Assembly: GCA_029959195.1 (NCBI GenBank)
Contig: CP114119.1
Span: 2,046,001 to 2,110,000 of the forward strand
Source: Dictyophora rubrovolvata
Taxonomy: Eukaryota > Basidiomycota > Agaricomycetes > Phallales > Phallaceae
Reading direction: 5' to 3'
DNA length: 64,000 bases
Numbering within the stretch: position 1 is the stretch's first letter; each line of letters begins with the position of its first letter. The notes under the pieces are model-generated. The model did not search any database. It worked only from the letters and a program-made list of their open reading frames with translations, and had not been told where the DNA came from. A program made the translations under genes and the position numbers. Positions 1-64,000 of this stretch are shown piece after piece.

Positions 1-401
1 GTTAACTGAACCAGCTAAAGCCTCCTTAGGGGTGTTGGCGTTCGCCATATGTGCTCTGGAGATTATGATAGGAATACCAGGTGGCTTCGAAAACGAAGAC
101 GTCACGTTCGGTTCGTTGGATGCATTACTGGGGATAAAGACAGAACTATGGCCAGCATCATAAAACAATGGTGGCTCTTGAGGAGGAGCTTCTTGAGTGC
201 CAGCAGCTTGGTATAAGGCAGACCGAGCTAGTTCGACCGAGGGTCTCGCACGACCATCCACGGCAGATGCCAAAGGAGTTCGTGATTTAGACTTCAAGAC
301 CGGTTTAAATTTTGGCCCACCTTTTTCTGAAATGGAAAAAATATGCATAGGAAATTCATAGAGGGAAGAATTGAAAATAACGAACCAACTCTAGTAGACA
401 T
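1..401 (-). CDS. TFIIIB B'' (Bdp1)-like protein, N-terminal part, cut by window edge
   Basis: Two exons are readable: a 16-nt first exon (401-386, ATG TCT ACT AGA GTT G) and a second exon running from 326 off the left edge, joined by an intron ending in TTTCAG. The joined N-terminus reads MSTRVEKGGPKFKPVLK, followed by a basic, Ser/Pro-rich stretch. From memory this resembles the start of fungal Bdp1, the Myb/SANT subunit of RNA polymerase III initiation factor TFIIIB. No SANT domain lies inside the window, so the assignment rests only on the N-terminal motif. The open frame of 109 codons and the clean splice sites make it a real gene. Its identity is uncertain. It is divergent from the next gene, with a shared upstream region of only about 90 bp. 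Confidence 0.45.
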
Positions 402-493
402 TCCGAGCACCTGACGGCGGGTCGTCCAAAATTCGTCTTACGTAATTTTGTCACGCTCATTTATGTAATTTCCATCCTTGACATCTTAATGTT

Positions 494-1387
494 ATGGCGG
501 AGCGAATATTGCACGAAGAAAGCGAAAACGATCTTCTAAACGATTCTGAGGCATTCGAAAATGTCAATAATTCTGGAAATGCTCCACAACCCACGTTGGT
601 ATTTGTTCTGCATTGTTCAGGATCTGAGCTTACGTACATCTTTACCTAGACGATCGCTATATGCCTTGACACGGAAAGAAATCACCAGGGGCATTGCGAA
701 TCGTTTTGTACACTCGAGAACATATATAATTCTTTACTTGACTATGGCCGCCTTATCGATAACTACCGTAGCTCTCAGTCTTGGTTCGGGCTGTCCTCCT
801 GCAGCATTCTACATTCTCGAGTTCGTTATTAACTCCGCCATGATACTAGAAGTGACCATAAGGTTGGTGGCTTTCGGAAAAGTAATCAGAAATTTCTTTC
901 TAAGACTCGCAAATATATCTAATTTTCTCTTCTTTCATAGCAATTTTGGAAATCACCATTTAACGTTATTGATCTCATTCTCACCATCCTTTGTGCCATA
1001 ACGATTTTCGCCATAACACTCGTTGGGTGTGGAACTGGATCAAAAGCTGAAGAGCTTTTTGATACTCTTCTTCTTGTCGCCCGAAATATCTTGCAGTTTG
1101 TCCGTCTAGTCAACGTGACGCGGCAGTCAGGGCGCTCAATATTCTCCAGACCAAGGCCTATTGATCTCTCAGCTGCGGGATCACGAAGGTTGGACATAGA
1201 CATAGAAGATGATGACGAGTGGGCAGGGAATGCGGGCTACAGACGCATACCAAATGGGGTGGTATTGGACGAAGAGGTTGGACCGGGGGGCATCGTTTTT
1301 GACGCTAACCCTGACCCAAGTCATAACCCATGGACGACACGCAATGGCAGCGGAGACGACGAAGATACATGGGCTAGGTTAGGATAG
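494..1387 (+). CDS. Small voltage-sensor-like (ion_trans-type) membrane protein
   Basis: Three exons (494-562, 621-881, 941-1387) give about 258 aa. Hydrophobic segments are visible around residues 55-75, 80-105 and 115-140. They are followed by an S4-like helix with spaced Arg residues (ARNILQFVRLVNVTRQ). The connection FWKSPFNVID between the second and third segments matches the S2-S3 layout of voltage-gated cation channels, and an acidic Glu sits in S2. There is no room for S5, a pore loop and S6, so it looks like a sensor-only protein. The C-terminus is an acidic, disordered tail. The first intron has a weak donor (GTCAAT), so the exon 1-2 junction is the least certain part. It would act in a membrane; whether it conducts ions cannot be told. 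Confidence 0.6.
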
Positions 1388-1643
1388 GCAGAGGGTTGCC
1401 AATATTTTCCAGATCGTGTCCAGTTACTTATCTATAAGCCAGCTATGCGTATCATCAACGTGTCATAATACTTAATACCTTGCAGTATGTATATATCGTC
1501 CAAAGTTAAGTTCGGGTGCACTCGAGCGACGGAATGGATGACTCTAAGCCACACCATTGCAATCCACCTAAAATTAGATTAGATTAGCTGAGAACCAGAC
1601 TTTCATTTCCGTGACAACCAGTCACACATCCCATTCTTCCGGA

Positions 1644-3557
1644 ATGTCGAAGAGAGTTTCCTCAGGCTCAGACAACTCTGTCAGAAGACCCAAGAAACGC
1701 GAATTTGCAGCCCCCATACCTGAAGATGAAAATTTACTCAGATCGCAATTATCTGCACCCTCTTCCACTTCATTTTCCTTTCGTGCATTGCCTTCAAAAG
1801 AGGCACCAAGCCTTGTAACGCTATGCATCCGAACATTCGTAACTAATCTTCAAGTTTTGTTTACTGAGAGAGGAAAAGATATGACACAGTATTGGTTAAA
1901 AAGGCTTCCCGAAGCAATTATACCCAAACTTTTTGCCATCTTGAGCGACACGCATCCTACCTTAATTTCACATGGGCTCATAGTAGCTGTACGCCCATCT
2001 CAATAGTTCATGGGTCTTACATTTGACGTAAATAAACAGTACTTTCTGAGAGGAGATCCAATTATCCTCTCCGGCTCAATACCTGGTGTTTCGTCTTTTA
2101 CTATTCAGGCTTTGGCAAAAACGGGTGTGTATCCGAGAGAATGTCATTTGACCGACTTGGATAAAGTTCCGGACGATGTATTTGCTGGTCTGTTCTCTCA
2201 ATTACCGCTGTGCGAAGTTGTGGTCCTTAAGTGAGTCTTATGGGTATGGGGCGTTTGCTGTTACTGAGCGAGTGCTAGGGGGTCCACAAAAGTCGGTAAA
2301 AGGTCTGTTGAAGCGATGGCAAACACATGCAAGCATCTTCGAGCGTTGAATCTGAACTTCACTTCTGCGACCCCGCCCTCTATAGCATATCTCACCTCCG
2401 AATGCTTAGAGCTAAACATTCTCAAATTGTCAGGAATACAATTAATCGCGAGTATCCTCGGGTCTTATTTTTATTATGGTATTAATAAACTGTAATAGAA
2501 CGACAGCACATTCTCCGACATTTTACATATCGTTCCTCATGATGGCCGTCCGCTGCGTCAGCTTACGTGTCTCAAGCTTAAACACACGTTAATAACAGAA
2601 CAGAGCTTGAAAAACATCGGCCTACGCTGCATTCATCTAAAGCGCCTTGATGTTTCTTTCACAAACATAAAGCATCCAACAGTTCTTTTTGATACTGGTG
2701 TCTTTATCCCTGAATTAGAAAAGCTATCCCTAACTTCCACTCCGTTGACGTTGACGTCTGCCTTCTTATCGAAAGTGATGGTTTCTACTTCAAAGTCCCC
2801 TCTGAAATTCCTCCGAATACTTAACATTGGTGCTATGGGTAGCTCGCCTTCGTCTCGAGTTAGGAGTGCACCGGACGCTTTGACACTCACCGACGGATTA
2901 CTAGAATTATTAACCGATGTTTTGTATGAATGTAAATCCCTGGAAAACGTTAGTCTTGTTGGGAACTCCAAACTTGGTATGCGCTCGAAGATTTACTCCT
3001 CTCTTGCCCGCTTTATCCGAATGGTGGGCAGACGCTGCAAAGTAAGCTTTAGATCAAATATATCGCTTATAATCTATATGCATATGTTCTTCTTTTAGTT
3101 TCTCAATCTTGCGGCCATTTCGCGCCTGAAGTCATCAGATCTATCCGGTCTACTCCCCATCGAGGCTCCATCTGAACATGTCATTGAAGATCCAGCCGAT
3201 TATGAACCGTCACCACTTCAGACCTTGAATCTCAATAACACAGATGTGGATGATGTCTCAGCTGCGTATATCGCGGCTTGTCCGAATCTTCGGATGCTGA
3301 GTATCGCAAGTACAAAATTTAATAGTCAGTCTGACGATTATCTGTCCCAACTTGAGCTCATAACTGGCGCCAGACGAATCGCTATTTCTTATCATAGATG
3401 CTTGTGAACAACTTGCAACGCTGGACTTGACAAGCTGTAGAAATATCAAGGTTGCCGACAGGAGAAGATTTTTTGAAGTATGATTCATGACCTAAAGCGA
3501 CAAACGGACTAACATGCAGTGTAGGTTTGGCAAGATCACCACCGAACTAACTCCTAA
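1644..3557 (+). CDS. Leucine-rich-repeat (RNI-like) protein
   Basis: A multi-exon gene: 1644-1982, 2040-2230, 2279 to about 2443, about 2507-3041, 3099-3324, 3374-3477 and 3525-3557. The N-terminal ~35 residues are Ser/Arg-rich with a basic patch (RRPKKRE), a possible nuclear signal. Then come repeats of the form LxxLxLxxT/N (for example LRALNLNF, LKRLDVSF, LQTLNLNN, LATLDLTSC). There is no recognisable F-box. The start is placed at 1644, the first ATG in the open frame. The junction near 2440-2510 is not resolved, because several splice choices are possible. The fold is that of ribonuclease-inhibitor-like LRR proteins such as Rad7 or Amn1 relatives, which act as protein-binding scaffolds. 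No specific function can be given. Confidence 0.65.
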
Positions 3558-3879
3558 AGCTTTCATTGTTGCACATCTCTCACTGGCAGCTTCCTTGTCA
3601 TGGGTCAGACAGCTACTTGTACCATTCCCTTTTCGGTCATCAGGTCTGGATAACCCGAATGATTTCACATGGTTCTCGTTTTTGACCATATTGACAGTTT
3701 GCTATTGGCACTGCGATAAGTTGAGATGATATCTGATATCCGATTACTGAATTAGACCACCATGATTATACACCAATTACAGTCTCTGTCTCAGGATCTT
3801 TGTCCTACACTGTACGATAAAAGCAAAGAGGGAAAACTATTCTGTCAAAGGACGGATATTCTCTTCCAAGCTCAATCAA
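3558..3879. other. Intergenic, LRR gene to nicotianamine-synthase gene
   Basis: About 320 bp of upstream sequence. A short open frame starts at 3762 and runs past the next gene's start in another frame. It may be an upstream ORF or an unrecognised first exon. Nothing else stands out. Confidence 0.4.
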
Positions 3880-4725
3880 ATGACCTGTGGAATCCCTTAT
3901 ACGCTCTTGTCACAACTACTCAACGTCTATAACCGCGTTCTTGCTCTGCCTTCGCCTGTACCCTCCCCAAGAGTTAATACGGTATTTTCAGAGCTCGTCT
4001 CTCTCTGTCTGCAAATTAAAATACCCTCGGACCATCTCACTGCTCACCTCGATGAAGCGTGTCAAAAGAGTAATACCAAATTCAATGCCCACTCACTTAT
4101 TTCTCGTGCTATGGAGGCAGAAGGCTGCATGGAGCGTTATTGGGCGGGCATCCTGGCAATTGCGGACGATGTCGAGAGTGAAATGCGGTCCTTTTGGTAC
4201 TGGGCCAACTATGCCACACTCACGAGGTACGAACTGGACAGTCTCAAAGCAGCAGGATGCTCGTCCTTCCGGAGGGTGGCTTTCGTGGGATCTGGACCTC
4301 TCCCACTGACAGCAATCTTGATCGCTCGCGAAACTAAATCACACGTTGTGCTTTATGATAGGGATTCAGAAGCAAATGGTTTGGCAGCGAGTTGGATCCG
4401 AAAATTACCCCAGAATAGTGGAGCGGAGCAGTTCTCTTTCCGTGACATCAACGTGTGGCATGTCACGCCTGAAGAGTTTGCCCACTACGACGTCGTATGG
4501 ATTGCAGCGTCTGTTGGAATGGACGGGAAAGAGAAGGGCGCAATTGTCAGGCACGTCAAAAGGGGCATGAGACCTGGTACTTTCCTTGCTATACGTAGCG
4601 TGGAAATGGGGTGCTCGCTTCTTTATCCCGAAATTCAACATTCCGAACTCGATGATATCAATATCCTTCGACACGATGTACCTCCCCAAGGGGTTGTCAA
4701 TTCAGTGATAGTGCTAAGGGCCTGA
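3880..4725 (+). CDS. Nicotianamine synthase family protein
   Basis: A single open frame of 281 aa. The central part has a Rossmann-type SAM-binding motif (RRVAFVGSGPLPLTAILIA) followed by an acidic strand end (VVLYDRDSEAN), as in nicotianamine synthases. The N-terminal SPVPSPRVNTVFSELV segment matches the conserved PSPxVNxLFxxLV signature. The length suits the family (about 280-330 aa). Family members condense aminopropyl groups of S-adenosylmethionine into nicotianamine or related metal-chelating opine-type compounds. The exact product in fungi is not known from sequence. The protein is probably cytosolic. An upstream exon cannot be excluded. Its 3' end is only about 50 bp from the convergent COG1 gene. 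Confidence 0.8.
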   Translation: MTCGIPYTLLSQLLNVYNRVLALPSPVPSPRVNTVFSELVSLCLQIKIPSDHLTAHLDEACQKSNTKFNAHSLISRAMEAEGCMERYWAGILAIADDVESEMRSFWYWANYATLTRYELDSLKAAGCSSFRRVAFVGSGPLPLTAILIARETKSHVVLYDRDSEANGLAASWIRKLPQNSGAEQFSFRDINVWHVTPEEFAHYDVVWIAASVGMDGKEKGAIVRHVKRGMRPGTFLAIRSVEMGCSLLYPEIQHSELDDINILRHDVPPQGVVNSVIVLRA

Positions 4726-4777
4726 AAATGTGTCAGGCGTGGGACATTCGCAACTGGCGTTTACGATTGTTTATTCT

Positions 4778-7700
4778 TCATGGGCGTTCTGTACTACCTA
4801 TCGATAACATAGTAAATCTATTAGAAGGCTTCGCAATCCCTAAAGCAGGGATATAATTCTGTTCGAGGTCAGGCGTCCCAAGGCGCAAAAGTGGTGTTGG
4901 CTTTACTTTTGATAATGCCTTACTCTTTTGGGTTGTGATACCATTCTGAGTATGATAGGACAGATCAATCAATGGACCGAATAACGTTTGTGAACGAAGA
5001 AGATACGCTGACGCAGATCGATCTAAGCGAGATATGGCATCAGAGAATCTGTCATCGGGGATAGATTCCAACTGGATACGATTAGTATATGTTGGGCAAT
5101 TTCCATGAACAAGCTACCTTGGTTTTCGCGGACGTTATCCTTTCTGTTAGTGAGTTACTGTCCTCGCTCAGCTCCGGTTGTAAACGTAGAAAGAGTGTCA
5201 TGTCCCAAAGGACCTGAAGTTGTTTTGAATGCCACGTTGTATTTTCTACAGATATGTTCTTTGCAACGGCCGACCCAAATGATGCAAGCAGTTTTTTAAG
5301 AATCTGCTTGGCAGCTATTTCGTGCTTTGGAAGACCAAGGTCATTGAGTGACGAGTTGATTGTCAGTAGGGCAGTCATGAGACAGCTTGACGGTTGGGTG
5401 GGTAAGGAAGCAACTGAAATGACCCGTCTATTAAGTCCTGTAGTAACGTGTATAATCAGCAACGACGTACACTGATCGTCAGTCGTGACGAACATCTCTT
5501 CGTATGCATGAAGAGCTTTCGAGACAGTTTTGCCTCGCCAAGAGTCAATGCATTGATCTTGCAAACGAAATAAAGTATGCACTAGTGCTATTTCATAGAT
5601 TAAAATAGGTAACACTAGACACTAAAAAGGCATACTTTGATCAGATAAGGAGGCAAATTGCAGCGCTTGTAGAAATTGGGAACGCGAGAGATGATAGCAC
5701 AACCGACCGATGAAGATATCCAAGTTATGGACATCATCAGCTGCCAGTTCACCTTGTACGAATGTCTCGAGAATCTCAGATAACCGGAGTGAGGACGATA
5801 ACAAAGATTCTTTATATGATTCCATAACTTGCTGTTGGAGAGTTCTAAATAAGTAGGCGTTAAGTCCTTTAACCCGGCAAACAGGGAAGCCTTACTGTGT
5901 TTCATCGTTCGACTGTTGTATAATGTTCATATCCGCTTCGATTTCAGATGCTTGCGATTCAATGTTTTGTTGGACATCTAGCAAGAGCGGAGTTCGGCCT
6001 TCGATGCGATGTCTCATCGTAGATTTGTATCGGGGGAAAGGTGACATAGCTGAGCTGTCCTCTATTTCAGTAATAGATGGCAACTCTGACGAAGAAAACA
6101 TTAGTGAAGATGGGTCTGCATCTAAAAGTAGTTAGCTTATAGCCAATAACAAGAAAAACAGAGCTTACCCAACGATCGAGCACTGTTATCCTTAACTGTT
6201 TGCAGGATCTTTTGCAAACTTTTCTGCACGATATTCTCTAAATTCTCCAGCCCCAAGTTCAAAAGCTGGATAATCCGCACTCGAACGCCATTATTCACCA
6301 CATCTTGTAGACTTGTCTTTTCGGATTCCTTCAACCGACGGGCTGGTTTTAAGCGATCCAAGATTTTCGTTCTGGTTGACCATACTTCGTTGATATTTAC
6401 TAACTCACACAACCAACCCAGAATTTTACCACCAAAAGATTCCAAAGCCATTTCAAACCAAGAGGTCAGTTTGGAATCGAGAACGAGAGGATCAACACGA
6501 GTACTAGGTGAAGTCGAGTCGATATAAGGTTTATATGTCAGTATTGTCCGGGGGAGTACTAAAAGGTGAGCCGAAGAAGGCAGAGCGGAAATTAAGGAAG
6601 AAGTTGTGATAAGAGGCTTGGACAGATCGCTTGATTGAAAATCTTCCAGATGTTGTTCAATTATAGAATGTGACAAGTCCTCATCCACCTGAAAAACGTC
6701 CCTGGCAATGCACATTGTACCGCACATGACTTCAACGACATCCAGAATAGTTTTTTGCAAGTTGTTGACGAAAACTTTGCGTTTTAAAAGAGCTTTGGAT
6801 TTTTCTTGGGAGGTTATGGGGCTCGCGTGCAATTGATTGTTTAAAGAGGAATCAAGCATCCTACTTCGTTGAGACAAAAGAGTTGATAGGGTTTCGGTCA
6901 AAGGTATAGAGTTGAGGAGATGCAGGCTGAGCAAAGTCGTGCAAATCGTCTGCAAGAGTAGTGTTAGGAAAAATACGATGGAATTATTATTGATTCATAC
7001 ATCTGAGGACACCGAAGTCTCTTTAAGGGACTGAGTCGCTCGATGAGCAATTTGGGCACGAAACTGAGAAATTAAGTCCCATTGTCTTTGTGCAAGTGGA
7101 AACTGTGCCTGGATGAAAATGAGTAAAAGATTCATTTGCTTGGGGGAGTAATCGAGACATACTTGAATATTTACACCAGCCTTACTCCAAGAGACTTCTG
7201 CTAGGTTTTCATTCGTCAGAGCACGATGAACAACCCGAGACAACAGAAATAGCCAGGCTGCATTCAGATATTCCTTTCGTTCCAAAAACCGCCACAATGA
7301 TTCGGGAGTATCAAGTAACAACTTTAAATGCGCCGCAAGGGAGCGTAGAACTTTGAGATAATGGTCTGGTTGTACTTAGAAGACCGAAACTGAGAATAAA
7401 ATAAAAACAAACCTTCTGGCCCTTGTTCTGCAACCCGAGGTGGTTTGTACTCTTGCACTGAAGACGTAATTCTTTTCATTTGGTACAGAGAGTCGACAAC
7501 TCGTCGGGAGGACTCGGCCATGGACATGATGGAAGTAGATGCCTGCAATAAATCACGATACCGTTCTCTGTACTTTCGAGATAAAAGATAAATCACAGTA
7601 CAGACCCCAGCTGAACTTTGACGTACCCGACCATCAGCCTTAATTCTTCTTGCTTTGCATCAGCCTCAGCTCTAACAAATATTGCATAATCTTTTTTAGG

Positions 7701-7944
7701 GTAAAAAAGTATTTTATACAAACTTTAATTTGACCTGGATTGCCTTGATTTCGGAAACAGAGTATTTGACGAATAGGGTGTCTGGATGGACATTGATAAA
7801 ATCAAGCTCTGGTGCCTTGATAGATTTCGGATGTACGGAATTTTGAGAAGACAGATTGGATATGATAGGACTTGTTGTTTGGAGGTTATTGCCTGCCAAT
7901 GTGGTGGTCGAGGAGTACGACCTATTTCGCCGCTCGTTAACCAT
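4778..7944 (-). CDS. COG1: Conserved oligomeric Golgi complex subunit 1 (COG1)
   Basis: About twelve exons on the minus strand can be joined in frame. The N-terminus carries the diagnostic Vps51/COG1 segment: a VSEIKAIQVKLK helix, then KQEELRLMVGERYRDLLQAS once introns are removed. The middle and C-terminal parts are long helical stretches (for example LAAHLKLLLDTPESLWRFLE and ILGWLCELVNI). COG1 is a lobe A subunit of the COG tether needed for retrograde vesicle traffic at the Golgi. All introns here have GT donors. One acceptor (CTTATTTAG before ACTCTCCAACAG) had to be chosen to keep the frame, and it gives a continuous helix. The stop is at 4778, tail-to-tail with the nicotianamine-synthase gene. 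Confidence 0.85.
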
Positions 7945-8486
7945 GCTTGAGCCTAAGCGCCGGACTTATGAAGTGGGACCTTTTCTCACCAGTACATCAT
8001 CTCTTCTGCTGTTGAAAAAAATTCACGACTACATAGATCACTATTTTATATCATGCAGAAGATATATCTTATTTTCAACAGCCTGGGCTTGATTTCTTCC
8101 ACTTCAGTTTGACATAAGTTCAGGTATGGATATAATTTTCACATTGTGGACCTTTGCCCCAATTATCGCAGGTTGGTCGATTTATGTGTTTTCTGCATCT
8201 CGAGGTTATAAGTAAACTCAAAATGCTAAATTTTCAGTGTTTCCGGAGATATAATTTGTTATCACTCACTTTACCGCGTCTTGCATATCTTGTCTGTCAA
8301 ACAACTTATGAAGCAGACCCCTTGCTCGATAACGGGACTGCCCTGATTTGAAATGTTTGCAAAGAATCATGTTAGTCTCGTCAACAGCCACGCTTCCCCT
8401 TGAACTGGCATACATTTTTGTCGAAAATATTGGCTCGTGACGGTTTATGTCACGTACGAAACCACTCTTGTCTTCGACTCAGGACT
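7945..8486. other. Divergent promoter region, COG1 / FAM32A homologue
   Basis: About 540 bp between two divergently transcribed genes. It is AT-rich with no convincing ORF; short open frames around 8154-8351 have no recognisable features. Confidence 0.5.
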
Positions 8487-9056
8487 ATGTCCGAATATGA
8501 CTTTCAGCCTGGGGGATCCCTCAAGCTTAAAGGAGTCCTCGAAGGCTCAATAAAGAAAAAGTGAGATCAGTTCCGTTGTATTTGCATCACATCGCTTATC
8601 ACTTTGTATTCAGAAAGAAAAAATCATCTAAATCGAGAGAGAAAGACAAGGGGGATATTGCCCGGTCTCGTTTGCAAGAAACTGGTTCAAAAGCAATTGA
8701 TGAAGGTGGCACATCCATATTAGAGGAACCAGAGGTCCCGATGGCTGCTGTAAATAAAACAGAAGCCGAGAAAAGATTTGAAGCCGCTCAGCGAGAAAGG
8801 GTGAGCTATAGCGCCGGCTGATATGCATGCGTTTCTCTTTTTGAAGTTTTGCACTTACGCCTCTACAGCTCGAGAAGAAGATTTCCAAAGTTGCTACCAA
8901 AACCCATAAAGAGCGTGTTAACGAGTTCAACAACAAGCTTGAAGCTCTTAGTGAACACCACGACATCCCCAAAGTAAGCACTCTTTTGCGCTTCACCCCA
9001 CTGTCTCTGGTGTCCTTAGCCTCATCCCTTTTCCCCCCTAGGTTGGACCCGGTTAA
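8487..9056 (+). CDS. FAM32A family protein
   Basis: Four exons (8487-8560, 8614-8800, 8869-8973, 9042-9056) encode 126 aa. The N-terminus MSEYDFQPGGSLKLKGV matches the LKLKGV start of FAM32A. A lysine-rich linker follows. The C-terminal signature THKERVNEFNNKLEALSEH, then DIPKVGPG and the stop, is the conserved FAM32A end. Length is close to the animal protein (about 112 aa). Animal FAM32A is a small nuclear protein found in late spliceosomes; a splicing role here is by homology only. The last exon holds just four codons plus the stop, and is supported by the conserved VGPG ending. Confidence 0.88.
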
Positions 9057-9340
9057 TACACTCATTGCCCTCTTTTTACCTTCCTCTGTATTATGTAGTC
9101 ATAAAGCTTTGATGTCCTCTTATTTACCCTCTAATATACTCCTGTTTTTCTTATACGTCTTTGAAAGCACTACTTTGTGGGAATTTTAAAATGAAAAGCC
9201 GATGGATAAGGTTAGGAACATCTTCCTCAAAACGCCCATACCCAATCCTTGTCGGTGACCTACATCCACTCTTGCCAGCGACGAAAGTCCTCTCCTCGTT
9301 CATCCTCTCACATCTTACTTCCTCAACCATTTAAAACAAA

Positions 9341-11528
9341 ATGGCACCCCCGAGCAGAGGCGATGAACCTAAGAAGGGTCATATTTGTCCGCCGTCTACT
9401 GCAACCCATCCAGCCGACCGTTGGGAAACAGCATTCATCTATTCTTTCATATGCAAATTCACCAAAATAAAACAAGAAGTAGAAGGTCTGGATGCTGTTT
9501 CAGAGTTAGTATTGGATACGATCTTGCTGGTTTACATCATGTCTAACTATTGTGCACCCGACGTCGTTATCCAGCTTGGAAGAGGCGCTTCTGTTCAATG
9601 AACCGCATCATATTCTCGAACAAACTCTTGCACGATTTATGCTCAATTTACGACCACAAACGCGTAATACAGGGTGAGTGTAACTTTCACGTGTGCGTTG
9701 CATCAGGCGGTTCATCCTCCAAATTCCTTCCAGTCCAGACATTATTTCGAGCACGGTATCAGCTTACTTCACGGAGATGTTCAGTAAAGGGGAAATATCC
9801 ATATTCTGGGATGAAACCACGATGAGAAATATTGATCCGTTTGAAACAGCCGATTTTTTCGGGTTGGATTGGTCCATGAAGGTCTCTTTCCTTGTTTCTT
9901 TGGTATCTGTGCCACGCGTTAATCCCTTCCTTCATTTCGCGTTAGCTTCGTATCCTTCGCCAGCTCGTCGAGTGGCAACTTAGTCACAGCGCAGAGATTA
10001 AAGGTCTCATCGATCGTGCTTGGGGAGTTGTTCATATGAAGCATAAGAAAACAAACCAGGAGATTGCTCAAGAGGCACAGCAGCTCCCAGACGACGATCC
10101 GTACTCTAAGAAGAACATAATTATGGTGCCATTAGGGCAAGACGCGAGAAAGACACGATATTGGGCTGTTGATTGTGAGAAAAGTTCTTGTTTTCTCTTA
10201 TCGGTATACCGTGTTTGTTCTCGACATAACCGAGTGACACTGGACGCGGGACGATAGTTTAATAATTTTTACAATCTTGTTTTTTTTTATGATCCTTTTC
10301 ACTGAACTTGATCTCCTGATATTTCTGACGCGTTTTTGTTTTTACATTTAGCTTCTCCCCGGCTTTATGTGTCCACGAACCCATGGAAAGTTACTGCAAC
10401 TTTTACCAAAATTTCCTCAACGAAAGAGGAGTATCTGAAAGTCATTGAGGACCTCAAAGAAAACTCACCTTCTCCTCCAAAAAGTGGGGCGAAGAGACCG
10501 AAAGCTGATGCAGCCCATTTTGCCTTAATCAAACAATTAGAGAGCAGAATAGAGCTAGTGGAACAAGAATTGCAGGTGAGCAAAATTCATAATGTTTTGA
10601 GATCATAATTTACATGAATTTTTCCACCTAGCGAATTGCCAAATCTAAGAAGAAACTGCTACAAAAACAAATAGCCGCCGCCCAGATTGCGGAAATGAGT
10701 CTGAGAGGCCCACGGACTCGCAGGATTTCAAAAAAACCAGACTATGTGTATTACAATGGTGAAGACGAAGTGAGTATCCCTATCTTCCTCTAAAAATCAT
10801 CCTAACCGGCCTTTTAGGAAGACGAAGAGGAGGACTTCATTGATGATACTTATGAAGATCGTATGGATGATGAAGGAGATTTTATTAACGATGATGCTAT
10901 GTCGGAAGACGATGAATATAACAACGGCCTCGGAAAATCTCGTGGTCGGCCGCGACGGGCGGCGGCTTTAGCTGGAGCTGAAAGACGTCGATCTAGTCGT
11001 GCAACAGCTTCCGGCAGTAAAGCTCTTGCTTCGCAGTCAGAATGGCGTGGCGAGCGGCGATCTGCTCGATTAGGAACCGCTGCTGATGACCCCTTCGATT
11101 ATCAGCCTCCAGCCAAACGTACCCGTACAGTTAGCTCTGCCACACCTTCCTTGCACGAAGAAATTATGGAACTTGACGTTCCCCCAGATCCTCCAAAAGC
11201 CACGGCCCGGGCTCTTCGACCGAATGAAGTTGCTGTCCCGGAGGTTGCTGGTAAGAAGAAGAGCAAATACTGGTTCTATGCAGTTGAACCCATACCTGGC
11301 ACTGTGATACCTGAAAAACCCCAAGAAGAATCTGAAGCTTCGAATGCTGCGTCTTCAGCAATGTTCACATTGAGCGCGAACGGGACTTCAGCAGGGAAGA
11401 CAGTCATTCCAGCATCGACTAATTCAGAAACGGAGAGGGAAAGTGACATTACAGTAACAGCCACTGCGGAAAGTAGTTTGAAGAATGGCACCAATGGCAC
11501 TGTGGATTTATCTCCTGTCACCTCGTAG
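9341..11528 (+). CDS. DDT/WHIM-domain chromatin-remodelling protein (RSF1/ISWI-accessory-like)
   Basis: Seven exons (9341-9504, 9575-9673, 9734-9881, 9946-10174, 10352-10575, 10632-10769, 10818-11528) give 570 aa. Residues ~1-150 look like a DDT domain. The segment LRQLVEWQLSHSAEIKGLID, followed by VPLGQDARKTRYWAVD and a PRLYVSTNPWK strand, is the WHIM1/WHIM2 arrangement seen in RSF1, BAZ and Ioc-type ISWI partners. A coiled region and an acidic stretch (EDEEEDFIDD) follow. The C-terminal third is low-complexity, with basic RGRPRR AT-hook-like sequence. Such proteins help an ISWI ATPase position nucleosomes. No PHD finger is present. One intron (10175-10351) is unusually long for this window. 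Confidence 0.75.
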
Positions 11529-11786
11529 CAAGAATGTCCTGAAGGAGTCATTCTGACTGTAGCATCGTTCCTTCGAATCTCAGCTTACTTTCAAGCTTAT
11601 TTCCGTTTTGGTACTTTGTCAAGATCCCATTATTTCAAGACGCACTGTATTTTACAAGTATTTTACATTCACATTTTTAAAATAAATTTTGTATTTTCTA
11701 CCATTATCAGTTCTTATTGATCTGTTAGAAATTGGCTAGAAACTTTCAAACAAGCGTTCGAACTCGAATCATTACGTAAACAGTAA

Positions 11787-14243
11787 ATGCTCTCGAGCTT
11801 TTTCAGGTCCCAAGGATGCCTGCGTGTAACTAAACCACGATTTGCGCATCGTGAGATTTCCATTAACTCTCTTTCCAACTATACCTCCGATGAGCACGCA
11901 CTTGCCAAACACTTCGACGAATTCAAAAATCCAAACATTGCGTCTGATGGGCCACGTTTTTCGACTGGTTTATTTCACCACCCCCTTCTGCGGCATCATT
12001 CCCAGTTCAAAGATGCAGCATCGTTAACATTGTTTCGAGCCAATAAACTAGTGGACAGGATTTGCAATGCTCCGTCATCTCCCTCAGAGCTGCGCAAAGT
12101 CGTGAAAAACCTCGACAGGCTAAGCGATACATTATGCGGCATCGTAGACCTCGCTGAACTTGTGCGCAACGCGCATCCTGATCCAGAATGGGTTACAAGC
12201 GCAAATGAGGCGTATGAAATGCTCTGTGAGTTTATTGCTGTTTTGAATACGCATACCGGTCTTTCAGGGGTGCGTAATTGTTCGTTATTCACGTTGATAG
12301 GACTCGTCGCCTTATCATTTTTGATTTTTTTTATAATCAGACTCTAAAAATTGTCTTGTCGGATGAAGCCATTGTTAACAGTATGACCCAAGAAGAACAC
12401 CGGACTGCGCTCGGCTTTTGGCGGGATTTTGTCAGATCCGGGCTAGATCTTTCTCCGCAGAACAGAGAGAAGTTTGTAGCTCTATCATCTGAAATCATTT
12501 CTCTCGGAAGGACCTTTCTTGCCGAGGCAGGAAAACCTCGACCTCCTGCCGTACTACGACCGGGTGACTTTCAAGGAAACGATTCACAACTCTTTCGCCT
12601 GAAAATGAAGAGCCATAGAGAACCTGTGAAAGTTCACCCACATTCCCCCGAGGCTGAATTGGTGATGCAGAGTGCCAAAGAAGAACTTGCCAGAAGGAAG
12701 GTTTTCGTAGCTGGTAATTCAAGTTCGTCTAAGCAGCTAGAAAATCTGCATCGTTTGTTAAAGGCAAGAGCTGATCTAGCTCACATGAGCGGGAAAGAAA
12801 GCTTTGCACATATGGTTCTTGATGATAAAATGGCCAAATCTCCTGGTGAGGAAGAGTTTGGACTGGCTTTTTTAACGAGCTGAAGATTTCTATTTGTTAC
12901 AGAAAATGTTCGACGATTCCTCGACACCAGAATGGCCAATCTGAGACCACGGGTGAACGAAGTTGTCTCTTCCATGGCACGGCTAAAGAAGCGGACACTA
13001 GGTTTACTTGAAACACCCCCAATATTGGGATGGGATAGGGATACCTTCACACCGCAACTATCGGTTGCTCCACACATTCCCATGCCAATGCTGACGCCAG
13101 GCAATGTCTTTGTCGGATTATCTCGACTGTTTCGCAATCTCTACGGGATTACACTACGTCCTGCTGAGATCCTGCAAGGTGAAGCCTGGCACAAAGATGT
13201 CCGCAAACTTGAAGTCGTTCATGAGGATCAAGGTTTAATGGGCTGGATTTATATCGATCTATACCGTCGTTCGAACAAGGCTACGGGCTCTGCGCATTAC
13301 ACTGTTGTTTGTTCACGGAGGACTGACGAAGATGATGAGCACGGTGACTTTACTGAAGAGGAATTATCCAAGAGTGTAAATCTTGAGGCCTTGCGGGAGA
13401 TATTACCGTTCAATCGCTATAAGGTTAAAGGTCGTCCTGGAACATACCAACTTCCAAATGTGGTTTTACTGTTCGAAATTGGGCATCCTCTTACGGGGCG
13501 TGAGTATACCTTTCTGGGCTGGCATGAAGTTTTGACAGTATGTCATGAAATGGGTCATGCATTACATTGTGAGTGCAGTATGTTCTACCTCTGTTTCTTA
13601 CTGGACTGATTATGAATCAGCCATGTTGGCGCTGACCGAATACCACAACATTTCCGGAACTAGATGCGCCACGGACTTTGTCGAATTACCATCTATTCTC
13701 ATGGAATACTTCATGACATCTTCAGAAGTCTTGTCGAAGTTTGTTGAAAACTCCGATGGTCCCGTATATCCTTCGAATCCCGACACCAGCTTTGCCGTTC
13801 TTGATAGCCACACACAGGTTTTGCTTGCTTTGTTGGATCAGGCATATCACTCTGGTCTTGCGTTCGATTCCAAATTCGATTCTACAAAGACGTTCGCTGA
13901 GCTTCAGAATACCCATAGTCCGATACCATATGTTCCGGGGACATCCTGGCAGACCCAATTTGGACATCTGTTTACTTACGGTGCTACGTACTACTCATAC
14001 ATGCTTGACCGGGCTATAGCCAGTCGCATTTGGCAGCAGTTGTTTCAATCAAAACCACTTGACCGGGAAATGGGAGAAAAATACAAGCAGGAAGTCTTGA
14101 TCCACGGGGGAGGTCATGATCCATGGGAAATGATAGCCAACGTTTTGGATACTCCGGAACTGAAGTACGGAGATACAGAGGCAATGCAGAAAGTTGGAGA
14201 ATGGAGTGTCGCGGATGATGTCGCTACTACTGCTCGTTATTAA
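11787..14243 (+). CDS. MIP: Mitochondrial intermediate peptidase (MIP), M3 family metalloprotease
   Basis: Four exons (11787-12269, 12341-12845, 12903-13568, 13621-14243) encode 758 aa, typical for the family. The zinc-binding motif HEMGH lies just before the exon 3-4 junction, and splicing restores HEMGHALHS. The downstream third-ligand region and the [14 protein letters not shown] and [11 protein letters not shown] segments are typical of M3A oligopeptidases. The N-terminus is Arg/Ser-rich without early acidic residues, fitting a mitochondrial presequence. MIP removes an octapeptide from matrix proteins after the first processing step. In Agaricomycetes the gene is the classic neighbour of the MAT-A homeodomain genes, as here, with HD1 about 2.1 kb away and one F-box gene between. 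Confidence 0.95.
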
Positions 14244-14434
14244 TTCAACTGTTACAGCCCGTAAATATATACCCAAAATATGTATAATACATAAATGTTA
14301 CGCAACAACCAAAAAGGGGCTAGTTGGAAAAAGACAGTGATATATGGAGTACATTCTGGGTATGATTGATAGGGTTATACCCGCACAGAACGAAAGAGAC
14401 GCAGGGGATATAATTTATTCGTAAAGCGACTCGG

Positions 14435-16068
14435 TCAGTACTCGATGATCCATACACCCCGATCGGTGACTGCGCCTAGTATGCCTTCGGCATCGTCAAA
14501 ATCCAAACATTGCAACATGTTGAGATCAACGCCTTCAGGCGGTGCTAACTGCTTGACATGAAACATACCATTTTTATGGTCTGTGAATAAGCCCATAAGA
14601 CGCAATTGGGATTGACTGTCTTCTTCAATCCATATGGGAAAGGATCCATATCGGCCGAGACAGAAGGTGAATCGCACCCCATCCTCTCCAAACGGGACAA
14701 TAGCTGAGCGACTCATATACTTTGAACGAGGAAGAGGAGTGCGAGATGTTTCAGCTGACGACTTAGTTGTGTCAGGAGTAGGAAATGGTTCAAATGTCTG
14801 GACTTTGATAGTACGACGTGATTCGTCATCAGGCATGGCAGATATAGAGAATAATGATATTGGGCGGCTGGAAGCAGAACGAGGACAAGTGTTTCTCCAT
14901 ATCTTGGAGAAGCGCGTCTGGTACGCGTTATCTAAACGATCCCCTCTTGTAATCAAAGTAGGGGTAATCTTGACCTGAGGTAAGGGATCGGCACTCTCAG
15001 TAGAGAATAAGGTATCGGGGACGGGGAACACGATAGAAGCCGGACTGCCACCGCGCTCCTCGTGTATGATTATTTGGTCCCCCACAACTTGCAAAGTCGG
15101 CCAGGTCTCTAGCTAATGCAAATTTCAGTGGGATAAACTTTTGCCCAAAATTGAGGACGTACGGGTATGATAGATTGAGGCAAATGGATCACTGCTGCTG
15201 TAGCAGTCCTCCAATTTGCAATCCAAACGACGAACTGGCTTAAAGGTTTATCCTCGAGGATGCATGAATAAGCCGCCACTACATCTCCCTCTAAGGACAC
15301 AATCCACCATGGCTGGTCCCATGGAGAGGACATTATATGAACGAACTTTACACTCGGACCCGATTTAGCATCCTCAGCGACAACGATGTGCATAACGTGA
15401 ACCATATGGATGTCGGAAGTTTCCCTGGTCATTGAATCATGAGCGGAGACTTTTCAAAGATTGACCTACATTGACTTACATGTCTTCGCGTGATTGATCA
15501 ACAGAAATCGCCAAAACCATGCTTTTGCCATCTTCCACCACATCTACGTCAATACTATGTACCTTCTTGCCACCATGTTCACACTCCCCAACGTCTCGTC
15601 CGTCCCGTAAATCTCGACAAGTCAGCCTTCCTTTAATGGTAACAACCAGAAAGAATCTTCCACCGGGTAACAATCGCAACATCATAACGCTATCATCTTT
15701 TTCAGAAAGTTCTAGATATCGAGGCTGTTTGTGTGGGGAAGGACACTCGCTACGCCAGTTGTTTTCTAATCGGAGCCCACGTCGGCAGAATGATTGCAAT
15801 TCTTCAGTGGAGAAACCAATGCGAGGGCGGAAAGGAGGAAGAGCTAGGGGGATACGGTTACACAAGTTGAAGGTAAACATATACCAGATATGGCGGGAGT
15901 TCGTAAAGCTGTATATACGACGGCTGACCTAGAGTAGGGTAAGCCTGGCGGACACCAGGGTACGTAGTTACAAAGACTTGCCGTTTGCAAAGAGAAAACA
16001 TCTTCCATGTCCAAACGATAGCAAATTTCCAACAAAATGTCCTCGGGTAAATTGAGAAAGTTGCCCAT
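14435..16068 (-). CDS. F-box protein with beta-propeller-like C-terminal region
   Basis: Four exons (16068-15982, 15928-15480, 15424-15163, 15112-14435) give 491 aa. The N-terminus NLPEDILLEICYRLDMEDV is a clear F-box; after splicing it continues FSLQTVSRRIYSFTNSRHIW, completing the motif. The remainder has repeated beta-strand patterns and fits the propeller-like region common in Agaricomycete F-box proteins. It probably serves as a substrate adaptor of an SCF ubiquitin ligase. The first intron (15981-15929) must use a GC donor (ACG|GCAAGT ... CTCTAG): no GT donor gives the F-box consensus. It lies between MIP and the HD1 genes. Confidence 0.8.
15929..15981 (-). other. GC-AG intron in F-box gene
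   Basis: A 53-nt intron with donor GCAAGT and acceptor CTCTAG. Splicing here joins FSLQT to VSRRIYSF in frame, giving the F-box consensus. Reading straight through meets a stop before the rest of the protein. Confidence 0.7.
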
Positions 16069-16372
16069 GTTCGTTTCGAAAAATGACGAGCTGTCAGTAG
16101 ATACTTCTCAGTGCCATTATGGCAGCGATTGTGACATGTGACATGTAACATACATTTGATGGTCACCCCGCCTGCTTCTGGAACGAACTCCAAAAAATTT
16201 TGCCCCAACCAATTGTCAAAGTTTTTGGTATTTTGCGGGGGGCCTCTCATTCGATTGTCATGCATACTGAATTATATCAACAGGTAGGTAGTTTAAAACT
16301 GCTAAATTCTCTTCGAAATTTTACTTAACCAAATTGTGACGTTATGAATAATACAGGAATTCTAAATAAATA
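16069..16372. other. Intergenic between F-box gene and HD1a 3' end
   Basis: About 300 bp. It is the F-box gene's upstream region on one side and the 3' end of HD1a on the other. I see no further gene or repeat. Confidence 0.5.
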
Positions 16373-18336
16373 TCATGACCCTATTTCGCTGTCAAATACG
16401 CCTATAGAAGAACTCTCGGGACTGTTAATGAGATTTGTTGAACTCCATTCAGAAAGGAGGTTTCGCAGCTCTTCGGCAGCTTGGTCGAAGGATTCCGAGT
16501 CGGATGAGGACTCTGAGCCATAGAATTGTGTCTGACTGAGGAAGTCATTTGATGGTGGTGTGTCTCCGTCCCTTGCGATGTTCACAGAAGTATCTCCTGG
16601 TTCCTGACTCCCGCATCCCGGCTGTCGTACATCGCCTCCGCAGTGGACGTAATTGTCCGATATGCCTTTAATATACTCTTGCTGGTCGAACAAAGGTAAA
16701 GAGGCCACCTCAGGATCAGTCAAGATGGGTGGATTGTCGTTAAGATGTAACTCTTGCTCGTTTAATTCTGGAGACACCATGTTTTGTAGGAAAGTAAGAG
16801 ATAAATCGAGCTCCTCGTGGTGTGTGTTGTCCGACGCCTCGAACAATCCATTTCCAGATAACCCACTCATAAATGAAGCCCAGTCAAACACATTGACGTC
16901 TAATTCCCATGATTCGTCAAATGGTGATATATCGACCTTATGTTGATTTGGATACGCTGCTTCGACCTGGCCTAAAGGTATTTCCTGACCGCTTGTTGTT
17001 GGAAAGCTGCTTTCGCTTTCTGTATTTATCGGTAGTGGAGTGTTAGCTTCTAGAGTCGTCGTTTGAAGGCAGTGATTCAGCTTGGACTTTTTTGATGGTA
17101 TGAAGTCGTCTGTTTCGAATTGCGATCGAGAACGCTTGTTCGACTCGGAGAACATATAATTGGAAGGATCGGACTCGGTCCAATTTTCGAAAATTTCCGG
17201 GGAGGGTGTCATCGGCGAATCAAAAGGAGTCCCAAATGTGAAAAGGAGGTCCCATAATCCGAGAAGATTTGTCTCGGGAGATTCGAAAATATAAGTGTGA
17301 TCTAACTCGTTCTCGAACGCGTTGATGTCCCTAAGTTGTTTCTAGTCCTTAAGTATCCAACTAATACAAAGAATAGGACTAACCTAAGGCGTTTGATCCC
17401 CGCAGAGTGTCCACCGTTTTCTGGTCCCGAAGGGGGTAAAGAAAATATGCTTTCTGGTTCGGAAAGCCCCTCGCTCTGGGAAGTCGAGATTGTCGAAGTC
17501 CGAGAGACGCATCTATACCGACCACGGGCTTCTGCTTCCCAGGCGTGGTCCTCCTCCCTCCCTCTTTTCTTACCCCCGACCCGGATCGTGGCAACTTGAG
17601 ATGAAATTGTTGATTTAAGATTAGGGGCGTCGCCGGTCCAGGGGAGAGGACTTGAGTCCGATGTATTCGCATATGCTTGACTAGCGGAACGAAGGTTACC
17701 CTCTTCTTCTAAGGTGATTTCGTGTAGTAAGTTAGCAAGGTCAACCACCCAATCTCTGGGCTTGGATTGCTCTTCATCCCATGCTTTCACTTTAGTCTGC
17801 ATCGACAGGATATTTTCAACAACACCTTGAGGATCATGCTTTCTCTTCGTTCCTCCGTTAACAAGGACATGAGTACAGGCTTCGACCATGGCCTTCGTGT
17901 CCCCTTTATAGTATTCGTTGCAGATATCTATCCACCCACTTCTTCGGCGGGAGTTTGTGAACCAATTAGAAATGGCGGTGAGAGTAACTTGTGAGCATGA
18001 GGCCTCGTCAACAATGGCTAGCTTCTCTTGGAGTGACGGATAGGGATTATGTAGATGATAATAGAAAAAGGAATAACAGTATTGACCAACGATAGACAGT
18101 GGTTTGGTATGGGAAGAGTTTGATATCTCCCTTGTAATTTTTGGCGCAGTAAAAGGATATGGACTGGATTCTCGTGAACGGAAGGTATTATCAGGGGAAG
18201 CGAATGCTCTCGTTGAATCATCGTGACTGGAGAACGAGCTCGATTTTCGATATGGTAGTGGGTATAATTGGGGTTGAATATCAATCTGTAAATGTTTGTG
18301 AGACTCTCTTATGGCACGCTATTTTCTTCTCACCAT
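16373..18336 (-). CDS. HD1-type (TALE-like) homeodomain mating-type protein, copy a
   Basis: Three exons (18336-18334, 18285-17384, 17330-16373) give 620 aa. The homeodomain, about residues 55-120, has the HNPYPS loop of TALE-class domains and the recognition helix NWFTNSRRRSGW, typical of mushroom HD1 proteins. The domain continues into DICNEYYKGDT. Downstream are a WVVDLANLL segment shared with the second copy, basic clusters (KKRGREED; KKSKLN) that could be nuclear signals, and an acidic Ser-rich C-terminal region that could activate transcription. HD1 proteins act as heterodimers with HD2 proteins of a different allele. The start is inferred: ATG is followed at once by an intron, and an in-frame stop lies just upstream of the ATG. 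An additional upstream exon is not excluded. Confidence 0.85.
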
Positions 18337-19375
18337 TGTATATTCCTAGGGTGAAGGCTCAGATTGCAAGAAGTAAACAGGGTCAAGTCGCATAGAATTG
18401 TCGCAGGAAGGCTAGCTCGACACGATTCAAATGGTTAAGCAAGAAGGTATCAAAATATTGTAGAACAGAAATTTCACAGGGGATTTTCTAATGGAGGTGG
18501 TTAAATTGTGAGAGTTTGTGGTTTGAGAAAGAAAGGGAAAACAGAGTCCTCAGTTCACGGCCCTTCTATCCGATCACTAGAAATAAAACCTGGGCTGCGA
18601 TACCTCGGAACCAAATTTTCAGCTGAATATCTAAAGGAAAGAATGAACAATACACGAAAGATCGTGTTCGTATTTTCGGGTCATGGAACGGAATCAAAGT
18701 GTATGTTTTTGGTTAATTGATTTTCACATAGTACAGTTGTTAGAAAGCATGTCCATTCCACCAACAAAGTGTAATTCAATTTACAACCCATTAAATAATC
18801 CAACTTTGTTCATGAGTCGGAATCCGCTGAATATGTGGGGGTGTGGGAAGTAGATCCAGAAACTCAGAACAATGGAGGAGGACAATAGGGTACCCTCCAT
18901 TAAAGTTTGCTTCCGTTTCGCATATATCCCGAATTCGCAGAAACGGTACTTGTGATACACGATACAGCATAATGATACATAAAATCCTAGGATTTTATGT
19001 TTTATTTAATATGTTCACGAATTTGTAGTCAAAGTGATCAATCCAGTCATTAAGCTTTTCCAGGAAAAACTCATTAATATACTTAGTCATACTGTTGCCG
19101 ATTGTCTAGCGAGGTCCAAAATCCGAGATCAAGGCGACGCTGCTGCTTGTCTGTGTAGCTCAACATAAGCACCTGAATAACGAACGGGCAATTTAGTTTT
19201 TCCCCTAGTTTGTCAGAGTCACTAACCTATATCAAAATTCATTTTTTCTTTATGAGCTAGCCTTTCTTTTGCACGAGGTTTATGAAAAATAGGAAAATAT
19301 ATTGATGACAGGTATACTATGCGCTGAATTACAATGGAGTGATCTTACAAAATGAGGTTGATATCGTGTCATGGC
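18337..19375. other. Intergenic between the two HD1 genes
   Basis: About 1.04 kb of AT-rich sequence upstream of HD1a and downstream of HD1b. It holds small open frames only. No HD2-like segment (WFQNRR) is readable on either strand. It contains one perfect 24-bp palindrome, listed separately. Confidence 0.6.
18977..19000. repeat. Perfect 24-bp palindrome
   Basis: The half-site acataaaatcct is followed directly by its reverse complement with no spacer. It lies about 640 bp upstream of the HD1a start. It could be a dimeric protein-binding site or a chance AT-rich palindrome. Confidence 0.5.
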
Positions 19376-21296
19376 TTATAAATCCTCAGAAGGCTGATTA
19401 CTAATAAAAGAAAAGAACAAAAGCTCATCCAAGAATAAATTAGATTCGGGAACATCATTGACGTTGGAAGGAATTTCCGTCAATGGCTCTTGAATCAAGC
19501 TTTCGCTCTCTAGTGGTTCCACGGGCCCATGAAGTTCTGTAATTCCAAAATTACACCCTGCTGTTTCTTCAGGAAATGGCAATTGCAAAAAGTCATTTGC
19601 GATTTGCGCAGTGCACATGATCTCGCCATGAGATGGAAGTGCGCTGTCTTCATTTTCAGGACAAAAGAATCCCAGCAGATTTTCCCAATCAAACACCTCA
19701 AATTCGGTTTGCCCAATTTCAATGTTCGAGTCAGATGTGGCGGGTATGAGCGCAGTTCCGTCGAGAAGCTTGGTACCAGGCAAACAAACAGAAGGCGGTG
19801 TCGCTGAAATCTGCTGCAACAATTCCGAAATAGAGTCGAGTTCCTCGTTCGACATTTCCGGGACAGTAAAGTTCAACGGAGGTTGACTAATGCGTTGTGT
19901 CGAATATGTGTCTAGGTTATCGCTTGTGGATGCCTCGACGAATTGGAGTAAAGATATAATTATTGATTCCTCCGAATCAACAATATCGGACAAACGCCTT
20001 CGTTTCGTGGTGCACTCCTCGGTTTTGTTTTCGCTGGTGCCAGATCCGAAGTCGACATCAGTCCAAGTCCGCTTCTTCTGTAAAGACTGTGAGTCAATTG
20101 ATTGATCATTCGACGTCATCGCAGATTCGTAGTCTTGTAAGAAACCTAAATCTTGCAAGTCCCAAGGGAGACTAAAAGTGAATGAACCGCGCGTTGGAGT
20201 CATATCGCCACCGAAAACGGCCTGAGCAGATATATCCTCTTGCATAGATGGTATCTCAGGATTCGTGAGTGCTAATGGAAGGTCAGGTTCTGGAGAAGAG
20301 GTCTGAGACCTGAAAATATATCAGAAAATTTGAAAATATGAATAGACTAAAAATTCTTGAAGTACCTTTGTCGTTTAGCGGGACGTGTCAGATCAGAATC
20401 TTCATCCCCGTCGGTTGAATTGGACCAGCTTAAGGAGGGAGTGCGAGATAATTGAGAAGCGGAATCAGAGTCAGTTGGGTAAGAGGTCGTGGGATAGGAG
20501 TGTAAATTATCATCGTTCAGAACCCTGTCATCGTTGAAGTCTAGAGCATCGGCCTTGCGTTTCGAATTCGTCAGGCGGCTAGGGGATGGGTTCACGTTCG
20601 ATTGTATTGATGACGGTTCCTCAAGTACCGGAAAATTTGACGACTTTGTGCCTGTTAATATTTGATAGCCAATTTCTATGAGGGATTTATCTTCAAGTGA
20701 GTACGAATCAAGTAATTCGCATAATTCGACGACCCAAGGACTCGGATCTGTCTGAGATTTATGCCAGTTTTGCACCTTTCTCTGCATGGATAAGATAGCG
20801 TCGACAGCAGCCTGAGTTAGCGAAGGACGTGGAGCGGCGTTTGACATGTTTTGATCGAGTACCCATTCACAGGCGTTCACCATGCTTCTGGTATCTCCTT
20901 TAAAAAACTCGTTACATATGTCCATCCAGCCGCATCTTCTACGGGAATTGGTAAACCAATTCGAGACATTTGTGAGTGATATATCCTGTAACCCGCTCTC
21001 TTTCAAGAGGGCTTCCTTCTCCGCTAATGTGGGATACGGGTTGTGTAGATGGGAGAGGAAGAAAGGGTAACATATTCGGGCTATTGGAGAAAGGGGCTTG
21101 GAGCACGAGGGATGAATATTGTGGTATCCGTCTTCGAGAGCCTGATGATTCTGAATGGGTGATTTGTATTGCGGGTATCCAGCATCGAGGAAAGATGTTG
21201 AGGGTTGACGAAATTCCTGCAAAAATGATTTACTCGACTTCTGCAGAGAGGAGTCAGGCAAAATTAAAACCAGGTTAAAGTGAGGGGACATACCAT
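19376..21296 (-). CDS. HD1-type (TALE-like) homeodomain mating-type protein, copy b
   Basis: Three exons (21296-21294, 21240-20366, 20309-19376) give 603 aa. The homeodomain has the HNPYPT loop and helix NWFTNSRRRCGWMDICNE, nearly matching copy a. After it the two proteins share KGDTxxMVxAC, ILSMQxKVxxW and WVVxLxxLL, then diverge into acidic Ser/Thr-rich regions with basic patches (KRKADAL; TKRRRLSD). As in copy a, the first exon appears to be the ATG alone, followed by a phase-0 intron (21293-21241). The copies are tandem, same strand, about 1 kb apart, so they look like products of a duplication. Similarity outside the homeodomain block is low, which suggests an old duplication or fast divergence, as expected for mating-type genes. 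Confidence 0.85.
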
Positions 21297-22017
21297 GAAT
21301 GCGAGAGAACAAGGGATTTCAGCAGGTTGCGATATGTGGTAGTGGGGAACAGGGATTTTGACGTTGTGGAGGGTTCAAACAACGGTGTGGGATATAGTAT
21401 CAGTAGATAGATTCTGGGGGGGATTGTAATTCGGACGCGTAAAATAATAGGTTTGGGTAGTTTTGAGGATAAGAAAAGAAAGATAATGAACCCAGAATGC
21501 TCGTACTAGAGGTTAAGCGAGGAACAATAGAGATATCGCAACAACTTTAGGTTTGCTTCCGTCGAAATCCCAAAAAACGGACATTGCCTCCACATCGTGA
21601 TTGGATGGGTTAATTTTAGCGAGCTCCCTGCCGAAGGCGAATCTGAACCCGAGCAACTGGCTCCCATTGTTCGTCTTGCTCACAGACTCGACATTCAAAT
21701 ATTCAATTATTCAATCTGGTAATCCATATGCGTCAGTGGTAAAGAGGTAATCGCGACACATTCACTAATTGTCGTTCTACTGGGTTGCCTAAGTTGAATG
21801 CATAACAAATAGTTTAAAACGTTAGCCCCCCCGGTCCTCATATTGGAAGTTTGGAACAGCAACCAGGGCAAAATCGCGATATCACTGTGACGTAATTTAT
21901 ACTCGCCGACGTGTCAAAGCTTCATATTTTAGTTATCTCTAGCTAAAAAATAGGGATTCCAAGACAAGAATTAGGCATTCTATTGATAACCACGCAAAAC
22001 CTTGCAACATGGTTGTA

Positions 22018-22056
22018 TTCAACCAACATTCAACCAACATTCAACCAACATTCAAC
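22018..22056 (+). repeat. 11-bp tandem repeat, about 3.5 copies
   Basis: The unit ttcaaccaaca is repeated without change three times, followed by a partial copy. It is a simple minisatellite. Confidence 0.8.
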
Positions 22057-22101
22057 ACCATCACTCAACCATTTATATCAGAACCTCGTTTAGTGCCGAT
22101 T

Positions 22102-22316
22102 TACACGCCCAGCGAGAAATAGCACCATTAATAGGACCTATGGATTGGGCTCTGAATCGCCACCAATTTGGTACCATTTCAGGACTGACTTCATTTCGTT
22201 TTGGCTAGCTGAGACTAGCCGAGACTAACCGATGCGATGACATAAGACATTGGTACTGAAATTCGATACATAATCCATAGGTCCCATTAATGGCGACATT
22301 TCTCGCTGGGCGTGTA
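22102..22316. mobile_element. MITE-like element with 45-bp terminal inverted repeats
   Basis: The arm at 22102-22146 (beginning tacacgcccagcgagaaat) is matched by the reverse complement of 22272-22316, with about four mismatches in 45. The internal 125 bp is non-coding. Size and structure fit a miniature inverted-repeat transposable element. I could not identify a clear target-site duplication, and a foldback element is an alternative. Confidence 0.5.
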
Positions 22317-23343
22317 GGTTATAATATTGACTGGACGTGTGTGACTTACAAAACACGCACATGCACATATTCTTGACGAATTCCCGACAAGTAATCTAAT
22401 TGTTATTAAAAGACTGAGGCTGCCGGAAAACTAAGAAAGTTTCTCAACGTCCGCTGAGTTCGCGCACGCTGAACTATCAGAACGGACAACGGTATCAGGC
22501 CGAAACACGCTTCCTTAATATCACCAATAACAATTACTGCAGCAATAACGAGCCTAATACAGACCGAAAACAGAGCGTACTGAGTTGACAGGTCGAGGTT
22601 GAATAATACTTTTGGTGGACAAGGATGATTTACTTGAGTAACCAAGTCCGAGTCCGTGTTCCTTCGTCGGCATAGGTGTCCTAGTCCTCACGCACGCGTT
22701 GTATGAATTATTTAGCTTCAGTGTACAATACATGTCTAGCTTGTGATAGCCTGATTGATAACGAATTGATTTACCGCTACTATTTGAGAGGCTACGTATG
22801 TAGGGTGCCCGTGCCATACTATGAGCTCGCATGTGATAGCCTGTGATATGATTTCAAAGTGTGTTTTAAGCTCAGGAGTAGCAGATGAAGCAATTTTCAG
22901 AAACGTGAGCAATCCAAGCGCATCGTGAAAATCGACTTGAATTCAATCATATTTGTGACGATGAAATAGGTGTTCAACTGAGTGAACTGTAGGTACTGAG
23001 TGAACTGTTCGAATTTGAGCGCCAAAACAAAAATTCTCAGGCTTCGGAGCCTTCCACAAAAAAACCGAATGGTACGATCGCTTACTTACTTGTCGTTCCA
23101 TGTTTTTTTAAAAAAACTTTTGAAGGACTCCAATTCATCCATCTCCACTTTCACCTCAACTTCAGCTTTCTCATTCTTCGTCCGGGTAAGTTCCCGTTTC
23201 CTGTTTTTATCATAAGGATGCAAACTTTCTTCCATGACGTGCCTTGCACACTGTATGTACTCCTTCGTGGAGTCCATTCAAGTCACTGATTCAACACGCT
23301 CTTTCTTCAATGTTCATTTACTAATTCACGATACGCCATTAGA

Positions 23344-24736
23344 ATGTCCTCCTCCGATGCTATAAAAGACGGGCGGGTCGGCTCCCGCATTCAAAACTAC
23401 CGAGGCTTCTGGGATGAGAAAGACCTGAGCAAGGACAAGAGCGTCGACTCCCGTGTCGAGAACTACACAGAAGTTATAAATGGTGAAAAAAACAAGTCTT
23501 CTCTCGCGGTCGCACATAGCTCTTCTTCTACTCACGTCAGTCCGTATGTAGGTTATTATGATGGTGCGACTGAGCTTTACGAATGGGGTTGGGCAGCCTG
23601 TTTCCATTTTTCTCGCATATACAAGGGCGAGTCTTTCTATCAGTCGGTAAAATACCCTTTCATTTTGTTCCTGTGCAGCACTCTCTTAATTATTCAATTC
23701 GTTTTGCAGATTGCCCGTCACGAACACTATCTAGCCAACCAAATGAACATCAAGGCCGGTATGAGAGTTTTAGACGTCGGCTGCGGTGTAGGTGGTCCGG
23801 CCCGTGAGATTGCGCACTTTACGGATGCCTTCATCACCTGTGTCAATAACAATGATTTCCAACTCGGTCGAGCACAAAAATATACGATCAAAGCTGGTCT
23901 TCAGGATCGTATCAAATACGTAAAATGCGATTTCATGAAGTTATCTGAGAAATTTGGAGAGAATAGTTTCGATGCTGGTACGAGTTTAACGTTTCTGACC
24001 GCGATGCCCTTTTCGTAGTCTAACTGTACCATTTTTCCCTCTCTCTCTCTCAGTTTATGCTATCGAAGCAACTGTTCATGCTCCTTCCTTCGAAGAGGTT
24101 TACGCTGAAATCAAAAAAGTCTTGAAACCAGGAGGTATCGTAAGTTACCATATATAAAACTAAATGCGTGTCATAATCCTAACCTCGTCCTCTACTTCAC
24201 ACAGTTCGGCGTCTACGAATGGTGCATGACAGACGACTGGGATCCCTTCAACCCCGAGCACAAGGAAATTGCCCACCGGATCGAACTAGGAAACGGCATC
24301 CCCCAAATGCGAAGTGTTTCCACCGCACTTCAAGCCGTCGAAAACGTCGGTTTCGAACTTGTCCACCACGAAGATCTCGCGGCACGGGATGACAAGATCA
24401 GATGGTACTACCCTCTAGAAGGCGATCTTACCATGGCACAGACTTGGTCGGATCTTTGGGTTTGTTTCCGTACTACTAAAATTGGGATTATGATATCCAT
24501 GTCTATGGTGTGGATAATGGAAACATTGGGTATTGCTCCAAAGGGTACACACCAAGTCGCTCTTGCTTTGATTATTGCGCTGGAATCATTAGTCGAGGGT
24601 GGGCGAAAGAAGGTAAGAAGATCCTATGAGAGATTTTTTTTTTTTTCGAAAAACTGATAAATTGACATTTTCATAGCTGTTCACACCCATGTTGTTGATG
24701 ATTGCACGAAAACCAGAACAAGAAGCGACACAATAG
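23344..24736 (+). CDS. ERG6: Sterol 24-C-methyltransferase (ERG6)
   Basis: Five exons (23344-23646, 23710-23977, 24054-24139, 24205-24612, 24677-24736) encode 374 aa. Diagnostic motifs: [13 protein letters not shown] before the catalytic domain, SAM-binding [27 protein letters not shown], and [10 protein letters not shown] spanning an intron, then [14 protein letters not shown]. The C-terminal sterol methyltransferase region is present, with a hydrophobic stretch near the end suiting membrane association. The enzyme transfers methyl from SAM to C-24 of the sterol side chain in ergosterol synthesis, at the ER or lipid droplets. The N-terminal linker (about residues 45-60) is longer and more Ser-rich than I expect. 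Confidence 0.93.
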
Positions 24737-26085
24737 TTTTTTAAGCTCGTTCTTTTTTTTTATTGTTGCGTTTTTTTGATACCCCATACACGTAATTTCG
24801 ACATATTTTTGCGTATGCAATGTATTTCACTATCCTTATCACTAAAAACAACACTACCATTTTTTGTGCCAATATGTCGGTGAAGAGGCTAGCGTGTGGA
24901 GCAAGTTTGTAAAATATATATTGGAGAAGATTCGAAAGAAACATGTTTTTTTCCAACGGTCCCACTCAGTTCTCAGTTCTGCTCCGTTAAAGAGTCCGCA
25001 TATATAGAGGAAGGACAGGGCACTCTTCTTCTACATCTCACGACTCGGGTAGTGCAATGTTCTCGCCAAACAAAAAAAGAACAACTTCGTCTGTAAAGAT
25101 GAAATCTTGAAAATAATACAACCATCAATGGAGTAGATCATATTTCTGCCATTGTAATCAAACTCCTGGATCATGCCGTTGGTGCAAGTGCGGATCGACC
25201 AGTACAACGTGATGGTTACTGATCTCGAGGAAAGGCATTGGCTATGAGAATCCAGGGTAGCCACAACAACAACAGTTATTATTATTACACCTGGTCAGTG
25301 TATTCCTAATATGCTCGCGGCCGGTGAACCAGGTTTTGATAGATTTTCAGTGTGGATGTGAGAATAAATAAGCCATATTTAGAAGATTTTAGACGAAGTG
25401 ATACATAGAGTTCGTAGTTTCTTGGCTCCCCCCCCCCTAAAAAGCAGACTTGGATTTGAGTGCATTGCAAGAAGCTGAGGGGCTGCCACAGGCTCCATAG
25501 GCGAGCCAGTGCGGGTATTGCCGATTGAAGCACTGGCTCTACGTCGAACTCCGAGTCGTCAATCATTTAATCATTAATCATTGTTCAACTGTGTACACGC
25601 TCAAGCTCCTCTTTTCTTTCTCGCGCTATACGGACTCGGCACAGCCATTGCACGGTACATTAGTATACTACCAGCGGGTCGACAAAACTTGTTCGCGTCT
25701 AGAATCCACCGATCGCCCTCTTTTTTTGTCGAAAAAACAAAAAACAAAACCTCCGCAACATCAATGTTTATGATCCTCAATTCAGCTCAGATCTCAATAA
25801 CAGTCCACACAGATACAGTCTTAGCATTTCCCACACTGTCAAAAAGAAGAAAGCTGGCATGGAACATATTAGTTAGCCGGTTTTGATTCCTTCAAGTTGA
25901 GCTATCGTCTCTTCGAATGGCAGTACACATTCCTAGCCCTGTTATCTGGTCGCACGACATGGCAACCACTTTGTTTTTTTTTTAATTATACGTTTCGCTC
26001 GTTCAATCCTTATAAAGGCAGGATGGTCCCTCCCCAGTTGATCGTCTATCATGCTTAATGACTTTAGAGTTGACTGGCGATTGAG
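24737..26085. other. Upstream region of DUF6533 copy 1
   Basis: About 1.35 kb. From about 25395 onward it matches, in inverted orientation, the upstream region of copy 2 (to about 33480). Examples are the shared taaaaagc-agacttgg and gagccagtgcgggtattgcc segments. The part before 25395 is T-rich with no gene visible. Confidence 0.6.
26011..26016 (+). promoter_or_regulatory. TATA box of DUF6533 copy 1
   Basis: TATAAA, 70 bp upstream of the ATG at 26086, inside a segment (CCTTATAAAGGCAGG) that is kept in the inverted copy at the same distance. Confidence 0.5.
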
Positions 26086-28092
26086 ATGTTCTCAGTCGTT
26101 GATAATATTTTAATTACCGAGACATATAGAGTAAGTTCCTCTCCCGCTCTGGATCTCCCTTCTCTTGACGGTGTGTGTGTGTGTGTACTATTTTCTAGTT
26201 TTGCAATGGTGAGTGAATAACCGCCAAATATTTCCTGGTCAAGCGCTAACACTCAAAAAAGTCGCGAGCTTCGCTATTGCAGTAAGTTATTTTACATAGA
26301 TCCGATTTCGTTACAACTGGCATTCCTTCCGACGCAGGTTACCGACTACTTTCTCTGCCTTCCCCAAGAAATAGAGCTCATTTGGCCTACACGATGGAGT
26401 ACAGGGAAGGTATTATACATCGCGACTCGATATTCCGTGTTCATGGACAGCATCTTACTTTTGTATCGTACGTACATATTCAGCGTCGATACTGTTGTTG
26501 CTAATGTGCATATGTAGTCGCCTCCCCGAATCACTCAGTTTTAGCTTGTCAACGTGTTTTCACGGCATCTGCTTGTATGTATGCTCCTTTCCCCACCTTT
26601 TTTTTTCCTGTCTCAATGAATCCACGTTACAAGGGCTCATCATCATCGGAATGATCATATCAGAAAGTATTATCATTTTCTTAGTCTCTGAGCCAACTCA
26701 ATATTAAGCTAACATTCTTCACACTGCATAAGCTGTTCTGGTCTTCCGAACATGGGCAGTCTGGGAACGAGACCTCAAGTTATTTATCATTCTACTCATC
26801 GTTCTACTGAGCGGCACAATTCTCGGTTTCGTATTCGCGCGCACCAGTCTGTCTCCTATGGAATGTACGTATACCCTCCAGGTTTTTCTATCGACTATTT
26901 CACTAGTGCTGACCTTTTTTTTTCCGTTTTATTAATATTCACAGTCGGTGCGGCTGCAGAAGGATACCCACCCGGATGCTGGCTCGTCGTGTTTGTGCAT
27001 CCCATTATTATATTAGGCTATAGCATGATTCTCTGTTTTGAAATCAGTAAGTTTTAAGTTCCGATCTCTTTCCGTGTTGAAGAACGTTTTATTTACTTAA
27101 ACAGTTATCCTTCTGCTCACGCTGTACAAGTGCCGACAAGCTAGTCCGTCATTAGACTATTATCTTCCAGAACAAACATTAACCCCTTCTTTTTTTGACC
27201 AGTTATATCGAAAAGATCAAAACTACTCATAACATTACATAGAGATGGTAATTATTCAAACAAAAAAGGCTTATAGGTCGCTGCTAACGGGAAGTTGTCT
27301 AGCTATTTTGTATTGCTTTTTCATCGCTGGTACGACGACACCTTATACATTTCAATATCCACGAGCTTGAATCTCATTTTCCAAATCAAGTCTGGTCACT
27401 AGCCAATATCGTAAATCAAGTCATACCAGTGCGTAGTTATATGTACCTCGAACAACCATCTTTTTGAAGATTTTGACAACTACCAGTCGGCACATGCACC
27501 ATCATTCGAAGAGTAAGTCCCCTCCCTCCGAGTTCTTTCATAAAAAAAAAGAAAAAAAAAACTTCTCAACCCCCGATCAACCTTTTTTAAAATTTTTATT
27601 TATTTTAGACTTCAACGCGTTATTCACTCGGTGTTGACTGCTCGAATTCTACTCAACATCCGAGAAGCCGTTCGCGCGAGTGAAATAAAATTGACTCAGA
27701 GCACATTATCTTGGGAAGCTGTCGATACCAATGCCAATGCCAGTACAGAGCAAGAACGAAACGAAAGTGGTGCTGTACCAGGTCCAGGAAGAAGATTATC
27801 CGCTATAAGCCGATCGAGGAGAAGATCGAGGTCAATTCGGAGGCAACAGTGGAATGTCAACGACTCGTCTCGAAATGGTGGTAGTAGTGGGATTGGGAGA
27901 TATTTAAGTGCGATTTTGGATTTTGACGAGGAGAGTTGGACGCATGATGAGGAGAGTGCGAGGTGGCTTGAGAATGAGGATCAGGAACAGCATATTGAGA
28001 TGACTCCTTTGTCGCGTGCGAGGAGTCCCAGTCCTAGTCAGGCTCCGGATATGCCGGGACCGTCACGGTTGACAGATGTTCAGGTAGTTTGA
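26086..28092 (+). CDS. DUF6533-type multi-pass membrane protein, copy 1
   Basis: About ten exons can be joined in frame. Key segments are TDYFLCLPQEIELIWPTRWS, GKVLYIATRYSVF, VFRTWAVWER, EGYPPGCWLV and HSVLTARILLNIREAV. This order is the hallmark of the 7-TM DUF6533 family, greatly expanded in Agaricomycetes and of unknown function. Six or seven hydrophobic segments are visible. The C-terminal exon is cytosolic-looking, Arg/Ser-rich (RSRRRSRSIRRQQW) then acidic. Intron 1 contains a (GT)n run. The acceptor of intron 2 is ambiguous (GTCAAG or AAAAAAG, both in frame). The start at 26086 lies 70 bp from a TATA box. Whether it is a receptor is not known. Confidence 0.8.
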
Positions 28093-29261
28093 AGAGAGTT
28101 GTAAAAAATCACGAATAGCCCGATGAGCAGAATTTGAATATTAATTCATCAGCAGTGAGAAACATGGAGGAAACGATAGGAATGGGGCACGTACATATGT
28201 ACCCTCATCTTAACTGAAAGAGTTATGAATTTACCAATGCGGTCAGACGACGGAAATATTTGTTAATTCATTCCATTCCAGTCAGCGGAGGATGACCATG
28301 AGAACGCTTTACCCCAAAGGATCTATCGAATTTTTAATTTTTTTCATCATGCACGACGAGATTCGATGTTTCAAAAAAAGCCAATTGTAATATTTGCTTC
28401 TAATGGGGAGATTGTATCTCGTGAATTCGAATCCGGTTGACCTCCATATGGATATGGTTCCATGAGAAATCGGGAAAAAAAAAAGGAAAACTGAGGTTTA
28501 AGTCAGGCCCAGGAATTTAGAATTATGAAAGAGCGCGCGCGCGCGAAGCAACACTGATGCATCATGCCAGCGAGTGATGATGCCGTGCTGCGAGTTTTTC
28601 TCAAAAATGGTGGGCGATCTACGTTGTGCCCACGAATCGATGATGGGATTCGAGATAATAAAGATAATTAAAAATAGGTCTAGACACAGGGACGTGCGAT
28701 TTTCAAGTTGTGAGGGGAGCGCAGTTCCGTTCTCAAATCTCCCATGATGGGCAACACTACATCAGTGATAAGTAGCATACGCGCGAAAGGTTCAATAGAC
28801 TATTCTTTTTTACCTCGCAGATTTTTGAATATTAAAAGCTCTGAAAAACGCGAGAAAGAGGAAGAGACGGATCTATTAAGTCAAGATAGATATGGTGTAA
28901 GCTATTGAGGAGTAAATACATCCGAGTCAGCCGAGGCCGCCCGAGCGGCATTTGCCACGCAAACCGAGTAACGAGTTTGCACCTCACCGGCCTCACCTTG
29001 TACTTCCCGTGATGACATTCGTTGTCTCGCAGCTAAACAATTACCAGTTACGAAGGTAGGGAGCGAGTGATAGCGTCGGTAATTACCACTGTCACGTTTT
29101 TCCGGGTTTTTTTCTCGCCGAATTTCCACTGCCTGGTTCGAGTTTATGGCGATACCAGTTCTGTGCAAAAAAAAAAACAAGGGAGTATTTTTCATCGTTC
29201 GTATGGCCATTCCGTTTTTTTACTCGATTAAACTAAACCTTTTTAATGACAATCTCGCTTT
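28093..29261. other. Spacer between the inverted DUF6533 arms
   Basis: About 1.2 kb without a recognisable gene. It includes a (GC)n run at 28531-28545 with Z-DNA potential. I could not match it to other parts of the window. Confidence 0.5.
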
Positions 29262-29800
29262 CCGACAGTATGGTTGGGGCTGGAGGTGCAGCGGTGCCCC
29301 GTGGTGGTATCGGACGAAGCCTGGGCCCATTTAACCGGGTTACTTGAGCTCGTCGATGACTCGGGGTAGTAGTAGAAGGTCGAGAAGACAATGAAACGTG
29401 GATGAGTTGACTGGTAGTTCGAGTTCTGGTGGGCTGAGGGGAGAGGGGGCATCACGATCCTGACTTGGCAGCTGAGTATATTGAGATGAGTACCCGAAGT
29501 GAACAGTCGATCGTCCAGGTGGTCATCTTGAGGTCTCTCGGCTAATGGTTAGGTGACTGGACCCCATATTGAGATGAGCATTCTATCACCGCCGTCGAAT
29601 ATGGATTCAAATTAATAATAAAAAATTGAATGAAAAATCATCGTGTCGAAATTGCATGACTGTCAATGATGGGATAATCTTTAAGCTCTTCCGGGATTAA
29701 TGCGTGTGTATACATACATGGAATTCGCAGTTCCTTGGGTCACTGGCACATGCCATTGCTCGTGTCTCTCCCCTTAAAAAGCCGACTTGGATTCGATTTC
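29262..29800 (+). pseudogene. Relic of a fourth DUF6533 gene (C-terminal exon plus 3' flank)
   Basis: On the plus strand this matches the last exon of copy 3 and its 3' flank (33380-33900, minus strand). A run starting gcggtgccccgtggtggtat is shared exactly, then tcgagaagacaatg and gacttggcagctgag. The end of copy 3 and its downstream aatgaaaaatcatcgtgt follow at 29570-29650. The frame is broken by several indels and the exons upstream are missing. From 29700 it continues into the promoter-like sequence seen before copies 1 and 2. It is therefore a truncated inverted piece of the array. Confidence 0.7.
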
Positions 29801-29917
29801 AAAGAAAAGTAATGGTCGTGTCTATTGGCGAATGGCAGATGCGATTACACACTAATCTACAAGTTCCAAGTCCAATCTTTACACAACCACCCAAAATCAA
29901 CACCCAACACTCAACAC

Positions 29918-31886
29918 TCAAACTACCTGAACATCCGGCGTATCCGGAGCCTCAGGCTGACTCCTCGCACGCGACAAAGCAACCATCTCCATATGCTGCT
30001 CCTGCTCCTCATTCTCAAGCCATCTCGCACTCTCCTCATCATGCGCCCAACTCTCCTCATCCAAATCCAAAATCGCACTTAAATATCTCCCAACCGGGCC
30101 ACTACCACCACTCCGAGACGCTGAGGAATCATTGACATTCCACTGTTGACTCCGAATTGACATTGACCTCGATCTTGATCTTCTTCTCCTCAATGATCTT
30201 CTTCCTGGACCTGGTACAGCACTACTTCCGTTTCGTTCTTGCTCTGTACCGGAATTGGCATTGGCAGGTTCCCAAGATAATGTACTCTGAGCCACTTTCA
30301 TTTCACTCGCGCGAACAGCTTCTCGGAGGCTGAGTAGAATTCGAGCAGTCAACACTGAGTGAATAACGCGTTGCAGTCTAGAAAGAAAAGGTTGGTTGAG
30401 GGTTGAAAAGATATTTTCCTTGTAATTCGGACAGAGGGACTTACTCTTCGAATGATGGTGCATTTGCCGACTGACAGTTGTCAAAATTTTAAAGATGGTT
30501 GTTCGAGGTACATAAATATAACTACGCACTGGTATGACCTGATTTATGATATTGGCTAGTGACCAGACTTGATTTGAAAAATGAAACTTCAAGCTCGTGA
30601 ATGATGAAGTTAGATATGTAGGTGTCGTACCAGCGATGAAAAAGCAATACAGAATGGCTAGATAAACTACCGGTTAGCAGCGACCTGTAAGTCTTTTTTG
30701 TTTGAACAATTACCATCTCTATGCAATGTTATGAGTAGTTTTGATCTTTTTGATTTGACTGGCCAAAAAAAGAAAAGGGGGTTAGTGTTTGTTGTCCGAG
30801 TTCTGGAAGATTTATTAATGACGAACTAGCTTGTCGGCACTTGTAAAGCGTGAGCACAAGGATAACTGTTAAACAAACAAAACGTTCTTCGACATGGAAA
30901 GAGATTGGAAACTCGACGCTTACTGATTTCAAAACAGAGAATTATGATATAGTCGAATATAATAATGGGATTCAAAAACTCGACGAGCCAACATCCAGGT
31001 GGGTATCCTTCTGTAGTTGTACCGACTACAAAAAGCGGGAAAAAAAAAGGCCAACATTTAGTGAAATAAATGAATTGATAGACAAAGCCTATCAATGGAG
31101 GGCATCGTATGTACATACATTCAACACGAGACAGACTGATGTGCGCAAATACGAGAGAAAAAACCGTACCGCCCAGTAGAATGGTGAGTAGAATGATAAA
31201 TAACTTGCGGTTTCGTTCCCAGACGGCCCATGTTCGGAAGACCAGAACAGCTTATGCAGTGTGAAGAATATTAGCTATTATTGAGTTGGCCCAGAGACTA
31301 AAGAAAATGATAATTACTTTCTGATATGATCATTCCGATGATGGTGAGCCCTTGTAATGTGAATTCATTGAGACGGGAAAAAAAAGGGGGGGCAAAGGAG
31401 CATACATACAAGCGGATGCCGTGAAAACACGTTGACAAGTTGGAACTGAGTGATTCGGGGAGGCGACTACATACATACATTAGCAACGGCAGTATCAACG
31501 CTGAATATGTACGTACGATACAAAAGTAAGATGCTGTCCGTGAACACGGAATATCGAGTCGCGATGTATAATACCTTCCCTGTACTCCATCGTGTAGGCC
31601 AAATGAGCTCTATTTCTTGGGGAAGACAGAGAAAGTAGTCGGTAACCTGCGTCGGAAGGAATGCTAGTTGTAACGAAATCGGATCTATGTAAAATAACTT
31701 ACTGCAATAGCAAAGCTCGCGACTTTTTTGAGTGTTAGCGTTTGACCAGGAAATATGTAGTGTTTATCCACTCACCATTGCAAAACTACACATACACACG
31801 ATGTCAAAAGAAGAGAGGATTTAGAGCGGGGCGGGGCTCACTCTGTATGTCTCGCTAATTAAAATGATATCAACGACTGAGAACAT
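29918..31886 (-). CDS. DUF6533-type multi-pass membrane protein, copy 2
   Basis: Near-identical inverted paralogue of copy 1, with the same exon layout from ATG at 31886 (MFSVVDIILISETYR) to the stop at 29918. Conserved segments are all present (TRWSTGKVLYIATRYS, VFRTWAVWERN, EGYPPGCWLVEF, HSVLTARILLSLREAV). The C-terminal exon is Arg/Ser-rich then acidic, shorter by a few residues than copy 1. At intron 2 the acceptor used in copy 1 (GTCAAG) reads GTCAAA here. The alternative AAAAAAG site stays in frame, so the gene may still be functional with six residues fewer. A TATA box is kept upstream. Role unknown, as for the family. Confidence 0.77.
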
Positions 31887-33525
31887 CCCAATCGCTAGTC
31901 AACGCCCAAGCATAATAGACTATTCAAATCAACGAGAGGGGGGTGGGGGAACATCCTGCCTTTATAAGGATTGAACCAGCCAAACGTATAATTAACAAAA
32001 AAAGGTGCGCCATGTCATGCGACCAGGGGTAGAAACGTGTGCTACTAGAGAGACGATAGCTCAACTTGAATGAATTGAATCCGGCTAACTAATATGTTAA
32101 GTTCCATGGCAGCTTTTTTTTTTGACCTTGCCACTAGTGACAGTGTGGGAAATGCTAGGACTGAAAAAGTGAAGAAGGGGTGGAAAAAAAGCCGTTCATG
32201 AGTTTATATAGCCTTTTTAAAACATCCCATAAGGAGATAAAGGGGAGTTGCACGAGCAAGTTAAAAAAGAAGGTTTTGAGCGCTGAACGCGTTGGTGAAT
32301 TTTTGGAAGCAAGTTGGCCAAGCCCTGCCATACGCACTGCTATTGTTGGAATGGAAGACGCTGCAGTGGCTGGCGCGTAGAAGCGTTCCGTTCGAATTTG
32401 AAAGGGACCGGGGGGGTCAGTTTATCAATGAAGAGTGGGTTATTATAGTGAGCTTACAATTTGCTCAATAATATAGACAATGGATCCCGAGCGCTGAATT
32501 TGAAAAGAAAATGGAGATTCCTAATGAGGGGTGCCATATTCTATAAATACATGTGTGCAAAACGGTGAGAATTCCGCTCGAAGCTGAACTTGTAACAGAA
32601 GAACTTCAAGTTACGTCGCCCGGCATTCGTTGAAATTAAATACATGGCATAGCTGATAACAACTCCAACTCAATGGTTGCAGCCATCTGTAGTGAATTGA
32701 TTCATTTTGAACAGGCCCTGGCACGGCTGGTAGTCAACGGAATATGCGTAGCACCGTCAACATGAGAATACTATAACCTTAATTAATTAAAAGGAAAATC
32801 CATTATAGTCGGCCTGAGAGGAGCCAATGATCATTGATTATGGTGGCCCGTTTCAACTATAAGAAGCCGCGAAGCTGACGATCGACGTCTGACTGGAATT
32901 TGAAAATTTGATCTTTCGGTATGGGAAACAAAAAGTTAAGCCGAGCCAGCCAGTTTTACAGTACGTGAATGAATGGATGGTTTGTTATTGAGATTTGAGC
33001 TGAATTGAGGCAGATGCCGCGAAGGCTTTTTTCTTTTCAGTTTCGAAAAAGGAGGGCGATCGGTGGATCCGAGACGCGAACAAATTTTGTCAACTTCAAT
33101 GCCAGTAGTATCATCAATGTATTTACTTCAAGTTTGGAATCTTGATCTTGATATAACCTTGAGAAGACGGAATGGATTTGATTTTAAATCTTGAAGAAGC
33201 GTGAACTGGGCGTGCAGTGCTTATACTGAGTCCGTGCGCGAGAAAGAAAAAGAGGAACTTGAGCGTGTACACAGTAACGAACAAATGAATATTACAGAGT
33301 CCGGCGAGTCCGAGTCCGCGCTTCTTGAACGTTCAACTTGAACCGGCAATACCCGCACTGGCTCGTGTATGGCGCGTCATCAAGTCGGCTTTTTAAGGGA
33401 GACAGTCAATGACAATGGCAATGGCATGTGATGCACGCCACGACAGTGAGCCAAGGAATTACGAATTCACGCATTGATCTCGGAAGATCTTTTTGACACG
33501 ATGATTTTCATTCCATTTATTATTA
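31887..33525. other. Upstream region of DUF6533 copy 2 / 3' flank of copy 3
   Basis: About 1.6 kb without a gene I can support. A short open frame at 32180-32380 (+) has no recognisable features. Confidence 0.5.
31961..31966 (-). promoter_or_regulatory. TATA box of DUF6533 copy 2
   Basis: TATAAA on the minus strand, 75 bp upstream of the ATG at 31886, in the same sequence context as at copy 1. Confidence 0.5.
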
Positions 33526-35461
33526 TTATGTGTGCGAATTTGAATTCATATTCGTCGTCGGTGGTGATAGAGTGCTCATTTCAATATCCTCAGCTGCCAA
33601 GTCAGGATAATGATGCCCTTCAACTTGAAGTTGCTCCCCAGCCTCCGCACTCTCAATCCTCCTCGCACTCTCTTCATCATGCGTCCAAGTCTCCTCATCC
33701 AAATCAACAATCGTGCTCAGATACCTCCCCAACCCACTAGAATTTGAACTACTAGTCGACTCATCCACGTTCCATTGTCTTCTCGACCTACTCCTACCCC
33801 GCCGAGTTCTTGATCGATGAGTAGTGGCTCGAGTAGCCCGGTTGGATGGGCTTCGTCCGATACCACCACGGGGCACCGCCGCTCCAGCGTCCCATTCCAT
33901 TGTGCTCTGAGACGTTTTGAGTTCATTCGCGCGAACTGCTTGACGTAGGTTGAGCAGTATTCGAGCCGTTAGAACAGAGTGCATCACGCGTTGCATTCTA
34001 TCCCGGGTGTGTGTGTTATTGAAAATATGGATGTATGTGTATATATACTCACTCTTCGAATGATGGTGAAACCGCTGACTGTATTTTTTTTTAAATTGTT
34101 CGATTTTTTATTTATCAGTGGAAATTGATTCATGAGCGACGCACGGAAGGTACGACTTGGTTTATGATATTGGCTACCGACCATACTGTCGAAGAGCGAG
34201 ACCATCGTTAAGAAAGTTTAGTTGAGTAAGGAAAAAAAGAATAGCCGTACGAACGATGAAGAAGCAGTATAATATGGCTGAAAAAAAAAAATTGATGTCA
34301 GTAGACAACGAACTTGAGTGCTAGTAGTACCTACCGTCTCTGTGTAACGTGACGAGTAATTTTGATCTTCCTTTTTTGACTAGCAAAGGCAAAAAAGGAA
34401 AGTCGGCGACTATCAGTATGTCGTATGTAGAAATGAGTACTACTAACTAGCTTGCCGGCATTTGTAAAGCGTCAGTACGAGAACAACTGTTGAGAACATA
34501 CATAATATGTAAATTGAACAATTGATATGGGTTTGGGTGCTTACTGATCTCAACGCAGAGAACTATAATGTAGTCGAAAATGATGATAGGATTTAGGAAC
34601 TCAACGAGCCAGCATCCTGGTGGGTAGCCTCCCGCCATTGTTCCGACTAGTATGGAATGGATGATTAAGTCAATTCGTGAGACAGGCACAAATAGCACGT
34701 ACATTCAACGTGGTCGAGGCTCATGTGGGCGAATACAAGGGCCAGAACGATACCGATAAGGAGGAAACTGAGAAGGACGATGAATAATCTGATGTTTCCC
34801 CCCCATACGGCCCAAGTTCGGAAGATGAGAACGGCTTGCACTAGTAAGCCAAGGAGAATCATTGAAATATACTACAAGAGCACTGTACCTTCCGATATGA
34901 CCATTCCAATAATAGTTAGCCCTTAGAAATAATAAATCCAGGATAGACAACAAATGGAGGGATACATACAAGCTGCTGCTGTGAAAAGACGTTGACAGGT
35001 CGGGGTTGAATAATTCGGGGATGCGACTATGATACAAGCATGTCAAGCTATAAAAGACACGCCGGGTGAGACCTTGAGATTCCACGTACAGAATATGAGC
35101 AGAGTACTATCAAGGAAAGCGGAATATCTAGTTGCAAAGTATAATACCTTGCCTGCGCTCCATCGTGTTGGCCAGACAAGCTCAATCTCTTGGGGAAGGC
35201 AGAGCAGGTAGTCGATGACCTGTATTAACATTAGAGTTAGCGTACTAAATAACCGATAATAATTCACTTACGACTACGGTAAAGCTAGCAGCTTTGTTGG
35301 CGATAATTTAAATCAGTGTATGTCCAGTTATATTATCGAGATTGAGATTGGATGTTTACCGTTCCAATACTAGAAAGAGTTTAATACTCTGAAGTAAAAG
35401 TACTAGTATCACGTACGCTGTAAGACCTGCTGATTGCGATGATGTCGATGACAGAGAGCAT
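33526..35461 (-). CDS. DUF6533-type multi-pass membrane protein, copy 3
   Basis: A more diverged paralogue with the same intron positions. It starts at 35461 (MLSVIDIIAISRSYS) and contains IDYLLCLPQEIELVWPTRWS, KVLYFATRYSAFLDS, LIFRTWAVWGGN, GGYPPGCWLVEFLNP, a VANIINQVVP segment and HSVLTARILLNLRQAV. The C-terminal exon has an Arg-rich block (RTRRGRSRSRRQW) followed by acidic sequence. All exons I checked are open and splice sites look canonical. It is in tandem with copy 2, which it faces with its 3' end. Confidence 0.77.
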
Positions 35462-35899
35462 CCCCGACGACGAGGCAGCCAAGCCAAGGAAGATTGAAGG
35501 GCCATGCGCTTTTAAGTTATATACAAGCAATTACTATTAATATTCGAATATGCCACGAGGCTGACAGCTTCTTTAATCGAACGTGCTTGCTTCCGAAGGG
35601 GAGATAAAGAGGTCGACCCAGTTTTAGTCAATGCGTTGTCAACTTCCGAGTCAATTGAATGCCGTGAGTGCGCACCGATAATTAATTTATTCCCAGGACC
35701 CGTCACGACTAGTCACTCGTCACTCGTCACTGTGATGACTTGTGCGGTCCGTGTTGGTTGTGTTCACTGCACATGATGGAGTCAGCTCGTCACTCGGTCC
35801 GTCTCTCAAAGGCTTCTAGCTTCTACACTCAACTCCACTCTCTGGCCATGAAACATAAATTGCGAGTCAAATGTAGCGTGACATAGGTAGCCTTCAACT
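35462..35899. other. Divergent promoter region, DUF6533 copy 3 / GH78-like gene
   Basis: About 440 bp. It includes a short direct repeat of cactcgt around 35712-35730. No gene seen. Confidence 0.5.
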
Positions 35900-38533
35900 A
35901 TGCATCAACTAGCGATAGTACTGCTCTCAGTGGTGCTGCAACTTCAACTTGCCCTGGGTCTCGCTCCTCCCGGTCCATGGGACACATTCAACATCGCTCC
36001 GTCCTCCAGAACAGTCTATCCACTCACCGTCAAACGCACAAACGGTCCCGTCAAAAATCCCGAAAATCTCGTCCACCCCGATCAAGGTCGAGATTTCATG
36101 TCGCTTCAGCCTGGATCCTGGGTTACATTTGATTTCGGAAAAGAGGTGAGGGGCCTAAAAAAATAAAAAAAAATCATTGCATCAACAATTGATTTCTAAT
36201 TCCGGTGACAGATAGGTGGATGGGTCTCGTTCTCATGCTCAGCAACCAGTTCCGAATCCGAATCCCTGTCTCCCAGTTTACTACAGCTCGCTTTCACAGA
36301 ATCACCCCTCTTTATCGGTCCCATCTCAGATGACTCTAGCTACCCATCAGCAAACACCTCGTACGACGGTGCCCTAGATGTCCTATTAGCCTCGACTGAA
36401 CCGGAAACCTGGGCTCAATGGACAATGCCACGAGAAAAATTACGAGGCGGTTTCAGATATCTGACTGTCGTCTATCCACAAGCATCAGAATCCGAATCCG
36501 AATCCGATACCAATAACCCTGCTCCTTCGAGTACCATTCAAGTTGCTAATTTGTCAGTTTCAATCGAATTCATGCCTCATTGGAATGGTGTACGCGATTT
36601 GAGAGATTATTCCGGGTATTTCTACGCTACCGGTCTGAACGACGCACAAACATACAACAAAGCCTGGTATGCGGGTGTAAATATCATTTTAATCCCCTGA
36701 ATCCCTCCAAATCACTTGTCTATAATAAATAAAAACACTCTCTAGGCGTACACTGTACAAACTAACACCGTTCCCGTCAACACGGGAAGACAAGTCCCCT
36801 TTGTCAACTCAGGTGCGCAACAACAAACACCTCTTTAACAATTATATACTCATGTACCGTTCATCTAGCCGAAGGGTGGCTCAACAACGCCACACTAACA
36901 TTCAACATCTCCCGTCTCTCCGAATCCGAGTCTGGGTCAGACGATTCAAACCCATTTACAATCCCCATCATCGTCGACGGCGCAAAACGCGATCGCGCAG
37001 TCTGGCCAGGTGACATGGGAATAGCCGTCCCCACCCAATTCGTCTCCACGTTCGATTTACTTCCTACACGGAATGCGTTGAGCACCATGTTTGAGAGTGT
37101 TAATCCGCATACGGGGATGTTGGATGAAAGCGGTGCGTTTCGCGTTCCAAGGAATTGAACTGTTCTTTTTTTGACTCACTGGTAGGTCCACCGTTGAGTC
37201 AGACGGGCTCGGATACGTACCACATGCACACTCTCATCGGAACGTACAATTACTGGCTTTACTCGGGCGACGACGAATGGGTTCAGTCTATTTGGACGAA
37301 TTATACAAAAGCGGTCGCGTATCTTGCGGGACGGGTCGATCAGACTGGTTTACTCGATGTCGGTGGGACGAGAGACTGGGCAAGACTCGGTCAAGGCGGA
37401 CATAATTCCGAAGCAAACGCCTTATATTACCGTGTACGTTTTGACAGTTGAAAAGGTTTATTATTATTAGTTTGGTCTTACTCGACTCGGAATTCAGGTT
37501 TTAACAACGGCTTCGATTCTCGCTCAAATTCCGACACTTCCAAACCCCTCAACGGCCCAAACGCTCGGTAAACAATGGTCTCAAAACGCGACGACCCTTC
37601 AACAAACGTTCAACGCTCTTTTATGGGACGAATCAGCTGGACTATACAAAGACAACACCACAAACGCCGGAGCGGAAATACACCCTCAAGACGGGAATTC
37701 CTTCGCTCTGTTGTACGGTCTTACGGTGAATGAAACTCAGAAGGGTAGGATTAGTGAAGGGTTGATGAGGAATTGGGGTGATTTCGGGCCTGTTGCGCCT
37801 GAATTGCCTGGGACCGTTTCGCCGTTTATTACAGGGTTTGAGGTAAAAAGCGTTTTTTGAAATTATTATTAGAATGCGGCGTGGTTTTTGATGAATTTTT
37901 TTTTTGGGGGTTTGAAGGTGCAAGCGCATTTTACGGCTGGAAATGACGATGCCGCACTCGATCTTTTAAATCGCACGTGGGGGTTCATGTTAACCACCCC
38001 TCAAAGCGTTCAATCGACATTATTAGAAGGGTACACAAGTAACGGTTCAATCTGGTAGAAACCAAAAAAAAAACATCACTCATTGTGTGGAATTTTTTTA
38101 ATTTTCCTCCTTTCTTTCTTTCTTTAGGTACCGCTCCGCAGACGGATACAACTTTGACCCCTCATACACATCACACGCACACGGCTGGTCAAGCGGTGCA
38201 ACTTCTTCACTCACATTCTACCTCCTCGGTCTTCAACTCGTAAATAAATCAGGTATAAACTGGAAAATTAAACCCCACCCCGGTTCATCCTCTTCTTCCG
38301 GTTCGCAAGTGCAAGGGGGATTTGAAACTGCTTTAGGCTGGTTTGGTGTTTCGTGGGTTATTGAGAAGGAGCAGATGGGTGTGAATATTGATGTACCGGT
38401 GGGGACGAGTGGAACGGTTGTTTTGCCCGGGAGATTTGGAGGGAGGGTTGTTGTTGATGGGAAGGAGAGTGCGAGTGCGAGTGGTGTTGAGGTGAGTGGT
38501 GGGAAACATGTTGTTGTAGGATATGCAGTTTGA
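35900..38533 (+). CDS. Secreted six-hairpin glycosidase, GH78 alpha-L-rhamnosidase-like
   Basis: About eight exons. The N-terminus is a signal peptide (MHQLAIVLLSVVLQLQLALG). An N-terminal beta-sandwich region follows, then the (alpha/alpha)6 barrel. Family-typical segments are AYTVQTNTVPVNTGRQVPF, VDGAKRDRAVWPGDMGIAVP, the LDVGGTRDWARLGQGGHNSEANALYY block, GNSFALLYGLT and HAHGWSSGATSSL. The C-terminal beta domain ends at 38533. The intron after WYAG uses the donor GTAAAT. Members remove terminal rhamnose from plant cell-wall pectins or glycosides; the substrate is not certain from sequence. The reading frame is complete, so it is probably functional. Confidence 0.85.
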
Positions 38534-40275
38534 GTTTGAGAGAGAGACGGTGTGTTTGATACGTTTTTTTGTTTGTGTGTTTATAATGTTTTTTTGCGAG
38601 CGCGAGCACGATGAAGCGCATATATGCAGCTTTTGAGAAGTGGACGGAAGTTGTAATGTTGAAGGGCTAATCAGCTAGTATTCCGAGAGAAACCAGAAAA
38701 TACGGGATATGTTCATGTGAATTGAATTTGAAGCATTTGAAGGAAAAACATTGTCAGTGCGCTGGGACATACTGCCTCGATGAAATAGCCAAATCAAATA
38801 AACCAGTAGACGAATCTACACTCAAGTTTACGCGGAATTTAATTTGTCCCCGATCGGTTTGTTCTATTTGAACCTCGCTGGAAGTTGCCTCGAACAGCCC
38901 GAGATAGTAAATGAGTTTTCGATCCATTTTTTCAACTTACTCAAGTTGCCCACTTCAAAAAAAACCGTCTAAGAGGGGTAGGAGCATAACCTCACCGGCA
39001 CTACGCAACGGCCATGTTATGAATTGCCAAGCTCGAGTCGATCTTGCACATTCGAGAGCAGAAGTTGGGAGCATCTATAAGATGTTTCTGGACATGTTCG
39101 TAGTGTGGTCTAGGCAAACAATGCGAGGAATAGCTTATAGAGCTGTGAAGAACGCACTTGTTCGATATCTCAGTTGTAAACTAACCACCTGGTCGCATTC
39201 TTTGACGACGGAAAAACAAAAGGGCTTGTGCCTCATCACTTCGGGATTCGGGAATACCCCCTCGCTTCAAACGCAGTGAATAGTGAACATGAATTTGGGT
39301 GCATTCAACAGCCTGATCCTTTGAACCGAACTACTGTTACTGCCTTGAATAGCACAGTTTGTGAAATTGATGAAGAATATACATAATACAGCAAATTTGA
39401 ACTTGCCGAAATTCTTTCCGATCCTGGTTGAGGATTGGGTTCAAATTTGATCCCTAAATGAATTTTTTCTTCTAACTCGCAACCTGTTTTCTTGTCAAAA
39501 ATAATAACGTTCCCCCCGCCCTGACGTGTTGCTTTTGAGTCAAGCTGGGAACTCGCAGCCTGAGATTGTTCGTGTTTGGAAGCGCGTCATAAAGAAAGCG
39601 TAGTGTGAATTTTAGCGCCCAACGAAATCGACAACATCTACTTACTGACAGCACTGTGGATTATAAAAATACCACGGATCGATAAAACTCTCAAGGAGAA
39701 TCCCATATAACGCCAGTCGCGGTATATTGGTACTCATTCCACACAACAGTGTGTGCGCTAACAACGTTAACCATATTGTATCGCGCGTCCAACTTCTTGC
39801 GTCTTCAAGGTGCCGCATCTATCCTCGAATCCAGGCTGGACTAACTTCGATCATATACTGGATGGTCAAAAACATTCACGTTATCCTTCGGTACAACAAA
39901 CACCAGGTCCTATTTAACACTAGCTGTATGAACGCTGGGTCATACTCTCGAGTCACGTCCTGATATCCCAAAGATGATCTTCGATTCGGCGCGACTGTGT
40001 AATGAAGGAGGCGGAGGTATCATCAATGCTGAACTCGCGGTACTTCTCAGCACCAAGTTGTCTCTTTGGACCTGTCGTTTTAGGCTGTTCAAACTGAAGC
40101 TCTACACATGCTATTCTAAATCCACTGGCTCAAAGGCATGGAAGATGTTTAATTATTATTCTGGAGCCATGGTCCAACCGAATCGCGGGGACTCGGATGA
40201 ACGACAGACAACCAGGACTGCAGGACGTGTGGGTCGTGGACATGACAGGACACAGCGGGACACGCGAACTTCACG
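38534..40275. other. Long intergenic region after GH78-like gene
   Basis: About 1.7 kb. The longest open frame (38911-39279 +, 122 codons) lacks introns, domains and any feature I recognise, and is probably chance. No repeat structure noticed. Confidence 0.5.
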
Positions 40276-41045
40276 TTGAAACACAAAAAGGCTTCTTTCA
40301 CGGCCTTACTATTCTACGCTACATTTCTTATGTTTCCATCACCATTACTACCACCACCACCTAGCCCAGATGATGATCTCCCAAAAGCTAAGCGACAAAT
40401 ACCACGCGAACACTCCCTGACAATGCTCAGAAACAACATCGTAGCAGTCTTTGCTATCCTGTTCTTCAATTGGTTCTTTGCTATCTACACCCGAGTAGAA
40501 CTCCTCGTCCCTGCGTCCTGGTTAAGAACCGTTCATATTATGGGTGAGCTGAATCTGTTTCAGAACAGTATTTATTTACTAAAAGTGTCGTATTTCAAGA
40601 AATCGGCTTGCTCTGTGTTGTATTCGGTTCCAACATCCTCATTGCTCTTATTTCTCTTTGCTATCCCTGCGCACCTCATAGTGATCCTGCACCGAAAACA
40701 CCCTTAAAATCGAAATCTCCAATTCGCTCAACCCCAGTCCGAAGGCCGGTTAAAAACTTGGGGACATCTGTACGTTCCCAAATCTCAATCTCACCACGTA
40801 TTCCTATTCCTGGAGCTGACCAAACTTCTTCTATAAACACTCAGAAATACCATGTATCCGGATCGGCTCCTTCAGAATCGCGACTGATCAACAACAGCAT
40901 CAATTCTCCGCTAGAAAGCGCTTTGAGCTTGAGTCAATCTGAAGTGTTCGCGTCTTCTATCAACTCGACCGATCCATTACCTTTGGCTGCTGCTTACAGG
41001 AGCAGACATCCTAGACGTCCCTCTGGTAAGACATGTCGTCCATGA
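40276..41045 (+). CDS. Two-TM protein resembling nucleoporin Pom34 (unit A, intact copy)
   Basis: Two exons (40276-40543, 40600-41045) give 237 aa. Two hydrophobic helices are visible (NIVAVFAILFFNWFFAIYTR and IGLLCVVFGSNILIALISLC), separated by a short VELLVPASWLRTVHIME linker. A Ser/Thr/Pro-rich tail with STPVRRPVKN follows. Two close N-terminal TM segments plus an STP-rich tail is the architecture of the pore-membrane nucleoporin Pom34. This is an architectural match only. A further exon after TTACAG at about 41007 would extend the protein to 41214 in another frame; the same frame is kept in unit C. Two decayed copies are at 53.0 and 56.0 kb. Confidence 0.5.
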
Positions 41046-41431
41046 TCTAAACCAACCGTGTGTTGACGCACTTAGTAGAACCTATAGGCACAGGACTTCT
41101 CAAAGATTTTATGACGGAGAACACGAAGTTTACTGGCGAAATGTTTTCAGCCTCTTAGGCGCTGTGTCTTTGGAAATCTTGCACTTGCTTGCTCAACGAC
41201 TAGTGCACGTTTGAATAGATTTAGGCCTGAACGGAATGTAGTCGCTTGCATGTAGATAGAATTATATTGCGTAAGTAGTCAACGATAGAGCAGAAATCAT
41301 AGCATGATGAGAGCCGAAAGTTGTGAATGAGATTGAAACTTCGCGAGAGAACACTTGAAGTAGCAATGTGATTAGCAAAGCGAAAACATGAAAGCAATTG
41401 TGGGTGCCAGCCTCCCCTATCTGCTGGTAAT

Positions 41432-43052
41432 TCAAACTGAACTAGCTTCAATGCTTGTAGGAAGTGAAGTAATATAACTAACTTGCTGACCATGTCCATA
41501 AATGCCGTCCCAAGAGGAAAAGTTACATTCATCGGGACAAACCTCCTTGTGTTTATATATCATCACCTTGGCGATATCATCCCGCTCCAGATGGAAAATT
41601 TTGAGACCGTCATTTCTGAGATACATTCGGGTGTACAGAAGCCTGGGGAAGTCGTATAAAGCTTTGAAAGGGAGATAACTATCTACGGATATGTCATCGA
41701 AAGGACCTATAAGAACACGTAGATTCTTGAAACCAGCGAAGTGGGAGACGCGCTCCATAATCTGGTGCGAAGCATTAATACGACTCTCAAACGTAACAAC
41801 TGAGATGGGTCCCCGAACTGTGGCGACATACCTCGTGGTCCGAGATCGACTCTCCGAACTCAACGTCAGATTCAGGATCAAAAGTGTACAAATTAGGTTT
41901 AAAAGTTATACAGAGCTTTTTGACATTGGGGGCCATAATAACGAGATTTTGAATCGACTCGAGGTGGGTAATCCAATACACACAAGTTTCTAGATTAGAT
42001 AGGATAATCCCATGTTTTGTTAGGTACCGGTACAAGTCATTATTCATTTCCAAATGCGTGAGGCGTGCAGCGATATTAGTCGTAATGGTAGGTGAATGCA
42101 ACTCTAGGTTGATGTAGAAAGATTTGAGATTCGGGAGGAAATCATCGGATTCAATGGCCCAACCTGGACGGAGAATGTTGTTGGTTGATAAAGTAATGAG
42201 TTTTGAATGACGGCGTAGAAATGTCTGTAAACAAGGTAGGTAGTCTTTCCCAGTAGGACGGCTCCAGTAGTTATGGAACTTGAGGTGTTGAAGATTTGGC
42301 CAGTAGCCCGAAAAGAATGCACTGGGGAGTTTCGAGGCTACATTCATGTAGGTTAGGTTAGGCGTGTTCAAAAGCATTTGCAAGACGACGCCGCTATTAC
42401 ATCGATACCCGCTCTTGATAATATATTTTCGAAGTGAGGGCAGGTAGTCCTAAAATAACTGAATCACAAGACTAATAAAGAAATTTACTCTTTAACAACA
42501 GATATCGGCTTACCGAGAACGTTTTCGAATCTTTCGAGACTTTGTCTTTTTTAAAGCGTCCGTGTTCGGCGGTTCAAAGTGCGCTTCTAACTCTTCCAAA
42601 TCACAGCCCGCTTTTCCGATTGCCTCAGAAATAAAGCAAAAAACTTCGTCGCTTCCATCGGTTGTTTTAAACTTGAGAACTTTCAGGTTGACCATTTTAG
42701 AAAGGGCTTGAATGAAGGTACCAAAAATATCATTAAGATTGTCTTCTCTATTAAAAAACGGTGGCTGCGTTCCGAATTCAATCCTGCACATTCGTGGAAT
42801 TTCTGTCCAGCCATGACATATCAGGATGTTTAAATATCTGATACGAGAGCAGGCGTAGGGGGTGTCCAAGAGATGTTTCCAAACGCGTTCAGAAGACTCT
42901 GTGAAAGAGATAGAAATGCGACGATAGTCAATGTACCGAGGAACGATGGCGGCATGTAAGGCGCGAGCTGTTAACGCAAAAGACAATAGATCTTTGGGAT
43001 GGTCGATAAATTCGATGATGTGGAAAAGGACGTCTATAGGTATTGTGGTCAT
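41432..43052 (-). pseudogene. F-box/LRR-like gene F1, frameshifted
   Basis: Exon 1 (43052 down to about 42515) starts MTTIPIDVLFHIIEFIDHPK, an F-box-like motif. Exon 2 holds LRR-like repeats (LPNLKSFYINLEL, LSNLETCVYW). Exon 3 starts at a conserved MERVSHFAGFKNLRVLIGPFDD. Compared with F3 and F4, exon 1 lacks 10 bp (ccattgagca) near its end. This shifts the frame so that the intron phase no longer fits exon 2. Exons 2 and 3 are otherwise open. It is either a pseudogene or a truncated F-box-only product. The related intact copy is F3. Confidence 0.65.
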
Positions 43053-43668
43053 CCTCTACGATGCTATTAACAGTGGCAGCGCGAGGAGTCGGCGCCTATT
43101 CTTCCTAAGTACCTCATTTCTGCCGGGCGCATTTCAGAAAATTTCCCGAGTCAAAAGATAACATTGAACTCTGCCGTGGCCTCGACAGCCAGGTTCAAAC
43201 TGTGGCTTTGGCCAGTGTCCACAAAGACGGAGCTTCAAATCTCAAATCTCTACTGGTGGTTCGCTTTTTGCAGCTATGCGTACTTGACCCAACTCTTAAT
43301 CATTCCAGTATTCGACTCTGGAAACGGCTCCCAAGTCGACTGACTAACTGCATGGAATTACGTTTATGAGATTGTGTGCGAAGACATGTCGATATTAACC
43401 TTATTTGGGGACACTCGAGAAAATTTGGCATCGGTCCACGATGGTCCTCGACCCTACACACTTAACAAGCTTGGCGAGTATAGCATGTAGGGAAAAATGC
43501 CACAAGTCAAAAAAAAATTGAGGACAATAATGCATCTTATAAGTTGGATGAAAAAGTCTTTTTTGCTACTCGTTGTATCGACAGTTGTCACCATCCCCCG
43601 TAGCTTTAGCTCTTGCTTTCACCTTATAGCTTTGACTACTCATACTCTTTAATCCCAACACCTACAGA
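43053..43668. other. Divergent intergenic, F1 / RING gene
   Basis: About 600 bp. The left part up to about 43161 belongs to the duplicated unit. The right part is pyrimidine-rich just before the RING gene start, as in a fungal promoter or 5' UTR. Confidence 0.5.
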
Positions 43669-45306
43669 ATGTCGCCGTCGTGTTCGAAACGTAAATTCTC
43701 GATCACAGACTCGGACTGTGTCGACGACAGCTACCCAAAAAGACGTCGAGTAGACCAAGGAACACTACCAACCCCAATCATTACAGTTCCTCCTTTGGCC
43801 AACCAGAACGTCGTTCATAATGAAGACGGAACAGAGGCGATTCCGGCGATGATGGTCGAACAAGTTAAGAAATTACAAGCAGAACTAGAGGAAGTAAGAG
43901 AGCGCCTTGCGCGCGTAGAACAGGTAAAAGCTCATTTTCTCTGTCCTTCCGAATTCAGCTTCTAATTTCTTTCAATATAGGAATCCACCCGCAAATCCAA
44001 TGTACTTTCACGTGTGGTTGAAATGACTCTTTGCAGTATCTGCAAAGATTCAATCTGTAACCCGTACACGTATGTTCCTTTATTACCCCACTCGCAACAT
44101 ATCACCTCACAACTCCCTTGTAGACTTGAATGCGGGCACTCTGCATGCTGTCGATGTTTGCGCAAGTGGTGGTTGGCGTCAGGCGCCCAGAGTCATCACA
44201 ATCCGATCGTTGAAGTCTCAACAAACGATGAGTCGGAAAGTGAGGAGGAGAGAGCGGCCACGCCATCCACTTTGCAAGGTCCTCAACACCGTCATCTGGG
44301 CATTTCTCATGTCAGATCAGTTTTGCATTCCAAAAAACACTGTCCGGAATGTAGGCATATCATGACGAGGCGTCCTGTGCTGGACTACAGGTTACGCGAC
44401 ATCATGGATACCTTATGTCCTTCACCTCTCTCACCGATGACTCAGACGCAAAGAGACGGAAGATGGGGCCGTCGAGATGCGTGGAGAGAAATCTTTCCGT
44501 CTGGTGGTGATGGCTCAGCGATAAGAAGTGCGCAAACTCAGCAAGCATATATCCTTCCGTATGCTGCTCAGGGTCGGATTGAAACTCCTCTTCCGAGTTT
44601 TTTTCATGCTCGTCATGGCATCGAACAACACCGTACGGAAAGAAGATCTCAGCCCTACAACATTGCACATCCACAACGGAGAGAAAGACGAAGATGGGAA
44701 CCGTACGATCCTATCCGAGAAGCTCGTAGGGAAACGGAAGAGCGGCGAGAGCACCAGCGACATTCTCGTCCTCCGGCTGAAGATGCACGTGTGCGTCTAA
44801 ATCAAGCACCTGATGGAGGACTGGAACCCGAATCGGCATTACTCTCTCAGCCACTTGATCAAGGTTTTTCGTACCTTGACATTCCACCTCTCAACATACT
44901 ACATCGATCTCCAGAGCCTCTACAAGCTTCTTCCTCCGCATCTCGGTCACCCCAACTGCAACGTCCAATGTCATTTTCTCCTCAGTCTCAGCTGAACTCC
45001 CGACCGCAATTACCTCCACTTCGCGAACTCCTCTCACTTCCCCTCCCGTCTGACGCGACCCTGCCTGCTTTATTAGACCATTTACCCACGGCTTTCGACA
45101 TTCCTCAAACTACGAGACAAGAGCGTGGCCTCTGTTCATCCCTATCTTCAGATAATGGGGTCGAGTCGGATGACGACGAAAGCAGAGAAGAAGGCGCACG
45201 TGAAGAACAAAACGAAGGAAGCAATGAAGATGATAACGGGGCAGACACATCCAATTTATATGAGACAGGCGGTGATGCCTGGATTGGGGCTGACTTAGAA
45301 GACTAG
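43669..45306 (+). CDS. RING-finger protein, probable E3 ubiquitin ligase
   Basis: Three exons (43669-43923, 43981-44069, 44124-45306) give 508 aa. Residues ~50-85 form a coiled coil (VEQVKKLQAELEEVRERLARVEQ). The RING begins CSICKDSICNPYTLECGHSACC and ends HCPECRHIMTRRPVLDYRLR. It is C3HC4-type, with an insertion of about 55 residues, rich in Ser/Glu, between the sixth and seventh metal ligands. The rest is low-complexity: Arg-rich, then Pro/Ser-rich, then an acidic C-terminus. Intron 2 is 54 nt and lacks a stop, so intron retention would also leave an open frame. Coiled coil plus RING plus L-R-D-I-M after the RING recalls small nuclear E3s. The substrate is unknown. Confidence 0.8.
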
Positions 45307-47689
45307 CTTTGGTGCAGTTTTTGACCCGACTTCGGCTTGTTTTTTTCTTCTTTTTCCTTGTTGTTAGCTATCTCTTTCTTTCTTCCTCTTTCTTCCTTCC
45401 TTATTTTCTAAGATCGTACCTTCTCTCATCTTTTTCCAACGGATCTCATCGTTTGTTCAATTTTGCATTTTCGATACCCACATCCATACTTTTATACCCG
45501 ACGTTCTTCCTACCCACTTTCATCACAGCATCGTCATGTAGTTCACCAAATCATGTTTTTTATACCCCTATTCCTGTAGTAACCCATTCCTGTATACCCC
45601 CATTCCTGTATACCCCCATTCCTGTATTAACCCATCCCTGTACTGTATACCCATTTTGTATTTTTTCCCCGTTGTATTCACACAGCGCTGCCTTATTTGT
45701 GTTATACACGATGAACCAAGATTTGTATTTGTCATATATATTCGTACAATCTCGACTGCAAGCAATCGCTAGTGAGAAGAACAATGCACAATTTGTTCAT
45801 GGCTGAGATTGTGCACAAAGTGGCGTCAGAAACATTAACGAACGGAGTGTTAAGAATCCAATGCTCCGCAATCATTTTCGCCAACTTGGGCTGGTCGTGT
45901 ATAGCCTATGAAAAAGCAATAGGATCAATATGATCAGATTGGTCAATGAGTATAGAAGTCATATCGCCTGCACCCTTTCCTACTTGCCTAATAGTGACCT
46001 TTGATCCGACCCAGAATCCCAGAGAACGTCGGGTGTGAGTAAGGTGTTTTGATATTGGTCTTTCAATTGCTTCAGTTAAAGCAACATATTTTGAGCGCCA
46101 ACACTACCGAAAGAGTGAATTCGCAACTCACGCTTGAGAGCACTCCTGGTCAGGGACAATTGGCATCTTGAGCACCTATATAGTCTTCGTTATGAGAATC
46201 AGTAAGGGGTAGTATACAGGATAATTCTTCACGAAGGATCCTAATTCCATCGTTCATTAACGGGATAAGAAGCTCTTGATGAGGTTGCATTCTGCACGGT
46301 CATTTCAGTATTATACAAAAGGTAAAAAAAACAACAATAACAGACTGATCGCCATATGTCCAAACATCACTAAAAACATCTTCGTTAAGTGCGGTATATT
46401 TACGGTCTCTAGCTAGTCCTAAACATCTTTCGTAGACTCATTTGTGTAAAAGGCGCCCGCCCAACTAATAAATGTGTAGCAACTCTTAGGATACTCTTTA
46501 GTTTCGCACTATTCAAAATATATTGTACTTATAGTGAGGAGGTATAACATCCCTTTCGTCTGACATCTTCAATAAGACATCAGCGGATGCGATCCCGATG
46601 TACTTGTAACAAGTTTCTAGTGCTGAAAATGTACGTTGATCGAATCGTTTCTAAGCACTTGGGGTAAATTTGAGAACATCGCATTGCACATTATTGAATT
46701 GTAGATTTGGTGCATTATGCAGTGGCAGCCATTCATAATGAATGAATGGATCCTAAAGATCGACAATCGATCACTAGCATATGACACCCAATTCAACAGT
46801 CGCAATCTCGAGGACGCATGGTATCCCATGTGGAACTTTTGTTCTCATGACCCAAACCTTCACGTCACCCTCCCTCTGGCTTGGGAAAATTCGACCTCCT
46901 TCCGCCTGATGAGGACGCCCCCTCGGAGCCCGAGCACAGTGTTCCCAGCCTACAACCCTCCTGCGAAACAGTACCCGTAATATGCGACGTTCGCAAAAAG
47001 CTCGCGAAGATTCAAGCGAAGTCACAGAAGGACATAGAAACAGCAGGAAGGTGGCGGTCTAGAAGCACCGTGGTCAAATCTACTAAGGCAACTCCTGACG
47101 CCGGGAGTCTTCAGCAACCCCCGTCATTGCAGAGAGCTCAACTAGCATTACATCCCGTCGGCCTGGCCCCAGAGATTCCACTGCTATTACCGCAGCACCG
47201 GATGCTCTCGAGCGTATACCCGATTTCGCAATTTCCCATACACAAGTCGAATGAGATCAAACAAAACCTTTCTACGATGGTCTCAGAGTGATGACATTGT
47301 CTGCACACATGGGAGAATACTTTAGGGGGGTAGTAGGATCCAGACCGAGACCGGAAAATATGGAGCTGGCGATAAAGCAAGATGCGGATGAAGTGTGACG
47401 CTACACAGCTTCCAAGTAGTCACTATACACTGGAGTTTTCTCATACTTATATTTTCGTGTTCATAGGGATTTATTACTATGACTCCAATGAGATCTCACC
47501 AGGAGTTGGCTGAGACAACCGTTTGATCAATAACACGTCTCCCATCACCACCCTCCGCGACATCCGCGGCAGTATTAGCATAAACATTTTCGTTCGCACT
47601 ACCGTCTTTATCCATCTCGTCGTTCCGGAGATGCTTCTAACGCTACTCCGCGGGAGACCGAGCCCCTTTGCTTGCTTGTCGTCTCTCAG
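45307..47689. other. Long intergenic region with degenerate repeats
   Basis: About 2.4 kb. It contains a tandem repeat at 45560-45655. Overlapping open frames at 46717-46980 and 46881-47291 (+) have no recognisable domain. The second is rich in Ser/Thr and could be a decayed element, but I cannot support a gene. Confidence 0.5.
45560..45655 (+). repeat. Degenerate tandem repeat (tacccccattcctgta)
   Basis: A 16-bp unit, tacccccattcctgta, occurs about five times with small changes. It lies just 3' of the RING gene. Confidence 0.75.
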
Positions 47690-49115
47690 AGTTGAGCCAG
47701 AATAGGACAATATAAAGAAGCGAACGGTCTGTCTTTGAGACAAAATGGATCACGCTCTTCTAATAAAATAAAACGACCATTTAATGGGGATCAATGAAGT
47801 GCAATTCAGCAATGGAAACTAATAAGAAAAAATCAGATCCTACCTGGCACGGACGGTTTTGATATCAGTGGTATCTTGATAAGAACCTTTGGGGCCTGTT
47901 GTGACTGACACGTAGACGTGGTAAGTCAAGACTGCATGACGAAGGTGTGAACAATTATATAAACAAAACACCATACCATCCTGAAAAAAGCGCGAATGTC
48001 CTCTGGAAGTTCAAATTCTGTAGGGATTGACAACTGCAGCTGTTGTAAGAGAGGCGCTAAAAAGAACGAAACGACGGGGTTTAGAGGGTGGATTCTACAA
48101 TAATAGAAATAAGATAAATACCCATCATTCTCGGTTGAAGAGTTTGGACAAACTTGACGTATGAGACATACGGGACAAAACCAACGGGTATCGCCTTCGG
48201 GAACATCACGACTATCCATAGGGAGATCGAGACACCAAAGATGAAAGACCTGGGATAACCATCGCAATAAAGCAGATTGCCAATATCTCGACAGGATGAA
48301 CAATGGTCTTCATTGAAATGATATGAGAAAGAAGATAAGAACAGACTTGAAAGTCAATACAGAGAACAAACGGACATTAGATACGTTATTGTGGTTGTTG
48401 CCAGCATCTACCACATCTAAAGAAGTAGGCTGGGGCTCATCTTTGGCGAGACTTGGAGGCGGTTTCTCCTTTTATTAACCCTTGTCCCTAGATTTGGAGG
48501 GTTTGGTGACAATGTCATTGGGAGGAACAGGTGCATTGGAGTGATCCAGTAAAGCACTTGCAGAGTTCATTCTTTGTGGTGCCTGGATGGCGGTAGGAGA
48601 GGGCTGAAATTCAGATTGGAACTTTGTTGAAACGAGGTTGAGGTTGAGGTTGTAGAATGAGACTGTGATTGAGATGGGGATAGAAGGATGGAAGGGTGGG
48701 CTGAACGCGACGCGAAACTGTCATTCAAAAAAAGAAAGAAAACAGAACAGAACACCGCTTTTCAGGAGACATAAAATAGATAGATGGATAGATAGGACGT
48801 ATACCTTCTGTCCGTTCGCTGCCGTTTTCTAGGCCTACCCCCGTCGTGGAGGTCATCCTCTGGAAGAATGAGAGCGAGTCCGAGTCCACCCATGAGACCT
48901 GAGTAGGACGTTCCTGGATCAGAAGCTGGCAGATAGGAGAATATATTTCGAGGCCGTTTGTAGTCGTGGTCGCGGCGCTGACTATTTAGCAGGGGCGGGG
49001 CGAACGACGGTCGCGAGGGTTGAAACGTTGGATCATCGGTTTCGAGTTCTGCCGGCTGCGAGACGGCGATGGGCTTAAAAAGACACGCAGAAGCCGTCGA
49101 AGACGACGAGGACAT
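47690..49115 (-). pseudogene. Broken PHD-finger gene resembling Rpd3S subunit Rco1
   Basis: Segments of a PHD protein lie in order on the minus strand. They are a Ser-rich, basic N-terminus (from about 49115), HCSSCRDIGNLLYCDGYPRS, then FHLWCLDLPMDSRDV and WFCPVCLIRQ, then LSIPTEFELPEDIRAFF, TTGPKGSYQDTTDIKTVRAR and ERDPFCLKDRPF. This order fits Rco1, the PHD subunit of the Rpd3S histone deacetylase complex. Lesions: the fourth zinc ligand is Tyr rather than Cys (CDGY). A base is missing between PRS and FHLW (TCTTTCATC), so ligands 1-3 and 5-8 lie in different frames. The frame stops soon after KDRPF, where more zinc-binding sequence is expected. It could be an assembly error at a T run, but three defects favour a pseudogene. 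Confidence 0.6.
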
Positions 49116-49202
49116 GAGAAGCACGCGGATGTGGATGCAGGAAAGTAGCGGATCGGGCCGCGTGTGCGTGTGTTTGTCTATCCGGAACGCTAGAAGGGGG
49201 GA

Positions 49203-52200
49203 ATGCTCAGAACTGTCCCTCTGAAGTCTCAGGCCCAGGCTTTCTTTCGAACAGCGCTCACTCCTCGAATCTCACTTCTGTGCCGGATGTCGTCGACCAC
49301 GTCTTCGCCGTATCTTGCTGACCTAAACGTCCCTTTTTGCGGTCTCCAGGTCGCAAAGTCGTTTGGCTTGCTCACCCCAAAGGAGAAACAGTACACGCAC
49401 TGGCTCAACAAGGCCAGCTGGGCCGGTGCTCGCATCATTCAAGAGCAGTGGTCACCTTGTGGCACAATCCTTTACGACTTTTTGGTCACTCTCTTCAGCG
49501 ATGACAAAAATCGCCTCGTCGATCTCCAGTTCCTCAAAGAAAAATCAGCTCTTGGCGACGATGACTGGCAGGCTCTGCTGCAATACACGGCCCAGGTCAG
49601 CTATACTCTCAAATTGACGGAATACTGGATGTTATGTCTTTTTTTTCTTTTAACTAGACACTCTCGAATCTCGTGAATTATCGATCTTTCGGTGGCTCGA
49701 AATTCATCCCCCGCATCTCCTCTGAGCACTTTGCTGCGGTGGTCCATGCTTCTCCATCTGCCAATGCTGCCGTTCCTCTTTGGAACGAGGTATTTTCATT
49801 GTCATTCTTCTTAAGATCATCATGCAATCCATCTATCGTTTAGTTGAAAGAACACATATATGCTCTCGAACCCGTTGCTTCTCTTCTGATCGGAAAACCA
49901 TGCAACGGACACATTTCAAACTATTATCTTGGTGAGATAATCACCGACGACGAGGTAGAAGCCGTGCAGAGAGCATGCGAGAAACTCGGTATAGATCCCC
50001 TTAACACTCGGCGAGTCAATTGCGTGGCCCCTTTTTCTCTTATATGATGACATTGTTATCCATTTTACAGCATTCGCAAAGAGGGTCTCGATAAATTCAC
50101 TTTGCTTATTGCCTCTGCCAATCAGACTGGCCCTCCTGTTGACTTCAACAGTTTAGAAATCCCCGTCAATGGACGCCCTCTTAACCTCACTGTCGAGTAT
50201 GGTGACTTTAATGAGACACTGTCCAAAATCACCGATGCTCTCAAACATGCAAAACAGCATGCCGCAAATGAACATCAGACAGCTGCTTTGGAGAATTACA
50301 TTAAGTCGTACGTACCCATGCTTGCAAAGATTCCTTTGCCGCGTTCATCGTGTTTCTCTTGAACACTAGCTTCGAAACGGGCTCTATTGATCATCACAAG
50401 GAAGGATCTAGACATTGGGTGAAAGACGTCGGCCCTAATGTCGAAAGCTACATTGGTTTTATCGAAGCCTATGTGGATCCTTACGGAGCTCGCGCTGAAT
50501 GGGAAGGTGAGAGGAGAAAACATTACTTTCTGCGTCCACTTCCGACATATCCCACAGGTTTTACCGCCATAGTTAACAAGGAACTCAGTGCTAAATATAA
50601 TGTTCTGGTGGAGAACGCGCCCCGACTAATTGAGATCCTCCCTTGGGGAAAACATTACGAGGTGGATGTGTTCAAACGACCCGATTTCACGGCTTTGGAG
50701 ATTGTAAATTTTGCAACCGGTGGTAAGACAAGGAGTGACTTCTTTCCTGTTATAGTTTTTGATATTGAACCGCATTCTTAGGTATTCCTGTTGGAATCAA
50801 CGTAAGTATTATTTTACTTCACGTGTATATATACACGCCTTAAGAATCGGATAACCGCAATTATTCATAGATTCCTGTAAGTACTGATTCAGATTGCTTC
50901 ATGCGAAGGATATTTAAAAATTTATGACATTCCTCAGAATTATTATGAAATTCGAGAGTCACTAGGGTTTAAGGCAAGTATCCGAGTTACTTATCCACTA
51001 ATGGTCTTTATAACGGTTCATTTAAACCTATAGAATGTATCCTTGGCTGTATGTAAACAAATTTTCTTCACCTCTCAGCTTCTCATATACACGTATAATA
51101 GAACATCCTTTCCGCCAAAGTTCCAGACGAGGAATTAACGTTCGTTCATTCGGATGACGTCGGAATTTTCAACAAATGGGATACTAAAGCATTTGAAGTT
51201 CAAGTAGCGAACCATGAGCTGCTGGGACATGGATCTGGAAAGCTATTTACTCAAGACGCTAATGGAAAACTCAATTTTGATCCGGATGGGACCATTAATC
51301 CTCTCACCGGTCAGAAAGTGTAAGCATGGGACTACTTGCACTTTTTTTCCCCCTTTCTGATTTGACATACTACGACTAGCACAACTTGGTATAAACCAGG
51401 TCAAACTCCGGGATCCGTACTTGGGGACGTTTATGCTTCTTTCGAAGAATGCAGAGCGGAAGCTGCTGGTCTATTTCGTTCGTATTATTCTTCATCACCA
51501 GCAACTCAAATTGATATCTCAGTAGTATCTTCCAACCCTGCGATCCTTAAGATTTTTGGAGTAAGTCATCTTCCTTGCCTTAGAGGCTTCGTCTCATATG
51601 TATGCTATTGGTTAGTACACCGACAAGAAAGACATTGAAGATCTTCAATACGTCAGTTACTTGCTCATGGCCAGAGCCGGTCTTCGAGCTCTCCAGTACT
51701 AGTGAGTAGCATGGCTTCCAAATAAATAGATGATAACACTCATTTTCGCGCACCGAAGTGATCCTTTAGCGAAGAAACATCTTCAAGCCCACATGCAAGC
51801 GCGAATGGGTATTACTAAATTTATGATACAACAAGGTCTTGCGAAATTGGAAGAGGTTCGCGATGAGAAAGGTGTCCTAACGCAAGCTTACATCCGCGTT
51901 CGTGCTTTCTTCCCCCTTTTTTTTTTTTTGAAGTTAAGGCATATTTACGTTCTTTTTTAGGTTGATCGTGGTCGGGTTTTGTCTCACGGGCAAGAGAGCA
52001 TTGGAAAATTACTAGTTGAACTTCAGGTCCGAAAGAGTATTGCTGACGGACCAGGGTCAAAGAAGTACTATACCGAGCTGACTACTCCTCTACCCGGATG
52101 GGATGGCGAGATAAGAGACCTGGTGATAACGAAACGACAGGTAGGTTTTTGCGATGATATTATAATTGACTATGGTAAATTAATTGGTGTATCTTAGCCC

Positions 52201-52364
52201 CGCAGGGTTTTCGTACAGGCAAGTTTATAAATAATTTTCCGTTCTCTCTCTAAAAGTCATCGCAGCCAAATACTTTCCTTGAAAACGGAGAGGTCGTTTT
52301 GAAAGAATACGCACTCACTGCAGCGGGTGCCATTGAAAGTTTCGTCGAAAGACGAGCCTTTTAA
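49203..52364 (+). CDS. Dipeptidyl peptidase III (M49 metallopeptidase)
   Basis: About 15 exons. The zinc motif HELLGHGSGK and the downstream EECRAE segment are the two metal-binding parts of M49. Other family marks are NTRIRKEG, GINIPNYYEIRE, LGFKNVSLA, DVYASFEECRAE and RRVFVQPNTF. The protein is cytosolic in most organisms, removing dipeptides from short peptides. An internal ATG (MSSTTSSPYLAD) after a basic leader suggests possible alternative starts. The gene is unusual in having very short exons (20, 6, 15 and 21 nt) and three introns that appear to use GC donors (50011-50070, 50974-51033, 52219-52265). All are needed to reach the conserved family sequence. The frame is intact and the gene looks functional. 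Confidence 0.9.
50011..50070 (+). other. Probable GC-AG intron in DPP III
   Basis: Donor GCGAGT after ACT CG, acceptor TTTACAG. Joining gives NTRIRKEGLDKF in frame. The nearest GT donor (GTCAAT, 3 nt further) gives the wrong frame. Confidence 0.55.
50871..50876 (+). other. 6-nt micro-exon in DPP III
   Basis: ATTCCT flanked by CATAG on the left and GTAAGT on the right. It supplies Ile-Pro of the conserved GINIPNY motif between exons 50782-50801 and 50938-50973. Without it the motif is lost, though the frame is kept. Confidence 0.75.
50974..51033 (+). other. GC-AG intron in DPP III
   Basis: AAG|GCAAGT donor with a CTATAG acceptor. Splicing gives LGFKNVSLA, a conserved M49 segment. The exon that follows (51034-51048) is only 15 nt. 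Confidence 0.75.
52219..52265 (+). other. GC-AG intron in DPP III
   Basis: CAG|GCAAGT donor with an ATCGCAG acceptor. Splicing gives RRVFVQPNTF, the conserved end of the family. The preceding exon (52198-52218) is only 21 nt. Confidence 0.75.
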
Positions 52365-52790
52365 GCGCCTCATAAGTAAACCCGACTAAAGGAGAACATT
52401 AAATTCCTGTCCTAATAAGATTTTGATAAAACGCATGTACATTGGGCAAATGGAACACAAATACAATATGATAAGAAGATGATCCGTGAAATGATACATT
52501 TCCTGGGTGTCAAGGTGTATGTCCTCTCCACGGACAAATGAAACAGACTTATCAATTGCGACCACGACCGTAACACTATCGCACAAATATCGATTAATTA
52601 TTACGTACAAGTACCTGGTGCTGGTCCATACCTTTTGTGAATAAAAAGAATAAAAATTACATATAAATCAGTTAAAATAAAGAGAGAAAAACAAGGGACC
52701 GACTCCACCGCGGAAGACAATACCTGTATTAAGTTTTTGAGTATCGTGGCATGGGCATGGTAACAGAGGGCGAGCGAGAACAATGAAGGG
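52365..52790. other. Intergenic after DPP III
   Basis: About 430 bp with no gene seen. From about 52830 the duplicated unit B begins, marked by atttca-aagcagcattgtaa and atggcattacaa, which recur near 59075-59115. Confidence 0.5.
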
Positions 52791-53009
52791 TCCACTCCGC
52801 TTTCAACCCATGTGCCAATCCTCGCAATTAGCTCGCATGACCAATGACACAGCTAATTTCAGAAGCAGCATTGTAAAATCACGCCCTATGGCATTACAAT
52901 TCGACCGCGGCGCTCTACTTGCCCAAAGGCAACTTGGAAGATGTTTTGATTCTAAGACCATGGTACCAGCCGGTCCAACCAACTTCTCACGGGGACTAAC
53001 GCTGGACAA

Positions 53010-53720
53010 CTAGGAGCTCAGAAACAACATTATCGGATCTTTGCGATCTACACCCGAGTTGAAATGCTCCTCGTTCCCGCGTCTTGGTTTCATATTATGG
53101 GTGAGCTAAATCTGTGCCAGAACCCCAGTATTCAACATTTACCAAAGCGCCGTATCTCAAGAAATCGGCTTGCTCTATGCTGTATTCGGTCCCAACATCC
53201 TTGATATTGCTCTCATATCGCTTTGCTGTCCCCGTGCACCTCATCCTGATCATGCGCTGAAAACACCCCTGAAATACAATTCTCCAAATTGCTCAACCCC
53301 AGTCTGAAGACTGGTTAAAAAACTTGGGGACATCCGAGTCTGTACGTTTCCAAATTATCCCATCACGTATTCCTATTCCTGGAGCTGACCAGACTTCTTC
53401 TATAAACACTCAGAAATACTATCCGCTCTTTTAGAATCGCGACTGATCAACAACAGCATCAATTTCTCCGCTAGAAAGCGTTTTAAGCTTGAGTCAATCT
53501 GAAGTGTTCGCCGCGTCTTCTATCAACTCGACCGATTCATTCATTACCTTTGGCTACTTACAGGAGCAGACATCCTAGACGTCCCTCTGGTAAGACATGT
53601 CGTCCATGATCTAAATCAACCGTGTGCTGACGCACTTACTAGAACCTATTGGCACAGGACTTCTCGAAGATTTTATGACGGAGAACGCGAAGTCTACTGG
53701 CGAATTGTTTTTAGCCTCTT
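53010..53720 (+). pseudogene. Decayed Pom34-like gene (unit B)
   Basis: It aligns with unit A from the RNNI segment onward. A deletion removes most of the first TM helix (agaaacaacatt is followed almost directly by tttgcgatctacacc). The segment equivalent to STPVRR contains TGA in place of a sense codon. Several indels shift the tail. It cannot encode the protein. Confidence 0.75.
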
Positions 53721-54022
53721 CTTAAGCGCGCTGTAATCTGCACTCGCTTGCTTAACGACTAGTGCACGTTTGAATAATTTTAGGGGATGTCTTCGATTTG
53801 GTTTGCATGTAGATAGAAATATATTGCATAAGATATAAGGATACATGCGGAATATGATCAACGATAGAGCGGAAACCATAGCATGATGGGAGCCGGAAGT
53901 TGTAAATGAGATTGAAACCACGAGAGAACATAAGATTAGCAAAGCGAAAACATGAAAGTAATTGTGGGTGCCAATCTCTACTAAGCTTCAATGCCTGTAG
54001 GGAGTGAAGCAATATAACCAAC

Positions 54023-55589
54023 TCAGTGACCTTGTCTATAAATGCTGTCCCAAGAGGGCGTGTTACATTCGTCGGGGCGAACCTTCTGGTGTTTATATCT
54101 CACGACCTTAGCGATATCATCCCGCTCTAAACGGAAAAATTCGATGCCGTCATCTTCTACTCTGACTCTGGTGTACAGAAGCCTGGGGAAGTTATATAAA
54201 ACTTTGGAAAGGAGATGGCTATCTATGAGTGTGTCATCAAAAGGTCCTATAAGAACACGGAGATTCTTGAAACCAGCGAAATGGGAGAGATGCTCCATAA
54301 CCTGATGCGATCCATTAATACGACACTCAAACGTAACAACTGAGATGGGTCTTCGAGCTGTGGGGACATACCTCGTGGTCCGGTCTCAACGGTACGAACT
54401 CGGCGTCAGATTCAGAATCAAAACTGCACAAAACAGGTTTCAAAATTATGCAGAGCTTTTGGATATTGGGAGCCATAGCAACGAGTTTTTGAATCGACTT
54501 CTCGAGGTGGGCACCTAAATACAGACAAGTCTCTAGATTAGATAGGATAATCCCATGTTTCGTCGAATACGAGTACAAGTCGTTATTCATTTCCAAATGC
54601 GTGAGGCGCGCAGCGACATTAGTCGTGATGGTATGTGGATGTAACTCTAGACTGATGTAGAAAGATTTGAGACTCGGGAGGAAATCATCGGATTCAATGG
54701 CCCAACCAGGAAGCAGAATGTTGTAAGTCGATAAAACAATGAGTTTTGAATGACGGTGGAGAAATGTCCGTACACGGGGTAGGTAGTCTTTCCCCGTAGG
54801 ACAGTTCATGTAGTTAGAGAACTTGAAATGTTGAAGATTTGGCCAGTAGCCCGAAAACAAGGCACTGGAGAGTCCCGAACCTACATTTATGTTAGGTTAG
54901 GCGTGTTCACAAGCATTTGCAAAAAGACGCCGCCCTCATATTTATACCCGCTTCTGATCATATATTTTTGAAGTGAGGGCAGGTAATCATAAAATAACTG
55001 AATCATGGGATTAGTAAAGACATTTGCTTTTTAACAATAAATGTCAACTTACCGAGAACCTTTTCAAATCTCTCGAGGCTTTGTCTTTTTCAAAGTGGTT
55101 TGACAATCCAAAGTGCACTTCTAACTCTTTCAAACCACAACCCGCCCTTCCGATTGCCTCAGAAATAAGGCAAAAAACTTTGTCGTTTTGACCCGTTGTT
55201 TCGAATTTGAGGACTTTCAGGTTGACCATTTTAGAAAGGGCTTGGATGAAGATGTTAGAAATAACATTTGGAAGATTGACGTCTGTACTGAAGACCGGTG
55301 GCTGCGTTCCGGATTCAATTCTGCACATTCGCGGAATTTCTATCCGGCCATGATGTATCAGGATGTTTAAATATCTGATAGAAGAGCAAGCGTTGGGTGT
55401 GTCCAAAAGATGTTTCCAAACATATTCCGTAGGCCTTGTGCAACAAATGGAAATTCGACGATAGTCGATGTGTCGAGGAACGATGACGGCATGCCAGGAG
55501 CGAGCTGTTAATGCAAAAGACAATAGATCCTTGGGATGGTCGACACATTCGATGATGTGGAGAAGGACGTCTATAGGTATTCTGGTCAT
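54023..55589 (-). pseudogene. F-box/LRR-like gene F2, frameshifted
   Basis: Exon 1 (55589 to about 55052) is open and begins MTRIPIDVLLHIIECVDHPK. In exon 2 the sequence coding for NLTYMxV in the other copies has lost 4 bp (aacctaacataaatgtag), giving a stop straight after NLT. The rest of exon 2 and exon 3 remain readable. The intron 1 acceptor must be TTCAG before TTATTTTATGAT, as in F3. A codon that is CGA in F1 and F3 is CAA here. Confidence 0.75.
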
Positions 55590-56029
55590 CCTCTACGACG
55601 CTGTGAGAAGAGTAGCCGTTAAAGCGGGATCGTCGATGTGAATGGATATACAGTCGAACCTCTTATAATCCATACCACTTACAACCCATAACCCCAAAAA
55701 CCCATACATTATGCATCCCGAGTTACGTGGGGATTTCGCAACTATAACCCATAAACCCGCGGTAATCCATAACCCATGCTTCTGGCCTAAGATGACCTTC
55801 CTAATTCGGTATGTAACAGAGCTAAATTTCCCAAATAATTTGACCGCGACTGAATCTCTCGAATCCGGTTGGGAAGCTCTATGCAAGATATTCTGATTTT
55901 AAGACCATGGTTCTACTTACCCAAAGACCATGTTCAGCCGACTCGTGCGTGTGAGGGCTAACGCTAGACAACTAGAGACATGACATGCATAACAGACCCG
56001 AGCTCATGATCTTCCGCAGGCTAAGGGAC

Positions 56030-56756
56030 GTATACCACGCAAACACTACCTGACAATCAGAAACAACATCGTAGCAGTCTTTTCTACCCTGTTTTTTAAT
56101 TGGTTCTTTGCGATCTACACCCGAGTCGAAATGCTCCTCGGTCCTGCATCTTAGTTTCATATTATGGGTGAGCTAAATCTGTGCTAGAACTTCGGTATTC
56201 ATTTGCTAAAGCGCTGCATCTCAAGAAATCGGCTTGCTCTGCACTGTATTCAGTTCAAACATCATCATTGCTCTCATTTCGCTTTGCTATCCCCGCCCAT
56301 GGTATCCTGATTATGCACTGAAAACACCTATGAACCTTAAATCTCCAGCTCGCTCAACCCCAATCCGAAGGTTGGTTAAAAACTTGGGGACCTCTGTACG
56401 TTCCCAAATTATCATCTCACCACGTATTCCTGCTGACCGAACTTCCTCTATAAACACTCAGGCATTCTATGCACCCGGGTCGGCTTCTGCAGAATCGCGA
56501 AAGATCAATAACAGCATCAATATCTTGCTCGAAAGTCGTTCGAACTTTAGTCAATCTGACGCATTCTCCTCGTCTTCTTCTATCAATCCAGCTAATTCGT
56601 TACCTTTGGCTGCTTACAGGAGCAGACATCCCAGACGTCACGGTAAGACATGTAATCCAAGATCTAAACGAAGCGTGTGTTGACGCACCTACTAGAACCT
56701 ATTGGCACAGGACTTTTCAAAGATTTTATGAAGGAAAACGCGAGGTCTACTTGTGA
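56030..56756 (+). pseudogene. Decayed Pom34-like gene (unit C)
   Basis: It is closer to unit A than unit B is, but the codon equivalent to the Trp of PASWL is TAG (gcatcttagtttcat), a nonsense change in exon 1. The part after the intron is open (56234-56683), keeping IIIALISLCYP and STPIRRLVKN. The other-frame extension at 56.6-56.76 kb (DVTVRHVIQDLNEACVD) is also kept. Confidence 0.7.
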
Positions 56757-57381
56757 AATGTCTTAAACGCGCTGTCCTCAGGAATCTTGTGATGTAATCT
56801 GCACTTGCTTCCTTAACGACTAGTGCACGTTTAAATGGTTTAGACCAGGACGGGATGTCTTTGCTTTGGTTTGTATGTAGATCGAATTATATTGCGTAAG
56901 GTATAAGGATGCATGTGGAATATAATGAACGATAGGGCAGAAACCATAGCATGATGAGATTGAAACTTCAAGAGAACACAAATAACGATGTGATTAGCAA
57001 AGCGAAAACATGAAAGCAATTGTAGCGCATCGGCATTGGGCGAACCCGAAATTCTAGTAGCATTTCGCATTTCTGAGGCGGAGGTAGAGGTGGAGAAGAT
57101 TGAATGAGTTGGACCAGTGAAAAACTCCCAACGAACAGGTTCAAGTCAACAAGTCGCTTAGACGAGTGTTTGAGATGGGTATGGAAGAAAATCATGGGGG
57201 AACGTTCATCGACAGTTTGAGCCAATCGCTTGCATTGACAGCTATGGTCTACTTGTTGTTGTCCATGTATCATCCAAACTGGGTAAGCTGAGGCATTTTC
57301 CCTAGTTAAAGGTGAGTGCCAATCTCCCTTATAAACTGAATTAGCTTCAATGCTTGGAGGAAGTGAAGCAATATAACCAAC

Positions 57382-58916
57382 TCACAGACCATGTCTATAA
57401 ATGCTGTCCCAACAGTAAGATTTACATTCGTCGGGGTAGGCCTCCTCATGTTTATATTTCATCACCTTGGCGATATCATCCCGCTCCAAACGGAAAATTT
57501 TGCGGCCCTGATTTATGAGATTCATTCTGGTGTACAAAAACCTGGGGAAGTCGTATAAAACTCTGAAAGGGAGATAACTATCTACGGATACTTCATCAAG
57601 AGGTCCTATAAGAACACGTAGATTCTTGAAACCAGCGAAATGGGAGACACGCTCCATAATCTAGTGCGAAGCATTAATACGACTCTCAAACGTAACAACT
57701 GAGATGGGTCCCCGAGCTGCGGCGACATACCTCGTCAAGGGTCAACCGTTGGTCAAAACTGATATGGAGCTTTTGGATATTGGGAGTCATCACAACGAGT
57801 TTTTGAATCGACTCCTCGAGGTGGGCATTGAAGTACACACAAGTTTCTAGATTAGATAGGACAATCCCACATTCTGCTAGATACGAGTACAAGCCAGGAT
57901 TCATTTCCAAATGCGCGAGGCGTGCAGCGATATTAGCCGTAATGGTATGTGGATGCAACTCTAGACTGACGTATAAAGATTTGAGATTCGGGAGGAAATC
58001 ATCGGATTCAGTGGCCCAACCAGGAAGCAGAATGTTGTGAGTCGATAAAGTAATGAGTTTTGAATGACGGCGGAAAAATGTCTGTACACGGGGTAGGTAG
58101 TCTTTCTCCGTGGGACAGCTCATGAACCTGAGGTGTTGAAGGTTTGGCCAGCAGCCCGAAAAGAATGCACTGGAGAGTCCCGAAGTTACATCCATGTAGG
58201 TTAGGTTAGGCGTGTTCAAAAGCATTTGCAAAAAGACGCCGCTATCATAATGATTGTTGCTTTTGATAATATATTTTCGAAGTGACGGCAGGTAGTCGTA
58301 AAATAACTGAATCACAAGTTGATGAAGACTTTTACTCTTTAACAATAGATTATCAGCTTACCGAGAACGTTTTCAAATCCCTCGAGACTTTGTCTTTTTC
58401 AAAGCGTTGCTCAATGGCCGTGTTTGGCGATTGAAAGTGTATTTCTAATTCTTCCAAACTGGCACAACCCGCTCTTCCGATTGCCTCAGAAATAAGGTGA
58501 AAGACTTCTTCGTTTGGACCCGTTGTTTCGAATCTGAGGACTTTCAGGTTGACCATTTTAGAAAGGGCTTGAGTGAAGGTATCTGAAATAACATTTAGAA
58601 TGATGTCGTCTAGACTGAAAAACGGTAGCTGCGTTCTCAGTTCCATTTTGCACATTCGTGAAATTTTTTTCCGGATGTGAAATATCAGGATGTTTAAATA
58701 TCTGATATAAGAGCAAGCGTTGGGAGTGTCCAAGAGATGTTTCCAAACACGTTCAGAAGACTTTGTGCAGGAAACGGAAATGCGACGATAGTCAATGTGT
58801 CGCGGAACGATGGCGACATACCAGGCGCGAGATGTTAACGCAAAAGACAATAGATCCTTGGGATGGTCGATAAATTCGATGACGTGGAAAAGGACGTCTA
58901 TAGGTACCGTGGTCAT
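57382..58916 (-). CDS. F-box/LRR-like protein F3 (only intact family copy)
   Basis: Three exons. Exon 1 starts MTTVPIDVLFHVIEFIDHPK, an F-box-like motif followed by LLSFALTSRAW and IDYRRISV, as in Agaricomycete F-box proteins. Exon 2 begins LFYDYLPSLRKYIIK after the acceptor GATTCAG and carries leucine-rich repeats (LPNLKSLYVSLEL; LSNLETCVYFN). Exon 3 begins IMERVSHFAGFKNLRVLIGP after an intron of about 70 nt. Total length is about 490 aa. Phases match at both junctions and no stops interrupt, unlike F1, F2 and F4. It probably acts as an SCF adaptor with an LRR-like substrate-binding part; the substrate is unknown. Confidence 0.75.
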
Positions 58917-59069
58917 CCTCTACAACGCTGTGAGAAGAGTAGCCGTCAAAGAGCAATCGTCGATGTGAATTGGTACAATATACTTGTTTGTAAATATTTG
59001 GCGTCCAGGATTGTACATAATTTGGCACGTTTTTTTAATCATTCCTATCAATCCCCGTAATCAGCTGAC

Positions 59070-61270
59070 ACAGTTGATTTCACAAGCAGCATTGTAACTT
59101 TGTGGCATTACAACTTGACCGCGCGAATGAATGTCTCGAGTCCATTGGCAATTGAGAGGCATCGACTGGCGCACATTTGAATAGTTTCCCACTAATATCA
59201 ACGTCAGGACGGGATATCTTCGCTTTGATTTGCATGTCGATAGAATTATATCGCATGAGGTATAAAGATACATGGCCATAGCATGATGAGAGACGAAAGT
59301 TGTGCATGAGCACAAAAGCAATTAAATTGGACCAGTTAAGGACGGTGCTGTCGATCATTGATGACTTGCATGTCCCGGCTCCTAACAAACATGTTCGAGT
59401 CAGCAAGTCACTTGGACGACTCCCTGATATCGGTACGGAAGAAAATCATGGATCGACAGTTTGAGCCAATCACTTGCAATGATATGGTCTACTTGTTATT
59501 GTCCATGTACCATTCGAACTGATTAAGCTGAGGTATTTTCCAACAGTGTCAGTCTCCCCTATCTGTTGGTAACTCCGAACCAGCTTCAATGCTTGCAGGA
59601 AGTGAAAGCAATATAACCTACTCACTGATCATTTTTCATAAACCCCGTCCCAAGAGAAAAAGTTACATTCGTCGGGGCAAACCTCCTCATGTTCATATCT
59701 CATCACCTTGGCAATATCATCCCGCTCCAAACGGAAAATTTCGAGATCGCCCTTTTCGAGTCTGACTCTGGTGTACAGAAGCCTGGGGAAGTTATATAAA
59801 ACTTTGAAAAGGAGATAACTATCCATGAGTGTGTCATCAAAAGGTCCTATGAGAACACGTAGATTCTTGAAATCAGCGAAATGTGAGACATGCTCCATAA
59901 CCTGATGCGATCCATTAACACGACTTTCAAGCGTAACAACTGAGATGGGTCCCCGAGCTGTGGGGACATACATCGTGGTCCGGGATCAACTGTTCGAACA
60001 CGGCGTCGAGTTCAGAATCAAAACCGCACAAAACAGGTTCAAAAGTTATACAGAGCTTTTGGACATTGGGGACCATAACAACGAGATTTTGAATCGACTC
60101 GAGGTGGGCATTCCAATACACACAAGTTTCTAGATTAGATAGGACAATCCCTTTTGTTAGGTACCAGTACAAGTCGTTATTCATTTCCAAATGCGTGAGG
60201 CGTGCAGCGATATTGGTCGTAATGGTATGCAGATGCAACTCTACGTTGATGTAGAAAGATTTGAGATTCGGGAGGAAATCATCGGATTCAGCGACCCAAC
60301 CTGGACGGAGAATGTTGTGGGTAGATAAAGCAACGAGTTTTGAATGACGGCGGAGAAATGTCCGTAAACCGGATAGATAGTCTTTCCCCATGGTAGGGTT
60401 CATGTAGTTATGGAACTTGAGGTGTTGAAGGTTTGGCCAGTAGCCCGAAAACAAGGCACTGGGGAGTCCCGAAGCTACATCCATGTAGGTTAGGTTAGGC
60501 GTGTTCAAAAGCATTTGCAAAAAGACGCCGCCATCATATTGATTCCCACTTTTGATCGTATATTTTCAAAGTGAGGGCAGGTAATCGTAAAATAACTGAA
60601 CCACAAGATTAATCAAGTCTTTTACTCCTCAACAATAGATGTCAGCTTACCGAGAACGTTTTCAAACCTTTGGAGACTTTGTCTTTTTTAAAGCGTTGCT
60701 CAATGGCCGTGTGTGGCGAATCGAAGAGCACTTCTAACTCTTCCAAATCGCAACCCGCTTTTCCGATTGCCTCAGAAATAAGGCAAAAACCTTCGTCGTT
60801 TCGCCCCGATGTTTGGAATTTGAGGACTTTCAGGTTGACCATTTTAGAAAGGGCTTGAATGAAGGTATCAGAAATATCATTTTCGTCTCTTCTGAAAAAA
60901 AGTGGTGGTGTTCCGGAATCCGATTCGGATTCAATTCTGCACAGTCGTGGAACTTCCGTCATGTCATGAGATAGCAGGATGTCTAAACATCTGATATAAG
61001 AGCAGGCGTAGGGAATATCCAAGAGATGTTTCCAAACACCTTCGGAAGACTTTGTGCAAGGAATGGAAATGCGACGATAGTCAATGTGCCGAGGAACAAT
61101 GGCGGCATGTGATGCGCGAGCTGTCAACGCAAAAGACAATAGATCTTTGGGATGGTCGATAAATTTGATGATGTGGAGAAAAATGTCTTTAGGTATTGAG
61201 GTCATCCTCTACAATGTTGTGAGAAGGGATGCAGTAACGAGGCAATATATTTGTTTGCAAATATTTGGCG
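59070..61270. repeat. Segmental duplication unit D (F-box-like gene only)
   Basis: Fourth copy. It has the flank gcagcattgtaac...tgaccgcg and the tail-to-tail region, but no Pom34-like gene remains. A fifth, very decayed flank may lie at about 61490-61790 (gaatctctcgaatcc; tagcaaagcgaaaaca). Confidence 0.7.
59629..61205 (-). pseudogene. F-box/LRR-like gene F4, nonsense mutation
   Basis: Exon 1 (61205 to about 60652) is open and begins MTSIPKDIFLHIIKFIDHPK. With the same intron-1 acceptor as F3, exon 2 starts LFYDYLPSL and is then stopped by TGA where F1 and F3 have CGA (Arg). The rest of exon 2 (from MLLNTPNLTYMDV) and exon 3 are open. A single C-to-T change at a CpG therefore separates it from an intact gene. 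Confidence 0.7.
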
Positions 61271-62486
61271 TCTAGAACTTTTATTCCTATCAATCCTCGT
61301 AAGTAAACGACCGACAGCATCCATTACAGTGTCCGAGTTTACAGGTCTGTTCTTTTTTTGCGCGAGTTACAATCGACCACTGTCTTCTTTGTTAATATCT
61401 GACGACGAGCAAAGGCTACTAACGCATTGATTGGGCACCACAAACGAAACATTACTACGGATCCATGCAATTACTGAGTTAATAATCACGTTTTATGGTA
61501 TTACAAACCGCGCGACTGAATCTCTCGAATCCAATTGGCGCAGATGGCGCAAAGGGATAGTCCTAGTGACAGAATAAACTAGTGCTAACTTTATTATGTA
61601 GTCTTATATTAATACATCACATATGAAATAATGATACACGCTGGGGGTATAAGGTATATATGGAAAACAATAAATCAGTAATATCCATGGCTTGGACAAA
61701 ACGTTAGAAAGCGGGTTGGGTATTTATAAGGAATTGTCTGAGAGATGCAATGAACAGTGATGTAGATAGCAAAGCGAAAACAGGCTGGAAAGCATCAGCA
61801 CTATGTTTCACAATTAAACAGCAACACCCACCAAAAATAAGGGGGCTAACTCTTCTTCTACTCCCTCTCGAGCGCAGCCTTCTTTTCTTTTAGTTCAGAA
61901 CGTTTATATTCTTTCCATAGAGCTTTCTCAACAAGTCAAATCTTGGTAAGATCGATAATCGATGCATTTGAATCGGTGGACAGCAGTCGGCAAGACGTCC
62001 TGCGTTTCTGGAGTAGCTGGGACTGACGCCGAAGTCCATGTTGGCGAAGTTTTGAATGGAGCATAAACTTGAAGCATCCATTGGATTTGTGTTTCGGCGT
62101 TCAGTAATTCATGATTTGCATAAACAGTTCGAACGACCGATAGCACCGACGTCGTTAATCCAATTGACCTGCGATTTCAAAAGATGTTTTGCGTGACTGA
62201 GCCTTGAAATTGAAAATCTACCCTCTCCATCAACAGACAGTTTCGAATTGTAACGTGTAAGAGTCATAACTATACATAGTTTATACATTGTTTTCAAAAA
62301 TAAAATACATATCTTTATAATCCAACATACACGAGATTGAGATGCGAGACCTTGGTATGGTATAATGCTTGAAGATCGGATATTGAAGCCAACGAAAATG
62401 ATAAGTCACCCAGCCAAAAATGGAAAGGATAATGATGAATAAGGTAAATAGGAAATTGAGTTGCCGGTCATTTGGGTTGGCTGCAA
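61206..62486. other. Intergenic, unit D to HD2 3' end
   Basis: About 1.28 kb, AT-rich. It holds decayed flank sequence of the duplicated unit to about 61800. Beyond that I see only small open frames (for example 62281-62499 on the minus strand, with one hydrophobic stretch), which I cannot support as genes. Confidence 0.5.
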
Positions 62487-64000
62487 TTACGGACTCCATA
62501 GACCTAGATCCAGTCCGATGGTGGATGCTTCTCCATAGTGATTGAGCGCGTCCACTCCACTTTTGTTTCCCCGAGGGATGTGAAGGAACGTTTCAGGCAC
62601 CGGACGTTCGAGCAAGCACCGATCCTCAGCCTCGTGTTTGCCATACTCAAAGGTGGAAAAATTGGGTGAAAGCGGGAGTGGAAGACAAATCTCAATCGAA
62701 TCAGGAGAAGAGGCGACAGTTGAGTATGAGGAGGCGTGAGATGAAGGCGATAGTGGTGGTTCATCCGTCGATTCGGAGAGGCAAGTGAGAGATGGAGATG
62801 GGTGTGACATAGGAGAGAGAAATATGCCGGTTCGAATACGTTTCGGAAGGGATTTCATAGGCCTCGTGCTGGGAGATATGGACGGTGTTATATTTATTGA
62901 CTCCAAATTTGATGATATGTCGCCGACTCGGAGATCGCGTTCACTAGCTCTGGGACGTTTTAATCCTCGGCGTCTTGGCCATAAGGAAGAATCGAGTTGG
63001 ACGTCAAAAGGATCAGAAGTTGGTGCAGATGGTACATAGGGAGCAGGAAAGGGTGAATGAGAACTGTTTATTAGGGTATCAGTGATTGCTTCCGACGAAG
63101 CATCGTCACTCGAGGAACTCTCGGTCTTCATTATCTAAGAGACACATTGAGAACGTTGATATAGACGTTGCAAACACGTGTACAACCACTAACCTTTTCA
63201 TAGTTGACGTCGTCATCATGACTGTAGTCAAAGGTGAGGTCGATGATGTCTGCCGAGTCTAGCGGTCGATCGACAGTTAAGACGTTTTCCTTGTCAATGT
63301 CATCTTCGTGATAAAATGGCCATTTGACCATCGGGCTTGTACATCCAAGGGCTTGGATTTCATCCCTTGAAGTCTGCAATATTGATGCACGAGAGTGCTT
63401 ACCGCTTCGACAGCGGCGATTTTGGAACTAACGTGTACGGTCAACATCAATAAATGAATAAAAATTATTTCACTTGCCCAAACGGAAATTTGACGATACG
63501 ACATCCCAGATACACGTGCTAGGTGCTTCTTATCTTCACGACTTGGAAATCGATCTTTTGAAAAGGCAAATTCAAACAAAGGAAGATATTCCTACTCCAA
63601 TTGAATAATTCGAACGACTCCCAAGTATACAGCACGTACCGATTTAAACCTTTTTCTGCTTTTCATATCACCGGTGCTGCTTCCCAGTGATACAACTGAT
63701 GACGACCTGTGTGACGCGGCGTGGCGTGAGGCAAGCTCACAAGCTTCTTGTGACCAGACAGAGAGCAGTGAAAGATATTTCTGCTTGTAGGTCTCGTATA
63801 AATCGTTCTGAAGAGTAGCAAAGGATTCTGCATTCCCCCATGGAGAGAGTTTCGACAGTAATTCAGAAATTGTTCCTGTCGAGTGAGCTTTTAATTCAAT
63901 GGCTCGACGAATGTACACTGCCGAAACGCGTTCAGCGATTTTCTCTGGAATGCTTTGGCTTATAAGAGCTTGCGTCAGCGGCTCTGGAAGGGGGAACAAA
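62487..64000 (-). CDS. HD2-type homeodomain mating-type protein, 5' end cut by window
   Basis: Five exons are readable (64000-63640, 63591-63478, 63427-63403, 63351-63194, 63134-62487), about 434 aa. The frame is open to the window edge, so the N-terminus is missing. After a helical N-terminal region, a non-TALE homeodomain reads YLPLFEFAFSKDRFPSRED, then SGMSYRQISVWFQNRRCRS. This is the classical WFQNRR helix of mushroom HD2 proteins. A basic cluster (RRRGLKRPRAS; KSLPKRIRTG) and a Ser/Pro-rich region follow. HD2 pairs with HD1 from another allele. The codon TGG of WFQ is followed by an intron with a GC donor (GCAAGT), and splicing is needed to make WFQNRR. It is the only HD2 visible; a divergent HD1 partner could lie beyond the edge. 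Confidence 0.85.
63428..63477 (-). other. GC-AG intron inside the HD2 recognition helix
   Basis: Donor TGG|GCAAGT, acceptor ACGTTAG, 50 nt. It separates the invariant Trp from Phe-Gln-Asn of WFQNRR. The flanking introns of the gene have normal GT donors. Confidence 0.75.

Follow-up and report, generated by a model that had tools for sequence, protein, structure and literature searches.

The classic MAT-A arrangement is a divergent HD1-HD2 pair with the gene for mitochondrial intermediate peptidase (MIP) as its neighbor. We examined the homeodomain genes of this locus in Dictyophora rubrovolvata. A first-pass annotation of a 64,000-nucleotide stretch of contig CP114119.1 (the window) had recorded MIP, two HD1 genes on one strand without an HD2 nearby, and an HD2 gene with a WFQNRR motif at the far edge, ∼41 kb off. 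It had taken the locus to be expanded or rearranged or, alternatively, to have its complete HD1-HD2 pair straddling base 64,000, with the two HD1 genes near MIP being remnants.

Two Homeodomain Subloci on One Contig

The locus lies on a single 3.1-Mb contig of the assembly (C3), which the window cuts at base 64,000. Gene content, order, and strands can be read directly from it: MIP, HD1-1, and HD1-2 are followed, far off, by HD2, HD1a, and HD1b. One sublocus thus contains MIP and two intact HD1 genes, and the other contains HD2, HD1a, and HD1b. The start of HD1-2 (21296) and the stop of HD2 (62487) are 41.2 kb apart, and the HD2/HD1a/HD1b cluster is found 48 kb from MIP, with two further HD1 genes in between, and does not adjoin it directly. 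All four HD1 genes match Homeobox_KN, and there is one HD2 gene. At least five Homeobox_KN matches are present in the assembly, at least four of them at this locus (nine candidates scored). A motif scan of C3:2030001-2160000 returned 14 lines, comprising the HD2 homeodomain (63416-63430), the four HD1 genes, and nine lines that resemble chance matches. Homeodomain matches at C3 2808-2811 kb were set aside: the HD2 query has no match there, and loci L008 and L011 gave no motif line.

The 17 exon matches to STE3 receptors all fall on contig C11, which fits a two-locus system. A search for beta-fg, the second MAT-A flanking gene, used only a 20-amino-acid motif from PMC8305134; it found nothing and is uninformative. 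A glycogenin-like gene is located at C3:749 kb, 1.3 Mb from the locus; in Trichaptum, such a gene adjoins bfg (PMC8970355, excerpt). Our gene models are splice-site readings rather than transcripts, with introns set by hand for HD1b and HD1-1, and they describe one haplotype.

MIP occupies 11787..14243 on the plus strand as open frames, one of which (12884-13609) matches Peptidase_M3 (Pfam, E 3.4e-35) and has a single match in the assembly. Judging by family and place, the gene is probably MIP rather than another M3 peptidase. Two minus-strand open frames between MIP and HD1-1 (14435..15928), overlooked in the first-pass annotation, are read here as one unnamed gene; one of them, 14435-15112, gave no match to Pfam.

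HD2 Has Two HD1 Genes Close By

HD2 extends on the minus strand from an ATG at window-equivalent 64077 to 62487, with 77 bp of the gene beyond the window edge, and encodes 477 amino acids. The spliced protein matches the Homeodomain profile with E 1.2e-12; its match to Homeobox_KN is weaker (E 1.1e-6). Its WFQNRR motif is split by a GC-AG intron, and its homeodomain (residues 139-191) is broken by introns 1 and 2 (after residues 146 and 184). Introns 1 and 2 likewise lie within the homeodomain in the HD2 genes of Flammulina and Coprinopsis, as described in an excerpt of PMC3140503. Used as a query, HD2 recovered itself, a 35% identical homeodomain on contig C2 (E 0.001), one match with E 1, and nothing else.

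Two HD1 genes are located only 1.1 and 3.7 kb from HD2. HD2 was therefore no longer taken as a partner, 41 kb away, of the MIP-side HD1 genes, which it need not serve with HD1a and HD1b beside it. The first-pass reading of a rearranged MAT-A with two homeodomain sites is borne out, but a plain 41-kb separation of HD1 from HD2 does not describe it. Its straddling alternative comes closest: HD2 does cross base 64,000, and two full-length HD1 genes follow. A divergent HD1 gene, to be looked for beyond the edge, exists in HD1b, but it lies past HD1a, the nearest HD1, which is on the same (minus) strand as HD2; a classic adjacent divergent pair is not present.

HD1a and HD1b Share a Nearly Identical Core

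HD1a (minus strand, window-equivalent 65207-67611, L020 6207-8611) and HD1b (plus strand, window-equivalent 67769-70185, L021 3769-6185) are full-length HD1 genes with Homeobox_KN matches. They lie just outside the window and were absent from the first-pass view. The genes are arranged head to head with start codons 157 bp apart, and form an inverted repeat whose arms, in opposite orientation, are 85% identical around a 1-kb centre outside the repeat. Of 127 aligned N-terminal residues, 35 are identical, compared with 194 of 198 across the homeodomain part and 343 of 432 beyond it. A conversion-like tract of 452 bp (66620-67071 / 68309-68760) contains one mismatch; the arms in full, with the tract counted as well, differ in 212 of 1957 ungapped columns. 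The longest exact run between the arms is 331 bp, compared with at most 115 bp in 2000 shuffles, a test that takes no account of uneven constraint along the gene. We read the 452-bp near-identity as a sign of recent gene conversion limited to the DNA-binding region. Under the tentative two-specificity cassette (see “Discussion”), conversion would have one edge inside the homeodomain region, and both N termini would start from a common promoter stretch.

The MIP-side HD1 Genes Are Intact but Short at the N Terminus

HD1-1 (16373..18336, 620 amino acids, Homeobox_KN at 17941) and HD1-2 (19376..21296, 603 amino acids, Homeobox_KN at 20935) are both encoded on the minus strand, have the same gene structure with an intron directly after the ATG, and share 47% identity around the homeodomain. 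Their KN homeodomains span residues 75-116 and 62-103, respectively. Only 62 and 49 residues precede the homeodomain region, versus 140 in HD1a/HD1b, and the start of this region in HD1a aligns with residues 63 and 50 of the MIP-side proteins. tblastn with HD1a and HD1b queries returned nothing upstream of 18234 (HD1-1) or 21258 (HD1-2), and three-frame reading by eye of 17900-19400 and 20900-22700 revealed no upstream exons for the absent N termini. As first annotated, these genes have no HD2 beside them: tblastn searches of C3:2030001-2160000 and C3:1990001-2220000 located neither an HD2 nor an HD2 remnant in their vicinity. HD1-1 and HD1-2 are saturated with synonymous differences, so that selection on the two is not measurable. 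By their sequences they are old paralogues, and, with both frames intact and matching structures, they do not look like decayed remnants, which speaks against this part of the straddling alternative.

The DNA between the Subloci

The interval between HD1-2 and HD2 contains a methyltransferase match (Pfam, E 1.5e-8; assignment at the family level, with the earlier name ERG6 as a candidate) and a match to dipeptidyl peptidase III (M49, E 4.1e-44), the latter confirming the earlier call. Where an array of DUF6533 genes had been proposed, at 25-32 kb, the domain was recognized in only one of five frames tried (E 9.4e-12). The match for a proposed rhamnosidase (E 0.004) fell below the Pfam cut-off, as did RING (E 0.00096) and F-box (E 0.0045) matches. 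An F-box-like gene array (minus strand) and a membrane-protein-like gene (plus strand) occupy 40246..61208 and are mirrored beyond HD2/HD1a/HD1b. In four of the F-box units, the reading frame stays open for 181-188 amino acids, which leaves the description of a decaying repeat unsupported. By alignment, a 3′-end remnant of another HD1 gene is found at 61586..62047 on the minus strand (score 102 at 61853-62047 versus at most 28 in 200 shuffles).

Discussion

We consider it probable that D. rubrovolvata has a split MAT-A/HD locus and a separate receptor locus, with a distal switch that includes a converted HD1 pair, and with MIP-side HD1 genes that are outside partner choice or differently involved in it. 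The sequence itself shows the gene content, order, and strands, the intact frames, and the conversion-like tract; the mating roles assigned to individual genes are our inference. The distal sublocus (HD2, HD1a, and HD1b) would be the likely compatibility switch, in which HD2 of one nucleus joins, via the variable N termini, with HD1 from a partner nucleus of other specificity, and the dikaryon programme would be switched on as a result. HD1a and HD1b would be inverted duplicates that share one 157-bp intergenic stretch and carry two different N-terminal specificities, with gene conversion across the inverted repeat keeping their DNA-binding core alike. Having kept the homeodomain and the C-terminal half but not the usual N-terminal region, the MIP-side HD1 genes would probably have no role in partner choice, or a different one. 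More tentatively, the HD1 inverted repeat may be a two-specificity cassette, in which conversion between the arms homogenises the core and spares the N termini, and the MIP-side HD1 genes may have another regulatory job.

Split subloci are already known; here, the far part carries a mirror-image HD1 pair whose recognition ends differ and whose core is nearly identical. In 1999, Badrane and May reportedly found variable N-terminal and homogenised C-terminal parts in the b1 alleles of Coprinopsis cinerea. That pattern holds among alleles, whereas ours is between two copies in one haplotype. Their ‘divergence-homogenization’ is cited in PMC5100862. In Flammulina velutipes, HD-a and HD-b are 73 kb apart (PMC3140503, PMC6388666); as here, the two HD subloci are separated by tens of kilobases with MIP at one of them, beside a lone HD type, the HD1 there having no recognised dimerization motif. 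HD-a is, however, one HD gene rather than two HD1 genes, and HD-b is a divergent HD1/HD2 pair rather than an HD2 with two head-to-head HD1 genes. In Agaricus bisporus var. burnettii JB137-S8, too, a single HD1 adjoins mip1 and is separated by ∼35 kb of additional DNA from the other HD genes (PMC8305134). There, however, a short remnant of HD2 lies on the 5′ side of the single HD1, the 35 kb is mobile-element debris, and the distant genes form a complete HD1-HD2 pair, whereas we find two lone HD1 genes with no HD2 trace, intervening DNA with ordinary genes, and a duplication of HD1. The distal sublocus resembles matA of Pleurotus ostreatus PC15, where two head-to-head hd1 genes with a shared intergenic region, described as a common promoter region, accompany one hd2; PC80 has a third hd1 (PMC10739230, PMC12387193). 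In PC80, matA covers 11.6 kb and adjoins mip and beta-fg, unlike our cluster, and the passages used here mention no conversion tract. Hypsizygus marmoreus also has several HD genes (at most three HD1 and two HD2; many haplotypes have lost single genes), but the passages used here describe one Mip-HDs-Bfg locus instead of two distant subloci (PMC8686365).

It is conceivable, if doubtful, that the MIP-side sublocus is also active, with an HD2 or another HD1 there in other strains, as in the side-by-side sites HD-a and HD-b. In the excerpt of PMC6388666, the MIP-side site of Flammulina is occupied by a single unpaired HD gene, either HD2 or HD1, and crosses differing only there form clamps, even though that HD1 lacks a predicted dimerization motif; the intact frames, common structure, and similarity of HD1-1 and HD1-2 agree with this. 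The Flammulina KN domain, however, is at residues 154-193, 79-92 residues deeper than here (75 and 62), leaving HD1-1 and HD1-2 with even less N terminus. That the two genes are instead dead leftovers of lost HD1-HD2 pairs is unlikely: they have short N termini and no HD2 partners, and HD loss from pairs is published for Agaricus and Hypsizygus (excerpts of PMC8305134 and PMC8686365), but more than 600 codons remain open in both, their introns are plausible, and both begin with an ATG followed directly by an intron despite their old paralogy.

We regard it as quite unlikely that HD1a or HD1b is matched in specificity to the HD2 of its own haplotype, such that a haploid would switch the pathway on (homothallism). 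Two very different HD1 N termini do lie beside one HD2, as if an HD1 of another specificity had been acquired, and within-genome duplication and divergence of mating-type genes is a possible route to haploid fruiting (PMC10598064, excerpt). Yet the P. ostreatus homokaryons PC15 and PC80 have two and three hd1, respectively, with one hd2 in a species described as tetrapolar, and additional HD1 copies alone are thus insufficient for self-compatibility. An assembly artefact that joined pieces of two nuclear haplotypes in one contig is very improbable. HD1a and HD1b do differ as two alleles would, but the opposite orientation, the 1-kb centre outside the repeat, and the 85% identical arms would not arise from a simple haplotype join; MIP has one match in the assembly, and Pleurotus shows the same head-to-head layout.

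The combination of a split locus, lone MIP-side HD1 genes, and head-to-head HD1 genes with one HD2 was not seen in the literature searched. Taken together, our preferred reading of a split locus with a distal switch adds an arrangement of the HD mating-type locus in which its parts lie far from each other. It also provides, within a single haplotype, a clear case of recognition ends that differ around a homogenised DNA-binding core. These features are relevant to the long-standing question of the number of mating specificities that arise and persist.

Gene content of the split homeodomain locus

The window corresponds to C3:2046001-2110000 in an assembly of 28.24 Mb in 11 contigs, which represents one haplotype, and gene models were built from sequence alone. 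Gene repertoire and introns point to a mushroom-forming basidiomycete. MIP, the mitochondrial intermediate peptidase gene that is the classic neighbour of the homeodomain (HD) mating-type locus, spans positions 11787-14243, and its frame 12884-13609 matches Peptidase_M3 and has a single match across the assembly. At 3766-4725, 7 kb ahead of MIP, there is a gene of the nicotianamine synthase family (PF03059, E 1.9e-48). As the first-pass annotation had proposed, MIP is followed by two HD1 (TALE) genes on the same strand, HD1-1 (16373-18336, minus) and HD1-2 (19376-21296, minus), with open frames between MIP and HD1-1 (14435-15928). The HD2 gene predicted at the far edge of the window, some 41 kb off, is likewise present; it runs from 64077, beyond the edge, to 62487 on the minus strand, encodes 477 aa and is separated from HD1-2 by 41.2 kb. 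Two introns interrupt the HD2 homeodomain, the second of which is of the GC-AG type and separates W from FQNRR. Downstream of HD2 we located a remnant (61586-62047) that derives from the 3' end of another HD1 gene. The gap between HD1-2 and HD2 contains a methyltransferase and, among the genes previously named there, a DUF6533 gene and dipeptidyl peptidase III; support is weak for the rhamnosidase and F-box genes, and for a RING gene. The DUF6533 region is doubled in an inverted repeat of ~2.2 kb (25838-28057 and 29935-32126) at 83% identity, and the left arm holds a DUF6533-type gene.

An inverted HD1 pair beside HD2 carries a conversion-like tract

Homeobox_KN has five matches in the assembly, two of which lie just beyond the window end (positions above 64000 are window-equivalent). 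They correspond to HD1a (67611-65207, minus, 784 aa) and HD1b (67769-70185, plus, 789 aa), which are arranged head to head with start codons 157 bp apart. The divergent HD1 gene suspected beyond base 64,000 is found in HD1b; HD1a, the nearest to HD2, with its end 1.1 kb from HD2, is on the same strand as HD2. No additional HD genes or remnants were detected at E 0.05 or better over C3:1990001-2220000 with low-complexity masking on, a search in which the known short remnant at 61586-62047 was also unlisted, so that equally short ones could escape.

The two arms (65190-67191 and 68189-70193) are 85% identical, with mismatches in 212 of 1957 ungapped columns. The encoded proteins differ strongly in their N-terminal part (35/127 aligned residues identical), are nearly invariant in the homeodomain stretch (194/198) and share 343/432 residues after it. 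A 452-bp tract (67071-66620 compared with 68309-68760) contains one mismatch, and since the first 120 arm columns, where the homeodomain region starts, still carry 16 mismatches, the tract begins inside this region. Exact identity between the arms extends over 331 bp at its longest, compared with at most 115 in 2000 shuffles, although site shuffling takes no account of uneven constraint along the two genes. Protein constraint alone is argued against because silent sites in the homeodomain stretch have changed little: pS (Nei-Gojobori counts) is 0.13 there, with the edges of the stretch counted in, compared with 0.79 for the N-terminal and 0.27 for the C-terminal part. The simplest reading of these sequences would be an old N-terminal divergence and a shared C-terminal part, with recent conversion over the DNA-binding region.

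An intact 359-aa frame of a Tc1/mariner-like transposase is found 0.6 kb past HD1b (L021 6769-7848, window-equivalent 70769-71848). Nine of its 33 genome matches, itself included, cover almost the full length with ≥97% identity, and one of these nine is on contig C11, ~3.4 kb away from a STE3 receptor. A Sla2/talin-type I/LWEQ frame (L023 7484-8791, E 3.8e-61) lies ~21 kb past HD1b. SLA2 adjoins mating-type loci in many ascomycetes, and with respect to that linkage the frame near HD1b is probably a coincidence.

The MIP-side HD1 proteins have short N-termini

HD1-1 and HD1-2 were modelled with an ATG followed immediately by a short intron, whose donor, branch and acceptor were judged good by eye. 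This start is required in HD1-1, because its frame has no in-frame ATG ahead of the homeodomain; that of HD1-2 could differ, as an in-frame ATG without the intron is also present. The KN domains comprise residues 75-116 and 62-103 in HD1-1 and HD1-2, and 153-194 in HD1a and HD1b. Ahead of the homeodomain, the MIP-side proteins have 62 and 49 residues without clear similarity, compared with ~140 residues in HD1a and HD1b. As their KN domains sit nearer the protein start, the N-terminal partner-choice region is missing or replaced. HD1-1 and HD1-2, about 47% identical around the homeodomain, still contain basic stretches and, in the C-terminal part, the VFDW motif that is present in HD1a and HD1b, as read from the sequences; the VFDW of HD1-2 fell in different columns in the automatic alignment. 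The MIP-side HD1 genes probably do not take part in partner choice in the usual way.

Rearrangement and comparison with published loci

F-box and membrane-protein genes are mirror-imaged about the HD2/HD1a/HD1b cluster: on the left the F-box genes are on the minus strand and membrane-protein coding is on the plus strand, and on the right this is reversed. Another minus-to-plus F-box switch occurs further out, at 144-163 kb. The F-box-like family (window 40246-61208, L021/L022 and C3:2190-2208 kb) clusters around the HD locus; it has 24 matches at E 1e-5, and of the 10 best, 9 are within C3:2088-2208 kb and one is on C11. A PF01501 match (E 1.9e-18), which we take to mark a glycogenin-like gene, is found on the MIP contig but 1.3 Mb away from MIP (C3:749 kb). 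A 20-aa motif from PMC8305134 did not locate beta-fg. In Trichaptum, a glycogenin-like gene is placed together with beta-fg at one HD-locus end, and bHD2 inversions and losses are recorded (PMC8970355). In Flammulina velutipes, HD-a is described as adjoining MIP, with HD-b 73 kb distant and separated by two inversions (PMC3140503); the mirrored flanks seen here fit, and do not prove, a comparable inversion breakpoint at or near the HD2/HD1a/HD1b cluster. HD-a of that species carries a single HD gene, either HD2 or HD1, and the HD1 form has no predicted dimerization motif yet is active in crosses (PMC6388666). In Agaricus bisporus JB137-S8, mobile-element debris of ~35 kb separates a solitary HD1 near mip1 from a complete HD1-HD2 pair (PMC8305134). 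Other published loci include a single hd2 accompanied by three hd1, two of them head to head, in Pleurotus ostreatus PC80 (PMC12387193), two oppositely directed hd1 with a common promoter region in P. ostreatus PC15 (PMC10739230), and many haplotypes without single HD genes in Hypsizygus (PMC8686365). Among the open-licence papers listed in our searches (main texts, hence a weak negative) we recognised no published account of this gene combination, or of a conversion tract between HD1 genes arranged head to head.

A candidate compatibility switch

STE3 receptors are found on C11 and the HD genes on C3, so that, if each contig represents a chromosome, there are likely two unlinked mating loci. 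By our own grouping of 17 exon matches, four STE3-like receptor genes occupy 10 kb (C11:864346-874372), with a fifth ~140 kb off at 1012125-1013087. In Coprinopsis, HD1 and HD2 proteins of different nuclei reportedly pair via their N-termini, and the complex is said to drive the dikaryon programme (Banham and colleagues, 1995). By analogy, HD2, HD1a and HD1b, which bear partner-choice N-termini, would form the mating switch, and this distal set is the likely determinant of compatibility in D. rubrovolvata.
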